Assembly (NCBI RefSeq): GCF_035818615.1
Contig: NZ_JAYKZY010000002.1
Span: 2,916,501 to 2,980,500, forward strand
Origin: Sphingobium sp. CR2-8
GTDB taxonomy: Bacteria > Pseudomonadota > Alphaproteobacteria > Sphingomonadales > Sphingomonadaceae
DNA: 64,000 nucleotides
Direction of reading: 5' to 3'
Position numbers and translations under genes: made by a program. Below the pieces are notes generated by a model. It searched no databases. It saw only the letters and a list, made by a program, of their open reading frames with translations, and was not told the DNA's origin. Shown in pieces: positions 1 through 64,000 of the stretch. Position 1 is the first letter of the stretch. The number at the start of each line of letters is the position of its first letter.

Positions 1-946
1 CAACCTCGATTCGACCAGTTTCGTGCATAAGGGCATACGCTATTTCGCTTGGGCGCAGCGCGAACCGGGCATCGAAACCAACAGCAACCTCTATATCGCC
101 AGGCTGGAATCGCCGCTCAAGCTGGGCAAGACGGTCACGCGCCTGACGGTCCCGACGCTCGATTGGGAAGTGCGCGGCTACAAAGTCGCCGAAGCGCCCG
201 CCGTCCTGCATCGCAACGGCCGCCTGTTCATGACCTATTCGGCCAGCGCCACCGATGCGCGCTATTGCCTGGGCCTGTTGACGGCAGACGAAAATGCGGA
301 CCTGCTGGATGCCAAGAGCTGGACCAAATCGCCCCAGCCGGTCTTCGTCAGCAACAAGGCGACCAGCGTCTATGGCCCCGGCCACAACAGCTTCACGGTG
401 GATGAGCAGGGCCGGGACATGCTGGTCTATCATGGCCGCGATTATGAAACGATCCAAGGCGATCCGCTGCTCAACCCCGATCGCCACACCCGTGTCCAGC
501 GCCTCTATTACACCGCCGACGGCACGCCCGATTTCGGCGTGCCCGTGGGCAATGGCCCGCTGCCCGAACGCTTCATTTCCGCCGCCGACCCGACGCGCCT
601 GCTGGCCCATGACGGCGCCAGCCTGCTGGCCGGCAACCCGGCGCTGGCCCAGACCCAGTTCCGCCAGACACAGGGCCGGGCCGGCAAGCAAAGCGTGATG
701 CTGTCCCCCATCCTGCTGCCCGACCATTATCTGGTCGCGAAAAAGGATGGGTCGGTGACGCTGGAACAGGACAGCAAGAGCGCCGACTTCGCCCTGCGCA
801 GCCAGTTCGTACGGCTGGAAGACAAGGCCGGCGGTCAGTTGCGCTTCGCCGCCATCTCCGCCCCCGGCAAGGCGCTGGGCCTGGCGGACGGTCAGGTTCG
901 CCTCGTCCCCAGTCGCGACGCCAGCGCATATTGGCGCGCCGACTGA
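1..946 (+). CDS. GH43-family glycosidase with C-terminal AbfB-like domain (5' end outside window)
   Basis: The reading frame is open at the left edge (codons for NLDSTSFVHKG precede the first internal GTG), so this is the C-terminal part of a longer protein. The visible part has features of GH43 arabinan/xylan hydrolases: an EAPAVLHRNGRLFMTYS strand, GPGHNSF and YHGRDY blades, and NPDRHTRVQ near the end of the propeller. The last ~120 residues (from about DPTRLLAHDG) read like a beta-trefoil arabinose-binding AbfB domain. It is predicted to be secreted or periplasmic and to cleave arabinose- or xylose-containing side chains. A TonB-dependent receptor and a second secreted glycosidase follow on the same strand, which suggests a polysaccharide utilisation locus. 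The family call is firm; the exact substrate is inference. Confidence 0.8.
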   Translation, partial: NLDSTSFVHKGIRYFAWAQREPGIETNSNLYIARLESPLKLGKTVTRLTVPTLDWEVRGYKVAEAPAVLHRNGRLFMTYSASATDARYCLGLLTADENADLLDAKSWTKSPQPVFVSNKATSVYGPGHNSFTVDEQGRDMLVYHGRDYETIQGDPLLNPDRHTRVQRLYYTADGTPDFGVPVGNGPLPERFISAADPTRLLAHDGASLLAGNPALAQTQFRQTQGRAGKQSVMLSPILLPDHYLVAKKDGSVTLEQDSKSADFALRSQFVRLEDKAGGQLRFAAISAPGKALGLADGQVRLVPSRDASAYWRAD

Positions 947-978
947 CGCTGCCAAGTCTGACTAATGAACGAACAACA

Positions 979-1014
979 GGGGCCGGTTGCCGTGCGCAAT
1001 CGGCCCCTTTTTCT
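979..1014 (+). terminator. Rho-independent terminator after the GH43 gene
   Basis: GGGGCCGGTTGC (979-990) pairs with GCAATCGGCCCC (996-1007) with one G-T wobble. A T-rich run follows immediately. It lies 33 bases after the GH43 stop, so the receptor downstream probably has its own promoter. Confidence 0.85.
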
Positions 1015-1080
1015 AATTTTCGCCGCTTTACCCTAGGGAATACTCTATTTTCCTAAGATGCGGCATAAATGTCACTGGCA

Positions 1081-1095
1081 TCCCAATTCGTGGGA
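1081..1095. promoter_or_regulatory. Inverted repeat upstream of the TonB receptor (candidate operator)
   Basis: TCCCA-ATTCG-TGGGA is a perfect 5-bp inverted repeat 102 bases before the receptor ATG, in the only intergenic space that can hold its promoter. Sugar-responsive repressors often act at such sites. No regulator gene is visible next to it, so this is a weak prediction. Confidence 0.3.
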
Positions 1096-1196
1096 GCGAA
1101 CCCCAAATTTCCGCTTGCGATTCATTTGTCGGAGCAATAATTAGTCAGAGTAATTCACGCATGGCGTAATCGCCAGCTTCCGGGGAGGATATCCAA

Positions 1197-4046
1197 ATGG
1201 CAATCAAGCCGATCACACTCGCTTCCGCTTCCATCTTCGCACTCATGCTGGCTGGCACCGCACAGGCGCAGGACACGACCGCCCCGCAGCCGCAGGCCGC
1301 GCAGGGCAGCGACGAAGCCGCCGACATCGTCGTGACCGGCGTCCGCGCCTCGATCGTGGGCGCGTTGAACGTCCGCAAGAATTCCACTCAGATCGTCAAT
1401 TCGATCGTGTCGGAAGATGTCGGCAAGCTGCCCGACAACAATGTCATCGAAGCGCTCCAGCGCGTCACCGGTGTTCAGGTCACGAACCGCACGGGGGGCG
1501 AAGCGGCAGGTATTTCGATCCGCGGCCTGACCGATGCGCTGACGACCCTCAACGGCCGCAACATCTTCACCGCTGCGGGGCAGGCCTTCTCGCTTCAGGA
1601 TATTTCGGCGAACCTCGTCAACCGCGTCGACGTGTTCAAGACACGCTCGGCCGATCAGATCGAAACCGGCCTCGCTGGACAAGTCGATGTTCAGACGCGC
1701 CGTCCGTTCGATTTCGACGGTTTCGCCATTTCGGGCCTGGCGCGCGGCATCTATAATGAGCAGGCCGACACCTATAATCCGAACGTAGCACTGCTGGTCA
1801 GCGACCGCTGGGAAACCGGCATCGGCGACATCGGCATTCTGGTGAATGGCAGCTACACTCGCACCAAATATCGCGATCAGACAGTGACGGCGGGCGCGCT
1901 GGTGCCCTTCGCCACGCTAACGCCTTCCGCAGGTACAGGCCTGACTGGTTTCCAGCGCATTTTCCCGGCTGGCCGGAACCCGGTTACAGGCGCGTATATT
2001 CGTGGCCCAGGCGCTGGTGAATGGACCCCCGGTCTGGATCGCGGCCTGTCCACCGCCGCCGGTTCCTCGATGCTCGTCAACGGCATTTCCACGCCCTATT
2101 GGCTCTCGCGCGACGCCGTGTTCAGCTCCGATCTCTATGGCAAGCGCGAGCGTCCGTCCTTCAACGTTGCGCTGCAATGGGCGCCCAACGCCAGCTCGGT
2201 CTATACGGCTGAGGTCTTCTATGCCGGATTCCGCGGCGAAACCTTCAACAGCCTGCAATTCAGCTTCGTCGATTTCTGGGACAATCCGCAGGCGCCGACG
2301 CTGTATGAAGGCACCAACATCGTCAAATCGCGCGTTGCCAACAACGTCTATGGCTTCAACAGCGGAGACTATAACAAGTCTAAGACGGATAGCTTCGTCT
2401 ATGCGCTGAACGGCAAGTGGGACTTGGGCGATCGCGGCAAGATCGTGGGCGACATCGCCTATCAGACCAGCACGGTGAAATCTTCCTTCCTCGCCATGCG
2501 GACAGAGCGCGCGAGCACCCGGAACTCTATCAACGTCGATTTCAACGCTGGCGGCGGCATCCCCTCGTTCCACTTCAATGACGACAGCGTGCTGACCAAT
2601 CCGGCCCTCTGGAACGTCGCGCAATTTTACGACAACGCCAATCGCGACAAGGGCAGCGCCATCACCGGCACGCTCGACGGCTACTACACCTGGGATGAAG
2701 GCTTCATCCGCCAGATCAAGGCCGGTATCCGCATAGACCAGCGCAAGGCGTCGACGTCCGTGCGGACGCAGGATGCAGGCGCGCCGCGGGCACGCACCAC
2801 GCTTGCAGGCCTTGGCACGGACGCCGCCTTCACCAACAAGGATTTCTATCAGGGCGGTGCCGATGTGCCGACCAGCTGGACCCTGCCCAGCGGTTACTGG
2901 CTGCACGACAATGCCGACACGGTGCGTGGCCTCTACGGCCTGCGGACGGCGGACCAGCTGTCGCTCCAGCGCGTGTTCAACATCGACGAAAGCACCATCG
3001 CCGCCTATCTCCAGGCCGATGGCGAAGTGTCGATCTTCGGTCGCCCGCTTAAGCTCCAGGGCGGCGTGCGCTATGTCACCGTCGATACCGACTATGACTT
3101 CTTCGACCGCTATAATGGTGGCGCACAGACAAGCGTGTCGCGCGGGTCGGACAAGTTCCTGCCCAGCTTCACGGCGCGCTACGAGATTTTCGACAATCTG
3201 CGCGTGCGCTTCAACTATGGCGAAACCCTGCGTCGGCCCAACTTCACCGACATCAATCCCAATTATAATCTGGTCGGCGACCTGACCAACCTTGGCTATG
3301 GCAGCGGTACGGCAGGCACGGCGTCGCTCAACCCGACTCATTCCAAGAATATCGACGTGGCGCTGGAATGGTATTTCGAGCGGAACAGCGCGATCACCGC
3401 GACGGCTTTCCGTCGTAAGATCAGTGGGCTAGTCGTGCCGCTGACGGTGCAGGAATTCATTCCCAACAATGGCATCGTGGCGGGCGCGACCAATAATTTC
3501 GCCATCACGCGGCCCGTCAACGCGTCGGACGGCGTGCTCAAGGGCATCGAACTGGGCCTGACCTACTTCCCGTCCTACCTGCCCAGCGTCCTCAACGGCC
3601 TGGGCTTCGTAGGCAGCGTCACGATCCTTGATTCCAAGCAGAATATTCCGCAGTCGGATTCGGCAGGCAATATCACTGGCCAGTCGACCTCGTCCTTCTT
3701 CGGCGTATCGGACCTCAGCTACAACGCCACTCTCGCTTATGACAACGGCCCTATCGGGGCGCGCCTGTCCTATATCTGGCGCAAGGAGTTCCTGGCGAAC
3801 AACGAAGCCCGTCTGTTCGCCAACCCGATCGGTGTATGGCGCAACCCGGAAAAGAGCCTGGACCTTCAGCTCACCTGGAACGTCAACGATCGCCTGGGCG
3901 TGACCTTCGACGCGGTGAACCTGACCAAGTCGAAACAGCAGACATATTATAAGTTTGAGGATGTCGGCGGGCCGGATCAGTTCAACCTCGGCACCACCCT
4001 GCTATCGCGCACCTTCGCGCTGGGTGTCCGCTACACCTTTAAATAA
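1197..4046 (+). CDS. TonB-dependent receptor (Xanthomonas-Caulobacter type)
   Basis: This 949-residue outer-membrane receptor imports a ligand, probably oligosaccharides, using TonB energy. It starts with a signal peptide ending near AQAQ (residues 20-25). A TonB-box-like DIVVTGVRAS follows, then a plug domain with SEDVGKLPDNNVIEALQRVTGVQV, typical of the large TonB-Xanth-Caul subfamily. The rest forms the beta barrel and ends in LGVRYTFK, the usual aromatic-containing last strand. GGAGG at 1184-1188 lies 8 bases before the ATG. It sits between two glycosidase genes, which supports glycan uptake. The ligand cannot be read from sequence; arabino-oligosaccharides are a guess from the GH43 neighbour. 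Confidence 0.92.
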   Translation: MAIKPITLASASIFALMLAGTAQAQDTTAPQPQAAQGSDEAADIVVTGVRASIVGALNVRKNSTQIVNSIVSEDVGKLPDNNVIEALQRVTGVQVTNRTGGEAAGISIRGLTDALTTLNGRNIFTAAGQAFSLQDISANLVNRVDVFKTRSADQIETGLAGQVDVQTRRPFDFDGFAISGLARGIYNEQADTYNPNVALLVSDRWETGIGDIGILVNGSYTRTKYRDQTVTAGALVPFATLTPSAGTGLTGFQRIFPAGRNPVTGAYIRGPGAGEWTPGLDRGLSTAAGSSMLVNGISTPYWLSRDAVFSSDLYGKRERPSFNVALQWAPNASSVYTAEVFYAGFRGETFNSLQFSFVDFWDNPQAPTLYEGTNIVKSRVANNVYGFNSGDYNKSKTDSFVYALNGKWDLGDRGKIVGDIAYQTSTVKSSFLAMRTERASTRNSINVDFNAGGGIPSFHFNDDSVLTNPALWNVAQFYDNANRDKGSAITGTLDGYYTWDEGFIRQIKAGIRIDQRKASTSVRTQDAGAPRARTTLAGLGTDAAFTNKDFYQGGADVPTSWTLPSGYWLHDNADTVRGLYGLRTADQLSLQRVFNIDESTIAAYLQADGEVSIFGRPLKLQGGVRYVTVDTDYDFFDRYNGGAQTSVSRGSDKFLPSFTARYEIFDNLRVRFNYGETLRRPNFTDINPNYNLVGDLTNLGYGSGTAGTASLNPTHSKNIDVALEWYFERNSAITATAFRRKISGLVVPLTVQEFIPNNGIVAGATNNFAITRPVNASDGVLKGIELGLTYFPSYLPSVLNGLGFVGSVTILDSKQNIPQSDSAGNITGQSTSSFFGVSDLSYNATLAYDNGPIGARLSYIWRKEFLANNEARLFANPIGVWRNPEKSLDLQLTWNVNDRLGVTFDAVNLTKSKQQTYYKFEDVGGPDQFNLGTTLLSRTFALGVRYTFK

Positions 4047-4054
4047 GTGCCCGA

Positions 4055-4134
4055 TGGGGCGCGGCGTCTCCTCGCCGTGCCCCATATCATGGCGGCCGTA
4101 TCGGGACCCTCTCCAGTCCCGGCACGGCCGCCAT
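4055..4134 (+). promoter_or_regulatory. Two tandem strong hairpins between receptor and glycosidase
   Basis: Hairpin 1: 4055-4067 pairs with 4074-4086 over 13 bp (one G-T), loop of 6. Hairpin 2: 4089-4099 pairs with 4124-4134, with an inner stem CGGGAC/GTCCCG (4102-4107 with 4116-4121). Neither has a good T-run; hairpin 2 is followed by ATATTTATTT. They could be an attenuator or mRNA-stabilising element that keeps receptor mRNA in excess of the downstream glycosidase message. Confidence 0.6.
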
Positions 4135-4157
4135 ATTTATTTGGAAGGAGGATGACG

Positions 4158-6200
4158 ATGCGCGCGATGAGGATGCTTCTGCTGGCCGGGGCCGCGATGA
4201 TCGGGATCGGCGCCGCGTCTCCCCCGCCCCCCGCCACGCTCGACACCGCCGCCATAGCCACGCAGCGTTTCGGCAACGATGCGCCTTGGTATGAACACCG
4301 CATCCCCTTCTTCGAATCGGCCGATCCCCAAATCGACGCCGTCTATTATTATCGCTGGCAGCTCTATCGCGGCCATCAGCGCGATCTGGGCGCGGAAGGC
4401 TATATCACCACCGAATTTTTCGATGATGTCGACTGGCAGCGCCACCCCTATGCCAGCCTGAACGATGCCAGTGGGTTCCACATAGGCGAGGGACGCTGGC
4501 TCAATGACCGGCGTTTCGCGGACGACTATATCAATTTCATGTATGGCAGCGGTGGCAACGACCGCCACTTTACCGATCATATGGCGGACTCGGTCTGGGG
4601 CCGTTACCTGGTCGATGCCGAACGTCGCGATGCCCTGAAGCATCTGCCCGTCATGAACCACATCTATCGGCTGTGGGACGACAAGTACGACTTCGACAAG
4701 GGGCTGTATTTCGTGGAGCCGCTGCTCGACGCCACCGAATATACCGTCTCCTCGATCGACGCGTCGGGCGGCAAGGACGGATTTCGGGGCGGCAATGCGT
4801 TCCGCCCTTCGATCAACAGCTATATGTTCGCCAATGCCCGCGCCCTGTCGCGCATGGCCGACATGGCGGGCGACAAGCCACTCGCCGCCGCCTATGCCGC
4901 CCGCGCCGACGCCCTGCAAAAGCGCGTCCTCGCCGACCTGTGGAGCGACAGGCTCAGCCACTTCATCGACCGTCACCAGTCGCGCAAGAACCCGTTCGTC
5001 AACTATTGGGAGCCGATCCGTAACCGCGAACTGGTCGGCTATCTCCCGTGGATGTTCGACCTCGTCCCCGACGATGCGCAATATGCCGCCGCCTGGGCGC
5101 ATCTGCTCGACCCCGCCTCGCTGGCCGGTAAGGCGGGCATGCGCACGGTCGAGGCCAGTTACGAATATTATATGCGGCAATATCGCTATCTGGGCGACGC
5201 GCCGGAATGCCAGTGGAACGGCCCCGTCTGGCCTTATCAGACGACGCAGGTGCTGCACGGCATGGCCAATCTGCTCGACCATGCCCGGCAGACCGGCCCC
5301 GTCACCCGCAGCGCCTATATGCGGCTGCTGCGCCAATATGCCGCGCTCCATTATCAGGGCGTCGGTCGGGATAGGCGCCTGGATATCGAGGAGGATTATC
5401 ACCCGGAGACCGGCAAGCCGATCGTCGGCCTCGACCGCAGCCACCATTATTTCCATTCGGGTTTTAACGACCTGATCCTGACCGGCCTGGTCGGCATCCG
5501 CCCGCGCGCCGACGACATGCTGGAAGTGAACCCACTGCTCCCCGATGCGCGCGATCCGCAGGCGCTCGCCTGGTTCCGGGTGCAGGACGTGCCCTATCAC
5601 GGCCACAAGGTCGCGGTGACGTGGGACGCAGACGGCCGCCATTACGGCCGGGGCAAGGGGCTGGCGATCGAAGTGGACGGCAGGGAAGTCGCACGGCGCG
5701 ACACGCTGGGCCGCATAGAGGTTCCGATCGACCGCGCGCCCACACCCGCCATCGCCCGTCCGATCAACCTCGCCGTACAACTGGTGCGCGGGCAATTCCC
5801 GATGGGATCGACGTCCAGCAATAGCGACATCGAAAATGTCCATGATGCGATCGACGGCCGCACCTGGTTCTTCCGGGAACTGCCCAATGGCTGGTCGTCC
5901 GCACCCTCTCCGGCGCAACAATGGTATGCCATCGACCTTGGCAAGCCGACCGACCTCGCCCGCGCCGAACTGGCCTTCTTCGCCGACGGCGAGGGCTTCG
6001 CCGCCCCGCAAGGCTATCGGCTCCAAGCGTGGGTCGATGGAGACTGGCGTGACATCGCCGCGCCAAAGGGCAGCCCGGTCGCCAACGGCGTGACCGATGT
6101 CCGCTGGCCGAAGCTTCAGACCAGCAAGGTCCGCCTGCTCTTCACCCAGCCCCAGGGCAAGGCGACCCGCCTCGCCGAATTCAAGCTGTTTGCGCAATAA
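4158..6200 (+). CDS. Secreted MGH1/GH63-like glycosidase with C-terminal F5/8 type C domain
   Basis: This is predicted to be a periplasmic or secreted (alpha/alpha)6-barrel glycoside hydrolase of 680 residues. A signal peptide covers roughly residues 1-22. The catalytic domain (about 30-500) contains DSVWGRYL, WDDKYDFDKG, NAFRPSINSYMFANA and QWNGPVWPYQTTQ, seen in MGH1-like and GH63-like enzymes. The last ~140 residues (from INLAVQLVRG) form a discoidin/F5-8C-like carbohydrate-binding module. The start was chosen at 4158 because AAGGAGG (4145-4151) lies 6 bases ahead; the ATG at 4152 is too close to it. It follows the TonB receptor by 111 bases across two hairpins and probably works with it in glycan use. 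The substrate is unknown. Confidence 0.82.
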   Translation: MRAMRMLLLAGAAMIGIGAASPPPPATLDTAAIATQRFGNDAPWYEHRIPFFESADPQIDAVYYYRWQLYRGHQRDLGAEGYITTEFFDDVDWQRHPYASLNDASGFHIGEGRWLNDRRFADDYINFMYGSGGNDRHFTDHMADSVWGRYLVDAERRDALKHLPVMNHIYRLWDDKYDFDKGLYFVEPLLDATEYTVSSIDASGGKDGFRGGNAFRPSINSYMFANARALSRMADMAGDKPLAAAYAARADALQKRVLADLWSDRLSHFIDRHQSRKNPFVNYWEPIRNRELVGYLPWMFDLVPDDAQYAAAWAHLLDPASLAGKAGMRTVEASYEYYMRQYRYLGDAPECQWNGPVWPYQTTQVLHGMANLLDHARQTGPVTRSAYMRLLRQYAALHYQGVGRDRRLDIEEDYHPETGKPIVGLDRSHHYFHSGFNDLILTGLVGIRPRADDMLEVNPLLPDARDPQALAWFRVQDVPYHGHKVAVTWDADGRHYGRGKGLAIEVDGREVARRDTLGRIEVPIDRAPTPAIARPINLAVQLVRGQFPMGSTSSNSDIENVHDAIDGRTWFFRELPNGWSSAPSPAQQWYAIDLGKPTDLARAELAFFADGEGFAAPQGYRLQAWVDGDWRDIAAPKGSPVANGVTDVRWPKLQTSKVRLLFTQPQGKATRLAEFKLFAQ

Positions 6201-6275
6201 CGAAGCGGCGGCCAAGGAACCGGGCGTCGTCGCGCCCAGGCGAAGGCCCGGCCCGCCGGACGATAGATAACCCCT

Positions 6276-7045
6276 CTATTGCGTGGTCGCCAAAGAATTG
6301 GCATCGCGCGCGGCATTCAGAAAAGGCTGGACCCGCAACCGGGGGAAGACATCCTCGATCGGCTTGGTATCGGGCAGGATATAGACATATCCCCCCTTCC
6401 TGCGAAACAGCGGGCTGACCTTGGCATAGAAGGCCTTGGGCACGTTGATGCAGCCGAAAGTGATGCGGTTGTCGTCTATTTCGGGGACAGCATCCGCTCC
6501 TTGCGCTTCTCCTTGGGATTGCCCGGCGGGATGGTGTGCAGCGCGACGGAGGTCGCATAATCGACCCACAAGACCCGCTGCTTGCCCGCCGCCACGCCGA
6601 ATTTCGCCAGATAACGCCCGGCAGGCGTCGTCTTTTCCGCCGGTCCGATCTCCGACAGGCTTTTGCTGCCGATGCCGGGCGTCGCGTCATCTCCCGGCAT
6701 GATGCCGATCAGCACCGGCCCATGGGCCAGCAGCTTGCCCTTGGCATCATAGAGGAAGGCGGCGGCCGACGGCTTGTCGATGATGATGTAGGGCAACGCG
6801 CGATTGTCCCGCGCGCTCATCACCCAGTCGGCGACCCGCGTGGCGGATGCCGACAGTTCCGGCGCGGGTGCGTCTTGGGCTGTCACGGCATCTGGCTTGG
6901 CTGCCTTGGACTTGGCGGCCTTGGGCTTGATGGCAGCGGGCTTGGCGGTGCTCCGCTTGGCCGTGGCCGGACGACGGTCGGCCGCCTGAGCGGGCGTGGA
7001 CACGGTGAGCGCAAGCGCCATCAGCGCCAGAAAAGCAGGAATCAT
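6276..7045 (-). pseudogene. L,D-transpeptidase (YkuD), split by a 1-base frameshift
   Basis: L,D-transpeptidases cross-link peptidoglycan or attach lipoproteins to it in the periplasm. The first frame (from ATG 7045) has a signal peptide, an Ala/Lys-rich linker and the YkuD core up to VALHTIPPGNPKEKR, then stops near 6476. The other frame carries the rest, including the catalytic-cysteine motif RITFGCINVP and the C-terminus ending at 6276. The break is at G4 on the plus strand (6483-6486); one more base gives RMLSPEIDDNRITFGCINVP, exactly what the family expects. The gene is therefore probably intact in the organism and the break a homopolymer error. The YkuD identification is secure. Confidence 0.85.
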
Positions 7046-7118
7046 GCAGGGCAAAACTCAAAAAAGGGCCGACGCGAAGGAAAGCGCCGACCCGTATAGC
7101 AGATAGCCGTCTGCGACC

Positions 7119-7421
7119 TTAGTTGCGAGCGCGCTTGCGCTGGGCCTGCTGCAATTGCTGCTCGACCCCGTCGACGCGGCCGTTCAATTGTTCCAGCCGC
7201 TGGCTGTTCTGCTGCGCCTGGCCGGACGCCGACCGCGCTTCGGCCAGGGCCTGCTGGGCGGTGCCATCGGTAGTCTGCAATTTCGCGTCGAGCGCATCCA
7301 CGCGCTGGTTCACGGTGGCGACCTGTTCGCGGACGAACCCCTTCGTGGCGCAGCCACCCAAGCCCATCGAGCCAATCAAAACCACGGCAAGCGGGGCCAT
7401 TTTCGTCAGAGACGGCGACAT
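7119..7421 (-). CDS. Small coiled-coil lipoprotein
   Basis: This is a 100-residue predicted lipoprotein. The signal peptide ends in a lipobox LGGC, with the lipidated Cys near residue 24. The mature part is polar and helical (VNQRVDALDAKLQ, SQRLEQLNGRVDGVEQQL), so it probably forms an Lpp-like coiled coil under the outer membrane. An AGGAGA ribosome site precedes the ATG. It lies upstream of the L,D-transpeptidase on the same strand, and some L,D-transpeptidases anchor such lipoproteins to peptidoglycan. A functional link is plausible but inferred; no C-terminal Lys anchor is obvious. Confidence 0.7.
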   Translation of the reverse strand: MSPSLTKMAPLAVVLIGSMGLGGCATKGFVREQVATVNQRVDALDAKLQTTDGTAQQALAEARSASGQAQQNSQRLEQLNGRVDGVEQQLQQAQRKRARN

Positions 7422-7943
7422 ATTTTTCTCCTGATGGTCAATAAACCGTCATGTTTCCAAGCTCAGCGCAGAGCGGCGGACAACGCGATTCTGTCCGGCT
7501 GTGCATGACGCCAGTCGAACGGAGCCTTGAGCGAAGTTACGCTATTCCGCCAAAAACGCGCCTGAATTCCACATGAACCCGTAACGGTTTTCCCACTTCC
7601 ACTGGTCCGACTCCAGCAACAATCTGTCGCCACCAGACATAAAGCGTCGCCGCCGAATCACCGTGATTCGCTGGCGAAGCGCGGTGCGGACTGCCGCCAG
7701 CTAACAGGTGCGCCAGCCGGTCGCACCGATGACCAACGGTTCGCTCCCGGCGGGCAGACCTGGAATAGGCGCCCGGACCGGCGCTGTCGCACTGGGACTG
7801 GTGAAAGCCTCCGTCGACCGGCAAGCCCCTATCACCATTTTCCCCTTGCTCCGGCGGCAATCCCATGCACAAAGCTTGCCAACTGCCGTACGCGTTCCGG
7901 CGTTTAAGGGATGCTTAGTCAAACGGCTGCAAGGACAAGACGC
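7422..7943. other. 520-base region with no supported gene
   Basis: No open frame here has ribosome-site support or a recognisable product. It must hold the promoters of the divergent lipoprotein gene and lptB. The 15-bp palindrome GAATCAC-C-GTGATTC at 7655-7669 is the only clear structured element. In many proteobacteria lptC and lptA sit just upstream of lptB; they are not here. Confidence 0.5.
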
Positions 7944-8726
7944 ATGGACGACGTGATGACCCCGGAACGGACGGCGCAACGCCCGCAAATCCCGCATGAA
8001 GTGAGCGACGGCCTGTCGGTCATTTCCATCGCCAAAAGCTATGACAAGCGCGTCGTCCTGTCCGACGTGTCGCTGACCGTGGGCAAGGGAGAGGTCGTCG
8101 GCCTGCTCGGCCCCAATGGCGCGGGCAAAACGACCTGCTTCTATTCGGTCATGGGCCTGGTGCGCCCCGATCATGGGCGCATCGTGCTGGACGGCCAGGA
8201 CATCACCAACCTGCCCATGTACCGCCGCGCCATATTGGGCCTGGGCTATCTGCCGCAGGAAACCTCCATCTTTCGCGGCATGACCGTGGCGCAGAATATC
8301 AGCGCGGTGCTGGAACTGGCAGAACCGGACAAGGCCGCCCGCGAAGCGCGGCTCGAACAGCTGCTCACCGAATTCGGCCTCGCCCGCCTGCGCAATTCGG
8401 CCGCGATGGCGCTGTCGGGCGGCGAACGCCGCCGCTGCGAAATCGCCCGTGCGCTGGCCGCCAACCCCTCGATCGTGCTGCTGGACGAGCCTTTCGCGGG
8501 TATCGATCCGCTCTCGATCGCCGACATTCGCGATCTTGTGAAGGATTTGAAGACGCGCGGCATCGGCGTCCTCATCACCGACCATAATGTCCGCGAAACG
8601 CTGGAAATCGTCGATCGCGCCTGCATCATCTATGGCGGGCAGGTTCTCTTTGCCGGCAATCCGACCGAACTGGTCGCCAATGCCGACGTCCGCCGCCTCT
8701 ATCTGGGCGAGAATTTCCAGCTTTGA
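7944..8726 (+). CDS. lptB: LPS export ABC transporter ATP-binding protein LptB
   Basis: LptB is the cytoplasmic ATPase of the LptB2FG complex that pulls lipopolysaccharide from the inner membrane towards the outer membrane. The 260-residue protein has Walker A GPNGAGKTT, Q-loop YLPQETSIF, signature LSGGERRR and Walker B IVLLDEPFAGIDP, followed by the switch His in ITDHN. PQETSIFRGMTV is typical of LptB. Start 7944 was preferred over ATG 7911 because AAGGA (7931-7935) is well spaced to it. rpoN follows 45 bases downstream on the same strand, the usual lptB-rpoN linkage. Confidence 0.95.
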   Translation: MDDVMTPERTAQRPQIPHEVSDGLSVISIAKSYDKRVVLSDVSLTVGKGEVVGLLGPNGAGKTTCFYSVMGLVRPDHGRIVLDGQDITNLPMYRRAILGLGYLPQETSIFRGMTVAQNISAVLELAEPDKAAREARLEQLLTEFGLARLRNSAAMALSGGERRRCEIARALAANPSIVLLDEPFAGIDPLSIADIRDLVKDLKTRGIGVLITDHNVRETLEIVDRACIIYGGQVLFAGNPTELVANADVRRLYLGENFQL

Positions 8727-8771
8727 GATGAGACACGCGCGCACCCTTCCTGTTGATCGGGACGCGCACTG

Positions 8772-10292
8772 ATGGCGCTCGGGCCGCGTCTCGACATTCG
8801 GCAGAGCCAGTCTCTGGTCATGACGCCGCAATTGCAGCAGGCGATCAAGCTGCTGACATTGTCCAATCTGGAAATCGAAGCCTTCGTCGCGGGCGAACTG
8901 GAAAAGAACCCGCTGCTTGAAACCGGCGGCGACGATGCGCCGCCCACGCCCGACGGCGTGGACCGGACGATCGAAGCACCCACCCTGTCGGCCGAAACCG
9001 GCGCGAGCGACGACCTCATCGCGCAGGGGCTGGGCGTCGCCGACAATCCGCTCGACGTCGATCATGGCGCGAACAGCTTCATCGACGATGGTCCCGGCGA
9101 TCGCATGGCCGAAGCCCATGGGACAAGCGGCAGCGGCACGGACGCGATGGCCGGCAGCTATGCGGAGGACGCGCCGGACTTCGACAGTTTCGCCGCGCCC
9201 GACATGGGCCTTCAGGAACATCTGATGGGGCAGGCGCGCGCCGCAATGTCGGACATGGACCTGTTCATCGCCACCCAGTTGATCGGCCAGATCAGCGAAG
9301 CGGGCTATCTGGAAGCGAACCTGCTTGCCACCGCCCATGGCCTGGGCGTGCCCCTTTTCGATGTCGAACGGGTTCTGGGCGTCATCCACACATTCGACCC
9401 CACCGGCGTCGGCGCGCGCAGCCTGTCCGAATGTCTCGCGCTCCAGGCCAAGGAGGCCGACCGCCACGATCCCTGCATGGCGCGCCTGCTCGCCAATCTG
9501 GATCTGCTGGCAAAGGGCGCCCTGCCCCAGCTGCGCCGCATCTGCGGCGTGGATGAGGAGGATATGGCGGACATGATCGCCGAACTGCGCAGCTACGACC
9601 CCAAGCCCGGCCTGCAATTCACCAGCGAACGCGCCGCGCCGGTCACGCCGGACCTGTTCGTGCGCCCGACCCGCGACGGCTGGGCGATAGAGGTCAACAG
9701 CGCCACCCTGCCCCGCGTCCTCGTCAACCGCAGCTATTATGTCGAATTGTCGAGCGGACCGCAGGACAGGAACGCCAAGGCCTGGCTCGCCGATTGCCTG
9801 GCCAGCGCCAACTGGCTGGTGAAGGCGCTGGACCAGCGGCAAAAGACGATCATCAAGGTGGCGAGCGAGATCGTCCGCACGCAGGAAGCCTTCTTCCACC
9901 ACGGCGTAGCCCATCTGAAGCCCCTGACGCTGAAAACCGTCGCCGACACGATCGCCATGCATGAATCGACCGTCAGCCGCGTCACCTCCAACAAATATCT
10001 GTCCTGTCCGCGCGGACTCTACGAGCTGAAATATTTCTTCACCAGCGGCGTGTCCTCCTCCGACGCGGATGGCGCCGCCGTCTCGGCCGAAGCGGTCAAG
10101 AGCCATATCAAGGCGCTGATCGGGGCCGAAGACCCGCAGGCGATCCTCTCCGACGACACGCTGGTCGATCTGCTCCGCGCGCGCGGCATGGATATCGCCC
10201 GCCGCACCGTCGCCAAATATCGCGAAGCGCTCGGCATCGGCTCTTCGGTCCAGCGCCGTCGGCAAAAGGCGCTCAAGGGCAAGGCGGCCTGA
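8772..10292 (+). CDS. rpoN: RNA polymerase sigma-54 factor RpoN
   Basis: Sigma-54 directs RNA polymerase to -24/-12 promoters that need an enhancer-binding activator. The N-terminus LDIRQSQSLVMTPQLQQAIKLLTLSN is region I, the activator-contact region. An acidic linker follows, then the core-binding region. The HTH part includes TIAMHESTVSRVTSNKYL, and the C-terminal RpoN box ARRTVAKYREALGI reads the -24 element. At 506 residues it is full length. It is cotranscribed with lptB. A consensus sigma-54 promoter lies in this window before glnK-amtB, giving one likely target. Confidence 0.97.
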   Translation: MALGPRLDIRQSQSLVMTPQLQQAIKLLTLSNLEIEAFVAGELEKNPLLETGGDDAPPTPDGVDRTIEAPTLSAETGASDDLIAQGLGVADNPLDVDHGANSFIDDGPGDRMAEAHGTSGSGTDAMAGSYAEDAPDFDSFAAPDMGLQEHLMGQARAAMSDMDLFIATQLIGQISEAGYLEANLLATAHGLGVPLFDVERVLGVIHTFDPTGVGARSLSECLALQAKEADRHDPCMARLLANLDLLAKGALPQLRRICGVDEEDMADMIAELRSYDPKPGLQFTSERAAPVTPDLFVRPTRDGWAIEVNSATLPRVLVNRSYYVELSSGPQDRNAKAWLADCLASANWLVKALDQRQKTIIKVASEIVRTQEAFFHHGVAHLKPLTLKTVADTIAMHESTVSRVTSNKYLSCPRGLYELKYFFTSGVSSSDADGAAVSAEAVKSHIKALIGAEDPQAILSDDTLVDLLRARGMDIARRTVAKYREALGIGSSVQRRRQKALKGKAA

Positions 10293-10546
10293 CCGGCGCT
10301 GTCCTACCTGACGCTATTCTGATACCAGATATCCGGCTTTTCGTGACGACCGGGCCATACACCACCCCTTTCCGATAGGATCGCAAGCGCGCAACAAAAT
10401 GTCGAAATGTGCGGGAAATGTGGGAAGTTAAGCGATGGAAACCCTATTCGTCAGCCCCCCACCACCCTTGACCCGCTCGACGCGACCGGCAAAAGCGGCG
10501 GCCAAATTCCGCCTGTTGGATCAGCCTGAAAAGGATCGCCTCGCCC

Positions 10547-11398
10547 ATGTCCGTTGCCTATCTGAACGGCGCTTTCCTGCCCCTCGAAGATGTCCGCATC
10601 TCCCCGCTCGATCGCGGTTTCCTGTTCGCGGACGGCATCTATGAAGTCGCCGCCGTGATCGACGGGGGCCTAGTCGACAGCGCCAGCCATCTGGCCCGAC
10701 TGGAGCGCTCCACCGCCGCGATCGGCATCGCCCTGCCGATCTCGACCGCAGACATCGAAGCCGCCCAAAGGGAACTGATCGCCCGCAGCGGATTATCCGA
10801 GGGGCTGGTCTATCTCCAGATCACGCGCGGCGCGGACGTGAGCCGCGACTTCATCCCCGCGCCGGACATGCAGCCCACCCTCTTCATGTTCATGCAGGAC
10901 AAGCCGGTCTTGCACGTGCCTGCGGTCAGCACGGGCATCGCGGTCGCCACCATGCCCGACCTGCGCTGGGCGCGGCGCGACATCAAGAGCGTCGGCCTGC
11001 TTGCCCAGGTCATGGCCAAGCAGGCCGCCAAGGACGCAGGCGCGCAGGAAGCCTGGATGATCGAGGACGGCTTCGTCACCGAAGGCGCATCCTCCACCGC
11101 CTTCATCGTCACCGACGAAGGCATCATCACGCGGCCCTATAGCCAGTCTGTGTTGGCCGGCTGCACCGGCGCGGCGCTGACCGCACTGGCCGAAGAAAGC
11201 GGCCTTGCCGTCATCCGCCGCCCCTTCACCATCACGGAAGCATTGGCGGCCCGGGAAGCCTTCATCACCAGTGCGTCGACCCTGTGCCTGTCGGTAGTGC
11301 GGATCGACGGGCAGGCGATCGGCGATGGCAAGCCCGGCCCAGTCTCAACCCGCCTGCGCGACCTTTATATCGACTTCGCTCGTGCGACAGCCGTCTGA
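10547..11398 (+). CDS. D-amino-acid aminotransferase (class IV PLP enzyme)
   Basis: The 283-residue protein belongs to the branched-chain/D-amino-acid aminotransferase fold. It has the N-terminal YLNGAFLPLEDVRISPLDRGFLFADGIYE signature, the PLP lysine in RRDIKSVGLL, and EAWMIEDGFVTEGASS, whose glutamate contacts the PLP ring. The closest familiar member is D-alanine aminotransferase, which interconverts D-Ala and D-Glu for peptidoglycan; branched-chain aminotransferase or aminodeoxychorismate lyase are related but fit less well. AAAAGGA precedes the ATG. It appears to be a single-gene unit. Confidence 0.85.
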   Translation: MSVAYLNGAFLPLEDVRISPLDRGFLFADGIYEVAAVIDGGLVDSASHLARLERSTAAIGIALPISTADIEAAQRELIARSGLSEGLVYLQITRGADVSRDFIPAPDMQPTLFMFMQDKPVLHVPAVSTGIAVATMPDLRWARRDIKSVGLLAQVMAKQAAKDAGAQEAWMIEDGFVTEGASSTAFIVTDEGIITRPYSQSVLAGCTGAALTALAEESGLAVIRRPFTITEALAAREAFITSASTLCLSVVRIDGQAIGDGKPGPVSTRLRDLYIDFARATAV

Positions 11399-11405
11399 CA
11401 AATAT

Positions 11406-11559
11406 CTCCATTATGGAGGAAGCTTCATTCTTTTCTAACTGGGCAGAAAACTTCCATCATTTTGGCCTGGAAATGGCGATGAGATGGATAAAAAACCGGC
11501 ATGAACCGGTCGCCAGCAGCGACCGGGCGGCATCTTGATCCAGACCTACTCCATAATGG
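11406..11559. promoter_or_regulatory. Two copies of CTCCATWATGG before the MarR-like regulator
   Basis: CTCCAT-T-ATGGAG (11406-11418) is a perfect inverted repeat around one base. CTCCATAATGG (11549-11559) repeats its core in the opposite orientation about 140 bases on. Both lie between the aminotransferase stop and the regulator start at 11630. Paired palindromes before a winged-helix gene suggest autoregulation. Confidence 0.4.
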
Positions 11560-11629
11560 CTGATTTGCGGGGCTGAAACGATCCATTCTTGCTTTAGTCT
11601 CCGGAACGAAGGTAGAACAGGATCGGATC

Positions 11630-12637
11630 ATGATGAAAGATTTCTCCTACGCCGCGCCCCAGACCGCCACGGCCGCACCGCTCGCGCCACGGGACGAACG
11701 CGCCAGCCTGCTGGTGATCGCGGACGATATGGAAGCGCCCGATCTCGAACCCGTCGCGACGGCGGCGGGCCTTCGCCTGCTGGGCGTCACGCCTCTGGCC
11801 GATGCGCCGGTCCGGCTCGACCTTCAGGCCCAGTGTGACACGATCCTTCTTTTCTGCCCGTCCGCGACGCCTCTGCTGGAACGGCTGTTGGTCCAGGTCG
11901 AAACCCAGGCCATCCATAATGGCGTGTCCGTGATTCTGGTGACAGGATGGGACACCGTCGAACTGGCCTTCGCCTGCCTGCGCAGTCCGCACAGTCAATT
12001 GCTGTGCGACCCCGATCGCACCGAACTGGCCGCCGCGCTGGTGGCGGCGGGCGAACATCGGCCCATCACCAGCCAGGTGCATGAGGTGGATCGGGAAGGC
12101 GCCCGCCTCGCACAATTAAGCGCCGAGGTGGGCCGCCTCGCCCGAACCCTTGACGCGCTGACCGAGCGCACGCGGATGGCCACGCCCAGCTTCGATCTTG
12201 GCCCCCGCATTTCCGATCGGCCCAGCGACTATATCGGCATGCCCGCACTCTCCCCAATGGGCGCGCCACCGCAAACGACGGAGAAGCCGACGGCGACCAT
12301 CACCGCCGCGCAAGTTCGCGACCTGCTGCGCGCCCGACGGATACGGGCGGATTTCCTGCCCGGCGATCTGTTCGCCGACCCGGCCTGGGACATGATGCTG
12401 GACCTGCTGGCCGCGCGGCTGGAACAGGAACGGGTATCGGTATCCAGCCTGTGTATCGCCGCCGCAGTGCCGCCCACGACCGCCTTGCGCTGGATTCGCA
12501 CCCTGACCGACAAGGGGCTGGTGGAGCGGCAGGCCGATCCCCATGACGGCCGCCGCGTTTTCATCGCCCTAGCGCAGGAGGCCGCCGACGCGCTGACCCG
12601 CTGGTTCGGAGCCAGCCGCCGCCTGCTCGGCACATAA
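11630..12637 (+). CDS. MarR-like winged-helix regulator with receiver-like N-terminus
   Basis: The 335-residue protein has two parts. Residues ~25-145 (LLVIADDMEAPDLEPV, ILLFCPSATPLLERLL, VILVTGWDTVELAF) look like a CheY-type alpha/beta fold without a clear phospho-acceptor Asp. Residues ~225-330 form a MarR-type winged helix: VSSLCIAAAVPPTTALRWIR, then LVERQADPHDGRRVFI, the usual wing. It probably binds DNA as a dimer. It ends just before tRNA-Val, and its own promoter region holds a repeated palindrome. The ligand and targets are unknown. Confidence 0.7.
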   Translation: MMKDFSYAAPQTATAAPLAPRDERASLLVIADDMEAPDLEPVATAAGLRLLGVTPLADAPVRLDLQAQCDTILLFCPSATPLLERLLVQVETQAIHNGVSVILVTGWDTVELAFACLRSPHSQLLCDPDRTELAAALVAAGEHRPITSQVHEVDREGARLAQLSAEVGRLARTLDALTERTRMATPSFDLGPRISDRPSDYIGMPALSPMGAPPQTTEKPTATITAAQVRDLLRARRIRADFLPGDLFADPAWDMMLDLLAARLEQERVSVSSLCIAAAVPPTTALRWIRTLTDKGLVERQADPHDGRRVFIALAQEAADALTRWFGASRRLLGT

Positions 12638-12699
12638 GGGGCCGCATGCCCGCTTGACGCCGGGGCTTTTTCCCCTAGATAGACCCCACCCGATCACGG

Positions 12700-12775
12700 G
12701 GGCGATTAGCTCAGTTGGTAGAGCGTCTCGTTTACACCGAGAATGTCGGCGGTTCGAGCCCGTCATCGCCCACCA
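12700..12775 (+). tRNA. tRNA-Val (anticodon UAC)
   Basis: A complete cloverleaf: acceptor GGGCGAT pairs with ATCGCCC, D-arm GCTCAGTTGGTAGAGC, anticodon stem TCTCG/CGAGA with loop TTTACAC (anticodon UAC), and T-arm GGCGG-TTCGAGC-CCGTC, followed by an encoded ACCA. Its 3' 49 bases are the attachment core of the adjacent element; integration left this copy intact. Confidence 0.96.
12727..12775 (+). repeat. attL core (49-bp direct repeat, copy 1)
   Basis: The 3' part of tRNA-Val from the anticodon stem to CCA is identical over 49 bases to 22004-22052. Flanks differ on both sides (TCTCG against GCTCG before, TTATA against GTTTC after), which fixes the repeat limits and the crossover region. Confidence 0.95.
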
Positions 12776-12793
12776 TTATAAAGCCTGCAAATA

Positions 12794-14008
12794 CTAGCCT
12801 TTCGGCGCTTTTCTGTCAATGACAGTCGTGTTTCCATTTCCCTCTTTGGTCCGCATGTGGTCCGCAAGCCATTGGTCCGCAGCCGCGCGAATCTCTCCCC
12901 AAATCGTGGACAGCATCGCCGCAGCCTCCCGCAAATAGGCCGGATCATACTTCGCATAGACCGCCGTCGTGCGATTCCCGTAGGCATGGCCTAGCAATGT
13001 GCTGATTTGCTCCTGGGCGATGCCTCGGCTGCGCAATTCCGTCGCCAAGGTGTGGCGGATCGTCTTAGGCACGACATCGGCGGGCAGGTTGAGCGCTGAT
13101 CGCATCAACCGCCATGCATTGCGCCGTGACGCGACGGCCTCATGCGGATCGGCCTTCCAATCTTTCAGGATAGGTTTCAGGGCAGCGATCTGCGGTATCA
13201 CCGGATTGACCTTTTTTGTGCGCGGCCATTCGGGCGGGTGCATGTCCAACTGGCGCTGAGATTCGCGCCATTGCGTCTCTGGGTTGAAAGCAAGGCAAGC
13301 ATCTGGCCGGGCGGCGGTGGTCATCATCAGGACGACCCAGCGCCACGTTGGCTTATCCATGGAAAGAAATGCCAGCGCCGCGCCCATCTGCTCGATCGAC
13401 AAGACGCGATCGCGGGCAAGGGACCGCTTCTCCTTCGGGACGCTGGGGATCTTCGGCACGTAGGGGATGCGCTGGTTGTTGGCTGCATGATTGAGGGCGG
13501 CGCGCAAATCCTCGATGTTGCGCTGGACGCTTTCGCCCTTCACGCCCTTCGACCGATGCACATATTCCTTGCCGCGCCATGGCAGCGAATATTCGTGCGG
13601 ACCCATGCGCCAAGCGATGTAGCGCGTGATCAGGTTCTTGTTGACCTGGGCGACCGTCACGCGCGCGCCCACTTCATCTTGCAGGACAAAGCCGATGAAG
13701 TGGCGCAGCGATCCCGCGATGGTGTCGGCGCTATCGACCTTGGAGCCATGCTCATCGAAGTAGAGAATAAGCTGCGGCAGGACCGTGGCGGCTTCAACCG
13801 GCTGCGACCCCTTCGCCCTTTCGCTTTCGACATGAGCATGGATAGCACCGATTGCATCGTCTAATGCTTTGCACTTAGTGCTGCGATATATGTCCGATCT
13901 TGACTTGGCGTCGTATCGGGCAATCTGCCAGATGTCGGGAGAACGCCCATCGCGGCGCTTGTCGAGCCAGCAATCTCCGATGACGTAAGGTGATGTGTCT
14001 TTGCCCAT
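12794..14008 (-). CDS. Phage tyrosine integrase
   Basis: This 404-residue recombinase would integrate and excise the element at the tRNA-Val 3' end. The N-terminus (DCWLDKRRDGRSPDIWQIARYD) is an arm-binding-type domain; the core-binding helices lie around residues 90-190. Catalytic residues visible in the last third are Arg in TTAARPDACL, KxxRHTLATELRSRG (Lys where HxxR is more usual), His in LLGHAYGN and Tyr in TTAVYAKYDPAY. It ends 19 bases from the attL core, the classic position. Its last codons contain three TGGTCCGCA repeats that may be arm sites. It is full length and probably functional. Confidence 0.93.
   Translation of the reverse strand: MGKDTSPYVIGDCWLDKRRDGRSPDIWQIARYDAKSRSDIYRSTKCKALDDAIGAIHAHVESERAKGSQPVEAATVLPQLILYFDEHGSKVDSADTIAGSLRHFIGFVLQDEVGARVTVAQVNKNLITRYIAWRMGPHEYSLPWRGKEYVHRSKGVKGESVQRNIEDLRAALNHAANNQRIPYVPKIPSVPKEKRSLARDRVLSIEQMGAALAFLSMDKPTWRWVVLMMTTAARPDACLAFNPETQWRESQRQLDMHPPEWPRTKKVNPVIPQIAALKPILKDWKADPHEAVASRRNAWRLMRSALNLPADVVPKTIRHTLATELRSRGIAQEQISTLLGHAYGNRTTAVYAKYDPAYLREAAAMLSTIWGEIRAAADQWLADHMRTKEGNGNTTVIDRKAPKG
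12847..12881. repeat. Three TGGTCCGCA repeats inside attL end (candidate integrase arm sites)
   Basis: TGGTCCGCA occurs at 12847-12855, 12858-12866 and 12873-12881 within the 3' end of the integrase gene, about 75-105 bases from the attL core. The same 9-mer occurs twice near attR at similar distance and in the same orientation. Confidence 0.55.
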
Positions 14009-14166
14009 GAACCCTTAATTTCCTCGGCTTCGGCCCTAATGAGGGCGTCAAGCGTGCCGATGTCCACAAGGGCGCGCAGTTCGTCCAGTGTGAATTTCGT
14101 GCCTGTCTCATTGCGAAGAGCGCGGCGGTATTTCTTTGCGATGTCGCTGATGTTCCCCACCCTCAA
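13861..14166 (-). CDS. Small phage protein overlapping the integrase start
   Basis: This is an up to 101-residue frame starting at TTG 14166 (or GTG 14160), coupled to the stop of the HNH gene. The first ~55 residues (KKYRRALRNETGTKFTLDELRALVDIGTLDALIRAEAEE) look like a real helical protein. The remainder runs 148 bases over the integrase N-terminus and looks less protein-like, so the true stop may have been lost. It sits where excisionase-type regulators are often found, but no HTH is evident. I do not recognise a family. Confidence 0.45.
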   Translation of the reverse strand: MRVGNISDIAKKYRRALRNETGTKFTLDELRALVDIGTLDALIRAEAEEIKGSWAKTHHLTSSEIAGSTSAAMGVLPTSGRLPDTTPSQDRTYIAALSAKH

Positions 14167-14450
14167 TCCCCCCGCAAAGCAGCGGGCAGCAAGCCACGCT
14201 CACCGATAAGCACGTCAACCCGCCGCGCCATTTCGCGGATCTGCCTCGCCTGAAATTCCATTTCCTCAGCCAGGGTCACCAGAGCATCCGGCGTCATCTC
14301 GCCCTTTAGCTGGTTACAGGCCCGGCAAACCCGGATAATATTCTGAGGGCCTAAGCGTTGGCCGCACAGGACGCGCGGGACTATGTGATCCTTCGTCGTA
14401 ACCGCCTTTGGCATCGGGCCATCGCAATAGGGGCAATCCGCCTCGCTCAT
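14163..14450 (-). CDS. HNH endonuclease-like protein
   Basis: This is a 95-residue small HNH nuclease-type protein. A CPYCDGP zinc pair is followed by KDHIVPRVLCGQRLGPQNIIRVCRACNQLKG, containing the DH, N and CxxCN elements of the HNH fold. The ATG at 14450 overlaps the stop of the upstream gene as ATGA. Free-standing phage HNH proteins often act in packaging or as homing nucleases, but here it lies in the integrase-proximal accessory block, so its role is open. Confidence 0.75.
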   Translation of the reverse strand: MSEADCPYCDGPMPKAVTTKDHIVPRVLCGQRLGPQNIIRVCRACNQLKGEMTPDALVTLAEEMEFQARQIREMARRVDVLIGERGLLPAALRGD

Positions 14451-14911
14451 GGGGTGTCGGCCTTCTGCTGGGGTGCGTCGGGGAGTGGGCGCCAGTGGGT
14501 GGGGCGAAGATATCCGCTGACCGCGCCATCCCATTCCGCCCCGGTCCATTCACCGCCCACAAAGCGCCCTGATTCTGAGTTCCGCTCTTCCTCTCGATAG
14601 TAGCAGCCCATGGTGACGCCTATTTCTAGGTCGGGCGCATAGATCAGCACCCACGTACCGTCCTTCGGAGCCGTCTCAATAGGCCGCCACTCCCCCGCCT
14701 CCACCCGATCCAGCAGGGCGGGAAGGGCGTTGATGGCAGCGGCAATTAGCTTCGCGTCAATCGTCTCATTGCTGGTCTGCATTTCCGCGATGACATAGGT
14801 AGTCAGCCGGTCGATCTTCTGGACTATCGTGCCTGACGTATTCAGGTATTCCCATGGGCGTGGGGTGGCGAGTGCCAGCAACTCGCGCAGTTCTGCGATG
14901 GTGTCAGTCAT
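14447..14911 (-). CDS. Ead/Ea22-like plus DUF551 phage protein
   Basis: The 154-residue protein has two parts. The N-terminal half (IAELRELLALATPRPWEY, LIAAAINALPALLDRVE) resembles Ea22/Ead-type phage proteins. The C-terminal half (EWRPIETAPKDGTWVLIY to GYLRPTHWRPLPDAPQ) is a DUF551 domain. Such proteins are common in the early accessory regions of temperate phages and have no known function. The start ATG 14911 overlaps the end of a truncated gene upstream. Confidence 0.7.
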   Translation of the reverse strand: MTDTIAELRELLALATPRPWEYLNTSGTIVQKIDRLTTYVIAEMQTSNETIDAKLIAAAINALPALLDRVEAGEWRPIETAPKDGTWVLIYAPDLEIGVTMGCYYREEERNSESGRFVGGEWTGAEWDGAVSGYLRPTHWRPLPDAPQQKADTP

Positions 14912-15015
14912 GGCGTGCTTTCCTTTCAGCGTCACGTTTCCGCGCCTGCTCGATCGACCATTCCCACATCCGTTTACGCTCTTCCTGATGCTCGCGGATG
15001 TGCGCGTGTCGCTCC
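14904..15015 (-). pseudogene. 3' remnant of a minus-strand phage gene
   Basis: In frame before the DUF551 start, the minus strand encodes a highly charged tail (QERHAHIREHQEER, then EWSIEQARKRDAERK, ending ARHD) with a stop at 14904-14906. Charged helical composition and the start/stop overlap with the next gene suggest a real gene whose 5' part was lost where gp10-like sequence now begins. The exact breakpoint is approximate. Confidence 0.5.
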
Positions 15016-16276
15016 TGGCATCTCTCGCCTGGCGAAGCGCGATGGAGCCGATCGCGGCGGCAAGCTTTGGAATGGGATATGTTATCGCGTGATCGGCACG
15101 AAGCTGGTTACCGTTTCTGCCTATGGAGCGATCACCGAATTAGGCGATGTCGGGCGCGGCGGGCGTTGTTGGTTCGATTATAGCTTCGACCGTTTGGCGA
15201 TCGGGTCTGGCGATCGCATGTATTACTGGGACGGGTCTGCTCTCAATCAGGTATCTGACCCGGATCTTGGGCAGGCAATCGATGGAATTTGGCTCGATGG
15301 CCAATTCATGACGACGGATGGTGAATATCTCGTCGTTACCGAGCTTAACAATCCTACCGAAATCGACCCCCTGAAATACGGCTCGTCTGAAGCCGACCCT
15401 GATCCCGTGCTTGGCCTGATCAAGGTTCGAGGCGAGGCCTATGCGCTGAACCGCTACACCATCGAGAATTTTACTAATTCCGGCTCTTCCGGCTTCCCGT
15501 TCGTGCGCAACAGCGGCGCGCTTATCTCGTATGGCGTTGTCGGCACCCATGCCAAAGCCGCCTATGTCGATAGCTTTGCCTTTGTCGGCAGCGCAAAGGA
15601 CGAGGCTCTTGGTGTATATCTCGCGGGCAATGGCGACGCTGCCAAGCTGTCTAACAAATTTGTTGATGATGAACTTAAAGCCCTCACCGACGAAGAGGCG
15701 GCGGCGATCGAGATGGAGGCGCGGGTAGACGCTGATGAGCAAAGGCTTCTTGTCCACCTTCCGACAAAAACGTTGGTCTATTATGCAACGGCTTCGCAGG
15801 CAGCGCAGTCGAAAGTCTGGGCGGTGTTCGCTTCGGGCGTTGCGGCCGACAAAGCGTATCGCGGGCGCAACGCCGTTCTAGCCTATGGCAAATTTATCGT
15901 TGGCGATCGGGACGGCAATATCGGCTATATCGATAGCACTGTTGCCACCCATTATGGCGAGGTTGCGGGCCGGCGTTTCGATACCACCTTGATTTACAAT
16001 GATGCCGGGCGCGGAATCATAAATTCCGTTGAGCTGACTGGCCTTCCTGGCCGCGCGCCTGCCGGAACAAGCCCGCGGACTTTCATGTCTTGGACCATAG
16101 ACGGCGTAACCTGGTCGCAGGAGCGCGCCATCTCAACCGGGCGACCGGGCGAAAGGGCTGTGCGGGTACAATGGAGGCCTAACATTCGGTTCAATCGGTG
16201 GATCGGCCTACGATTCCGTGAAGCTGACGAGGGTATGGCGGCCTACCTCCATTCAAGCCGCCGCCGATTTGATTGA
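15010..16276 (+). pseudogene. P22 gp10-like packaged-DNA stabilisation protein, 5' truncated
   Basis: In P22-like phages gp10 closes the portal channel after DNA packaging. The open frame here contains its characteristic propeller: NGICYRVIGTKLV, DYSFDRLAIGSGDRMYYWDG, DGIWLDGQFMTTDGEYLVV and GDRDGNIGYIDS. The N-terminal start of the family is missing, and the frame instead runs back over the minus-strand gene remnant, so 15010 is an approximate left limit. It is convergent with the minus genes at 16422. No portal or tail neighbours remain. It probably cannot serve as a virion protein. Confidence 0.7.
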
Positions 16277-16387
16277 GGACGACAGGGAGCGGGCTTGCTT
16301 GCGAAAAGAGTGACATCCTGCATCGTCCCTGAGTGATGACGGGACGGTGCCGAACAGCCTACTTGCGCGCCATTAAGCCTTTGCGGT

Positions 16388-16415
16388 GCTGAAAAGTGGC
16401 GGGCCGAAGCCCGCC
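16388..16415 (-). terminator. Terminator of the 16.4-17.4 kb minus genes
   Basis: On the minus strand GGCGGGC-TTCG-GCCCGCC (16415-16398) is followed by ACTTTTC. The UUCG tetraloop and position 7 bases after the stop at 16422 support a rho-independent terminator. Confidence 0.75.
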
Positions 16416-16421
16416 GATAGG

Positions 16422-16805
16422 TTAGGCCATTTGCCGCGCGCTGTCCGCGACGATCTGGATCAGGTCATCGGCAAATGGCATTCCTGATATTCTTTCAGTA
16501 TTAGCTCCAGCTTCACGGCGATGTCTTTACCGCTGCGTGTTGGAACGCGAAGCACGGCTTCTAACTCCTCATCGGCACGATCGCTAAAAGCGATGCTGTC
16601 TGTATTGATCCGGTCATAATCGGGATCGTTTCCACGTGTGTCATGGATCGGATGAGCCTGATATTCAGACCAAGCCTGCCGGAAACGAGCGATGGCAACA
16701 TCCAGTTCGCTCGACGGCGAGCATACCAGCGCTTGGGCAGCGGCGGGCGGCGATAGCGACCGGCGCGACCAGCGCGGCGGTGAGGAAGGCGCGGCGGTCG
16801 GTCAT
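16422..16805 (-). pseudogene. Tat-signal-like phage protein, frameshifted
   Basis: The start MTDRRAFLTAALVAPVAIAA looks like a twin-arginine or Sec signal. About 20 codons in, the protein-like reading moves to another frame (SSELDVAIARFRQAWSEY, DEELEAVLRVPTRSGKD), and near the end to a third (DDLIQIVADSARQMA, stop 16422-16424), 7 bases before a terminator. The second shift again needs one missing base; the first needs one extra or two missing in a C-rich run. It is coupled by ATGA to the gene before it. The function is unknown. Confidence 0.5.
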
Positions 16806-16963
16806 TGCGCATCCCTCCGTGCCGCCTGCTCAGCCCAACCAAGGGCGTGAATGGCGTTCCATGCTGCGATATGCGCGGGATTAGTGGGGTCGAAGGGCTT
16901 GACGCCCACCGCATATCCGCTCTTTGCGGCGCGCGCACGAATTGGTATGACGTTGGTAGCCAT
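16802..16963 (-). CDS. Small 53-residue phage protein
   Basis: This frame is too short for many gene finders. It runs from ATG 16963 (MATNVIPIRARAAKSG, then AHIAAWNAIHALGWAEQAAR) to a stop that overlaps the next start as ATGA, matching the coupling style of the other element genes. The Trp/Ala-rich helix looks real. No family is recognised. Confidence 0.5.
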   Translation of the reverse strand: MATNVIPIRARAAKSGYAVGVKPFDPTNPAHIAAWNAIHALGWAEQAARRDAQ

Positions 16964-17030
16964 AACGAAACTCCGGTTCGTTGAGGGTTAGGAGCGGCGC
17001 GAAGGGTGGTAGCTTCGCGCCGTTCTGTTT

Positions 17031-17390
17031 TTAATGGGCGGTGAAAAGCTGATGCAGCTTCGCCAGCCCTTTGCCTGTGATGAGAGCGGTTACACTACGC
17101 TGGAGGCCCTTTTCGGGATGCTCCCAACTACCGATCTTCACGTCCATCAGGCCAGAATTGATCTTGTCCTGATAAGGCTCGTTCAACCGGGTCATCCACC
17201 CTTTCTCGCGAAGGAATGCGGCAAGGCGGTTGCGGCCAGTGCCGAGTATCTTAGCGGTCTGGCCGAGAGGGATAGCATCAGGGGCCGCTTCGATCTGCTC
17301 GGCGAAAGCCACTTTGGGCGCAGCAGCTTCGACTTGCTGGAGCAGCCGTTGCTCACTCTCGGTTTTATCAGCCAAACCCTTTCGTCCAAG
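17031..17390 (-). pseudogene. Phage antirepressor, C-terminal KilAC domain only
   Basis: The reading PLGQTAKILGTGRNRLAAF, REKGWMTRLNEPYQDKI and SWEHPEKGLQRSVTALITGKGL is a clear KilAC domain, found at the C-terminus of Ant antirepressors, which switch prophages to lytic growth. The N-terminal Bro/Rha-type domain is absent; the frame runs into sequence that on the other strand encodes coat protein, so the gene is cut at about 17350-17400. It is the first visible member of a minus group with the two genes that follow. It is probably non-functional. Confidence 0.75.
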
Positions 17391-18305
17391 AACCTGCGCA
17401 ACGAATGGGCGCTTCAGCAATATGCGGATGCAGCCAAGCAGAAGCTGTCGTCCGACATCAATGGCGCCTTGTTCGACACGGCCGCCCTCGGCTCGGTGTT
17501 CGTCAAGCGCGGCATGGCACCGACCGGCTTTGATGACGTGGCAGTCGCTGACACGACCTTTTCGCGTATCGGCGTGACCAACCGCGATCGCTCGCTGTTC
17601 TTGGCAGCATCGGCCTATAACGGAATGGCGTCGAATCTCGCAAAGCCGCAGACTTCCGGCCTGACCAAGACCTCGACGGCCTATGAGAAGGGTTATGTCG
17701 GCCCAATCAGCGGCTTCGATACGTTCAAGAATGACACGGCCAAGACCCTGGGCGCTGCCACGGGCGGCGCGATGACCGTCAATGGCGCTGGTCAGTTCTG
17801 GGAGCCTAAGGCCACCAGCATGGGCGCGACCGGCGAAACCGAGAATGTGGACAACCGTTCGCAGAACCTAACCATCACCGCAGCGGCCTACGCGAACATC
17901 AAGGTCGGCGACGCCTTCACCATCGCTGGCGTGAACGCAGTCAACATGATCACCAAGCAGGATACCGGCCAGCTTCAGACGTACCGCGTCATCGGCAAGC
18001 CGTCTGCTGGCGTCATCACGATTTGGCCTGCGATCATATCGAACGGCGGCAGCACGATCGGCGGCAAGGAATTGCAGAACGCCACTGCCACCCCGGCGAA
18101 CGGTGCCGCGATCACTTGGCTCAACACCACTACGGCCGAACAGAATCCTTTCTTCGTGCGCGGCGCGATCTTGCTGATTCCCGGCTCCTTCGCGGTGGAT
18201 CCCGAAGATGGCTGGAACGTGATGCGCGCAACGACCTCGCTGGGCATCGGCATCACCTATGCGGTCAAGATCCAGGACGCGTTGTTAGCGGGAGGTAGGG
18301 CATGA
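17390..18305 (+). pseudogene. P22-like major coat protein, truncated
   Basis: The protein reads as a P22 gp5-type coat: NVDNRSQNLTITAAAYANIK, then VGDAFTIAGVNAVNMITKQD, TGQLQTYRVIGKPS and LIPGSFAVDPEDGWNVMRA. The N-terminal arm expected before NEWALQQYADAAKQK is missing; upstream codons of the same frame are antisense to the antirepressor fragment. The C-terminus also looks short, ending in KIQDALLAGGRA rather than the usual longer tail. The stop overlaps the next start (ATGA). No scaffold, portal or head genes adjoin it. It is unlikely to assemble capsids. Confidence 0.72.
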
Positions 18306-18532
18306 CCGACCGCCAACCCCTAATCGCGTTCGGCCTGCTCCTGTTCGCCATCTGCTATCTCGCCACGGTCGCGGCATGGCTCGCCGCGCAAGGCAAATAC
18401 GCTGAGGCCTTGGGCTTCGGCGGCATCACGACAGGCCTTGTTGGCGTGCTGGGGACTTTCCGACCGCGCAACAGCAGTGTGACGATCGACAACCCGCCGA
18501 CGAACCCCGTTCAGACGGAGGAAGCAAAGTGA
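18302..18532 (+). CDS. Small membrane protein, possible holin
   Basis: This is a 76-residue protein with one clear transmembrane segment (LIAFGLLLFAICYLATVAAWLA), a second weaker one (GFGGITTGLVGVLG) and a polar tail. Size, topology and position after a virion gene fit a holin, or a phage membrane protein of similar appearance. Its start overlaps the coat stop and its stop overlaps the next start. Holin function is inference only. Confidence 0.5.
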   Translation: MTDRQPLIAFGLLLFAICYLATVAAWLAAQGKYAEALGFGGITTGLVGVLGTFRPRNSSVTIDNPPTNPVQTEEAK

Positions 18533-18840
18533 CCGAAAAGCCCACCATCATCGACACCGACTACGAGTCCAACAGCTATCTCGCCATGGCCGCCCGATCC
18601 GGTCGCATTCTGGCAGAAATGTCCACCGAGGGTTCTGAACTGATCGGCCATGTGACGATCGGGATCTACAGCGATGGCACATATAGCTGCGGATTCAAGA
18701 TGCCTGATGATCAGCCATTCATGGGGCCGACGCTGTTCTGCGCCTTTATCAAAGAGGTACCCCCTCTCAACCTAGCACGCATAGAGCGCGGCAAGTGGCA
18801 ATGGTGGTGGGACGCGGTTCTGCTGCTGGTGTGGACCTAA
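18529..18840 (+). CDS. Phage hypothetical protein
   Basis: This is a 103-residue protein starting with GTG, overlapping the previous stop as GTGA. Composition is ordinary and soluble (SYLAMAARSGRILAEMS, TIGIYSDGTYSCGFKMPDDQ). No domain is recognised. Its stop codon overlaps, on the other strand, the stop of the convergent gene at 18837. Coupling suggests it works with the small membrane protein before it. Confidence 0.55.
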   Translation: MTEKPTIIDTDYESNSYLAMAARSGRILAEMSTEGSELIGHVTIGIYSDGTYSCGFKMPDDQPFMGPTLFCAFIKEVPPLNLARIERGKWQWWWDAVLLLVWT

Positions 18841-19091
18841 CTCCCGCCATGACTGATCCCCCGATGCGTCGCCCCGGTGGCGCTCCAATAGTAGATCGCA
18901 TATTCGATCGCCTGGTCTAGCGCTGCCTGCGGGTTATCACCCCTGCCAACCCATCGCGCATTGCAACCACCCTCGCGATGGTGAAGATCGACTTGAGCCT
19001 CCCAGCGGTCGCCGCTTTTGCGATATCGCCACATCCACAGCATGCCTCTGGATTTTGCGTAGTCGGTCAGGCGGGTGGCGTCGGGCTGCAT
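18837..19091 (-). CDS. Phage hypothetical protein, 84 residues
   Basis: This is a small basic protein (MWRYRKSGDRWEAQVDLHHREGG, DNPQAALDQAIEYAIYYW) of unknown function. It is the last visible gene of the right-hand minus-strand group, 42 bases after the preceding stop. A beta-strand plus helix pattern resembles phage accessory proteins, but I cannot assign a family. Confidence 0.5.
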   Translation of the reverse strand: MQPDATRLTDYAKSRGMLWMWRYRKSGDRWEAQVDLHHREGGCNARWVGRGDNPQAALDQAIEYAIYYWSATGATHRGISHGGS

Positions 19092-19133
19092 AGCGCTTGT
19101 TCGCGCAATGTTCTCGATTCGGTCAAGGAGTGA

Positions 19134-19472
19134 TCACCCCTCCCCCAAATTGCGGATGGCGGCGGCGATCTGCTGACTGGTCCTCCACCCCTCGGCGTGG
19201 ACGTTGCATCCATCCCTGTCATGATCCTTGGATGCGAGGTTGTGCAGGGCGCGTGAACCTTCGGCGGCATCATCCGCCACTTTCGCGCACCGCTCCCGCT
19301 CATCCTTGCGCGTCTCTGCTTCGAAGCGGGCGAAGGCTTGGATGCGCGGATGGCTATCATGGAAGCCGGCCATCCAAGAAAATCGCTCACGCGGACCGCC
19401 ACGCATGAACCAGTTGCGACTTCTCCATGCCGCCTCTCTCGCCCCTTGCGACACGGCGATAGGGTCAGTCAT
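19134..19472 (-). CDS. Phage hypothetical protein, 112 residues
   Basis: It has RKDERERCAKVADDAAEGSRAL followed by a C-terminal QQIAAAIRNLGEG, a layout shared by many small phage proteins of unknown function. ATG 19472 overlaps the previous stop (ATGA), and the gene continues the coupled minus-strand series. Confidence 0.5.
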   Translation of the reverse strand: MTDPIAVSQGAREAAWRSRNWFMRGGPRERFSWMAGFHDSHPRIQAFARFEAETRKDERERCAKVADDAAEGSRALHNLASKDHDRDGCNVHAEGWRTSQQIAAAIRNLGEG

Positions 19473-19642
19473 GAGCGGGCCTTTCGCAACATGCGCTGGA
19501 GGGATGCGGATTTCTCACGGGGTTTCGGCTTCGGCTTTCCGACCGGCAACGATGGCAACGGCTCGCCCCTGTTCATCGCCTCCGTTGCCGCCAACAGAGC
19601 CAGCCCCGCAAAGCCGATTGCGCCGATTCGCTCCCCGCTCAT
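19469..19642 (-). CDS. Small 57-residue protein with a hydrophobic segment
   Basis: Reading from ATG 19642, which overlaps the previous stop as ATGA, the protein is MSGERIGAIGFAGLALLAA followed by a Pro/Lys-rich tail. The hydrophobic run may be a short membrane anchor. It is embedded in the coupled operon, which is the main reason to accept it. Confidence 0.5.
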   Translation of the reverse strand: MSGERIGAIGFAGLALLAATEAMNRGEPLPSLPVGKPKPKPREKSASLQRMLRKARS

Positions 19643-20825
19643 TCGCCCGAACCTCCCTGCTGGCCGCAAGTGCAAGGATCGGCATGAGCATCCGGCAGTT
19701 CGCCACCCTCGTCATCCCAGCATACCCGTGATGCGAAGGCGTCCAGCGCCTTGGTCAAAGCCTCAGAATCGACGCGCTCTTCCTCGATCGAGATGGAGAC
19801 ATAGCCCCGTTCCATGATCTGTCGACCAGCCACGACCAGCGCTGCCACATCGGCAGGCACCGCCATCTGCACCGCCTCCCCGGCTGGTGTGGCGTCCGCT
19901 GGCTTAAGGGCGGCGGGAAACACGCGAAGCATCCGGGTTGCGACTTCGCGGAACTTGGCCTGCACATCAGACGGCACGATCTTCACAAATCCGCCGTCGC
20001 GCTGGCCGGTATCGTCTCGATGTTCGGGCCATGTATAATTGGACCAAGCGTCACCGAACCCGCCTTCGTCATGCAGCCATTGGGCAGCGCGTTCGATATG
20101 TTCGGCGTCCACCTCCCCGCGATCTGGCGCAGGGGAGAGGGCGCACTTTGAGCAAACAAAGCGTCCGTGGTCGTCGCACATACCGTCTACGTCCCAGCCT
20201 GGACCACCCACCCCGGCATCATCCGTTCGCGCTGGGGTGGTGAGGGCTTGGCGCAGAGCGCGGGCAATGCGATCAAAGGCATCCGCCGTTCTTGCCGCAC
20301 CCTGCCATCCGCCAGTGCGATTGCGGTCGCGCATTAGGTTGGCCGACATTTCAGCGGCGCGCGCTTCCCTTGCCACAGCCTCCCGCAACCCAACCGGCTC
20401 AGCGGCGGGCGGGTGGGCGACAGGCAGCGCTGACCCCGTAGGCTTGGCGGCTTGCTTGGCCCTGATCTTTTCCACGATATGCGGCTGGAGTATGCGCGCC
20501 AGTTCGATTTCGCCAGCTTCGTGCATATCGATGTCGGCGGCCAGACAGAGGGCGGCCAGCGTCACCATCACGCCGCCTACTTCCTGTTGCCGCTCGCCAA
20601 CATCGCGGCCGAACACATAGTCAACGAGCGCATGGGCGCGGGTCGCTGTGAAGCCGGGCATCGTCTGCGCCAGTTCCAGCGCCTCTTCTGTGAAGCGGTC
20701 GGCCCGCTCCAGCATGTCGCTGCTGATTTCTGCGCCAAAGCACTGCATCATCCATGGCTGGACACGCTGCTGGAACGCAACCGCCTCCCCCTCAAGAGGG
20801 GGATTTGCGCTACTTGCCAGGCCAT
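19639..20825 (-). CDS. MazG-like nucleotide pyrophosphohydrolase (phage), start uncertain
   Basis: The N-terminal ~110 residues contain ERADRFTEEALELAQ and GRDVGERQQEVGGVMVTLA, the acidic metal-binding helices of MazG-like dNTP pyrophosphohydrolases; the rest is a long, poorly conserved tail with CSKCALS near the middle. The first in-frame ATG is at 20751, but protein-like sequence (LEGEAVAFQQRVQPW) continues upstream without a start. ATG 20825, just after the preceding stop, comes into this frame if the G5 run at 20798-20802 had one more base. The true gene therefore probably starts at 20825. The role is probably control of nucleotide pools. Confidence 0.65.
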
Positions 20826-20834
20826 CCGGGAGTT

Positions 20835-21116
20835 TCAGAGATCGCGGTCCAGATGCAACCTCTCGGATGAAGAGGTATATTGGGTTTCGGGCATTTGCTC
20901 AATAGACTTGCTGTCCGCGAGCATCCGGGCGGCGGGGGTGGAAAGGGCGGCATCTTGGTCTGCGGCCAGCGATGATATGATCGCCTCCAAATCGCCGAAC
21001 GTTATTTTCAGCATTATTGGAAGGTCGGAACGGCGGTTGGCAACATGTACCCTGTCGCGCTTTCTCTCCAGAGCAGCCGCCAGCGCTTCGGGTTCGGTGG
21101 GGGTGGTCGAGGTCAT
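20835..21116 (-). CDS. Phage hypothetical protein, 93 residues
   Basis: From ATG 21116, overlapping the previous stop as ATGA. It contains VANRRSDLPIMLKITFGDLEAIISSLAADQ, a mixed beta/alpha pattern, and a polar tail. No known family is recognised. The start chosen is internal to a longer open frame and is fixed by the overlap. Confidence 0.5.
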   Translation of the reverse strand: MTSTTPTEPEALAAALERKRDRVHVANRRSDLPIMLKITFGDLEAIISSLAADQDAALSTPAARMLADSKSIEQMPETQYTSSSERLHLDRDL

Positions 21117-21574
21117 TGGGTCTTGTCCTTTCGTGCGCGCTTTGCTTCTTCCCATTGGTGGTTGACACTTCCCATTTTTGGAACGTCTTCTGGGAAGATC
21201 GCAGCGCTGCAATGAGGGCAGGCAGGAACCATGTTCTTGCGCCGGAAATGCTCATCCATCTGCTTGGCGGCGATGCGCAAAATGCTGTGCTGCTCGGCCT
21301 CCGTTACGGCCTCTTGCCGCCGCTCTATGTCGAACGCGGCCCGGTGGAAATTCTCGCAGATTTTCGTGAAAGCATCGAACGGTTCGATGTCCGTTTCGCA
21401 GTCTTTGCACCATATGCGGCGCTCTTGGCCATCGTACACCATGCGCGGGTGCTTGCAGGCCGAAACGGGTCGGCGAGACCGGCCGCGTGCAACCCGAAGA
21501 TCGCCAATGTCTACGACCTTGAGGCCGTGCAGATATTCCTGCTCAATGATGGGCGGGTCTTTGCGCTCGCTCAT
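21113..21574 (-). CDS. Zinc-ribbon-like phage protein
   Basis: This 153-residue protein has two Cys clusters: ACKHPRMVYDGQERRIWCKDC and PACPHCSAAIF, separated by a long helix (ICENFHRAAFDIERRQEAVTEAEQ). The spacing suggests two zinc sites. Proteins of this form are common in Sphingomonas and Rhizobium prophages and have no known function. Start and stop overlap both neighbours (ATGA). Confidence 0.55.
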   Translation of the reverse strand: MSERKDPPIIEQEYLHGLKVVDIGDLRVARGRSRRPVSACKHPRMVYDGQERRIWCKDCETDIEPFDAFTKICENFHRAAFDIERRQEAVTEAEQHSILRIAAKQMDEHFRRKNMVPACPHCSAAIFPEDVPKMGSVNHQWEEAKRARKDKTQ

Positions 21575-21879
21575 GCAGCGCCTCCGTTGAGGCGGGCAGG
21601 CGTGCTGACATCAATCGCATAGACCACGACCGGCTCAGGCCCGAAATGTGGATGCGTGATGGTGCGGATCATCTCGCCCCGATACTGCCGGGTCAGGCGC
21701 GTCTTGCCCTCGATGCCGCCGCCCTTGGAATAGCCGCGCAGGAGGATGATGCGGTCATAGGTCCGGTTGCGGAGGCGCTTGATCCAATAGCTGGTGACGA
21801 GCCGGTATTCCTCCAGCTTCTCGCCCGATGCGATCTGGTCGAAGTAGATGCCTTTGAGCGGGATGATGAGGTCACCCAT
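21571..21879 (-). CDS. ASCH-domain protein
   Basis: This 102-residue protein contains IIPLKGIYFDQIASGEKLEEYRL followed by SYWIKRLRNRTYDRIILLRGY, the conserved start of ASCH/PUA-like folds that bind RNA. Its place as first gene of the right-hand minus-strand group, about 125 bases inside attR, suggests it lies next to that operon's promoter. The phage role is unknown. Confidence 0.75.
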   Translation of the reverse strand: MGDLIIPLKGIYFDQIASGEKLEEYRLVTSYWIKRLRNRTYDRIILLRGYSKGGGIEGKTRLTRQYRGEMIRTITHPHFGPEPVVVYAIDVSTPARLNGGAA

Positions 21880-21903
21880 GGGCCGCCTCCCCGTTCAAGC
21901 GGG

Positions 21904-21948
21904 TGGTCCGCAAATGGTCCGCATGTTCGCATATGTTCTGCATATGTA
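21904..21948. repeat. TGGTCCGCA repeats inside attR end (candidate arm sites)
   Basis: TGGTCCGCA occurs at 21904-21912 and 21915-21923 (11-base period). Two looser copies follow with about the same period (TTCGCATATG, TTCTGCATATG). The exact 9-mer is shared with three copies near attL, 80-100 bases from each core. Confidence 0.55.
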
Positions 21949-22003
21949 GCCAATCCGTTCATTACCGAATATGGCTTTAAATGGCGCTATTGCGTTGATA
22001 ACG

Positions 22004-22052
22004 CTCGTTTACACCGAGAATGTCGGCGGTTCGAGCCCGTCATCGCCCACCA
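22004..22052 (+). repeat. attR core (49-bp direct repeat, copy 2)
   Basis: Identical over 49 bases to the tRNA-Val 3' end at 12727-12775, including CCA. The 5' half of the tRNA is absent here, so this is a remnant and not a functional tRNA. It marks the right limit of the element. Confidence 0.95.
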
Positions 22053-22443
22053 GTTTCGCCGACGAAAACGCCATCCGGGGATGGCTTTCGGCCAAACTCT
22101 CCTAGTAACAGCGCAGGGCACACCTCTCATGCTACGCTCGACTTGGACGCGCTCGGGTTACTCGTCGCCAAACAATCCGCATCCGTAACGTTCATCCTGC
22201 CGCAAGCATCCCGCCGCCATGATCGCCGCATGCTCGTCGCCGCGTTCGCTCACAGGATGATCCTGTCCATCATACTGATGCTGTCGCCCTTGGCGGTAAT
22301 GGTCATCCACCATGCCAGAGACCAGCCCGCAGGCAACAGGGCCGTCCCGGCAGGGACGCCGTTGCCCTGCGACCGATATCCTCTCACCCTGATGTGACAG
22401 CGGATATTGCAGCGCGGCGCGGGCGCTGCTAACCCCGCGCATC
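22053..22443. other. 390-base region right of attR with no supported gene
   Basis: This is the sequence that followed tRNA-Val before integration. Open frames here have no ribosome site and no recognisable product. The only structure noticed is a short GTCCC-GGCA-GGGAC hairpin near 22347-22360. Confidence 0.4.
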
Positions 22444-22671
22444 ATGATCCAGCCGCCCGAAACCATCCGAGTCTCCAAATCCCGCGTCTCCTGCGATGGG
22501 TCCGGGGACATCCCCGCCGCGCTCGGCCATCCGCGCGTCTTCCTGGAAATCGACGAACATGGCTATGTCGACTGCGGCTATTGCGACCGGCGCTTTGTGC
22601 TGATCGGCGGCGTGGCCGACAATGGCGACATCGCGACCAAGCCGGATATCGCATCGGGCGCCAGCCTTTAA
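22444..22671 (+). CDS. zf-CHCC zinc-finger protein (NDUFS6-like domain)
   Basis: This is a 75-residue protein with the CHCC pattern: Cys17 (RVSCDG), His29 (GHPRVFLEID) and Cys44/Cys47 (YVDCGYCDRRFVL). This domain is found alone in alphaproteobacteria and in the mitochondrial complex I subunit NDUFS6, and binds one zinc. The function of the free bacterial protein is unclear. The following tldD gene is on the same strand 99 bases on. Confidence 0.85.
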   Translation: MIQPPETIRVSKSRVSCDGSGDIPAALGHPRVFLEIDEHGYVDCGYCDRRFVLIGGVADNGDIATKPDIASGASL

Positions 22672-22770
22672 GCATTTCCGCGTTCTGCGCGCCGTCGGCT
22701 GCTCCGGTCGACGGCATGATAGCTTAAAATTTCCATTGGGGTTGGCGGCGGTCGCGCCTATATCGGTCGC

Positions 22771-24213
22771 ATGACTGACATCGCCAACCAATTTACCGAC
22801 GCTCGCGGCCTTCTCTATCGTCCGGGCCTGCTAGACCCGGACGGCGCCCGCCGCCTGACCGCACAGGCGCTGGGCCAGTGCGACGATGGCGAACTCTATC
22901 TGCAATATCGCGCGAGCGAGAGCTTCGGCTTCGACGACGGACGGCTCAAGACCGCCGACTATTCGACCGATGCGGGCTTCGGCCTGCGCGGCGTGTCGGG
23001 CGAGATGACCGGCTTCGCCCATGCCAACGACATCAGCGAAGCCGCCATCCGCAAGGCTGCGCAGACCCTGAGCCTCCTCGACCCGGCCAAGGGTCAGCCC
23101 GCCCCGCCGCCGCAGCACACCAATCGCCATCTCTACACCGACGCCAACCCGCTGGAAATCGTCCCCTTCGCCGAGAAAGTGAAGCTGTGCGGCGAGATCG
23201 ATGCCGCCGCCCGCGCCCGCGATCCGCGCGTCGCCCAAGTGTCGGTCAGCCTGGCCGGCAGCTGGTCGGTGGTCGAAATCGTTCGCGCCGACGGGTTCAC
23301 CGCGACCGACATTCGCCCGCTCGTACGCCTCAACGTGTCGATCATCCTGGAAGAGGATGGGCGGCGCGAAACCGGCGTGTTCGGCGTTGGCGGCCGCTAT
23401 CTGTACGATGAAGTCATGGCCCCGGCGATCTGGAACCGCGCCATCGACGAAGCGCTGGCGCAGGCACGGGTCAACATGCGCTCGATCGCCGCGCCTGCGG
23501 GCGAAATGACCGTGCTGCTCGGCCCCGGCTGGCCCGGCGTGCTGGTTCATGAAGCGATCGGCCATGGCCTGGAAGGCGACTTCAACCGCAAGGGCACCAG
23601 CGCTTTTTCGGGTCGCATCGGCCAGCGCGTCGCCGCATCCGGCGTCACCGTGGTCGACGACGGCAGCATCATGAGCCGCCGCGGTTCGCTGTCGATCGAT
23701 GACGAAGGCACCCCGACCCAGGAAAATATTCTGATCGAGGACGGCATCCTCAAAGGCTATATGCAGGATCGCCTGAACGCCCGGCTGATGGGCGTCGCGC
23801 CCACGGGCAATGGTCGGCGCGAAAGCTATGCCCATGCCCCCATGCCGCGCATGACCAATACCTTCATCAAAGGTGGTCAGGACGATCCGGCGGAACTGCT
23901 CAGCCGCATGCAATCGGGCATTTTCGCCAAGAGCTTCGGCGGCGGCCAGGTCGACATCGTGTCGGGCAAGTTCGTCTTCTCCTGCACCGAAGCCTATAAG
24001 GTCGAAAATGGCAGGCTGACCGACCCGATCAAGGGCGCGACGCTGATCGGCGACGGGCCGACCGCCCTGACCAAGGTCGTGGGAATCGGCAACGACTGGG
24101 CGCTCGACGAAGGCATCGGCATGTGTGGCAAGGGTGGCCAGAGCGTGCCCGCAGGCGTCGGGCAGCCCACGCTTTTGATGCAGGGCCTGACCGTCGGCGG
24201 CACGGCGACCTGA
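22771..24213 (+). CDS. tldD: Metalloprotease TldD
   Basis: This is a 480-residue full-length TldD. With TldE/PmbA it forms a heterodimeric metalloprotease that degrades unfolded or modified peptides and matures microcins. The zinc motif HEAIGHGLEGD (HExxxH) is present near residue 260, followed by the conserved SIDDEGTPTQENILIEDGIL strand and GGGQVDIVSGKFVF near the end. No tldE homologue is in the window, which is normal. Confidence 0.95.
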   Translation: MTDIANQFTDARGLLYRPGLLDPDGARRLTAQALGQCDDGELYLQYRASESFGFDDGRLKTADYSTDAGFGLRGVSGEMTGFAHANDISEAAIRKAAQTLSLLDPAKGQPAPPPQHTNRHLYTDANPLEIVPFAEKVKLCGEIDAAARARDPRVAQVSVSLAGSWSVVEIVRADGFTATDIRPLVRLNVSIILEEDGRRETGVFGVGGRYLYDEVMAPAIWNRAIDEALAQARVNMRSIAAPAGEMTVLLGPGWPGVLVHEAIGHGLEGDFNRKGTSAFSGRIGQRVAASGVTVVDDGSIMSRRGSLSIDDEGTPTQENILIEDGILKGYMQDRLNARLMGVAPTGNGRRESYAHAPMPRMTNTFIKGGQDDPAELLSRMQSGIFAKSFGGGQVDIVSGKFVFSCTEAYKVENGRLTDPIKGATLIGDGPTALTKVVGIGNDWALDEGIGMCGKGGQSVPAGVGQPTLLMQGLTVGGTAT

Positions 24214-24268
24214 GACGTTTCACGCATGAACGGCGGGAACCCTAGCCGCCGTTCGTCATTGATCCTGC

Positions 24269-24843
24269 ATGAACATGTTGACCGACAGTCATGATGCCGT
24301 GACCGCAGATTGGGCAGCGGCCCTGCTCGACTTCTGGTTCAACCAGGTTGGCGAAGCAGGATGGTGGAGCCATGACGCGGCGCTCGACCGGCAATGTTCC
24401 GCGCGGTTCCAGGCGTTATGGCAGGCCAAGCAATCGCTCCCGGCGGAGACATTCCTTGATCGGGCAGACGATGCTTTGGCGGCTATCATCCTGTTCGATC
24501 AGTTGCCCCGCAACATGTTTCGAGGCGAGGCAGAGGCTTTTGCCACGGACCCGCTGGCGCGCGCGGTAGCGCGCGGCGCGATCGCGCAGGGGTATGACGT
24601 GCAGATCGGCGGGGCGGGTCGCCTTTTTTCTACATGCCGCTCCAGCATAGTGAGGCGATCGAGGACCAGGATCTCTCGCTGACCCTGTTCGAAGGCGCTG
24701 GGGACGAAAAAGCGCTCGATTTCGCACGCAAGCATCATGAAATGATCGCGCGTTTCGGTCGTTTCCCACATCGTAACGCCCTGTTGGGTCGCGAAACGCG
24801 GCCGGATGAAGAAGCGGCTGTGGCGGAAGGCGCGCGCTGGTAA
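24269..24843 (+). pseudogene. DUF924 family protein, split by a 1-base frameshift
   Basis: DUF924 proteins are all-helical, TPR-like proteins of unknown function. The first frame (LLDFWFNQVGEAGWW, ALAAIILFDQLPRNMFRG) matches the family up to GGAGRLF, then goes out of frame. The second frame continues with MPLQHSEAIEDQDLSL, RFGRFPHRNALLGR and GARW at the end. The break is the T6 run at 24623-24628; a seventh T gives RLFFYMPLQHSE, the family consensus. This is probably a sequence error in an intact gene. Confidence 0.85.
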
Positions 24844-24943
24844 TCTGCCTATTTTTTGGGCACCCCGCCATCACTGCCCATTTTTTTGGCGCTATCCCCT
24901 GATGGGATGCGCGCACGATCCGCGTTAACGCGCCATTAGCGTT

Positions 24944-24960
24944 TTGGCACGGCTCTTGCT
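24944..24960 (+). promoter_or_regulatory. Sigma-54 promoter of glnK-amtB
   Basis: TGGCAC-GGCTC-TTGCT has the -24 GG (24946-24947) and -12 GC (24958-24959) with consensus spacing. It lies 35 bases before the glnK ATG in the correct orientation, in the intergenic gap. Nitrogen-controlled glnK-amtB operons are classic sigma-54/NtrC targets, and rpoN is in this window. No clear NtrC enhancer pair was found. Confidence 0.85.
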
Positions 24961-24994
24961 GATATGTCCCCGCACACCAGACACAGGGGGCGAC

Positions 24995-25333
24995 ATGAAA
25001 CTTGTCATGGCTATCATCAAGCCGTTCAAGCTTGACGATGTCCGCGAGGCACTCTCCTCGCTCGGCATCGCAGGTATGACGGTCAGCGAAGTGAAGGGCT
25101 TCGGCCGCCAGAAGGGCCAGACCGAAATCTACCGCGGCGCCGAATATTCGACGAACATGGTCCCCAAGATCAAGATCGAAGTGGTCTGCGACGACGACCT
25201 CGCGCCGCGCGTCGTGGAAGCCGCGCAGGCAGCCGCCAATTCGGGCGCCATCGGCGATGGCAAGATCTTCGTCCTCGATGTCGGTCAGGCCGTGCGCATC
25301 CGCACCGGCGAAACCGGCGAAACCGCGCTGTAA
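24995..25333 (+). CDS. glnK: Nitrogen regulatory P-II protein GlnK
   Basis: This 112-residue trimeric signal protein senses 2-oxoglutarate and ATP/ADP and is uridylylated when nitrogen is short. It begins MKLVMAIIKPFKLDDVREAL. The T-loop contains Tyr51 (EIYRGAEYSTN), the uridylylation site. The C-terminal signature GDGKIFVLDVGQAVRIRTGE is complete. GlnK rather than GlnB was chosen because amtB follows after 14 bases and GlnK blocks AmtB. The upstream sigma-54 promoter fits nitrogen control. Confidence 0.93.
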   Translation: MKLVMAIIKPFKLDDVREALSSLGIAGMTVSEVKGFGRQKGQTEIYRGAEYSTNMVPKIKIEVVCDDDLAPRVVEAAQAAANSGAIGDGKIFVLDVGQAVRIRTGETGETAL

Positions 25334-25347
25334 GAAGGGGGGATTTG

Positions 25348-26694
25348 ATGACCTTTTCCAAGAAACTTGGCGGCGTGGCGGGGGCTGCGGCCTTTTCGCT
25401 CTTCGCCGCCCTGCCCGCCTGGGCACAGGATGCGGCGGCACCCGCCGCCACCGTGAACAAGGGCGACGTCGCCTGGATGATGACCTCCACCGTCCTGGTG
25501 CTGGCCATGATCCTGCCGGGCCTGGCCCTGTTCTACGGTGGTCTGGTCCGCAGCAAGAACATGCTCTCGGTCATGACGCAGATCGGCGCGGCGGCATGTC
25601 TCGCGATGCTGATCTGGGTGATCTACGGCTATTCGATGGCCTTCGGCCCTGATTATACCAGCGGGCTGTCCAACTTCATCTCGACCTTCGACAAGGCGTT
25701 CCTGAAGGGCATCACGCCCGCTTCGCAGGCGGCGACCTTCACCGCGGGCGTCGAAATCCCCGAATATGTCTTCGTCTGCTTCCAGATGACCTTCGCTGCG
25801 ATCACCGTCGCGCTGGTGCTGGGTTCGGTAGTCGAACGCATCAAATTCTCGGCCGTGATGGTGTTTGCCGCCGTGTGGCTGACGATCGTCTATTTCCCGA
25901 TCGCACATATGGTGTGGGCGGCCAGCGGCCTGTTCTTCAAGCTCGGCGCGCTCGACTTTGCGGGCGGCACCGTCGTTCACATCAACGCCGGTGTTTCGGC
26001 GCTGGTGGCCTGCCTCATCCTGGGCAAGCGTATCGGCTTCCCCAAGGAACCGATGGCTCCGCACAGCCTGACGCTGACCGGCGTCGGCACCGGCCTGCTG
26101 TGGGTCGGCTGGTTCGGCTTCAACGCCGGTTCGGCGCTGGAAGCCAATGGCTCGGCCGCGCTCGCCATGATCAACACCTTCGTCGCCACGGCGTCGGGTG
26201 CCCTGTTCTGGATGCTCGCCGAAAAGGTGAACGGTCATAAGGGTTCGGCTCTGGGCTTCTGCTCCGGCATCATTGCCGGTCTGGTCGCCGTGACGCCTGC
26301 TGCCGGCAACTCCGGTCCCTTCGGCGCGATCATCCTGGGCGCTGTCGCATCGATCGTCTGCTTCTACGCCGTCACCGTGATCAAGCCCAAGCTTGGCTAT
26401 GACGACAGCCTCGACGCCTTCGGTATCCATGGCGTCGGCGGCATCATCGGCGCGATCGGCACCGCCATCGTCTATTCGCCTGCCTTCGGTGGCCCCGGCG
26501 CGGCAGATTATGAGATCGGTGCCAAGCTGATCGTCCAGATCGAAGCCGTCCTGGCCACGATCGTCTGGGCATCGATCGGCACCGCCATCGCCATCTTCAT
26601 CGCCAAGGCCGTAACCGGTCTGCGGGTCAGTCAGGAGGTCGAATATGAAGGCCTCGACCTCGGCGAACATGGCGAGCGGGCTTACAACGCCTGA
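25348..26694 (+). CDS. amtB: Ammonium transporter AmtB
   Basis: This is a 448-residue inner-membrane ammonium channel of the Amt/Rh family. A cleavable signal peptide ends near AWAQ, the first transmembrane segment is MILPGLALFYGGLVRSKN, and about 11 helices follow. The pore histidines are in GGTVVHINAG and FGIHGVGGI; LGFCSGIIAGLVAVTPAAG is the family signature. ATG 25348 follows a GGGGGG-rich ribosome site. It is cotranscribed with glnK, whose product gates it. Confidence 0.96.
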   Translation: MTFSKKLGGVAGAAAFSLFAALPAWAQDAAAPAATVNKGDVAWMMTSTVLVLAMILPGLALFYGGLVRSKNMLSVMTQIGAAACLAMLIWVIYGYSMAFGPDYTSGLSNFISTFDKAFLKGITPASQAATFTAGVEIPEYVFVCFQMTFAAITVALVLGSVVERIKFSAVMVFAAVWLTIVYFPIAHMVWAASGLFFKLGALDFAGGTVVHINAGVSALVACLILGKRIGFPKEPMAPHSLTLTGVGTGLLWVGWFGFNAGSALEANGSAALAMINTFVATASGALFWMLAEKVNGHKGSALGFCSGIIAGLVAVTPAAGNSGPFGAIILGAVASIVCFYAVTVIKPKLGYDDSLDAFGIHGVGGIIGAIGTAIVYSPAFGGPGAADYEIGAKLIVQIEAVLATIVWASIGTAIAIFIAKAVTGLRVSQEVEYEGLDLGEHGERAYNA

Positions 26695-26779
26695 TACTCA
26701 GGCATGAATTGGCAGGGCGGGCCGCCCGACACGGACATGGCCCGCCCGCCCCACCTTGTTCCTCCTGCGAACATGCCTC

Positions 26780-26810
26780 GGGTCGATGCGAAAGCATCGG
26801 CCCTTTTTTT
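26780..26810 (+). terminator. Rho-independent terminator after amtB
   Basis: GGGTCGATGC-GAAA-GCATCGGCCC followed by seven T. The GNRA loop, 10-bp stem (one wobble) and T7 make it a strong terminator of glnK-amtB. Confidence 0.92.
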
Positions 26811-27119
26811 GCCCCGGCCCACTGGCAGGTTCGTCTTGTGGCGCGTTTACTATGGCTCAAGGGGGAAGCCGTCGACGACGTCGCGATGGGCGGGGATGGC
26901 GACGATGATAACGTTGGCCGGATGTAGGACGGAACCCCTTCCCATCGAGAGCGAGGCGAAAGAAGCCGCAGCGCATCGCGCTTATATAGTAGCGGATAGC
27001 ACATGGCGCGTAGCGTTCGATGGGGGAGTTCAGAAGGCGACTTACTCGCCCTCCCCCTCCCCGCGCAGGCTGCCGGAATGGCGCGAGGGAATGGATCGAT
27101 AGGGAGCGTCAGACCCCGA
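26811..27119. other. 309-base region with no supported gene
   Basis: This lies between the amtB terminator and the crtB stop, which face each other. Frames on both strands are short or low in protein character. No strong crtB terminator was recognised. Confidence 0.4.
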
Positions 27120-28109
27120 TCATTCCGCCGGACGCGTCCATAGCGATGCGGGACGATCGGCATGGCTGGGCCAGCGACGGGCGCGACCCGGCACGGCCAG
27201 GCCCGCGCGCACCACCCAGCCCAGCTTTTCGCGCTTGGATGTCATGACCCGGTCGTCCCAGGCATGCTCGCCCCGCCGTGCGACTTCCCGTGCGATATCG
27301 CCATAGATGCCCGCTGCGGCCAATACGGCCCAAGCGGCGCGCGGCGGTAGCGCGCCGGTGCCATGGCGGGCGCTGTCTTCATAGGCGGCCGCCATATCCG
27401 CCATTCGGCGCGCCAGGATCGCCAGGCGCGGCCGGACCCAGGGCTTCATATGTTCACCCGGCGGGATGTCCATCTCCACCAGCCACTCTTCGGGCAGGTA
27501 ACAGCGGTCCGCCGCTTCATCCTCGCTGATGTCGCGGGCGATGTTGGCAAGCTGGAAGGCCAGCCCCAGGTCGCAGGCGCGGTCGAGCGTGGCGTGGTCG
27601 TTTGGATCGACCCCCATCAACACGGCCATCATGCAACCGACCGCGCCGGCGACATGATAGCAATAGCGCAGCATGTCGGCTTCGCTGCGTGGCCGCCATT
27701 CGCGGGCGTCCAACGCGAAGCCTTCGATCAGGTCGTAAGCATAGCGGTCGGGAATGGCGCATTCGCGCATCACGACACCGAACCCGTCGAAGGCCGGGTC
27801 GCCGGTGGGTTCGCCGCGCAAGGCCTTACCCGACAGCACCCGGATCGTGGAGAGACGCGCCTGGCCGTCCGTTACGCCTTGCAACGTGCCGCCATGGTCC
27901 TGGCCATCGGCGATGTCGTCGCATTTGCGGCACCATGCATAAAGCAGCCAAGCCCGCTCACGGGTTTGCGGATCGAACAATTTCGAGGCGAGGGCGAAGG
28001 ATTTGGAGCCGCGCGCGATGCTGTCGCGCGCATGGGCGACGAGGGCAGACCGATCCAAGGCCGCCCTCTCGCCTGTGGGAAGGGTCGGGATAGGGTTTGT
28101 CACATCCAT
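27120..28109 (-). CDS. crtB: Phytoene synthase CrtB
   Basis: Joins two geranylgeranyl-PP to 15-cis-phytoene, the first carotenoid step. The 329-residue protein has RGSKSFALASKLF at the start, the first Asp-rich metal site WCRKCDDIADG and the second LANIARDISEDEAADRCYLP, all expected in squalene/phytoene synthases. It is the last gene of the crtY-crtI-LOG-crtB run, 79 bases after the LOG gene. Confidence 0.95.
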   Translation of the reverse strand: MDVTNPIPTLPTGERAALDRSALVAHARDSIARGSKSFALASKLFDPQTRERAWLLYAWCRKCDDIADGQDHGGTLQGVTDGQARLSTIRVLSGKALRGEPTGDPAFDGFGVVMRECAIPDRYAYDLIEGFALDAREWRPRSEADMLRYCYHVAGAVGCMMAVLMGVDPNDHATLDRACDLGLAFQLANIARDISEDEAADRCYLPEEWLVEMDIPPGEHMKPWVRPRLAILARRMADMAAAYEDSARHGTGALPPRAAWAVLAAAGIYGDIAREVARRGEHAWDDRVMTSKREKLGWVVRAGLAVPGRARRWPSHADRPASLWTRPAE

Positions 28110-28188
28110 GCTCAGGACATGCCCTCGCCTAACCCCCGCGTCGAGTCCCTCGCCTCAATGCGACGCCAGCGAAAGGAAAGTGCCGATG

Positions 28189-28770
28189 TCAGAGCCGTGC
28201 CGCCTTCATCACGAAGATCGTTTCGTGCGGCTGATAGGCGGCCATGGAATCGACCAACCCTTCGATATTGTCGTCATGGATCATGATCCCGGCATGCTGG
28301 GCGCGGATGAAGCCCACCTCCACCATCTGCCGGTTGAAGCCGATGAGCTGATCATAGAAACCCGCGACGTTTAGCAGACCGACCGGCTTGCTGTGATAGC
28401 CAAGCTGCGCCCAGCTGATCGCTTCCCACAATTCGTCCATCGTGCCGACCCCGCCGGGCAGGGTCACGAAGCCGTCGGACAGGTCGGTGAACAGCTGCTT
28501 GCGCTGGTGCATGGTCTGGACGACGTGCAATTGCGTGCAGCCGCGGTGCGCGACCTCCGCGCCGACCAGCGCCTCGGGGATTACGCCGATCACTTCGCCG
28601 CCCGCCTCCAGCGCAGCGTCGGCCACCGCGCCCATCAGGCCCAGGCGCCCGCCGCCATAGACCACGCCGATGCCGCGCTGCGCCAAAGTGCGGCCGACAT
28701 GGCGCGCGGCATCGATATAGGTGAGGTCGGCGGGGGTCGCCGACCCGCAATAGACTGCCAGTCTCTTCAT
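28189..28770 (-). CDS. LOG family protein (nucleotide 5'-monophosphate phosphoribohydrolase type)
   Basis: This 193-residue Rossmann protein cuts the N-glycosidic bond of nucleoside monophosphates, with cytokinin nucleotides the known plant substrate. GGGRLGLMG is the nucleotide-binding loop and PGGVGTMDELWE the catalytic LOG motif, including the active Glu. It lies between crtI (gap 27) and crtB within the carotenoid run, with no evident link to carotenoid chemistry. The physiological substrate in bacteria is uncertain. Confidence 0.9.
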   Translation of the reverse strand: MKRLAVYCGSATPADLTYIDAARHVGRTLAQRGIGVVYGGGRLGLMGAVADAALEAGGEVIGVIPEALVGAEVAHRGCTQLHVVQTMHQRKQLFTDLSDGFVTLPGGVGTMDELWEAISWAQLGYHSKPVGLLNVAGFYDQLIGFNRQMVEVGFIRAQHAGIMIHDDNIEGLVDSMAAYQPHETIFVMKAARL

Positions 28771-28797
28771 CGTCTCATTCCATCCGGGGCAGCGCCC

Positions 28798-30279
28798 CTA
28801 TCGCAAATCATCCAGCATCAGCGCGGCGGTCGCCTTGGCGCTGCCCACCACGCCGGGGATGCCCGCGCCGGGATGGGTGCCGGCCCCTACCAGATACAGA
28901 TTGGGAATGACATCGTCGCGATTATGGGCGCGGAACCAGGCGCTTTGCGTCAGCAGCGGCTCCAGGCTGAAGGCGCTGCCCATATGGGCGTTGAGGTCGC
29001 GGCCGAAATCACTGGGCGCATAATGGAACCGAGTGACGATGCGCGAACGGATATCCGGGATCAAGCGATGCTGGATCTCGTCCAATATGCGTTCGGCATA
29101 GGCATGGCCAAACTGGTCCCAGTCGATCGGCAGTTTCCCCATATGCGGCACCGGGGCGAGCGCATAGAAGGTCGAATGCCCGTCCGGCGCCATCGACGGA
29201 TCGGTAACGGTCGGGTGGTGCAGATAGAGCGAGAAATCCTGCGGCAGGACGCCATGATCGTAAATATCGGTCAGCAGCCCTTCGTATCGCGGGCCGAACA
29301 GGATCATATGGTGCGGGATTCCCGGCCAGCTGCCCTTGATGCCGAAATGCAGGACGAACAGGCTGGGCGACCAGCGCTTTTGCGCCAGTTTCTCGCCCTG
29401 TTTCTGTCCGCGTGGATGATGGCCCAGCAGGTCGCGATAGCTGTGCATCAGATCGGCGTTGGTCGCGATCGCGTCCGCCTCTCCGCGCCAGCCCGACGCG
29501 GTATGGACCGCCGTCGCCTTGTCACCATAGGTTTCGATCCGGGTGACGGGATCGCCGAGGCGCAGCGTGCCGCCCAGCCGCTCGAAATGCGTCGCCATGC
29601 CCTGGACCAGGCGGTTGGTGCCGCCTTTGGCGAACCAGACGCCGCCATCCTTTTCCAGCTTGTGGATGAGGGCGTAGATGGCGCTGGTCTTCATCGGATT
29701 GCCGCCGACGAGCAGGGTGTGGAAGGACAGCGCCTCGCGCAGCTTTTCGTTCTTCACATGGGATGCGACGACCGAATAGACCGAGCGCCAGGCCTGATAT
29801 TTGGCGAGGCTGGGCGCCGCCTTGATCATGGAGGCGAAGTCGAGAAAGGCGACCGAGCCGAGCTTGCGATAGCCCTCTTCAAACACGCCCGCTGCATAAT
29901 CGCAAAACCGGTCATAGCCCGCGACATCGCCCGGATCGAGCTTAGCGATTTCGGCGCGCAGGGCGGCCTCGTCATTGCTGTAATCGAAATTCGTGCCATC
30001 GCGCCAGTTCAGTCGGTAGAAGGGCGACACGGGCATCAATGTGACGTCCTGCGCCATGTCGTGCCCCGACAGGCGCCACAGTTCGGCCAGGCAATCGGGG
30101 TCGGTGATGACGGTCGGCCCGGCGTCGAAGGTGAAGCCGTCCTTTTCCCACATATAGGCGCGGCCGCCGGGACGGTCGCGCCCTTCGACCAGGGTCGTGT
30201 CTATGCCTGCCGATTGCAGACGGATGGCGAGCGCTAGGCCGCCAAAGCCCGCGCCGATGACGATCGCTGTCCTGTTCAT
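28798..30279 (-). CDS. crtI: Phytoene desaturase CrtI
   Basis: FAD-dependent desaturase that turns phytoene into lycopene. It has 493 residues from ATG 30279. The N-terminal FAD motif is AIVIGAGFGGLALAIRLQSAG; the C-terminal signature LYLVGAGTHPGAGIPGVVGSA is diagnostic. The start overlaps the crtY stop by one base (TGATG), so the two are translationally coupled. The ORF open 21 codons further upstream lies inside crtY. Confidence 0.95.
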   Translation of the reverse strand: MNRTAIVIGAGFGGLALAIRLQSAGIDTTLVEGRDRPGGRAYMWEKDGFTFDAGPTVITDPDCLAELWRLSGHDMAQDVTLMPVSPFYRLNWRDGTNFDYSNDEAALRAEIAKLDPGDVAGYDRFCDYAAGVFEEGYRKLGSVAFLDFASMIKAAPSLAKYQAWRSVYSVVASHVKNEKLREALSFHTLLVGGNPMKTSAIYALIHKLEKDGGVWFAKGGTNRLVQGMATHFERLGGTLRLGDPVTRIETYGDKATAVHTASGWRGEADAIATNADLMHSYRDLLGHHPRGQKQGEKLAQKRWSPSLFVLHFGIKGSWPGIPHHMILFGPRYEGLLTDIYDHGVLPQDFSLYLHHPTVTDPSMAPDGHSTFYALAPVPHMGKLPIDWDQFGHAYAERILDEIQHRLIPDIRSRIVTRFHYAPSDFGRDLNAHMGSAFSLEPLLTQSAWFRAHNRDDVIPNLYLVGAGTHPGAGIPGVVGSAKATAALMLDDLR

Positions 30280-31427
30280 CAGGCGGGCGGGTTCAACAAT
30301 GTTCGCATGGCATCCCTTATGGGCACGGGTGGCCGTCCGCACAAGATGCGCAAACGGTCAGTCATCGATGAACGACCGGCATAGAAGCGCTGGATGAGGT
30401 CGGGGCGCAAACGATAGAAGCGCGCGAAGATGCGCCAGCGCTGATCCGGCACAGCGGCGCCGAACAGCATCTTGCCCAGCAGGCGGTAATAGCCGCCCCG
30501 TCGCCACTGCGTCGCGGCGTAGGCGCGCGTGGCCGTCGGCAGTCCGTCGAGCGGCTGATCCGCCAGCCAGAGAGCGAAGCGCACGGCGTCGGGCAGCGAA
30601 TAGCCCGTCATCGGCTGGAACAGGCCGGCGCGCACCCCGGCGCGAGCGACAGGATCGTCCTTGGGCCAGTAACGGTCGAAGTGGCCGCCATGGACGACCG
30701 GCAGCACGCCCTGTTCGCGATGGACGACTTCGCCCTGCCAGCCCTTTCCCTGCGCATAGGCGGCGATGCGGGCGGCGATGGCGGGCACGTCCAGGGTCGG
30801 CGTATCGCTATAATAGGTGTCTTCGATGAAGATGGTGCGGTCGTCCCACGGCAGCAGATAGACGAAGCGATAGCCGTCCGTCTGGTCGACCGTCGCATCC
30901 ATGATGACCGGGCGATCGACGCCGTGAGGGGTGTCGAGGCGCAGCGTGTGCCCCACGAACTTCTGCCAGCCGCAACGGAGCGTGGACAAGTCCCCCGCGC
31001 CTCGCGCGTCGATGACTGCTTTGGCCCGGATCTGGCGACCGTCGGCAAGGGTGACGAGGTCAGGAGACAAGGCAGCGACCGGCACACCGGTCAGCAGCCG
31101 ATCCCCCAGTTCGCGTTCGAGTGCGACAGCGAGTTGGACAGTAGTAACGCTATTATAGGGCGTGGCCAATTGCCGGGAATGCCCTGGAAAATAAACGGTA
31201 TGGCCCTGCGGCCAGCGATGGGCGACCAGCGGATCGATCAGCCAGCGGTCCGCGGGCGCGACGTCGCCGTCGAAGAAGGACCAGACATGGTTGCCGCCGG
31301 GGCGATCACCCTGCTCCACCAGCAGCAGGCGGACGTCCGGGCGCAGCCGCGCGAAGGCGAGCGCGATCAGGCCGCCGGCCAGGCCACCGCCGATGATCGC
31401 CAAATCGCAGTTCAGATCGTTCGCCAT
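30279..31427 (-). CDS. crtY: Lycopene beta-cyclase CrtY
   Basis: Cyclises lycopene to beta-carotene, giving the precursor of zeaxanthin/nostoxanthin-type yellow pigments of sphingomonads. The 382-residue protein has the FAD fold LAIIGGGLAGGLIALAFARL, then RPGGNHVWSFFDGD and FIEDTYYSDTP, typical of bacterial CrtY. It is the first gene of the carotenoid run; its promoter shares the 76-base gap with the divergent metal-sensor gene. Confidence 0.94.
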   Translation of the reverse strand: MANDLNCDLAIIGGGLAGGLIALAFARLRPDVRLLLVEQGDRPGGNHVWSFFDGDVAPADRWLIDPLVAHRWPQGHTVYFPGHSRQLATPYNSVTTVQLAVALERELGDRLLTGVPVAALSPDLVTLADGRQIRAKAVIDARGAGDLSTLRCGWQKFVGHTLRLDTPHGVDRPVIMDATVDQTDGYRFVYLLPWDDRTIFIEDTYYSDTPTLDVPAIAARIAAYAQGKGWQGEVVHREQGVLPVVHGGHFDRYWPKDDPVARAGVRAGLFQPMTGYSLPDAVRFALWLADQPLDGLPTATRAYAATQWRRGGYYRLLGKMLFGAAVPDQRWRIFARFYRLRPDLIQRFYAGRSSMTDRLRILCGRPPVPIRDAMRTLLNPPA

Positions 31428-31488
31428 ATCATAGCTGATAGGGGAGCATGGGCCAACGATCCACTGTTGGTTTTCATGTCCATATAGT

Positions 31489-31505
31489 ATAGGGGACTAC
31501 CCTAT
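31489..31505. promoter_or_regulatory. Predicted operator of the DmeR-type metal sensor
   Basis: ATAGGG-GACTA-CCCTAT is a perfect 6-bp inverted repeat overlapping the sensor ATG. It extends on the left to ATAGTATAGGGG. G/C-tract palindromes flanked by AT are the known target form of RcnR/FrmR/CsoR-family repressors, so it probably gives autoregulation and control of the exporter. It is also close to the divergent crtY promoter. Confidence 0.7.
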
Positions 31506-31776
31506 GCATATTATAGACGATCGCGATAAATTGTTGGCGCGCGTGCGCCGGATCGCAGGACAGGTTGCAGCCATCGACCGGCAATTGTCCGGCGACGCGG
31601 GCTGTTCGGAAACGCTGCAACTGGTCGCGTCGGTGCGCGGGGCCGTGGGGAGCCTGGTGGAAGAGCTGATCGAACAGCATATGCGCGAGCATGTGGCCCG
31701 CCCCGGCCTGTCGGACGAGGCGCGCCTGGCCGCGACAGAAGAGATGCTGGCGCTGATCCGCCGTTACGGGAAATGA
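31504..31776 (+). CDS. dmeR: Metal-sensing repressor, RcnR/DmeR type
   Basis: This 90-residue all-helical CsoR/RcnR/FrmR-family repressor has the opening KLLARVRRIAGQVAAIDRQL. His2, Cys34, His59 and His63 are placed like the Ni/Co ligands His3, Cys35, His60 and His64 of RcnR; FrmR needs only the Cys/His pair and CsoR a different set. Metal binding would release DNA. Its stop overlaps the exporter start by 4 bases. DmeR rather than FrmR is favoured by the CDF exporter that follows. The specific metal is inferred. Confidence 0.85.
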   Translation: MHIIDDRDKLLARVRRIAGQVAAIDRQLSGDAGCSETLQLVASVRGAVGSLVEELIEQHMREHVARPGLSDEARLAATEEMLALIRRYGK

Positions 31777-32783
31777 CGATGCACGACGAAAAGGGCCATC
31801 ATCACGGCCACGGCCACGACGTCCACAGCCATGAAAATAAGGCCATTGCGCCGTTGCAGGGTCGTTCGGGCAATGGGGCGAACGATAGCGAAGACAGCCA
31901 TTATTTCGACCATATCTATCTGTCCGCCGGGCACGACCAGAATGCCAGGCGGACGATATGGGTCGTGTGGCTGACCGCTGCGACGATGGTGGTGGAGATC
32001 GTCTTCGGCTGGATCACCGGATCGATGGCGCTGTTGGCGGACGGATTCCACATGGCGACCCACGCCGGTGCACTGGCGGTGGCAGCGGCCGCCTATGGCT
32101 ATGCCAGGCGTCATGCACGCAACCCGCGCTACACGTTCGGGACCGGCAAGGTGGGCGACCTGTCGGGCTTCGCATCCGCGCTGCTGCTGGGCGTTACCGC
32201 CCTGTTCATCGCGGTCGAATCGGGCATGCGCCTGTTTCAGCCGATCCATGTCGCCTTCGGCGAGGCGACCTTGGTGGCGATCATCGGCCTGATCATCAAC
32301 ATCGTCAGCGCGCTGTTGCTTGGGCACGACCATAGTCACGACCATGGGCCGGACGATGGTCACGACCATAAGCATGGCCATGGCGACAATAATCTGCGCG
32401 CCGCCTATGTGCATGTGCTGACCGACGCGCTGACGTCGGTGCTGGCGATCGGGGCGTTGCTGGCCGGGCGCTATCTGGGCTGGTGGTGGATGGACCCGGC
32501 GGTTGGCCTGCTGGGCGCGGTGGTGATCGCGCGATGGGCCTGGGGCCTGATGAAGGATACCGCCACGATCCTGCTAGATACGGCGGAACCGGCCCTGATG
32601 GCGCGGGTCCGCACCCTGGTGGAAGACGAAGGCGCGGTGATCCGCGACCTGCATGTCTGGCGCATCGGGCCGCAGGCGCATGCCGCGATCATCAGCCTGG
32701 CGCCGGGCGCCGACGCCATCAAGGTGCGGGCACGGGTGCGCAGCTTGCCGCGGATGGAGCATGTCACGGTAGAATGCGGTTGA
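31773..32783 (+). CDS. dmeF: Cation diffusion facilitator exporter, DmeF-like
   Basis: This 336-residue CDF transporter exports divalent metal (Co/Ni in DmeF) in exchange for protons. A His-rich N-terminus (HHHGHGHDVHSHE) is followed by six transmembrane helices; TM2 carries ADGFH (HxxxD-type site variant) and TM5 HVLTDALTSVLA. The cytoplasmic His loop HDHSHDHGPDDGHDHKHGHG lies between TM4 and TM5. The C-terminal domain contains VIRDLHVWRIGPQAHA. It is translationally coupled to the sensor gene. Zn transport cannot be excluded. Confidence 0.88.
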   Translation: MTMHDEKGHHHGHGHDVHSHENKAIAPLQGRSGNGANDSEDSHYFDHIYLSAGHDQNARRTIWVVWLTAATMVVEIVFGWITGSMALLADGFHMATHAGALAVAAAAYGYARRHARNPRYTFGTGKVGDLSGFASALLLGVTALFIAVESGMRLFQPIHVAFGEATLVAIIGLIINIVSALLLGHDHSHDHGPDDGHDHKHGHGDNNLRAAYVHVLTDALTSVLAIGALLAGRYLGWWWMDPAVGLLGAVVIARWAWGLMKDTATILLDTAEPALMARVRTLVEDEGAVIRDLHVWRIGPQAHAAIISLAPGADAIKVRARVRSLPRMEHVTVECG

Positions 32784-32787
32784 AGCG

Positions 32788-33378
32788 CTAGGGCCGCTCG
32801 TCCCAGCGCAGTAGCGTCACCGCGCCGGTTGCGTCGACTGCCAGTTCACCAAAGGCCCCGGTTCGCAATTTGAGTGCGCCGAGTGGCAATCCGGCGGCGA
32901 TCAGCGCGAAGCGGGCCGCGCCGTTGCTGGTGACGAGCAAATCGACACCTGCCTCGCGTTCCGCGAAGAAGGCGCGCCAGGCGGAGATACGCCGGTCCGC
33001 GTCGACGATCCAGCCGTCGGGGGCAACGCCGCGTTCGTCCCAGTCGGCGAGCGCCTGCGCACCTATGCGGGCCACCACCTCCGCCTCCGGGCGGCCTTCG
33101 TCCGGGCCGTGATCGATCTCGCCCAGCCAGTCGCGGGTGCCGTCCTGAGCATGACCGGTAGCGATCGCGATGCGATCCGCCGTCTGTCGGGCGCGCTGCA
33201 ACGGGCTGGCGAGCAGACGATCTATGGGGAGCGTCTGGCCTGCAAACCATTGCCCCAGTCGGTCGGCCTGGGCGACGCCGCTTTCCACCAGGGGGATATC
33301 GGTGCGCGACCCCACGCGTCGCGCCTGCGCACTGCTGGCGAAGGTATTGCCGTGACGAATGATGAAGAGGCGGCGCAT
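32788..33378 (-). CDS. Histidine phosphatase family protein
   Basis: This 196-residue phosphatase of the phosphoglycerate mutase-like superfamily begins MRRLFIIRHGNTFA, with the catalytic RHG. Arg in SPLQRARQTA and the late LLVTSNGAARFAL (where His is usual in the second motif, here Asn) complete the site. The missing His may lower or alter activity. It follows kdsB by 13 bases; ATG 33417 is possible but would overlap kdsB. The substrate is unknown. Confidence 0.8.
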   Translation of the reverse strand: MRRLFIIRHGNTFASSAQARRVGSRTDIPLVESGVAQADRLGQWFAGQTLPIDRLLASPLQRARQTADRIAIATGHAQDGTRDWLGEIDHGPDEGRPEAEVVARIGAQALADWDERGVAPDGWIVDADRRISAWRAFFAEREAGVDLLVTSNGAARFALIAAGLPLGALKLRTGAFGELAVDATGAVTLLRWDERP

Positions 33379-33391
33379 CGTGCGGACCGGG

Positions 33392-34201
33392 TCAGAGCGG
33401 CGGCGTGGGGTCGCCATAGAGGGCGATCAACGCTTCGACCCGGCTGATGTCAGCCTCCGTATCGATACCGCTGCTGTCGAAACGGGGCGGATCGACCGCG
33501 ACGGTCATGACCGGAATGCCGAGTTCGAGCAGGCGCAGTTGCTCCAGCCCTTCCAGATTTTCCAGCGCCGTGGGGGGGCATGCCTCAAATTGTTGCAAAG
33601 CGTTCAATGCGTAGCCGTATAAGCCCACATGACGCCAGATCGGCGAGCGCGGCGCGGTGTCGCGCAACCTGTCCTCGCCCCGGATGGCCGGAATGATCGT
33701 CTTGGAAAACCATAGGGCGCGGCCGTCCGGCGCGCGCGCGCAGGTCGTGCCGCTGAAGGGCGAACGGCTCTTATGCTCGCGCAGCGCGTCGAGCGCGGGC
33801 CAGTCGAGCGCGATCACCGGGGTCGCGACCGGGGCACCGGCCTGTAACGCGTCGATCACCGCGCCCAGTGCGCCTTCGGGCTGGAAGGGAGAATCGCCCT
33901 GAAGATTGATGACGAAACGGGGTGGCGCCGACTGGGCCAGCGCGGCGGCGAGCGCGCGGCCCGATCCGGTGGCGATGGCGCTGTCAGTCATGACCGCATC
34001 GCATCCGGCTGCACGGGCATGGTCGGCGATCGCGTCATCGTCCGTCGCCACGACCAATATCGTGTCGGTCCGCGCGCCGATTGCCGCGCGCGCCATGGCG
34101 ATCGTGCGGTGAAGCAACGTTCGCCCCGCGATCAACCGCAACGGCTTGCGCGGCAGGCGGGACGAGCCTGCCCGCGCGGGAATGACGACCAGAAAGCTCA
34201 G
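33392..34201 (-). CDS. kdsB: 3-deoxy-manno-octulosonate cytidylyltransferase KdsB
   Basis: Activates Kdo to CMP-Kdo for lipid A/inner-core synthesis. The family N-terminus FLVVIPARAGSSRLPRKPL is encoded before the first ATG/GTG/TTG codon in frame, so the gene must start further upstream; the best choice is CTG at 34201, overlapping the kdsD stop as CTGA. Other motifs: VVATDDDAIADHA, RFVINLQGDSPF, RHVGLYGYA and LENLEGLEQLRLLELG. About 269 residues. Neighbour kdsD makes the Kdo precursor, so the pair is functionally linked. Confidence 0.9.
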   Translation of the reverse strand: MSFLVVIPARAGSSRLPRKPLRLIAGRTLLHRTIAMARAAIGARTDTILVVATDDDAIADHARAAGCDAVMTDSAIATGSGRALAAALAQSAPPRFVINLQGDSPFQPEGALGAVIDALQAGAPVATPVIALDWPALDALREHKSRSPFSGTTCARAPDGRALWFSKTIIPAIRGEDRLRDTAPRSPIWRHVGLYGYALNALQQFEACPPTALENLEGLEQLRLLELGIPVMTVAVDPPRFDSSGIDTEADISRVEALIALYGDPTPPL

Positions 34202-35208
34202 GCGACCCCGGCGTTCAGAAGGTCGTGCATATGCACCGCGCCGACCAATTTGCCGTTTTCGCAGACGAACAGCAGCATGACATTGCGTTCGTGCATCAAC
34301 TGCATCGCTTCGGACGCGATGTCGTCAGGACCGACCGCCAGGGGGGTCAGGGTCATGGCGCTGCCCACGGCGCCGGTCAGATTCTGTTTACCGGTCACGG
34401 TCCGGCGCAGATCGCCGTCGGTGAAGGCGCCGATGAGGCGACCGTTGCGGTCGACCACCGCCGTCCCGCCGAGGCGCGCCCGCGTCATTTCCATCGTCGC
34501 GTCGAGCAAGGATGCGTCTTCGCGTACCATCGGCACATTCTCACCCTTGGCCATGAGTTCGCGCACCTTGATAAGCTGCGCGCCCAGTCGGCCATTGGGG
34601 TGGAATTTATGGAAATCGTCGGCGGAAAAGCCGCGCATTTCCATCAGCGAAATGGCGAGCGCATCGCCCAACGCCATCTGCACCGTGGTGGAGGTGGTGG
34701 GCGCCAGCGCGTTGGGGCAGGCTTCCTCCACTTCGGGCATCAGTACGCACATGTCCGCCGCCGTGGCGACGGTGCTCTGCGCCCGCGCGGTGATGGCGAC
34801 CAAGGGAATAGCAAAGCGTTTGCAATATTGGATGATCGGACCGAGTTCGGTCGATTCACCCGAATGGGACAGCATCAGCACGACGTCGTCAGGGGTGATC
34901 ATGCCCAGGTCGCCATGCCCTGCATCGGCGGGGTGCAGGAAGATGGCAGGTGTACCCGTGGAGGTGAGCGTCGCCGTCATCTTGCGCGCCACGATGCCGC
35001 TCTTGCCGATGCCGGTGACGATCACGCGGCCCCGTACCTTCATGATGACGCCGATCACGCGCAGGAAGGTGGTGGCAAAATCGCGATCTGCGAATTTGGC
35101 CTCCAGCGCGTTGAGACCCAAAGCTGCAATGGACAGACTGCGGCAGGCAGTTTCTACGATACGTCCGCCCGAACCGAACGGAATGATTTTAGATGCTGGT
35201 GTCGACAC
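34198..35208 (-). CDS. kdsD: Arabinose-5-phosphate isomerase KdsD (KpsF/GutQ type)
   Basis: Converts ribulose-5-P to arabinose-5-P, the first committed step to Kdo. The 336-residue protein has a SIS domain (VTGIGKSGIVARKM, PADAGHGDLGMI, LMLSHSGESTEL) and two C-terminal CBS repeats (VREDASLLDATMEM; IASEAMQLMHERNVM). The start is GTG 35208. The kdsB gene is coupled downstream. Confidence 0.93.
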   Translation of the reverse strand: MSTPASKIIPFGSGGRIVETACRSLSIAALGLNALEAKFADRDFATTFLRVIGVIMKVRGRVIVTGIGKSGIVARKMTATLTSTGTPAIFLHPADAGHGDLGMITPDDVVLMLSHSGESTELGPIIQYCKRFAIPLVAITARAQSTVATAADMCVLMPEVEEACPNALAPTTSTTVQMALGDALAISLMEMRGFSADDFHKFHPNGRLGAQLIKVRELMAKGENVPMVREDASLLDATMEMTRARLGGTAVVDRNGRLIGAFTDGDLRRTVTGKQNLTGAVGSAMTLTPLAVGPDDIASEAMQLMHERNVMLLFVCENGKLVGAVHMHDLLNAGVA

Positions 35209-35454
35209 GCGTTAGCCCTTTTATCCGCTTCTCAAAGCCGGATTATCCGGCCAGATCAACGGTGACGAACCACCGTTTCCGATGCCTCGCCTTTCCCTTT
35301 TTCCGCGACCCCATACTGATTTCATAATCAGCACCGGCGTCGGCTTACGCTGTTTCAGCCACTTATGGCAATCCATTTTGCAAGTGCGAACGAAAATTCA
35401 TGACAGTCAAAGCACGCTAATTCGTCAAGCAGCAGACGGACCGAACGGTTAAAG

Positions 35455-35477
35455 CGACGAAATGCGAAATTTCGTCG
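35455..35477 (-). terminator. Hairpin after the epimerase gene (probable terminator)
   Basis: CGACGAAAT (35455-35463) pairs with ATTTCGTCG (35469-35477) around a 5-base loop, 27 bases after the epimerase stop on the minus strand. The following T-run is weak (CTTTAACC). The remaining 35209-35454 gap must hold the kdsD promoter. Confidence 0.6.
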
Positions 35478-35504
35478 TCCCGCAACTCCATCGATAGGGG
35501 ATTC

Positions 35505-36500
35505 TCATCCTTTATAGTCGCGATACCACTGCACGAATCGTGGAACGCCGACGTCGATACCGATTGTCGGAGCAAACCCTATATCCTGCGCGATGGCGCT
35601 GATGTCTGCATAGGTGGCATGGACATCGCCGGGTTGCATGGGCTGAAAGTCGATTTTCGCCTTTTGCCCCAGCGCGTCCTCCAGCACAGCGATCAGGTGC
35701 ATGAGTTCTTCGGGCTTGTTGTTGCCGATATTGTAGAGCCGGTGCGGCGCGCGGCTGCCGCCGGGCTTGGCCGCACCGTCGTCCGCCGGAGGATGATCGA
35801 GGCAGCCGACGATGCCGTCGACGATATCGTCGATATAGGTGAAGTCACGCTGCATCCGGCCATGGTTGAACACCGGGATCGGCTCGCCTGCCAGTATCTT
35901 GGACGCGAAAATCCACATCGCCATGTCGGGGCGGCCCCAGGGACCATAGACCGTGAAGAAGCGCAGACCGGTCATGGGTATGCGGAAAAGATGGGCGTAT
36001 GTTTCGCTCATCAATTCATCGGCGCGCTTGGTGGCGGCGTAGAGCGAGACGGGATGATCGGCACGATCCTCGACGCGGAACGGCAACGTATCGTTGCCGC
36101 CATAGACCGATGAGGATGACGCATAGACCAGATGCCGTACCCGCCGTTCGCGCGCCAGTTCGAGCATGTTGACATGCCCCGCCAGGTTGGAGCGGACATA
36201 GGCGTGCGGGTTGATAAGTGAATAGCGCACGCCTGCCTGCGCCCCCAGATGGACGATCGATTCGATCACCTGATCGTTCAGCGCCGCATGCAAGGCGTCG
36301 AGATCGGCGAAATCCAGTTCGTGGAAGGTGAAAAGCCGCCCATGTGTTGCCTGCAACCGGGCGATACGGTCGCGCTTCAAAGACACTGGATAATAGTCGT
36401 TCATATTGTCGATGCCGACCACCGCATGCCCCTGCGCCAGCAAGCGGTCGGCGGCATGCATGCCGATGAACCCGGCGGCTCCGGTAACGAGAATCGTCAT
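35505..36500 (-). CDS. UDP-glucuronate 4-epimerase-like NAD-dependent epimerase
   Basis: This 331-residue extended SDR has NAD motif GAAGFIGMHAADRLL and catalytic SSSSVYGGN...YAATK (YxxxK). GPWGRPDMAMWIFASKI is characteristic of UDP-glucuronate 4-epimerases (CapI/LpsL group), which make UDP-galacturonate for LPS or capsule. ATG 36500 was chosen because GAGGGA lies just ahead of it; an upstream frame to 36518 has no ribosome site. The exact sugar specificity is inferred. Confidence 0.87.
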   Translation of the reverse strand: MTILVTGAAGFIGMHAADRLLAQGHAVVGIDNMNDYYPVSLKRDRIARLQATHGRLFTFHELDFADLDALHAALNDQVIESIVHLGAQAGVRYSLINPHAYVRSNLAGHVNMLELARERRVRHLVYASSSSVYGGNDTLPFRVEDRADHPVSLYAATKRADELMSETYAHLFRIPMTGLRFFTVYGPWGRPDMAMWIFASKILAGEPIPVFNHGRMQRDFTYIDDIVDGIVGCLDHPPADDGAAKPGGSRAPHRLYNIGNNKPEELMHLIAVLEDALGQKAKIDFQPMQPGDVHATYADISAIAQDIGFAPTIGIDVGVPRFVQWYRDYKG

Positions 36501-36671
36501 GCGTCCCTCTTTCGGCATGTATCAAGGCGCGCGGCCCTTCCCTCCCGTCTCCGACACTATGCGACGGCTTGTAAAGCCCCCTTCCACCACACGCCATTGA
36601 GCGTCGATGGAAAGGTCCATCCTGCTGCCCATCTTTACCCCCCTCTAATCTTTATCACCTAAGCGGGAGCC

Positions 36672-37814
36672 ATGGATATGGCATCCCATCCCGCGCGTCC
36701 CGCCGGACCGACCGGACCCGACCCGGATGGGCAGGACCGCCATGCGCGCTGGTCGGCGCTGGCGCTGGACGCCGCCGAGGCCAACGCCTTTTACGCGCCC
36801 GACATGCTGGAAGCGGCGATCGACCACCTCGCCGCGGACCAGCAGGTGCGCCTGATCGAGGCGCGGGAGGGCGACAGGACGATCGGACTGCTGCCGGTGA
36901 CCCGCCGGGCGCGGCATGGCCGATTGCCGATCGGCAGCGTGGCGAACTGGATGCACGATCATTGCTTCTTCGGCGCACCGATGATCCGCGCGGGTCATGA
37001 GAGTGCGGCATGGCGGAGTTTTCTGGCGCAGCTGGACGCAGCGCCCTGGGCGGGCGGCTTCCTGCATCTGCAGGGCTTGGACGCGGCCGGGGCCAATGCG
37101 GCGGCGCTGGAGGCGCTGTGCGTCGAACAGCGGCGCGGACGGCGGGAAATCCATCGCTATGACCGGGCCATGCTGCGATCGGACCTGACCGCCGACGCCT
37201 ATTGGGACAGCCATGTCCGGTCCAAGAAGCGCAAGGAGCTGCGCCGCCTGCAAAAGAGGCTGGCGGAATTGGGGGCGGTGGAGACAAGGCTGCTGGCGGC
37301 GGGCGATGACCTGGCGCATTGGTGTGGCGATTTTCTGGCGCTGGAGGCATCGGGGTGGAAGGGCCAGGAAGGCACGGCATTGGCCTGCAAGGCTGCCGAC
37401 GCCGCCTTCTTCCGCAGTGCCTGCGCTGCTGCATTCGCGGCCGGACGGCTGCATATGTTGCGGATCGACCTCGATGGCCGGGCGATCGCCATGCTGGTCA
37501 ATTTTCGCCATGGCGACGGAGCGTTCTCCTTCAAGATCGCGTTCGACGAAGCGATGGGACGCTTTTCGCCCGGCGTGCTGATCGAGATCGCCAATCTGCA
37601 TGCGGTGCAGGATGATCCGGCGATCGGATGGATGGACAGTTGCGCCGCCGCCGACCATCCGATGATCGACAGCCTGTGGGCGGAGCGGCGGACGATCGTG
37701 CAATATCGCATTGCCCTGCACGGCACCGGCGTGGCCCGGATGCAGCGGAGCGCCGCCTTCGCCATCGCCAACGGCGTTGAGGCGATCGCCAGACAATTGA
37801 AAGGACAGGCATGA
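36672..37814 (+). CDS. FemAB/BioF2-like GNAT acyltransferase (first of two)
   Basis: This 380-residue GNAT-fold protein is of the BioF2/CelD-like type seen in exopolysaccharide loci. The motifs KKRKELRRLQKRLAELGAVE and FLALEASGWKGQEGTAL are typical. There is no signal peptide. Its stop overlaps the cupin-like gene start (ATGA), and a second acyltransferase of the same superfamily lies convergently 860 bases on. Function is not proven; acylation of a surface sugar or lipid is the usual suggestion. Confidence 0.8.
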   Translation: MDMASHPARPAGPTGPDPDGQDRHARWSALALDAAEANAFYAPDMLEAAIDHLAADQQVRLIEAREGDRTIGLLPVTRRARHGRLPIGSVANWMHDHCFFGAPMIRAGHESAAWRSFLAQLDAAPWAGGFLHLQGLDAAGANAAALEALCVEQRRGRREIHRYDRAMLRSDLTADAYWDSHVRSKKRKELRRLQKRLAELGAVETRLLAAGDDLAHWCGDFLALEASGWKGQEGTALACKAADAAFFRSACAAAFAAGRLHMLRIDLDGRAIAMLVNFRHGDGAFSFKIAFDEAMGRFSPGVLIEIANLHAVQDDPAIGWMDSCAAADHPMIDSLWAERRTIVQYRIALHGTGVARMQRSAAFAIANGVEAIARQLKGQA

Positions 37815-38695
37815 CCGCCCATAGCCCCATTACACCGGGCCCGATCGCGCAGGCCGCTGGCGCCATCTTCCCCGACGAGGCGCGCGCCGCTCTTGCCGCC
37901 GCTTATCCCGACCAATCGACCAAGCTGCATCATGGGCTGGTCGGCCACGCTTTGCTGACGCTGGACGCGCTGGCGACCCTGGCCGAACGCATGCCCGCCA
38001 CGTCGGTCGAATATAATCTGGGCAAGCTGCCGCTGGGCGTACGGCCCGAGGATACGCCGTCCAACGGCCTGACGCTGGGCGAGACTATCCGCACGATCGA
38101 GACGAATGGCAGTTGGGCCGTGCTGAAGAATGTCGAGCGCGATCCGGCCTACGCTGCGGTGCTGGACGAGGCGCTGGCGGAGATTGCGCCGATCGTCGCG
38201 CGGAAGACCGGACCGATGCTGCACCGGGAAGCCTTCATCTTCCTGTCCTCCCCCGGCAGTGTGACGCCGTTCCATATGGACCCGGAGCATAATATCCTGC
38301 TTCAGATCATGGGCGTGAAGACGATGACCGTTTTCCCTGCGCGGGACGAACATCTGGTCCCGGCGCAAAAAAGCGAGGATTTCCATGGCGGCGGGCATCG
38401 CAACCTGGTGTGGCAGGATGGTTTCAAGACGCGTGGCACGGCGGTGCGGCTGGAGCCGGGCGACGCCATCCATGTGCCGGTAAAGGCCCCGCATTTCGTG
38501 GAGAACGGCCCCACCGTATCGGTCAGCCTGTCGGTGACATGGCGGTCGGACCGCAGCGTAGCCGAAGGCGAGTTGCACAGTTTCAACGCCTTGCTGCGCA
38601 AGCGCGGCCTGCCGGTCGGCACGATCAGCGCGCAGCCGGAGGCGCAGGGCCTGCGCCGCCTGATCTATCGCATCATGCGGAAGCTGGGCGCCTGA
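37811..38695 (+). CDS. Cupin/JmjC-like protein
   Basis: The 294-residue protein has a double-stranded beta-helix core with PFHMDPEHNILLQIMG (HxD iron-binding pair) and PGDAIHVPVKAPHFVENG (second His), fitting a cupin-8/JmjC-type 2-oxoglutarate oxygenase. Homologues next to GNAT genes in sphingomonads are often called transcription factor jumonji-like. Its substrate is unknown, and hydroxylation activity is inferred from metal ligands only. The 3' end overlaps the convergent acyltransferase by 23 bases. Confidence 0.78.
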   Translation: MTAHSPITPGPIAQAAGAIFPDEARAALAAAYPDQSTKLHHGLVGHALLTLDALATLAERMPATSVEYNLGKLPLGVRPEDTPSNGLTLGETIRTIETNGSWAVLKNVERDPAYAAVLDEALAEIAPIVARKTGPMLHREAFIFLSSPGSVTPFHMDPEHNILLQIMGVKTMTVFPARDEHLVPAQKSEDFHGGGHRNLVWQDGFKTRGTAVRLEPGDAIHVPVKAPHFVENGPTVSVSLSVTWRSDRSVAEGELHSFNALLRKRGLPVGTISAQPEAQGLRRLIYRIMRKLGA

Positions 38696-39740
38696 GCAGG
38701 CGGCGGAGCAGCGCTTCGGCTTCGAGACGCGGGCTGAACCGTTCCAATATCCACCAGTCGAGCGATTCCTCGCAGGTGGCGAGGCTCTGCTTGTAGCGAT
38801 CCTTGCCTGCCAGCAGCGAGTAGCGGGTCAGGCCACGCCCTGCATAATGGTCGACCGCCGCTGCATGGCAGAGCAGGCCGGGCTTGTCCTTGGCCGTGCG
38901 CAGCGCGGCGAAGGCGGACTGGTAGTTCATCGCCACGCCGCGATGAATGAAATTGACCAGCAGGCCGACCATGCCCCCGATATCGGCAAAGCGCAGCAGT
39001 TCGACCGCGCCGGACGGCAGTCCGCGCGCGGCGATCGTGGCGACGAAATGACGGAAACCGGCATCGTCCCAGGCATTGTCGGCATGGCGGCCGCCGTTGA
39101 GCGCGGCCATCTCGTCCAGCCAGGGACCGACGTCGTCCAAGGTGGCGACGGCGATATCGGGCAATGGGCCGCCATGATCCTTCATCGCACGGCGGATCTG
39201 GCTGCGCGTATTGGCGCTGAGCAGCGCAAGATAATCGCCATCGGCCGCGCGCACGGCGTTAAGATCGACCTGATAGACGGGCGAAGTGTCGACGCATGTG
39301 CGACGACGCGCTGCCAGGCCGAGCAACGGCGTATCGGGCGCGATTCCGCTCAACCGCAACGCGCGCCAGTCGCGGCGATGGGACAGGGCGGCCAGCGCGG
39401 CGGCGGTCGCCTCCCCTTCCCGTCCCGCCTCCACCAGCAGGCCGTTATATTCGACATAGGGCCGGTCAGCGGCGGGGTCGCCCGACTGATTGAGGCTGAG
39501 CGTGCCGACCCGGCCCAGCAGACGCGGCTGCATCGCATGGCCAAGCAGCGCCAGCGCGACATCCCGCCCCGCATCATCGGTGACGGCGAGGAGGTCGGGC
39601 TGGACGTCATAGCTGTCGAGCCATGCGCCGATCCAGGTCCAGCTCAGGAAGAAAGCGCCGTCCGATCGCGCCTCCAATGCCTGCCAGCGTTGCGCCAGGG
39701 TCGCCCGGTCGGGCTGCGAGAAGGTCGAGGAAAGTGCCAT
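38673..39740 (-). CDS. FemAB/BioF2-like GNAT acyltransferase (second)
   Basis: A 355-residue member of the same superfamily as the gene at 36672. It shows FFLSWTWIGAWLDSYD near the start, LSANTRSQIRRAMKDHGG in the middle and LLAGKDRYKQSLATCEESLDW late. It faces the cupin-like gene and overlaps its end. The pair brackets the oxygenase, which suggests a small surface-modification unit. Confidence 0.8.
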   Translation of the reverse strand: MALSSTFSQPDRATLAQRWQALEARSDGAFFLSWTWIGAWLDSYDVQPDLLAVTDDAGRDVALALLGHAMQPRLLGRVGTLSLNQSGDPAADRPYVEYNGLLVEAGREGEATAAALAALSHRRDWRALRLSGIAPDTPLLGLAARRRTCVDTSPVYQVDLNAVRAADGDYLALLSANTRSQIRRAMKDHGGPLPDIAVATLDDVGPWLDEMAALNGGRHADNAWDDAGFRHFVATIAARGLPSGAVELLRFADIGGMVGLLVNFIHRGVAMNYQSAFAALRTAKDKPGLLCHAAAVDHYAGRGLTRYSLLAGKDRYKQSLATCEESLDWWILERFSPRLEAEALLRRLLRRPASA

Positions 39741-39780
39741 CGCGCCCCTTGTGGCAGAGCGCGGGGACGGGTCAAGCGGA

Positions 39781-40152
39781 TCAGGCTGTCAGGCGCTTTA
39801 CCGGATCGACCGTGCCGTCGGCGCGCACGCCGGCGTGCGCCAGATCGCGGGCGAGGCGGCCGGTGAGGAAGCGATACCACATGACGAAGTCGGCGCGGAG
39901 CGACCAGAGCGGATAGCGAAAGGTTGCAGGACGATTATGTTCGATCAGACCATGGCCGACCCAGGCGAACCCATAGCCCGCCAGCGGCACCGCAGCGGCC
40001 ATCCAACCCCGTCGCGCGAAAGGCGCAGCCAGCAACAGCCCCACCACCAGGCTGGTGCCCACATAATGCAGAGCGCGCGTGGCCGGACGCGCATGTTCCT
40101 GCAGATAATAAGGCCAGAAAGCGCGGAAGCTGGTCATGCCGGTCATGGTCAT
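39781..40152 (-). CDS. DUF962/Mpo1-like membrane protein
   Basis: This 123-residue protein contains FWPYYLQEHARPATRALHYVGT, then LLLAAPFARRGWMAAAVPLAGYGFAWVGHGLIEHNRP, the conserved His-rich membrane fold of DUF962. The yeast relative Mpo1 is an Fe-dependent dioxygenase of 2-hydroxy fatty acids. Sphingomonads contain 2-hydroxymyristate in sphingolipids, so a related role is possible but unproven. Starts at 40152, 40146 or 40137 are all feasible. Confidence 0.8.
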   Translation of the reverse strand: MTMTGMTSFRAFWPYYLQEHARPATRALHYVGTSLVVGLLLAAPFARRGWMAAAVPLAGYGFAWVGHGLIEHNRPATFRYPLWSLRADFVMWYRFLTGRLARDLAHAGVRADGTVDPVKRLTA

Positions 40153-40191
40153 CCTCTCCGACCATGAGCGTAATGGGAATCCTGATCTCTG

Positions 40192-41253
40192 TTAAGTGTG
40201 ATGCGCCAGGGCGTGCGCGCGATCGGGAGCGTAGAGGAAGTAATCATAGGCGGCGCGCGCCGCCTCCGCCATGATCCGGTCGCGCACGTCATGGCCCCGG
40301 CTGTCCTTCATGACGAAGACAACGACGGCGAACCGACGACCATCTGGCAATCGCACCACACCGACGTCATTGCCGATGCCGTTCAGTGATCCGGTCTTGT
40401 GCGCAATGGCGGTGCCGGGCGGCAGCATGGCGACAAGGCGCTTCTTGCCGGTTTCGCAATGGGCCATGATGGTGAAGAGCCGCTGGGTACTGGCCGCAGA
40501 CAGCGCGCGACCCGATTCATAGGCGGTGATCAGATCGACCATGGCGCGCGGCGTGGACGTATCCTCCAACTCGGCCGCGAAGGCCAGATTGGGCAGGTCG
40601 CGTATATCCCGCACGGCGAGTTGCGGATCGGCGCGGCGCGCCGCGTCCGCATTCTGGCGGAAACTGCCCGACAGCGGGTGGATGCCCATGGCACGGTAGA
40701 GAAGATGCGCAGTATCGCTGTCGACCCGCAGCCCGGTGATGCCCAGCTTGGTCACGAACCCAGTGATCGCCTGCGGCCCGCCCGCCCGCGCGACCAGCAC
40801 GTCGGTGGCATTATTGTCGCTCTTCTGAAGCATCAGTTCCAGCAGCCGGTCGACCGACAGCGTCGCGCCGGGACGAGAGAACATCCAGGCGATGCCGCCC
40901 TCGCTCGCCAGCGCCGGGTCCAGCGCGAGTTGATCGTCCAGGCGCAGGTCGCCCGCATCGATCAGCGCGAAAATGCGCCCGGCCACCGCGACTTTATAGG
41001 CGCTGGCCATCGGAAACAGCGTGTCGCCGTTCAACGCCTGCGTCTCGCCGGTCTGGAGATCGCGCGCGGCGATCCCCACCGTTCCATCGGACAAGGCGGC
41101 AAAACGTGTGAATTCACCCAGCAATTTGGCTTCGGCCGTCTGCTGCAGCAGCGGCTTGGGCGGCGGGCCGAACGCGTCGGCGGCGGGCAAGGGCGCGAGG
41201 AACAGGCCGAAAGCGGCCAGCAGGCTGAAGGAGCGGCGGAACGACATCACCAT
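40192..41253 (-). CDS. Class A beta-lactamase
   Basis: This 353-residue serine beta-lactamase-like protein has a signal peptide ending near PAADA, SxxK in [16 protein letters not shown] in [11 protein letters not shown], an E-x-x-x-(x) region in [15 protein letters not shown] that supplies the Glu166-equivalent, and KTG in [11 protein letters not shown]. The set is complete, so hydrolysis of beta-lactams is likely; range cannot be predicted. The C-terminal part after residue 300 is longer than in TEM. Start ATG 41253 fits the signal peptide better than 41289. Confidence 0.9.
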
Positions 41254-41343
41254 TCTTTTGCGGATCGCCGCGCGCGAGGCAATAGGCATGGTCAGGATTC
41301 AGGCAGGTTGACAGGGGTTTGCGCCCCACGCCATCAGTCGGGC

Positions 41344-42069
41344 ATGAGCGACCCCATCAAACTGCACGAAAGCTGGCGCGAACCGCTGGCCGAGCAATTC
41401 GCGGCCCCGCATATGCAAGGGCTGAAAGATTTTCTCCAGGCGGAAAAGGCGGCCGGAAAGCGTATCTTTCCCAAGGGCAGCGCCTATTTCCGTGCGCTCG
41501 ACCTGACGCCGTTGGATCAGGTGAAGGCGGTGATATTGGGGCAGGACCCCTATCATGGCGACGGGCAGGCGCACGGCCTGTGCTTTTCGGTACAACCCGG
41601 CGTGCGAACGCCGCCCTCGCTGGTCAACATTTACAAGGAAATGCAGGCGGACCTAGGAATTGCCCCCGCTCGCCATGGCTTTCTGGAGCATTGGGCCAAA
41701 CAGGGCGTATTGCTGCTGAATAGCGTGCTGACGGTCGAGATGGGGCGCGCCGCATCCCATCAGGGCAAGGGGTGGGAGCAGTTTACCGACGCCATAGTGC
41801 GGATCGTCGCGCAGAAGGAGGAGCCGGTCGTCTTTCTGCTTTGGGGCGCTTATGCCCAGCGGAAGGCTGGTTTCGTCGATCAGAGCCGCCATCTGGTCAT
41901 CAAGTCCGCCCATCCCTCGCCGCTGTCGGCGCACAACGGATTCCTGGGATCACGGCCTTTTTCCAAGGCAAACGCCTTCCTGGAAGCCAAGGGAAGGGGC
42001 GCGATCGATTGGGCGTTGCCGGCATTGAACGAGGACGAGGGCGGGCATCAAACCGGCCTTTCGCTGTAG
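41344..42069 (+). CDS. ung: Uracil-DNA glycosylase
   Basis: Removes uracil from DNA in base-excision repair. The 241-residue protein has the water-activating loop [18 protein letters not shown], the serine/proline loop [11 protein letters not shown] and the DNA-inserting [11 protein letters not shown]. It is complete for family 1 UDG. The start was set at 41344; a much longer open frame upstream is antisense to the beta-lactamase. Confidence 0.96.
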
Positions 42070-42177
42070 CCAAAGGGTTTAGCTGAACGGCGCATAACAA
42101 ACTGGTTCAGGAACGAAACAACCTGCTCGTGCGATATCCGAATCACAGACAGAGAATCCAGGTCCGAGGAGAAGCAC

Positions 42178-42534
42178 ATGTTCATTCGTAAAGCCATATT
42201 GGCCACTGCCCTTGCCGCCGCATCGCTGGGCGCCGTCACGCCGACGATCGCAAGCGCCCGCGACCACGACCATGACCGTCGCGGCTATCGGGAATATCGT
42301 GGTGATCGCGACTATCGCGGCGACCGCTATGCAGACCGTCGCGGCTATCGTGACGATCGCGGCTATCGCTGCCGCAAGTCGGGTGGGACGACCGGCCTGC
42401 TGGTCGGTGGCGTCGCAGGCGCATTGCTGGGCCGTGCCGTCGATACGCGCGGCGACCGTGCCCCCGGTACGATCATCGGCGCTGGCGCAGGCGCGCTCGC
42501 GGGTCGTGCGATCGACCGCAACTCCAAATGCTGA
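42178..42534 (+). CDS. Glycine-zipper 2TM-domain periplasmic/envelope protein
   Basis: This 118-residue protein has a signal peptide (ALAAASLGAVTPTIASA), an Arg/Asp/Tyr-rich repetitive segment (GYREYRGDRDYRGDRYADRRGYRDDRG) and a glycine zipper (GLLVGGVAGALLGRAVDTRGD, GTIIGAGAGALAGRAID). Such proteins sit in or near the outer membrane and respond to envelope stress; function unknown. GAGGAG lies 8 bases ahead of the ATG. Confidence 0.8.
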   Translation: MFIRKAILATALAAASLGAVTPTIASARDHDHDRRGYREYRGDRDYRGDRYADRRGYRDDRGYRCRKSGGTTGLLVGGVAGALLGRAVDTRGDRAPGTIIGAGAGALAGRAIDRNSKC

Positions 42535-42595
42535 TGCATTAGGCGACAGATAGGCGGTGGGCGGTCCGTTCGGATCGGCCCACCGCTGAATACAG

Positions 42596-42690
42596 AAAGG
42601 CGCGCTGACCTTTGGTCCAGCGCGCCTTTTCATGTCGCAAAAGATGAGGCCCGGTCCTGCTTGCGCAGGCCGGGCCTTCGTTCCTCTCCA
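42596..42690. terminator. Convergent terminator hairpins between glycine-zipper gene and rpoZ
   Basis: AAAGGCGCGCTG...CAGCGCGCCTTTT (42596-42630, one bulge) works in both directions. AGGCCCGG...CCGGGCCT (about 42649-42682) follows. An earlier hairpin GCGGTGGGC/GCCCACCGC (42554-42587) also lies here. The genes converge, so these serve both. Confidence 0.8.
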
Positions 42691-42705
42691 AACTTGTATC
42701 CGTGA

Positions 42706-43050
42706 TCAGCCGTCGTAATCGCCGCCAATATTCTGGTTGCGCGGCGGCGCAGCAGCGGTCAGGCGGAGCGCCTCCGCCGACTGGGCGATCGAACCGATTT
42801 CGTCCGGCGTATCGTCGTCATCGATCTGCACCTTTTGCAGCGATGCAACGACCGAATCATGCAGATCGGCGGGGAATACGGTTTCCTCAGCGATTTCGCG
42901 CAGTGCGACGACCGGGTTCTTGTCGCGGTCGCGGTCGAGCGTCAGCTCGGCGCCGCCGGAAATTTCCCGCGCGCGCTGGGCGGCGAGCAGGACGAGGTCA
43001 AAACGGTTGGTAACCTTGTCGACGCAATCTTCGACGGTAACGCGGGCCAA
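42706..43050 (-). CDS. rpoZ: RNA polymerase omega subunit RpoZ
   Basis: Omega folds the beta' subunit during RNA polymerase assembly. The protein is [32 protein letters not shown] and continues through LREIAEETV. The start is TTG 43050, supported by GGAGG 7 bases ahead; the longer frame to 43122 is not needed. 114 residues, typical alphaproteobacterial length with an acidic tail. Confidence 0.95.
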
Positions 43051-43175
43051 ACAGGGCCTCCTGCAAATAACGGAAGGAAAGTCGTGAACCGGCCGATTAG
43101 CAGCCCTCCATTGAAGAGTCAATGAACGGTCATAAAGGGATGGTTCCCTGCATCTAAAATGGGCATGGAGGGCGG

Positions 43176-44377
43176 ATGGCGACCGTCACATCCTCTCCTG
43201 CCAGTGCCGATGCGGGCGACATCCGGCTGGACCTGAACGGCAATCATCTGCGCCTGATCGCAGATGGTCCGTCTCTGCGCGGTGCGTTGATCGCCCTCAT
43301 CGAGGGCGCGCATTACAGCCTGAAACTCTATTATTATATCTTCGCTGCCGACGGTAGCGGGACGATGGTGCGCGACGCGCTGATCGCCGCGCGCGGGCGG
43401 GGCGTGGCGGTGACGTTGATGGTCGACGGCTTCGGATCGGCCGCGACGCCGGACGATTTTTCGCGCCCCTCATTGATGTCGGCGCGCATTTCAGGCGATT
43501 TGGCACTGGCCGATCCACGCGCTACCTGATCCGCAACCATCAAAAGATGGCGATCGCCGACGACCGCCGGCTGATGATCGGCGGTTTCAACGTCGAGGAC
43601 GGCTATTTCGGCATCCCCGCCGACGATCGTTGGCGCGACCTCGGACTGGTGATCGTGGGCGAACAGGCCGGGGCGATGACGCGCTGGTATGGCCAGCTAT
43701 GGCGGTGGGGATCGACGAAGAAACATCGATTTCGCACGCTGCGCCATATGGTGCGGCAATGGCACCCGACCCTGCACCATGATCCCGACGACCCGTTCCG
43801 TTGGCTGATCGGCGGACCAACCCGGCGGCTAAGCCCCTGGGCCAAGATCGTGAAACAGGATCTGGAGCAGGCCAGACGGGTCGATATGATCGCCGCCTAT
43901 TTCTCGCCGGGGCGCGGCATGCTCAAGCGGATCGCGCGCGCCGCGAAACGAGAGGGCGCGCGGATCATCCTGCCGGCGCAATCGGACAATGGCGCGACCG
44001 TGGCCGCTTCGCGCCTTCTCTACGGGCCGCTGCTCAAGCGCGGCGTAGAGATTTATGAATATCAACCCTGCAAACTGCATGCAAAGCTGATCGTCATCGA
44101 TGATGCGGTCTATGTAGGGTCGGCCAATTTCGACATGCGTAGCTTGTTCATCAATCTGGAGGTGATGCTCCGCATCAAGGATGCAGGATTTGCGGCGCAA
44201 GTCCGTGCGTTCATTACTCAGGAGGCAGATGTTAGTCGGGCGATCAGCCTGGAGGCGCATCGTCGCGGGCGCAGCGGGCTGACCCTGTTGAAACAATGGA
44301 TCAGCTATCTGCTTGTGGGGGTGCTGGATTATACGGTGACGCGGCGGCTGAATTTCCGCAATCCGGATGCCGATTGA
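43176..44377 (+). pseudogene. Cardiolipin synthase-like phospholipase D protein, split by a 1-base frameshift
   Basis: The first frame (LRLIADGPSLRGALIALIEG, LYYYIFAADGSGTMVRDALI) runs to ATPDDF, then shifts. The second frame supplies the first HKD motif HQKMAIADDRRLMIGG and the second HAKLIVIDDAVYVGSANFD, ending at 44377. With one more T in the T5 run at 43457-43461 the protein reads TPDDFFAPLIDVGAHFRRFG and is intact, about 400 residues. It would be a membrane-associated cardiolipin synthase or related PLD. This is probably a sequencing artefact. Confidence 0.85.
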
Positions 44378-44428
44378 TAGGGATTGATAGGGGAATGGCA
44401 CAGCCCCTCCCCCTATCCGTCCGATCGT

Positions 44429-44830
44429 TCAGCGCCCATTGTCGGTCAGGACGCGCACCTCACCGACCGGATAGCCCTTTTCAGCCATTTCCTTGGCATA
44501 ATCGCCGCGCGCATCAGCCAGTTCGGCCCGATACTCCTCCCATGCGTCGCGATTATCCTCAGCATCGGACGAACCGCGCAAATCCTTGGTCAATTCCTGG
44601 CGCGCTTCGGCAAGATCGGTCTGGTAGTTGAACCAATAATCATTTTCGACCCCGGCAATCGGGGCATGATAGACCAGTTGCGTTTCAACCTGCGCCAGCT
44701 GCTCTTCATAGCTGACGGGGCCTTCCTGCGCCAAGGCGGTAGCCGGAACCATGCCCAGCAGGGCAGCGGCGATGACAATCCCGGAGCGATTAATGGGCCT
44801 GGAGCGATTCATGGGCCTGGAGCGATTCAT
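44429..44830 (-). CDS. Exported hypothetical protein with tandem N-terminal repeat
   Basis: From ATG 44830 (GAGGAGAA ribosome site) the protein starts MNRSRPMNRSRPINRSG, encoded by three 18-base tandem repeats, then a signal-type segment VIAAALLGMVPATALAQ. The mature part is acidic and helical (EEQLAQVETQLVYHAP, DAWEEYRAELADARGDYAKEM). Any of three repeat units could supply a start. Family not recognised; a small periplasmic protein is likely. Confidence 0.65.
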   Translation of the reverse strand: MNRSRPMNRSRPINRSGIVIAAALLGMVPATALAQEGPVSYEEQLAQVETQLVYHAPIAGVENDYWFNYQTDLAEARQELTKDLRGSSDAEDNRDAWEEYRAELADARGDYAKEMAEKGYPVGEVRVLTDNGR

Positions 44831-45003
44831 GGGTTCTTCTCCTCTTCTGATCTGAACCATGATCCGCACAACGCACCAAACCCTGGCTTTTTTGCCTGAA
44901 CGGATGTGCAGAATGGATCAATTGACCGGAAGGGGCGATGGACCGAGCGGTCGCCATTCCGCCTACCATCAATTTAATGTAGCGATTTCCGATAGATGAT
45001 CGA

Positions 45004-45564
45004 CTATCGCACGATCAGGTAGAAGTCGGCGGGCATGGTGCCGCCATTTTCGATCACGATGTCGTAGCGATCCGTAAACAGCGGCAGCCAGGCGCAATCC
45101 GACTGGCGGCCGTCCACGGCCTTGTCGCACAACGTATTACCGTCGGCGCCCTGTACCCGCATCGACAGACCGGATGCGCCATGCGTAGGCGCGACCGAAA
45201 TCTGGGCGCGCTGCCCCGCCAGGAAAAGCTGGCGCAGGGTCAGACTTTCGCGCGCGGCCAGCGAGCCACGCCGATAGGCCGGCCCCAAGGCGCGGCCGCG
45301 AAAAGCCAGATCCGATACAGCGACGCCATGGTCATGGGCCTGACGGATCCACTGCGCCGCAAGATCATCCTGCTCCTTGGCCGGCCTGGCGCCCAGCGCC
45401 TTGAGTATCCCTGCCGTTTCGAGCAGCACACCGTAATCGCTGTTCGCCTGCGCAGCTTCGCCTTCCATCAGCGTCCGCAATACGGGGTCGGTCGGCAACA
45501 GGTCGGCTGCCGGGGCGGCGGGTCCTGCGGCAAACAGCCAGGCGGTCAATAACATTCTAATCAT
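45004..45564 (-). CDS. Exported hypothetical protein linked to the two-component system
   Basis: From ATG 45564, overlapping the histidine kinase stop by 8 bases. Signal peptide MIRMLLTAWLFAAGPAAPAA, then a ~165-residue mature domain with a beta-rich C-terminus (SMRVQGADGNTLCDKAV, SDCAWLPLFTDRYDIVIENGG) and two Cys that may pair. Translational coupling to the kinase suggests an accessory sensor or target; no family recognised. Confidence 0.65.
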   Translation of the reverse strand: MIRMLLTAWLFAAGPAAPAADLLPTDPVLRTLMEGEAAQANSDYGVLLETAGILKALGARPAKEQDDLAAQWIRQAHDHGVAVSDLAFRGRALGPAYRRGSLAARESLTLRQLFLAGQRAQISVAPTHGASGLSMRVQGADGNTLCDKAVDGRQSDCAWLPLFTDRYDIVIENGGTMPADFYLIVR

Positions 45565-46906
45565 CGCGGCCCTCCGGCTGGAGCACGAACCGCGCGCCGG
45601 GCGCGGCATCCTCCACATGCAACGACATTTGGTGCCGCTCCGCAATCGCCCTGGCCAGCGACAGGCCAAGCCCATGTCCCCCGCCCAGCGCCCCGTCAAG
45701 CCGGACGTAGCGTTCGAACACGCGTTCCCGATCGGCGCGCGGAATACCATGGCCGTCATCCTGCACCACGATGCGCGGCCCTGGCCCCAATTCCAATAGG
45801 ACGGACCCGCCACTCGACACATATTTGAATCCATTGTCGAGCAGATTGGACATGAGGCGCATCATCTGCATCGGGTCGGCGCGGCAGCGAACGCCCGGCG
45901 CGATGCGGGCATGAAAGCCGATCCCCAACTCCTCCGCACTGGCGCCATAGAGGTCCGCCAGATTTTCCGCGATATCGCTGAGGTCGACTTCGGCCATGCC
46001 ACGCGGATCGCCCCGCATCGCCTGCGTTCCCGCAATGTCGAGCAGCGAATCGAGCAGGTGCACGACACCGCGGATTTCCGCCCGAGACTGGTCCAGCGTC
46101 CGCAGCAACGCTTCGTCCTGGGTGCCATCCATCGCCTTGAGAATACGTGTGTCCAGGTGCATCAACGGCGTACGGATCTCATGCGCCGTCTGATCTGACA
46201 CGGCCCGCTGGGCGTCCACCAGCCGCTCCACCTGATCGAGCATGATGTTGGTGTTGGCCGCCAGTTCCGCCAGTTCGTCATTGCTGCCAGCGCCAGGCGC
46301 GCGCGCGGCAATACGCCCGGCGCGGACAGCGGCGAAAGCGGCGTTCACCGTTTCAACCCGAGCGCGCAGCCGACGGGCGGCGAGATGCCCAGCCACCAGA
46401 CTGAGCAGTGCGATGCCCGCCCCTGCCACGGCAAAGGCGGTGGCCAGTCGGGCGAGCAACGCCTGGCTGCGTCGGTCGCTGCGCCCCACCAGCAGCCGGG
46501 CGCCATCGGGGAGTCGGGTCGCGCGGGCGAATATATGACGCCCATCCGGCAGGGTGATGAGGCGCGCTTCGGACACGTCGGACGCGATGACAGGCCAGCG
46601 CGCCAGATTGCCCGCCAAGCGTCGGCCGGTGGCATCGGTCAGCAGATACCAGCTTCTGACGCCTTCCTGATCGAAGGCCAGGCGATCGGCGATACGGTCC
46701 CTCAGTTCGGTCCCGCCCCCGCTGACATGAATGTCGGCCAGGCCGGCAAGATCGGTGTCGACTTCCCGCGCCAACATGGCGCGACCATGATCTTCGACGA
46801 TCTTCTGCACCACCAGGAACAGCGCCAGCGTGGACAACAGGCTGACAAGTAAGGCCGAAATCGTGACCCGCCCGAAGACCGACCGGAACAGGCCGGGCTT
46901 AGTCAA
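45557..46906 (-). CDS. Sensor histidine kinase (HisKA/HATPase)
   Basis: This 449-residue kinase has an N-terminal transmembrane segment (ISALLVSLLSTLALFLVVQ), a ~130-residue periplasmic domain, a second segment (AFAVAGAGIALLSLVAG), HAMP linker, HisKA with the phospho-His in SDQTAHEIRTPLMHLD, and HATPase with MSNLLDNGFKYV, VQDDGHGIP and GGGHGLGLSLAR. Start overlaps the response regulator stop by 8 bases. The stimulus is unknown. Confidence 0.93.
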   Translation of the reverse strand: MTKPGLFRSVFGRVTISALLVSLLSTLALFLVVQKIVEDHGRAMLAREVDTDLAGLADIHVSGGGTELRDRIADRLAFDQEGVRSWYLLTDATGRRLAGNLARWPVIASDVSEARLITLPDGRHIFARATRLPDGARLLVGRSDRRSQALLARLATAFAVAGAGIALLSLVAGHLAARRLRARVETVNAAFAAVRAGRIAARAPGAGSNDELAELAANTNIMLDQVERLVDAQRAVSDQTAHEIRTPLMHLDTRILKAMDGTQDEALLRTLDQSRAEIRGVVHLLDSLLDIAGTQAMRGDPRGMAEVDLSDIAENLADLYGASAEELGIGFHARIAPGVRCRADPMQMMRLMSNLLDNGFKYVSSGGSVLLELGPGPRIVVQDDGHGIPRADRERVFERYVRLDGALGGGHGLGLSLARAIAERHQMSLHVEDAAPGARFVLQPEGRDD

Positions 46907-47612
46907 GATCGGATCTCGTCGTGCCGATCAGCCGGTATCCCGTGCCCCATACGGTTTCCAGCACCGGGCCGTCGAACCCGTCCTCCAGCTTGCGGCGCAG
47001 GCGGCCGACATTGACGTCGACGACATTGGTCTGCGGATCGAAGCTCAGTTTCCAGACCTGGCGCAGCAGCATTTCGCGGGTCACGACTTCGCCTGCATGC
47101 TCCATCAGATAGCGGAACAGTTCGAATTCCTTGGGCGAAAGCGGCAGGTGGCGACCACGGCGAAAGGCGGTGCGCGCCTTCACATGACATTCCAGATCGC
47201 CGAACAGCAGGACCGGTTCATGGCTGCGGCGGTTGGCGCGCCGCCAGAGCGCGCGGACGCGCGCAACCAGTTCGTCGGGTTCGAACGGCTTGGCGAGATA
47301 ATCGTCGACCCCGCTTTCCAGGCCTTCGACCCGATGTTCGCTGCGGCCGAGCGCGGACAGCATCAATATGGGCGCGCCCACGCCGGCCACGCGCAGCCGG
47401 GTGACGATGTCGATACCTGAAAGATGCGGCAGCATGCGGTCGAGGATGATGACGTCGTGGCCACCGCTGCCCGCACGGTTGAGGCCGGTGGCACCATCAA
47501 TCGCCTGCTCCACCGTCATGCCTGCATTGCTGAGGATCGCGGCGACATTGATGCGCGCCGCCGCGTCATCTTCCACCAGCAATATCGAAATTGCGTCCGT
47601 CTGCCCCATCAT
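46899..47612 (-). CDS. OmpR/PhoB-family response regulator
   Basis: A 237-residue regulator, receiver plus winged helix. The receiver has the acidic pair in LLVEDDAAAR, phospho-Asp in VIILDRMLP, and Lys in DDYLAKPFEPDEL. The DNA-binding domain has LPLSPKEFELFRYLMEH and VDVNVGRLRRKLE plus VWGTGYRL. It forms an operon with the kinase and the exported protein. Start 47612 or 47609. Confidence 0.93.
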   Translation of the reverse strand: MMGQTDAISILLVEDDAAARINVAAILSNAGMTVEQAIDGATGLNRAGSGGHDVIILDRMLPHLSGIDIVTRLRVAGVGAPILMLSALGRSEHRVEGLESGVDDYLAKPFEPDELVARVRALWRRANRRSHEPVLLFGDLECHVKARTAFRRGRHLPLSPKEFELFRYLMEHAGEVVTREMLLRQVWKLSFDPQTNVVDVNVGRLRRKLEDGFDGPVLETVWGTGYRLIGTTRSDLD

Positions 47613-47706
47613 GCCTCCCGCTTGCAGATAACGCGAAAGGCCGCCAGTGACAAAGCCTGTTAGGCATCACTGGCGGCCTTTCGCGCAGGCAACCGGGAAG
47701 CGGCGC

Positions 47707-48537
47707 TTACATCTTGAGGCCGGCACGCAGCATCAGGGCGCCGATGATGAGGAGATAGGCGCCAAATATCTTCTTGAGCGGACCTGCCGGCAGACTGTGC
47801 GCAGCGGCCACACCCAGCGGCGCGGTCAGCATCGACATGGAGGCGATCGCCAGCGTCGCGGGGATATTGATGTAGCCCAGCGACCCCCATGGCAAGCCCC
47901 CTTCCTTGAGGCCGATGATCGCAAAGCCGATGGTCGTCGGTACGGCGATCAGTGTGCCGATGCCCGATGCCGTTGCGATGGCGCGGTGGATGGTGCGACC
48001 GCAAAGGGTCATCACCATGATGGCGATGGTGCCGCCGCCAATGCCCAGCAAAGAGGAGAAGGTGCCAAGGCCCCCGGCAATACCCATGCGGATGATGCCA
48101 GTCGGCATGGTGTCGCTTACGACCTTGCCGCTCACCTTGGGCAACAGGAAGTTGAGCGACATCAGGATCACGCCGCCGCCAAAGATCATCTTGAGCGTTC
48201 GGCCATCGACATGGCTGGCGAGCATCACGCCCGCGCCGCAGCCGAGAACGATCCAGGGCGCCCAGGTCTTGAGCACTTCGAACTCCACCGCTCCGCGCTT
48301 GGCATGCGCCAGGAGCGAGCGGATCGAGGTGACGATGATGGTCGCAGCCGACGTGCCGATCGCGACATGGGCGATCGCATCATGCGTGCCGCCCAGGAGG
48401 GGCAGCACCACCAGCAATGCGGGAACGACCACGAAGCCGCCGCCGATACCGAAAATGCCCGCCGCGAAACCGGCGAGGAGGCCCGCACCAAGCATGGCGA
48501 CGAGCGGCACCAGCCAGGTCATGACATCACCCTGCAT
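47707..48537 (-). CDS. TauE/SafE family sulfite/anion permease
   Basis: A 276-residue inner-membrane protein with about eight transmembrane helices and two copies of the TauE motif: AGFAAGIFGIGGGFVVVPALL and GTFSSLLGIGGGTIAIMVMTL. This family exports sulfite or organosulfonates. Start 48537 has GGGGGA upstream; 48522 is an alternative. No sulfur genes adjoin it, so the substrate is open. Confidence 0.88.
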   Translation of the reverse strand: MQGDVMTWLVPLVAMLGAGLLAGFAAGIFGIGGGFVVVPALLVVLPLLGGTHDAIAHVAIGTSAATIIVTSIRSLLAHAKRGAVEFEVLKTWAPWIVLGCGAGVMLASHVDGRTLKMIFGGGVILMSLNFLLPKVSGKVVSDTMPTGIIRMGIAGGLGTFSSLLGIGGGTIAIMVMTLCGRTIHRAIATASGIGTLIAVPTTIGFAIIGLKEGGLPWGSLGYINIPATLAIASMSMLTAPLGVAAAHSLPAGPLKKIFGAYLLIIGALMLRAGLKM

Positions 48538-48814
48538 TATCGTCCCCCTTCCTGACCGGTGCGGCCCGCACATGCGGTGCGGGAATCGCCTTTACGTATC
48601 AAGGCGGCGAAAATGGGGAAATCGACCATGACGTTAAACCATGCCTCTCTTCGGCGAAATCAAGCTGCATGGGGGGCATGTGGTCATGTCCCCCTGCCCC
48701 GCTAGACGAACGACGTCCCGGAACCCGCAAGCTGCTCTTTCAAAGTCGGGCAGGCTGGAACAACAAAATCACCCCGGCGATCAGGTCGCGCATGGCCGAT
48801 CGCTTGACGTATAG

Positions 48815-49933
48815 TTATGCGACGGCCTCTTCCGCAGGCGTATAGGGCTGCCCAAGATCGTGGGCCACCGCCTGATAGGTCACGCGGCCGTTCCAGACAT
48901 TGAGACCCGCGCGCAGGTGCGGATCGCGCCGCAACGCTTCCTTCCAGCCCAGTTCCGCAATCCGCAGCGCATGGGGCAGCGTCACATTGTTAAGCGCATA
49001 GGTGCTGGTGCGTGCAACGGCGCCGGGCATGTTGGCGACGCAATAATGCACGATGCCATCGACGATATAGGTCGGGTCCGCATGGGTGGTGGCGTGGCTG
49101 GTTTCGAAACAGCCACCCTGATCGATCGCGACATCGACCAGTACCGCACCCTTCTGCATGGTGCCAAGCATCTGCGCGCTCACCAGCTTGGGCGCCGCCG
49201 CGCCGGGGATCAGCACCGCGCCGATGACGAGGTCGGCTTCGGCGACGCATTCTGCCAGACTGGCACGGTTGGAAAAGCGCGTCTTGGCCCGCGCTTCGAA
49301 ATATATGCCCAGCTTTTCCAGCGCTTCGGGATTGCGATCGAGGATGGTGACATCCGCGCCCAGCCCTACCGCCATCTGCGCCGCGTTGAAGCCGACCACG
49401 CCACCGCCGATCACCACAACCCTGGCCGGCAGTACGCCCGGCACGCCGCCCAGCAACACGCCACGCCCGCCATGCGCCTTTTCCAGCGCCGTCGCCCCCG
49501 CCTGGATCGCCATGCGCCCGGCGACCTGGCTCATGGGTTTGAGCAACGGCAAGCCGCCATGCGCGTCGGTCACGGTTTCATAGGCGATGCAGGTGGCGCC
49601 GGATGCGATGAGGTCGCGGGTCTGCTCGGGGTCGGGGGCAAGATGCAGATAGGTGTAGAGAATCTGGTCGGGGCGCAGCATCGCACGCTCGGCCGGTTGC
49701 GGTTCCTTTACCTTCACGATCATTTCGGCCGCAGCGAAGATGTCGGCGGCATGCGCGACGATCTGTGCGCCCGCCCGTTCATAGGATGCGTCGCTCGCAC
49801 CGATGCCGTCACCTGCGCCACTTTCCACCAGCACGCGATGGCCATGGGCCGTCAGTTCATGGGCGCTTTCCGGCGTCAGGCCGACGCGATATTCGTGATT
49901 CTTGATTTCCTTGACGGTGCCTATGATCATCAT
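48815..49933 (-). CDS. ald: Alanine dehydrogenase
   Basis: NAD-dependent deamination of L-alanine to pyruvate (or reductive amination). 372 residues: [24 protein letters not shown] at the start, substrate Lys in MIVKVKEPQ, His in [10 protein letters not shown], the NAD site [18 protein letters not shown] and [14 protein letters not shown]. Complete and typical. No lrp-type regulator lies beside it. Confidence 0.95.
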
Positions 49934-50032
49934 GCCTGTCCATTATGGGGCGCGTCGTCCGCGCTGCTTTGATGCGGATAGAGCGCCCCTGAAGCGGCAA
50001 AGGTTCCTTGATTTCCCGGACGATACAGACCG

Positions 50033-50923
50033 TCAGGGTGCTGCCCGGATGGGCACCGGCGCGTTGCACAGATCGACGCCACCGGCAGGCCTGTCGTAGA
50101 AATCATCCTTACGGTTGGCGCGCAATCGCAGATAGTCTGCAAAGCTGGGCGAGCCGGTATCCATGACCTCGAACCGTGGCCGCTGCGCTGGCGGCAGATC
50201 GCTGGCCAGGCGAACCGACAGGATCGGCACCGCATGTTCCTGCGGCGTGTAGAAGCCCAGTTCGCCCGATCCGCGCGGCAGGCTGGAAAGGATCGCCATC
50301 CCTTCGATCACGCGGCCGACGACGGCGATGTTGCGATCCAGCTGGCGCGGCGCCTGCCCGATGACCGCATAGAGTTCCGCGCCCGTTCCAGCGTCGGGCG
50401 ACATGTTACGCCCCACGCCGACATAGCCGTAGCAATGCGGCAGCCAGGCCGACGATCCATCCATCGCCACCGGCCATCCCCCGACAAAGCCGGTTGAGGG
50501 AGCATAGGAGTCGGGATAGGGCAATGGCGTGACGGCCAGCCGCCGCGTCGCCAAAGACAGCACATAATCGTCCGGCGTGGTGGCGGACAGACCGGGCGGC
50601 ATCGGTTTCTTCTCGGTCGCGTCGCCCCACTGCACGACATAATTGTCCTGCACCCGATTGATGCTGGTGCCATCCCACCAATGCGTCTTGGCCAATGTGA
50701 CGATATTGGCGACATGGCGAGGCGACAGGCCGGGCGCGAGCTGGATGACCACGCGGCCGCCACCCTCGACCGTCATTATCAGCAGATCGTCGGCCGGGAT
50801 CGACCGCCAGGCGTCGGCTGGCGCCTGCGCCACTATGGCGGCAGGGGTCGCGGGCGGGGCGGCTCCGACGGTCGGGGCGGCGAGAGAGGCGGTGGAAAGC
50901 GCCAATGCAAGACAGCGGTTCAT
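50033..50923 (-). CDS. Cyclophilin-type peptidyl-prolyl isomerase (exported)
   Basis: A 296-residue protein with a signal peptide (ALSTASLAAPTVGA) and a cyclophilin-like barrel (VVIQLAPGLSPRHVANIVTLAKTHWWDGTSINRVQDNYVVQWGD; YAVIGQAPRQLDRNIAVVGRVIEGM). Probably a periplasmic folding helper; the catalytic Arg is replaced in this divergent subfamily, so activity is uncertain. A C-terminal extension follows the barrel. Confidence 0.85.
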   Translation of the reverse strand: MNRCLALALSTASLAAPTVGAAPPATPAAIVAQAPADAWRSIPADDLLIMTVEGGGRVVIQLAPGLSPRHVANIVTLAKTHWWDGTSINRVQDNYVVQWGDATEKKPMPPGLSATTPDDYVLSLATRRLAVTPLPYPDSYAPSTGFVGGWPVAMDGSSAWLPHCYGYVGVGRNMSPDAGTGAELYAVIGQAPRQLDRNIAVVGRVIEGMAILSSLPRGSGELGFYTPQEHAVPILSVRLASDLPPAQRPRFEVMDTGSPSFADYLRLRANRKDDFYDRPAGGVDLCNAPVPIRAAP

Positions 50924-51024
50924 GCCGCGATCAGACAGCCGCCGCGCGATAATGTAAAGCGCATTGCCATCCCCCCTTGCCTAGCCGCCCGACGCGCGAT
51001 AGGGAGCCGCCTTCCAGTGCATGC

Positions 51025-51115
51025 GGAGCGGTGGCCGAGTGGTCGAAGGCGCTCGCCTGGAAAGTGAGTATACGTCAAAAGCGTATCGAGGGTTCGAATC
51101 CCTCCCGCTCCGCCA
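51025..51115 (+). tRNA. tRNA-Ser (anticodon GGA)
   Basis: Acceptor GGAGCGG pairs with CCGCTCC; anticodon stem CTCGC/GTGAG with loop CTGGAAA (GGA); long variable arm TATACGTCAAAAGCGTAT, the class II feature; T-arm GAGGG-TTCGAAT-CCCTC; discriminator G and encoded CCA. Confidence 0.95.
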
Positions 51116-51533
51116 TAAAGTTTCTGTTTTAAAAGTTTTTTCTGAAAAATCGATCGATGCAGATCGTTCTATTTTCCACTAAGCTTTACCTGATTTCCAG
51201 CGTGAAAAGCGGCGAAAATATCTCTCGCCACGGCTCTGTCGAAGCAAATGTCGGCGCACCAGCCAGCGCCCAAGACGAAGCCCGCCAGCAACCCATTCCA
51301 CTACTGCAACTCTTGACCGAAGGTGATCCGGCTTGTCGGGATGATGTGTGGCCGGTTTCCGTTCAACCTCCAGAACGTGGAGGATCTGCTTTTCGAGCTC
51401 CGGTATCGACATCTGACATGAGAGATTTCTCATTGTCCACAATGCACCCAGCGGAGATGCGCGCGCATCAGACCGGATATGGCCCTTTTACCTTGCAAGA
51501 ATTTCGACGCAGATACATAAACTGGGTCCATCC
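51116..51533. other. 418-base AT-richer region after tRNA-Ser, no supported gene
   Basis: Base composition drops noticeably just after the tRNA (runs such as TTTTAAAAGTTTTTTC). Weak open frames on both strands have no ribosome site or known domain. It could be leftover foreign DNA at a tRNA, but no integrase or repeat was seen. Confidence 0.4.
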
Positions 51534-51550
51534 GTTCTAGAAAGTAGAAC
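51534..51550. promoter_or_regulatory. LysR-type box before the LysR gene
   Basis: GTTCTA-GAAAG-TAGAAC, which contains a T-N11-A core, ends 1 base before the LysR ATG. LysR regulators commonly bind such a site to repress their own gene. Confidence 0.5.
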
Positions 51551-51551
51551 A

Positions 51552-52481
51552 ATGAATTCTCCCGGCACCCCCACCTTCGACCAGCTTCGTATCTTCCTTA
51601 CCATCGTCGATCTGGGCAGCTTCGCCGCCGCCGCGCGGAAGCTCAATCGCGCCGTGTCGGTGATCAGCTATGGCATCGCCAATCTGGAAGCGCAGCTCGG
51701 ACTGACGCTGTTCGATCGGGAGGGCACGCGAAAACCCCAGTTGACCGTCGAGGGACGCGCGCTGCTCGCGGAGGTGCGCAGCATATCGCATGGCTTCGAC
51801 GGACTGCGCGCGAAGGTGAAGGGTTTGCTCGACGGGCTGGAAGCGGAAGTGGATCTGGCCGTCGATGTCATGCTGCCATCCGAGCGGTTAGGGAAAGTGC
51901 TGCGCCATTTCGCGACCGAGTTTCCAACGGTCCAGCTTCGTCTGCATGTCGAAGCGCTCGGCGCGATCACCGCCATGGTGCTGGATCGCGGCGCGGCCAT
52001 CGGAATATCCGGGCCGCTGGCGGCTGGCGTGGAGGGGGTCGAATGCATCGCTGCCGGTTCGGTTCCCATGGTGCCCGTCGCCGCACCCGATCACCCGCTT
52101 GGCCGCATGGAACGCATCCCACCCGGCGCCGGACGCGAGCATACCCAACTGGTGCTGACGGACCGATCGCGCTTTACCGAGGGGCAGGATTATTCCGTCA
52201 TGAGTCCCAAGACGTGGCGGCTGGCGGATCTGGGCGCGAAACATGCGCTGCTGCGCGAGGGGATCGGGTGGGGCAACATGCCGCTGCCGATGATCGAACC
52301 GGACCTGATCGATGGTACGCTGGTGCGTCTCGTCATGCCGGATCACATAGGCGGAACCTACCGTTTTGCCGGTGTCTGGCGCAGGGATGCGCCACCGGGA
52401 CCTGCCGCCTCCTGGCTGCTCGATCAGTTTGTCGCCCTGGGTGCGGACGACAAGGAACTGGAGGGCATGGGCGATGTCTGA
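51552..52481 (+). CDS. LysR-family transcriptional regulator
   Basis: A 309-residue regulator with an N-terminal winged HTH (FDQLRIFLTIVDLGSFAAAARKLNRAVSVISYGIANLEAQLGLTLFDRE) and a PBP2-like effector domain. It precedes a coupled TMEM175 gene. The opposite-strand hydrolase/porin cluster ending at 60484 contains repeated T-N11-A palindromes and is a candidate target. Ligand unknown. Confidence 0.9.
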   Translation: MNSPGTPTFDQLRIFLTIVDLGSFAAAARKLNRAVSVISYGIANLEAQLGLTLFDREGTRKPQLTVEGRALLAEVRSISHGFDGLRAKVKGLLDGLEAEVDLAVDVMLPSERLGKVLRHFATEFPTVQLRLHVEALGAITAMVLDRGAAIGISGPLAAGVEGVECIAAGSVPMVPVAAPDHPLGRMERIPPGAGREHTQLVLTDRSRFTEGQDYSVMSPKTWRLADLGAKHALLREGIGWGNMPLPMIEPDLIDGTLVRLVMPDHIGGTYRFAGVWRRDAPPGPAASWLLDQFVALGADDKELEGMGDV

Positions 52482-53085
52482 TCCGGCCGAGGGCAGGCCA
52501 AAGCGCAGCATGAGATCGGGCCGACTGGAAGCCTTCACCGATGGCGTGGTGGCGATCATCATCACGATCATGGTGCTCGAACTGAAGGTGCCGCAGGACG
52601 GAACGCTTGCAGCGCTGTCGGACAGCATGCCGATCCTGCTCGCTTACGTCCTGTCCTTCATCAATGTCGGACTGTATTGGAACAATCATCACCACCTGAT
52701 GCAGGCGACCCAGCGGATTGACGGTCGCGTGCTGTGGGCGAACCTCTTCCTGCTATTCTGGCTCTCGCTCGTACCCTTCGTTATCCGGTGGTTCGACGCC
52801 AGCGGCTTTTCGGCCATGGCGACCGCGTCCTACGGCGTCGTGCTGGGCATGGCAGCGATCGGCTATGAACTGACCGAGCAGTCGATCATCGCCTGCAATG
52901 GGCGTCAGTCGGCGGTAGGGAGAGCCATCGGGCGCGATTGGAAGGGCAAGATCAGCCTTGCCCTCTATGCTGTCGCCGTGCCTGCGGCTTTCTTCGCCCG
53001 GCCGGTGGCGATCATTCTCTATGTCGCGGTGCTGCTGTTCTGGCTCCCGCCCGACCGCAGGATCGAGCGGGAACTGGAGGATTAG
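52474..53085 (+). CDS. TMEM175 family (DUF1211) potassium channel-like protein
   Basis: A 203-residue six-helix membrane protein beginning after a short cytoplasmic segment with RSGRLEAFTDGVVAIIITIMVLELKVP, the conserved RxxxFSD-type motif (here FTD) at the pore, then LYWNNHHHL. Bacterial TMEM175 forms tetrameric K+-selective channels. ATG 52474 overlaps the LysR stop; the longer upstream frame lies inside the regulator. Confidence 0.85.
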   Translation: MSDPAEGRPKRSMRSGRLEAFTDGVVAIIITIMVLELKVPQDGTLAALSDSMPILLAYVLSFINVGLYWNNHHHLMQATQRIDGRVLWANLFLLFWLSLVPFVIRWFDASGFSAMATASYGVVLGMAAIGYELTEQSIIACNGRQSAVGRAIGRDWKGKISLALYAVAVPAAFFARPVAIILYVAVLLFWLPPDRRIERELED

Positions 53086-53777
53086 AGGGGCTTGGCGGCG
53101 GCCGGGTACAGCGTGCAGGCGAGCGTGCCTGCGAAGATCAGACCGCCCGCGAGGACGAGCGGCGCGACCAGCCCACCATGGGTGACGAGATAGGCGCCGA
53201 TGGCCGCGCCGATGAAGATGGCGGCCACACTAGCGACGCGGCGTGCCCAGTTCGGGTTGGATCCGCCAGCCACGCGTGAATCCGCCGCAAGGCCGGTAAT
53301 CGTGAGGGTGAGGACCGTGGTGGTGAGATCCGGAACCTTCAGCTGGCGGATGGTCGCATTGCGAAAGCCCATGGCGAGGCCGGTCAGCGTGATGATGATG
53401 TAGACGCTCATGTCCGGCGTCTGCGTGGCCACGTCGAACCCGACGGCGACACCGGCGGCGATCCAGAGGAGACTGGCTTCGACCGACGCGGCGATCAGCA
53501 GCCAGCGGCGCAGGGGCGAACCTGCATGGCGCTTGCCGACGCGCCCGGCGATCAACGCACCAACCATGAACGACATAATGGCGAACAGATAAGGTGCGAT
53601 CTTGAACCCTGGTGCGCCGCTGGCGGCGAAACCGAGGAAGACGACGTTGCCGGTCATGTTGGCCGTGAAGACTTTGCCAAGGCCCAGCACCGAGATGGCG
53701 TCGACCAGCCCGGTCGTGACGGAGAGGAGCAGGAGGAGCCAGGGAAGCGGCGATGTGGCAGGCTTGTCGGCGGTCAT
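53082..53777 (-). CDS. YoaK/DUF1275 family membrane protein
   Basis: A 231-residue protein with about six transmembrane helices and the DUF1275 opening TTGLVDAISVLGLGKVFTANMTGNVVFLG, then GFRNATIRQLKVPDLTTTVLTLTITGLA. Function unknown; sometimes thought to be a transporter. Its 3' end overlaps the convergent TMEM175 stop. The palindrome at 53859 lies in its upstream region. Confidence 0.85.
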   Translation of the reverse strand: MTADKPATSPLPWLLLLLSVTTGLVDAISVLGLGKVFTANMTGNVVFLGFAASGAPGFKIAPYLFAIMSFMVGALIAGRVGKRHAGSPLRRWLLIAASVEASLLWIAAGVAVGFDVATQTPDMSVYIIITLTGLAMGFRNATIRQLKVPDLTTTVLTLTITGLAADSRVAGGSNPNWARRVASVAAIFIGAAIGAYLVTHGGLVAPLVLAGGLIFAGTLACTLYPAAAKPL

Positions 53778-53858
53778 GAGGGTCTCCGTGAATGTCTATG
53801 ACTTACGTCTAACCGCTGTCGCCGCCTCGATGCAGTGGAATAAGATCGATCCTGTCTT

Positions 53859-53873
53859 TCGATAAAATCGAAT
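53859..53873. promoter_or_regulatory. TTCGATAAAATCGAA palindrome (LysR-type box, copy 1)
   Basis: A 15-base palindrome with T-N11-A spacing, 82 bases upstream of the DUF1275 start. It differs by one base from the palindrome before the 60484 gene. Confidence 0.6.
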
Positions 53874-53880
53874 AGAAAGG

Positions 53881-55233
53881 TCAAAAACGAAAGTTGCTTT
53901 CCAGACCCAGCATCGTGATCGTCTTTGCCGGGCCGGTTTGCTGGATGAAGGCACCCGGTGCAAAAGCGGACAATGACGCCGACAATTCCCACTCGGGCGT
54001 CGTTTGCCAGGCGATCGTCGCTTCGGCCTCCTTTCCGATGAAGCGTGCCGTGCTGCCACTGGCTTCGCGGATGAGATTGCCGGGAATGTCATAAACGCCG
54101 TCCGCCTTGCTGTACCGCCAATAGGCCATGGCGGCGAGGCTGAACGAGACGCCACTGCCGAGCGTGCCGCTGACGCGCGGATTGACGCTGACGATGTTGG
54201 TCGGGCCGACGGGCGAGAGTTCGCCGAAATATTTGCCCTTGGGGAAGAGCGCATTGAACGTGCCGAGTTTGCCGTCGCCCGCTTTGCTGTCGCCGCTGAC
54301 GACATTGAACCGCAGGGTCGCGTCCGGCGCAAAGGGGAGCGTGGGAAAGCTGCGACCAACCTCCGTGCCCAGCGTCCAGGCGGCGATCCTTTGCCCCTCG
54401 AAATGGCCGAACTGCGCCACACCCTCGACATTCCAGTGCCAGTCCCCGCGCACCCCGTGGGAGCGCAGGCCCATACTATGCCGGACTTCGCGCCCGGTCT
54501 GTCCGCCAAAGCGCGCAAGGCGGTTGCGATAGCCCAAATAGTAGATGTCCAGCCCCGGCAGGGTCGCATAGGCGCCCCACAGCGCCTTGGCGTCGGAGGT
54601 CGCGTCGTCGAAACTGCCGGGACCGGGCTGGACCGGTCGCATGGTCAGCAGGCTTATCGTGGCGCGCCCCATGGTGACGTCCGCCCGCGCCCCATCGAAG
54701 GCGAGCGGGACATTGGGACCGTAGCGGGTGCCGACCAGCCGTTCCGTCCCGAGCGACAGCATCTGGCGACCGGCGCGCAGGGTGACAGGGCCTAGATCGA
54801 CTTCGCCAAACCCCTGAAGCAGATCGGCCCGCGTCTGGTCTATGGGGCTGGCGGACGGCGCTACGCCGACCGCGTAGGCCAGGATCGGCTGCACGAAAGC
54901 CCTGACCTTGCCGACATGCACATCGGCATAGGGCAGCGCGCGCAGCCACAGATAGCTGTCGTCTGGTGCGTCCGCCCCGCCCCAGAGATTGTTCTGATAA
55001 TTCTCGCTGCGGGCGCGCAATTCGATGCCGGTCGTCACCCAGCTATCATCGCCAAGCGGGATATATTTGAACGGTCCGGTCCAGTGATGCGCGCGTTTCT
55101 GCGCATCGGCGAGATCGGACCAGTCCTCGTCATAGCGCGTGATGCTGAGCGTGGGGGCCTGCCACGCCTCACGCTGCTGGGCGCTGGCAGGTGTCGGCAC
55201 GGCCCCCGCCAGCAGCCCGGCGGCAATGAGCAT
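53881..55233 (-). CDS. Alginate_exp family outer-membrane porin
   Basis: A 450-residue beta-barrel protein with a signal peptide (AGLLAGAVPTPASAQ) and AlgE/Alginate_exp features: WVTTGIELRARSENYQNNLWG, VTLRAGRQMLSLGTERLVGTRYGPNVPLAFDG and the terminal strand ITMLGLESNFRF. This family lets anionic sugars or aromatics cross the outer membrane. Start ATG 55233 or GTG 55242, overlapping the DoxX stop. Substrate unknown. Confidence 0.85.
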   Translation of the reverse strand: MLIAAGLLAGAVPTPASAQQREAWQAPTLSITRYDEDWSDLADAQKRAHHWTGPFKYIPLGDDSWVTTGIELRARSENYQNNLWGGADAPDDSYLWLRALPYADVHVGKVRAFVQPILAYAVGVAPSASPIDQTRADLLQGFGEVDLGPVTLRAGRQMLSLGTERLVGTRYGPNVPLAFDGARADVTMGRATISLLTMRPVQPGPGSFDDATSDAKALWGAYATLPGLDIYYLGYRNRLARFGGQTGREVRHSMGLRSHGVRGDWHWNVEGVAQFGHFEGQRIAAWTLGTEVGRSFPTLPFAPDATLRFNVVSGDSKAGDGKLGTFNALFPKGKYFGELSPVGPTNIVSVNPRVSGTLGSGVSFSLAAMAYWRYSKADGVYDIPGNLIREASGSTARFIGKEAEATIAWQTTPEWELSASLSAFAPGAFIQQTGPAKTITMLGLESNFRF

Positions 55234-55234
55234 C

Positions 55235-55663
55235 CTAAGCACGTCGCCGTTCCCGTTCGGCAACGAGCGCCACCAGTATGAAGCCGCCGATCAGGCCAAT
55301 ATGCTCGAAAAAGGCGTTGGTCGCCATGAAGCTTTCCTGCCCGTCCGGCATCGCCCAGAAGGCGTTGGCGGTGAAGGCGGCCAGGAGCGTGAAGACCCCT
55401 AGCATGCCGGCGCCCAGCCAGACGAAGCGGCCGGTCAGGATCAGGATCGGCCCGACCAGCTCTACGCCGATGGTCAACGCCGCCCAGAAACCAGGCGGAC
55501 TCATGCCGAAATGGGCCTGCTCGGCAAGGGCGGACGGCCAATCCGTCGCCTTGACGAGGCCACCCAGCAGATAGGCGCTGACCAGCGCCAGACGCGCCAG
55601 GAACCAGATGGGACGCCATTCGAGGATCGCGTCGACGATGCGGGGTTCCTCCGCGCCGGTCAC
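55235..55663 (-). CDS. DoxX family membrane protein
   Basis: A 142-residue protein with four transmembrane helices: RLALVSAYLLGGLVKATDWP, GVELVGPILILTGRFVWLGA and HIGLIGGFILVALVA. DoxX-type proteins are often linked to redox or hydrolase operons. Its start overlaps the VOC gene stop. Confidence 0.8.
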   Translation of the reverse strand: MTGAEEPRIVDAILEWRPIWFLARLALVSAYLLGGLVKATDWPSALAEQAHFGMSPPGFWAALTIGVELVGPILILTGRFVWLGAGMLGVFTLLAAFTANAFWAMPDGQESFMATNAFFEHIGLIGGFILVALVAERERRRA

Positions 55664-56568
55664 GGCTTCACCGGCGCATGAATTTCGGCAATATAGCCAC
55701 CGGGGAAGCGGACTATCGCAGCCTTGCGATCCCCCTCCGCATGGACGGGGACGAGCGTTTCGACGCCTGCTGCCGTCGCCTTGGCGAGGGTCGCGGACAG
55801 ATCGCTCACCTCATATCCCGTCATGTCGCGGCCATAGGGCCAGGGAAGCTGACCGTCCGACACGATCACGCTCATCTTGCCATAGCCTGACGTCATTCGA
55901 ATGCGGCGATAGCTCTTGCCGGGCTGGCCGATCTCCACGCCCGGTGCGGCCTTGTCGTCCGAGGTTACCGTCGCATGGGCAAAGCCGCGCCACTGCTTCA
56001 CGAACTGGTCGGCGGCGTCGGCGGTCAGGTAGATGCGGTTTTCCGGCACCGTAGCGAGCGCGGGATAATGGGGCTTTGTCGTGTGCCAGTAGAGCTGCAT
56101 GTTCACGCCGCCCGCCCACTGCACCACCACGTCGCGACCGATGGGATCAGGAAAGCTGGTGATGAGGCGCGTCGCACCATGCCGCATCGCGGAGGCGACT
56201 GCGGCATCGAGGTCGGTCACGAGATAGCCGGTGCGCTCGGCGCCGAACGGAACCGGGATCGGCGTGACGAAACCGAAGGTGGAAACCGTACCGGCGGGGG
56301 TCAGTACGAGCTGCGACTTCGTCTTGCTGTCCGTCGGCGTGACCTGAAAGACACCCTGCTTGCTCGTCGTGCCGCCGAAGGTGGCGGTGAAGCTCGCGAC
56401 GAAGCGATCGAAATCTTCCGGCGCGACATAGACATGGGTGGTGTCATATTGCGGGCCGACGGAAAAGTCGGTGGTCGATTTCTGCTGGGGAGCGCTCGAT
56501 TGCGCAGGCGCGGCGATAGGGCTGATGGCGACCAGGGTGGTCGCCATCAGGAGGGCGATGCGGTTCAT
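55660..56568 (-). CDS. Exported glyoxalase/VOC family protein
   Basis: A 302-residue protein with a signal peptide (LMATTLVAISPIAAPAQ) and two beta-alpha-beta-beta-beta VOC modules: THVYVAPEDFDRFVASFTATFGG...GYLVTDLDAAVASAMRHGAT and IRMTSGYGKMSVIVSDGQLPW...GYEVSDLSATLAKATAAGVE. Probably a periplasmic metal-dependent enzyme of unknown substrate. Start 56568 has GGAGATACA ahead. Confidence 0.8.
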   Translation of the reverse strand: MNRIALLMATTLVAISPIAAPAQSSAPQQKSTTDFSVGPQYDTTHVYVAPEDFDRFVASFTATFGGTTSKQGVFQVTPTDSKTKSQLVLTPAGTVSTFGFVTPIPVPFGAERTGYLVTDLDAAVASAMRHGATRLITSFPDPIGRDVVVQWAGGVNMQLYWHTTKPHYPALATVPENRIYLTADAADQFVKQWRGFAHATVTSDDKAAPGVEIGQPGKSYRRIRMTSGYGKMSVIVSDGQLPWPYGRDMTGYEVSDLSATLAKATAAGVETLVPVHAEGDRKAAIVRFPGGYIAEIHAPVKP

Positions 56569-56727
56569 ATTGTATCTCCGGTGCGTGGCGTCGGGCTTCC
56601 GATGAGGTCGCAACCACTGTCTATGCGATCAGAAGCATCCGAACGATCCGCATAAAATCAAAGAGTGTGTTCCAGATTATCGAAAAGCCCAAGAGCACCC
56701 CTCCGGCTGGGAGGGGCGCTCCTGCGA

Positions 56728-58656
56728 TCAGACGGCCCAGCAGCCGCAGCCCATGACGCCCCAGAAACTCTGGACGTCGGCAGCGGGTACGCTTGCGCCG
56801 AGCGCCGCCGCATGGTCATGGCCATGGACATTGCAGGAGGAGGCGCAGCCGCAGGCCGATGCCATCTTCTTCGCGCAGTCGTCTCGCCGCCAATGGCCGC
56901 CGAAGGTCGCAACGGGCGACCAGTCGGGCATGGCCTTGGGCGCTTCCGGGGCAAGTGGGCCGAAATTGCCCTCGCCATAGACAATCTTGCCGCCCAATAT
57001 GGTCAGCACAGAGCGCAGATGCGCGATCTCGCTTTCGGCTACGCTGAAATAATCGTCGGATAGCAGCGCCAGGTCAGCCAGTTGGCCTGCTTTGATCTGC
57101 CCCTTCTTGCCGACCTCATTCGAGAACCACGTGTTCTTTTCGGTCCACAGACGAAGCGCAGTTTCCCTGTCCAACCTGTTGCGTACCGGATAGAGCGTCA
57201 GGCCGCCTACCGTCTTCGCCGTCACCAGCCAGCTGAGCGACACCCACGGGTTGTAGCTGGCGACACGGGTCGCATCGGTGCCCGCGCCCACCGGCACGCC
57301 GGCATCCATCATCTTCTTGATCGGCGGCGTCGCCTCGGCGGCTTTTGCGCCATAACGCTCGACGAAATATTCGCCCTGGAACGCCATGCGGTGCTGCACC
57401 GCAATGCCGCCGCCCAAGGCCGCGATCCGGTCGATATTACGATCGCTGATCGTCTCTGCATGGTCGAAGAACCAGTTGAGACCTTCAAGCGGAACATCCT
57501 TGTTCACCTTCTCGAACACGTCGAGCGCGCGGGAGATAGTCTGGTCGTACGTCGCGTGCAGACGCCAGGGCCAGCGGCGCTCGGCGAGCAGGCGGATGAC
57601 GGGTTCGAGATCACCCTCCATCTCTGCTGGCATATCGGGACGGGCGACACGGAAATCCTCGAAGTCGGCCGCCGAATAGACCAGCATCTCGCCCGCGCCA
57701 TTGTGGCGATAGCTGTCGTCGCCGTCGCCCGGTTTGATCTGCGTCGACCAACTGGCGAAGTCCTTCAACTCCTCCTTGGGCTTCTGCGTGAACAGATTGT
57801 AGGCGATGCGCAGGGTCAGCTCGCCATCCTTGTGCAGCTTGTCGATGACTTCATAGTCATCGGGATAATTTTGCGAGCCGCCGCCCGCATCGATCACGCT
57901 GGTGACGCCCAGCGAGTTCAGCTCGCGCATGAAATGCTTCGTGCTGTTCAGCTGATAATCCTGCGGCAGCTTCGGTCCCTTCGCCAGCGTCGAATAGAGA
58001 ATTGTCGCATTGGGCTGGGCCAGCAGCAGGCCGGTCGGGTTGCCCTTCGCATCGCGGACGATCTCGCCGCCCGGCGGATTGGGTGTGTCCTTCGTATAGC
58101 CTACCGCCCGCAGCGCCGCCGCGTTGAGCAGCGCGCGGTCGTAGAGGTGGAGAATGAAGACCGGCGTATCGGGGGCAGCAGCATTGATCTCGGCGATCGT
58201 GGGCAGGCGCTTCTCGGCGAACTGATGCTCGGTAAAGCCGCCGACCACGCGCACCCATTGCGGCGGCGGGGTATTTTCGACCTGCTTCTTCAGCATGGCC
58301 ATGGCGTCGGCGAGGGTCGGCACGCCCTCCCAGCGTAGTTCCATATTATAGTTGAGGCCGCCGCGAATGACGTGGATGTGGCTGTCGATCAGGCCGGGGA
58401 TCAGACGGCGGCCGCCAGCATCGACGACACGGGCGTTGGGCGCGGCGGCGGCGCGGACCTCTTGCTCGGTGCCGACGGCGAGGAATTTGCCGTCGCGGAT
58501 CGCCACTGCCTGAGCCTGCGGGTTTTCCCGGTCCAGCGTCGTGACCTTGGCGTTGGTGAGGATGAGATCGGTCTGGGTCATGGCGAAACTTTCCATAGGT
58601 GCAGTCAGGGCGGTTGTGGCGGCGGCGCTGGCGAGCCACTGGCGGCGGGACATCAT
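56728..58656 (-). CDS. YtcJ-like amidohydrolase with Cys/His-rich C-terminal tail
   Basis: A 642-residue metal-dependent hydrolase of the amidohydrolase_3 family. The N-terminus SRRQWLASAAATTAL looks like a twin-arginine signal. LIPGLIDSHIHVIRGG provides the metal HxH; further metal-site segments are LHATYDQTISR, FDHAETISDRN and GAGTDATRVASYNPW. The last ~50 residues carry six Cys (DDCAKKMASACGCASSC; VMGCGCWAV) and HGHDH, an unusual possible metal site. Its start overlaps the XapX stop. Confidence 0.85.
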   Translation of the reverse strand: MMSRRQWLASAAATTALTAPMESFAMTQTDLILTNAKVTTLDRENPQAQAVAIRDGKFLAVGTEQEVRAAAAPNARVVDAGGRRLIPGLIDSHIHVIRGGLNYNMELRWEGVPTLADAMAMLKKQVENTPPPQWVRVVGGFTEHQFAEKRLPTIAEINAAAPDTPVFILHLYDRALLNAAALRAVGYTKDTPNPPGGEIVRDAKGNPTGLLLAQPNATILYSTLAKGPKLPQDYQLNSTKHFMRELNSLGVTSVIDAGGGSQNYPDDYEVIDKLHKDGELTLRIAYNLFTQKPKEELKDFASWSTQIKPGDGDDSYRHNGAGEMLVYSAADFEDFRVARPDMPAEMEGDLEPVIRLLAERRWPWRLHATYDQTISRALDVFEKVNKDVPLEGLNWFFDHAETISDRNIDRIAALGGGIAVQHRMAFQGEYFVERYGAKAAEATPPIKKMMDAGVPVGAGTDATRVASYNPWVSLSWLVTAKTVGGLTLYPVRNRLDRETALRLWTEKNTWFSNEVGKKGQIKAGQLADLALLSDDYFSVAESEIAHLRSVLTILGGKIVYGEGNFGPLAPEAPKAMPDWSPVATFGGHWRRDDCAKKMASACGCASSCNVHGHDHAAALGASVPAADVQSFWGVMGCGCWAV

Positions 58657-58901
58657 GCGTCGCGCTTTCCATGGGTCGGCAGCTCGCCCAGCACATGATG
58701 GACGCCGTCCTGGCGGACGAAGCGGGCCAGTTCCGGCAAGCTGGCAAAGCGCTTGGCGACCGGGATCAGCTGTTCTCCGAGCAGGATGCCAGCCAACCCC
58801 ACAAGAGCGATCACCGGGGGAGCAGGAGAACGGACGCCCATCAGGCTGTAGACGAGGCCGACGATCAGGCCGGCGCCGAGGGAGAGGATGTAGGCTTTCA
58901 T
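58653..58901 (-). CDS. XapX domain (DUF1427) membrane protein
   Basis: A 82-residue protein with two transmembrane helices: LSLGAGLIVGLVYSLMGVRSPAPPVIALVGLAGILLGEQLIP, the XapX pattern. Function unknown; commonly next to alpha/beta or amidohydrolase genes. Stop overlaps the amidohydrolase start by 4 bases. Confidence 0.85.
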   Translation of the reverse strand: MKAYILSLGAGLIVGLVYSLMGVRSPAPPVIALVGLAGILLGEQLIPVAKRFASLPELARFVRQDGVHHVLGELPTHGKRDA

Positions 58902-58924
58902 GTCCGTTCTCCGGCGTTGTGGGT

Positions 58925-59764
58925 TCAGGACTGGATGAAGGCGAGAATGTCGGCGTTCAGCACGTCGGCATTCACCGTCAGCATACCGTGCGAATAGCCC
59001 GGATAGATTTTGGACGTCGCATTCGGCAACAGCTGCGCCTGCAGCAGGGCGGCGTTCTTATAGGGCACGACTTGGTCGTCATCACCCTGCAGCACCAGCG
59101 TGGGGACCGTGATCGCCTTGAGATCCTCGGTCTGATCGGTTTCCGAGAAAGCCTTGATCCCCTCATAATGGGCAAGCGCGCTGCCCATCATGCCCTGACG
59201 CCACCAATTGTCGATCACCCCGGGCTGAGCCGTCGCGCCGGGGCGATTGAAGCCGTAGAAAGGCCCGGTGGGAAAATCGCGGAACATCTGCGCACGGTTC
59301 GCTGCCAGCGCCGCGCGGATACCGTCGAACACCGCCATCGGCAGGCCATCGGGATTGGCACCGGTCTTCGCCATCAGGGGTGGAACGGCGCTGACCAGCA
59401 CCGCCTTGGCGACGCGGCCCTGTGGCTGGCCATATTGGGCGACATAGCGCGCCACTTCGCCGCCGCCGGTGGAGTGACCGACATGAATGGCGTTCTTGAG
59501 GTCGAGATGCGCGACGACGGCAGCGGCGTCGGCCGCATAATGATCCATGTCGTGGCCGAAATCGACCTGCGCGGAGCGGCCATGGCCGCGGCGGTCATGG
59601 GCGACGACGCGATAGCCCTTGGAAAGGAAGAACAGCATCTGAGCATCCCAATCGTCCGAGGAGAGCGGCCAGCCATGGTGGAACATGATCGGCTGGGCGT
59701 CCTTGGCTCCCCAGTCCTTGAAGAAGATGTCGACGCCGTCGGTGGTGGTGACAAAATTGCTCAT
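58925..59764 (-). CDS. Alpha/beta hydrolase, non-heme chloroperoxidase-like
   Basis: A 279-residue esterase/haloperoxidase-type protein. The oxyanion region is FHHGWPLSSDDWDAQMLFF; catalytic Ser in VGHSTGGGEVARY, Asp in LQGDDDQVVP, His in GYSHGMLTV. Several close relatives hydrolyse esters and also use peracids. The gene lies in the LysR-linked minus group, 23 bases upstream of XapX. Confidence 0.88.
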   Translation of the reverse strand: MSNFVTTTDGVDIFFKDWGAKDAQPIMFHHGWPLSSDDWDAQMLFFLSKGYRVVAHDRRGHGRSAQVDFGHDMDHYAADAAAVVAHLDLKNAIHVGHSTGGGEVARYVAQYGQPQGRVAKAVLVSAVPPLMAKTGANPDGLPMAVFDGIRAALAANRAQMFRDFPTGPFYGFNRPGATAQPGVIDNWWRQGMMGSALAHYEGIKAFSETDQTEDLKAITVPTLVLQGDDDQVVPYKNAALLQAQLLPNATSKIYPGYSHGMLTVNADVLNADILAFIQS

Positions 59765-59827
59765 GGGAAAATCCTTGGTACGATGGGGAAGGGAAGCGGC
59801 CGGGGAAAGCCCGGCCGCCGAACTGGA

Positions 59828-60484
59828 TCAATGCGCCTCGGAGGCGTTGAACATGGTCTTGGCGTAGGTGATTCCCAGGCCATAGGCGCCGCCCCACTTC
59901 TTCGCGAAGCCGGTGGTCATGTCGTAGGTTTCGGTCCTTGCCCAATCGCGCTGCAGTTCGAGGAGATACTGGAGCGACGTCATCGGCTTGGCACCCAACT
60001 GGATCATCCGCTCGACGGCGCGCTCATGCGCTTCTTGCGAAATATCGCCGCACGCGTCCGAGATGAAATAGACGTCGAAGCCCTGGTCGATCGCCGAGGC
60101 GACGGGGCCGACGATGCAGACCGAGGTCCACAGGCCCGCAAAGATCAGGCGCTCCTTGCCGATGCGGTTCACCTCATCGATGACGGCCGCGTCTTCCCAG
60201 GTGTTCATGGAGGTGCGGTCGAGCAGCGGCTGGTTCGGGAAGGCGTCGGTGATCTCGCTGAACATCGGCCCGGAGAAGCTATCGACGGCGACCGTGGTCA
60301 GGATGGTGGAGACGTTGAACCCGGCGGCTGCGTTGGCGACCAGAGCCGCGTTGTTGCGCAGAAGCTCGGTCGAAATCGACTTTGTGGCAAAGGCCATCTG
60401 CGACTGGAAGTCGATCATGACGAGGGTGTGATCGGTCGGCGTGATCAGGGATTTGCCGGGGGTCGGGGTTGCTTTGATGGTCAT
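59828..60484 (-). CDS. Isochorismatase-like cysteine hydrolase (YcaC type)
   Basis: A 218-residue hydrolase starting at MTIKATPTPGK. Asp in HTLVMIDFQSQM, Lys in IGKERLIFAG and catalytic Cys in GLWTSVCIVGP make the Asp-Lys-Cys triad. The N-terminal upstream ORF to 60511 is unnecessary. First gene of the minus-strand cluster; its promoter contains a 27-base palindrome. Substrate unknown. Confidence 0.87.
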   Translation of the reverse strand: MTIKATPTPGKSLITPTDHTLVMIDFQSQMAFATKSISTELLRNNAALVANAAAGFNVSTILTTVAVDSFSGPMFSEITDAFPNQPLLDRTSMNTWEDAAVIDEVNRIGKERLIFAGLWTSVCIVGPVASAIDQGFDVYFISDACGDISQEAHERAVERMIQLGAKPMTSLQYLLELQRDWARTETYDMTTGFAKKWGGAYGLGITYAKTMFNASEAH

Positions 60485-60836
60485 GTCGGTCTCCAATCGA
60501 ATTTCGTACACTCGGTTCGTTCCGGTGTGATTGAAGAACTAGTCGGCTCAGCTCATGCTGTGCAGTCTGATAAAACTTGGCCCATCGTTCGATTAAATCG
60601 AACGATGGTTGAAAGCGCGATTCCCTCGTTGCTCAATCTTTAGGTCTAGTTGCAGACTATGTCGCTCGTTGGTGCCTGCTGGGCCAAATCCCATGCGCCC
60701 TTGGCGCTTCGGTGCCGAAACCCGGGCAATTGAAAAGGCCTGTTGCATCGGCGCGATCTTTGCTGCGTCGAGATGTCCGGCAATGGGAAGGCGGGAGCGC
60801 ATCGCCGCTCCCATCAGGATCGCGCTGTCCAGGCTC
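60485..60836. other. 352-base intergenic region
   Basis: Contains the promoter of the isochorismatase-led cluster with a 27-base palindrome (60582-60608) and the 3' end of the amidohydrolase. A minus frame at 60593-60814 has no ribosome site or domain and is not supported. Confidence 0.45.
60582..60608. promoter_or_regulatory. 27-base palindrome containing TTCGATTAAATCGAA (LysR-type box, copy 2)
   Basis: CCATCGTTCGATT-A-AATCGAACGATGG is a perfect 13-bp inverted repeat around one base, 98 bases before the isochorismatase start. Its centre matches the site at 53859 in 14 of 15 bases. Confidence 0.65.
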
Positions 60837-61922
60837 TTATAATTGATAGACCTTTTGGGCAGTCCTACGGAACAGATGGCTCTTTTCCGTCGCAGAGGCG
60901 CCGCGTGCGATTATCTTGAACGCGTTCCATGTCGCCCCATAGGACGCGACACCGGCATTGGCGGGCCAGTTGCTTTCGAACATGCATCGTTCGACGCCGA
61001 ACAGGTCGATGCTCCGTTCGATGAAGGGACGCCATTGCGCAGCCAGGACCGATGAACCAGCCTCCTTCATGCTTTCTTCCGGCCTGGGGCCGAACGGACC
61101 AAGACCACCCAGCTTGACGCAGACATTGGGACAGGTAGCCAGTTCCGCCATGGCCCGGCCCCAATCTCTGCGAACCTCCGCCTGCCGGTCGGCATAGGGA
61201 CCGATGCCCAGCGGGCCGCCGCAATGATTGACGATGATGCTGGTCCCGGGAAAGCGCCGGGCTAAGGCGGTCAGCGACGCTATCTGCGGATGGAAAAGCC
61301 AGATGTCGAAACTCAGGCCAAGCGGTTCGAGCGCCTTGAACCCTTCGAGGAAGGCGGGATCCGTCAGCAGATCCTTGTTGAGTCCCATGCCAGCAAGCGG
61401 GGGATAAGCATCCCATGCGATGGAATTGCGTATGCCCTTCAGACGTCCGCCCCCCGCCTCCATATGGGCGCGCAACAGATCGTCGGCACGCGCGCCGACC
61501 CTGAGATCGACCTTGCCCACGATCCCCGCCGCGATCGCGCAGGTCGGCGGCCGTCGGGCCGCGACGTCGTCGCCCAGGCGAGCGATATAGTCCGTTTCCC
61601 CAAGCGATCTGCGCTCGACTGGTCCGTCGGGCCGGTACATGATCCCGCATTCGACAAATAGGGTCTGGATGATCCGATGGCCGCTGCGCAGGATGTCCGA
61701 CAGGAAATCCGCCGCCAGATAGCGTTCCTGCCCGGGGGTCAGGTCGCGATAATCGCGCATGTGGTGATGGGGATCGACGATAGCGAGATCGGGTTCGATC
61801 GCCCTTTCCTCGGGTGCGTCCTTGTTCATTGCCAGCGCTGCCGATGCAGGCGCGAATCGCCCCGCCGCCGCCGTCATGGCGATAGCGGCCAGCAGATCGC
61901 GACGCCGTGCGGGCAGGGTCAC
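60837..61922 (-). CDS. TIM-barrel amidohydrolase (amidohydrolase_2 family)
   Basis: A 361-residue predicted metal-dependent hydrolase. From GTG 61922, overlapping the previous stop as GTGA, it starts TLPARRRDLLAAIAMTAAAG, a Tat-like export signal. IVDPHHHMRDYRDLTPGQ holds the metal HxH, SIIVNHCGGPLG another ligand, and CMFESNWPANAGVASYG the last Asp/Glu region. Related enzymes include lactonases such as 4-sulfomuconolactone hydrolase. It pairs with the alpha/beta hydrolase gene. Confidence 0.82.
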   Translation of the reverse strand: MTLPARRRDLLAAIAMTAAAGRFAPASAALAMNKDAPEERAIEPDLAIVDPHHHMRDYRDLTPGQERYLAADFLSDILRSGHRIIQTLFVECGIMYRPDGPVERRSLGETDYIARLGDDVAARRPPTCAIAAGIVGKVDLRVGARADDLLRAHMEAGGGRLKGIRNSIAWDAYPPLAGMGLNKDLLTDPAFLEGFKALEPLGLSFDIWLFHPQIASLTALARRFPGTSIIVNHCGGPLGIGPYADRQAEVRRDWGRAMAELATCPNVCVKLGGLGPFGPRPEESMKEAGSSVLAAQWRPFIERSIDLFGVERCMFESNWPANAGVASYGATWNAFKIIARGASATEKSHLFRRTAQKVYQL

Positions 61923-62868
61923 CGTGCCGTCTTCGTCACGCGGCGGATGAAGGGCATCGCGCCTGCCAGCGCGCGGTCGTCGCAATCGATGGGCAGCATA
62001 TGGCCGCAACGGGGAATGACGACCAACTGCTTGTCCTTCACAGCCAGCAGCGCCATGCCCCGTTTGGCATCGCCTTCCACGCTCGCTTCATGATCCTGCG
62101 CGCCCCAGAGGAAGAGCGTGGGCGCGGAAATCCTGGGTAGATCGTCGATCGTGCGTTCGTGCGACGCCGGGCGTTGGCTGGCGGGCGGCATCAGCAGGTA
62201 GCGATTGTTCAGATCCGTCCATTCGCGCACCAGTTCCGGCGTCACCTTGCTCTTATCCTCCACGTTATGAAGGATGATCTGCCGCCAATATTCGTCCTTG
62301 TGATAGCTTTTGTGCGTAGCATCCTCGCCACGGCCTGTTTCAGGGCATCGGAAAATCTGCTGCTGTCCATCACCAGCTTGCCGACGGGCGCATTGCTGTA
62401 GATCAGGCCGGTGAGATGGTCGGAATGCAAGGCCGCATAGGCAGCGCCGATCAGGCCAGAGCTGGATGTCGACACCAGAAGGAACCGGCCCAGATTCAGT
62501 CGCTGGCGCAGCGCGTCGATGATCGCAAGGTTACGCTCTAACGAGTAATCGGCGGTGGGAGACGGGCCTGAGAGGCCGGCCGGGGGCAGGTCGAAACGGA
62601 CGACGCGATACTGTTTTTTCAGACGATCGGCCCACCCGTTCCATTGCCGCAAGCTGCCGAAGGAGCCGTGCAACAGCATGATCGTCGGCCCCTCACCTTC
62701 ATCCACATAATGGATGCGCTCGCCATCAAGTTCGACGAATTGCGAAGCTGGCAAAGCATAAAGGGATTTGAGTTCGACATCCGACCGCGCCGTCTGTGCC
62801 ATGACTGGGGCAACGATCATCGATATGGCGATTGCAATCAGCGACCTCATCCACCTCTGACGCGTCAT
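61919..62868 (-). pseudogene. Alpha/beta hydrolase, split by a 1-base frameshift
   Basis: From ATG 62868: signal peptide (SLIAIAISMIVAPVMAQ), then IMLLHGSFGSLRQWNGWADR and LVSTSSSGLIGAAY (catalytic Ser), up to ARMLRTK, where the frame ends. The other frame supplies LVREWTDLNNRYLLM and the catalytic Asp/His region LFLWGAQDHEASVEG...IPRCGHMLPIDC. The break is T4 at 62308-62311; one more base gives RTKSYHKDEYWRQIILHNVE. Likely an intact gene with a homopolymer error. Confidence 0.8.
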
Positions 62869-63019
62869 CCTATTTTCTCCCCCGCTGAGAAGAACATGCT
62901 CGTCCACGGAGTGTGCAAGGCCAGGCGGGATCTTCCATCTGTCCGCTTGCCGGATAGGCTTACGCCTCCGGCAAGCCATCACGCGATTCGCATCGATAGT
63001 CACGGGATAGTGCGACATT

Positions 63020-63174
63020 ACGGAAAGTCCCGCAGGCGGCGGACGACGCGGTGTCGCGGTTCCGCGACGCCCACCTCGTCCGACTGCCCGACCCAGGCCA
63101 CGCGCCGCAAGTCGAAGATCCGGCGGCTTTCGAAACCGTGCTGTTGGAAGAACTGGCGCGGACACCTATCGCGC
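63020..63174 (+). pseudogene. 3' remnant of an alpha/beta hydrolase gene
   Basis: A plus-strand frame reads VSRFRDAHLVRLPDPGHAPQ, VEDPAAFETVLLEELARTP, then stop. GHAPQVEDP is the typical histidine-end of an alpha/beta hydrolase. An upstream stop in the same frame shows that the gene is missing its first part. A remnant of a lost neighbour is more likely than a real small gene. Confidence 0.45.
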
Positions 63175-63300
63175 CGTGACATGGCTTTAACTCGTTGGTC
63201 GCAGGCATGAGAACGCCGCTTTCGCGAACGTCAAACCGGAAAACGCATCCGCGATGCCTGCCGATCATCCTGCAAAATCATAATAGAATGTGTCCGCCCA

Positions 63301-63328
63301 TTGAAGCCGCGGATATGCCCCCTATATC
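63301..63328 (+). promoter_or_regulatory. Predicted sigma-70-type promoter of the sRNA candidate
   Basis: TTGAAG (63301-63306), 16-base spacer, TATATC (63323-63328). Start of transcription would be about 63335. Confidence 0.45.
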
Positions 63329-63330
63329 CG

Positions 63331-63410
63331 TCCTGTCACTCTTTCCCCCCTTTGGAGTGACACCTGAACCTTGGCCCCGCCGTGGAGTTCTCTCCGGCGG
63401 GGTTACTTTT
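63331..63410 (+). ncRNA. Predicted small RNA with C-rich loop and terminator
   Basis: Hairpin 1: TGTCACTC (63334-63341) pairs with GAGTGACA (63355-63362) around a 13-base loop TTTCCCCCCTTTG, which could pair with ribosome-binding sites. Hairpin 2: CCCCGCCG (63375-63382) pairs with CGGCGGGG (63395-63402), followed by TTACTTTTG, a rho-independent terminator. A promoter-like pair of boxes precedes. The layout resembles alphaproteobacterial sRNAs with C-rich anti-Shine-Dalgarno loops, but no named family was matched. Confidence 0.55.
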
Positions 63411-63579
63411 GTTCAGCCCGTTCCCACCCGCAAAAGCGTCATATCAGCCAAAATATCGCACGCGCATCCAGTCACTGCATCCCCGACGGTTTTGACGCAT
63501 TTTCATTTATCCATCGGACCAAATGGAACAATCTTCCTGCTCAATCGATCTTGCTGTGGGGACGACTAGGATACACATC

Positions 63580-63936
63580 ATGCAAAACGCGCTTGCCCGC
63601 ATCGAACCTGAGCGTCGCGAAAATCCTCGCATAGCGTCCAACGTGCCATGCACGATATTCTGGGCCGGGCTGTATGAATATGCCACGATCCGAAACATTT
63701 CCATCTATGGCGCCCAACTCGAAGGTTTCTGCTTCCCGCCCGTCGGCACGGCCGTCACGATCCTGGTTGATGACGTCGAATTTTGCGCGTCGATCATCTG
63801 GGCCGATGGCGAAAAATGTGGCGTATTGTTGGAGCATGAGGTCGACCCCGCTGCCTTCATTCGCCAACATGCCATCCGGCCTATCGTGGAAAATACGCGC
63901 GATCCCGCTGCGGTGACGCAGGTCCTGTTTTGTTAG
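63580..63936 (+). CDS. PilZ domain protein
   Basis: A 118-residue PilZ domain protein, the fold that binds cyclic di-GMP. The motif is RIEPERRENPRIASNVPCTI with the second element YATIRNISIYGAQLEG (D/NxSxxG). Relative to the canonical RxxxR pattern the spacing ERRENPR is intact. ATG 63580 was preferred over 63523 because the extra residues look non-conserved. c-di-GMP binding is predicted, not proven. Confidence 0.8.
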   Translation: MQNALARIEPERRENPRIASNVPCTIFWAGLYEYATIRNISIYGAQLEGFCFPPVGTAVTILVDDVEFCASIIWADGEKCGVLLEHEVDPAAFIRQHAIRPIVENTRDPAAVTQVLFC

Positions 63937-64000
63937 GCGTCGCGACTATGTTCCAGGCCTGAAAAACCGTTGGGTCTTTCTCGGCAATCATCAGGTTCTG

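Follow-up and report, generated by a model that had tools for sequence, protein, structure and literature searches.

In Shigella, nadA and nadB have undergone true pseudogenisation. Errors in long-read assemblies, as described for Homopolish and Kastor, are mostly indels in homopolymers, with many false deletions (PMC8011154; PMC12007338). For Kastor, false deletions are reported to follow runs of between two and eight bases, four to five being the most frequent lengths (PMC12007338).

Features of both kinds are found in the genome of an environmental bacterium related to Sphingobium (G000; 4,514,557 bases), which is in 3 contigs and for this reason presumably assembled from long reads. The window, i.e., the whole stretch of 64,000 bases under study, spans C2:2916501-2980500. 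Across 12 named loci whose product is related to the protein at 58541-60643, the nearest named organism is Sphingobium psychrophilum (75%), and the two nearest homologues of the alpha/beta hydrolase described below carry the name Sphingobium. As in Shigella, both quinolinate-forming genes are interrupted in this genome; unlike in Shigella, searches turned up no PncB/NadV-type or PnuC family, selection is unchanged and unrelated genes are hit likewise. The likeness to the long-read cases covers gene fragmentation by short indels, prominent false deletions, short homopolymers and genes intact in relatives (PMC8011154; PMC12007338); here the pattern is seen in the consensus sequence.

The best explanation is an ordinary artefact rather than a real feature of the cell, the split genes being residual deletion errors of an incompletely polished assembly (probability roughly 0.9). 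Single bases, in one case two, would have been missed in the assembly, mainly in homopolymers, and intact chromosomal genes would consequently appear as two frames; the living cell most likely carries whole genes. Reads or consensus calling, rather than mutation, would be the cause.

Split genes in the window

The preliminary description held that four chromosomal genes in the window read as two frames, each for one base missing from a homopolymer. The frames are truly split in all four, as seen directly, and the same genes are whole in relatives or homologues, including the orthologues in close relatives with which comparison had been advised. Relatives' ORFs (from G001, G012, G013, G014 and G044) were compared with the window by tblastn; contig JAVBXL010000073 of MAG GS6 and G012:C185 were treated as one record and not as independent sources. 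Three interior frame switches, at 6482-6530, 24616-24628 and 43457-43469, were each backed by all five relatives, and DNA alignments place them in or adjoining the named runs G4, T6 and T5, respectively. In a stricter frameshift-aware scan, the T6 and T5 breaks were supported by 5/5 relatives and the G4 break by 4/5 (not G001).

The first switch, at about 6480-6486, splits a YkuD-like (L,D-transpeptidase-like) gene on the minus strand (6300..7054, ends approximate) at a run of four (G4, 6483-6486). Its name is weak, the PF03734 match in G044 having an E value of 0.23 (under cut-off) and the G014 protein having no Pfam match; the motif FGCINVP, earlier obtained by repairing the frame, is present in G014. 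A DUF924 gene (PF06041; 24269..24843, plus strand) is split at a T6 run at 24624-24629, one base from the position first given (24623-24628), and G044 has FFYMPFQH where FFYMPLQH had been proposed. The third gene, cardiolipin synthase-like (PLDc_2; 43176..44377, plus strand), is split at the T5 run 43457-43461; its PLDc_2 match is above cut-off and the NCBIfam cardiolipin synthase match under it. Three homologues read D(A/S)FFAPL for the proposed DDFFAPL, and no full-length same-species copy with more than 87% identity occurs among the 120 matches listed of 5,633. At the G4 and T5 runs, both the exact coordinates and the breaks stand.

The alpha/beta hydrolase gene (assigned by Pfam; minus strand; range matched by homologues, 61922..62868) is split relative to all 39 homologues tested (P0002-P0040, out of 95 non-self matches), near 62323-62329. 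The T4 run to which the break had been attributed does exist at exactly 62308-62311, but homologues put the start of the C-terminal frame at 62326 (27 of them), 62323 (seven), 62332 (two) and 62377-62509 (three), which places the missing base upstream of T4 and not within it. There is no long run near the break at about 62326. The closest homologue (P0002) reads EDATHKGYHKEEYW at the break, indicating that the motif RTKSYHKDEYW, derived earlier by repair at T4 and absent from this homologue, retains out-of-frame residues.

Excess of frame breaks over relatives

With a frameshift-aware aligner, the window and 180 kb upstream of it (244 kb in total) were set against 237 kb of G044 (summed alignments, 152 kb); breaks were accepted when both flanks were conserved and no second break lay within 40 residues, with the first tenth of each gene excluded. 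Eleven events were found in 128 orthologues (43,954 aa): nine clean interior frameshifts and two stops. The stops were set aside by judgement as upstream sequence, that at index 150405 lying in an extension upstream of an intact 427-aa frame, which by its sequence would be MurA, and that at index 217780 (window 37780) in an overlap with the upstream gene. With G044 as the target, two events appeared in 136 genes, both mirroring breaks of the other genome, leaving none independent. The resulting contrast, 9/128 versus 0/136 (Fisher p 0.0013), is a stronger test than the window alone, where 3/36 versus 0/36 is modest (p 0.24) and 3/39 versus 0/229 (p 0.003) pools comparisons that overlap. The same test gave 0 events for the five relatives, in 39, 36, 45, 38 and 37 genes. 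In this 244-kb part of the chromosome, an excess of frame breaks over relatives, across gene functions, is directly observed by homology.

Fourteen other comparisons with a relative as the target yielded two events. For G012 on G044 this was a stop, at residue 46 of 165, and for G014 on G013 a shift, at residue 33 of 285 and thereby ahead of the point where the 239-aa G044 form begins. In a looser tblastn scan, one multiply supported interior split gene each was seen in S. terrigena and S. bisphenolivorans (L022 ~1600 and L021 ~3820), so such breaks are not confined to this genome. Position 59786 was rejected as a break, being a spacer ahead of an ATG, although it passed the strict filter with G012 proteins. 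Many matches near gene starts, in the window and in relatives and some with at least two sources, were left uncounted by judgement or by the first-tenth rule; wrong-strand ORFs were dropped, and indices 62333 and 132912 are divergent or noncoding.

Intact G044 orthologues name the nine broken genes as NadA, NadB, FdhD, an EmrB-like DHA2 transporter, an ABC-F ATPase, a GH3 beta-glucosidase-like protein, and the YkuD-like, DUF924 and cardiolipin synthase-like proteins. The first five are each above a curated NCBIfam cut-off; the GH3 protein, of which 529 of 764 aa were given, is under its cut-off. With the hydrolase, ten breaks are known. The direction of change is directly observed: every one of the ten is a net loss, of two bases in NadB (relative to G044) and of one base in each of the others. 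Eight of the ten lie in runs of at least four, the exceptions being GH3 (ambiguous) and the hydrolase (no run). At three sites, NadB and ABC-F (versus G044) and the YkuD-like gene (versus G014), the run of that base is longer in a relative. At most other sites the run is interrupted in relatives, so the identity of the lost base is often not fixed. The preliminary description had ascribed the window's breaks to one cause, bases missed by the assembly mostly in homopolymers; this reading of the cause is strongly supported, though it reaches beyond what is directly seen, and the pattern is wider than the window.

NAD supply and selection on the broken genes

Known routes to NAD, as listed in one report, are NadAB, the kynurenine route, PncB/NadV and NadR, together with quinolinate salvage, which it gives without a known transporter (PMC6593275). 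NadA (C2:2801678-2802663) is in two pieces in this genome and in one stop-free frame in 40/40 relatives. NadB, split here at C2:2860608-2862207, is full length or nearly so in 38/40 and partial without stops in the other two, one of these at a contig end. NadC gave a single match without stops. PF04095 (NAPRTase/NadV) is absent from this genome and was found in five of the 19 genomes searched, two of them of the same genus; PF04973 (PnuC) is also absent and was found in two of five. PF06052 (3-HAO) gave no match here, a weak result, as this search reached the cut-off in none of the genomes and in none of the controls. With neither a PncB/NadV-type nor a PnuC family detected, a true NadA lesion would probably be lethal, as far as the three families searched (PF04095, PF06052 and PF04973) show; this points to the assembly.

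Ranked against 119 intact genes, the nine broken genes have omega values at percentiles 18-88 (for FdhD, the part before the break only), consistent with ordinary purifying selection; there is no relaxation. No second lesion in the nine genes passed the strict filter, matches at GH3 residue 5 and DUF924 residue 11 having been omitted as start-site ambiguity. Neither relaxed selection nor extra lesions, which mark pseudogenes, were found.

The genes might be real, very recent pseudogenes produced by slippage in runs, in a strain that is perhaps a hypermutator or laboratory-adapted. Slippage likewise favours runs, split genes occur occasionally in relatives, and NadA and NadB share one pathway, all of which would fit. 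This origin is nonetheless unlikely, because all ten changes are losses, the strict filter accepted no gain, no interior nonsense codon and no large indel that breaks the frame among the 128 genes, selection is not relaxed, and NadA appears indispensable in this genome (the PF06052 part of that argument being weak). It is more doubtful still that the breaks are real in the specific sense that about ten genes, NadA and NadB included, were lost only very recently and that the isolate survives through NAD salvage or quinolinate uptake of an unrecognised kind, or through frameshift correction that works efficiently at runs.

Slippage at runs, whether programmed or transcriptional, by which a correct sequence would still yield full proteins from working genes, draws on the C6, T6 and G5 runs present at several breaks. 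It is scarcely credible, as in relatives a single frame encodes each of these proteins, the runs often being interrupted there, ten unrelated genes would have to be decoded in this manner simultaneously, and one break has no run. If the breaks are residual assembly errors, annotators of this genome would wrongly score pseudogenes and might, for example, predict NAD auxotrophy from NadA and NadB. Simple extrapolation from nine breaks in 43,954 aa suggests that hundreds of genes could be hit, although another region looks cleaner (see below). More generally, when a gene without a metabolic bypass is found broken, suspicion should fall on the assembly.

The MazG-like gene and a prophage-like island

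A MazG-like gene with a G5 run at 20798-20802, coordinates that are exact, had been considered a possible fifth homopolymer case. It is located inside a prophage-like island at tRNA-Val (12776..22052), flanked by a 49-bp repeat (12727-12775 and 22004-22052) that copies the tRNA-Val end. The island encodes an integrase-like protein (12794-14008), a phage stabilisation protein (14915-16276) and a P22-type coat protein (17034-18305). The name MazG-like comes from the preliminary description and from homologues' source names (NTP pyrophosphatase); Pfam gave no match on the pieces in the window.

The segment holding this gene (19127..21116) is a second copy of C2:2774543-2776548; across 2,006 aligned positions the two show 0 mismatches and differ by a single gap of 16 bases, at window 20864. 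The G5 run is identical in both copies and in the other lies inside an intact 497-aa frame, so an error in this run was rejected as the cause of the break; the window copy is short by 16 bases. For this gene only, the explanation is very likely that a prophage segment exists in two recent copies and that one of them carries a genuine deletion of 16 bases, with an assembly error between near-identical copies as a minor possibility.

Other parts of the genome

A codon-usage scan of C2:1-320000 gave six candidates, of which two were judged plausible, suggesting that the break rate may vary along the genome. The scan recovered six of the ten known breaks, with two additional candidates in the tested part and three in G044. 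Run-length spectra showed no cut-off. Runs of at least seven G or C number six in 564 kb of C2 (nine in 604 kb with samples of C1 and C3) whereas relatives have 16 in about 563 kb, so that any shortage of long G/C runs is at best mild.

On contig C3, 15 of the 19 annotated plasmid genes given (27 lie in the stretch) were found. One of the 15, a lytic transglycosylase-like gene (L072 ~10896-11572), is split into two frames near its end, and its annotated lengths differ between two relatives. Of the two chromosomal candidates judged plausible in the codon-usage scan, a FecR gene is perhaps split (L075:6856-7889), its second piece giving no Pfam match, and an ArdC-like gene (L077:8557-9797) looks split, with its two domains in two frames.
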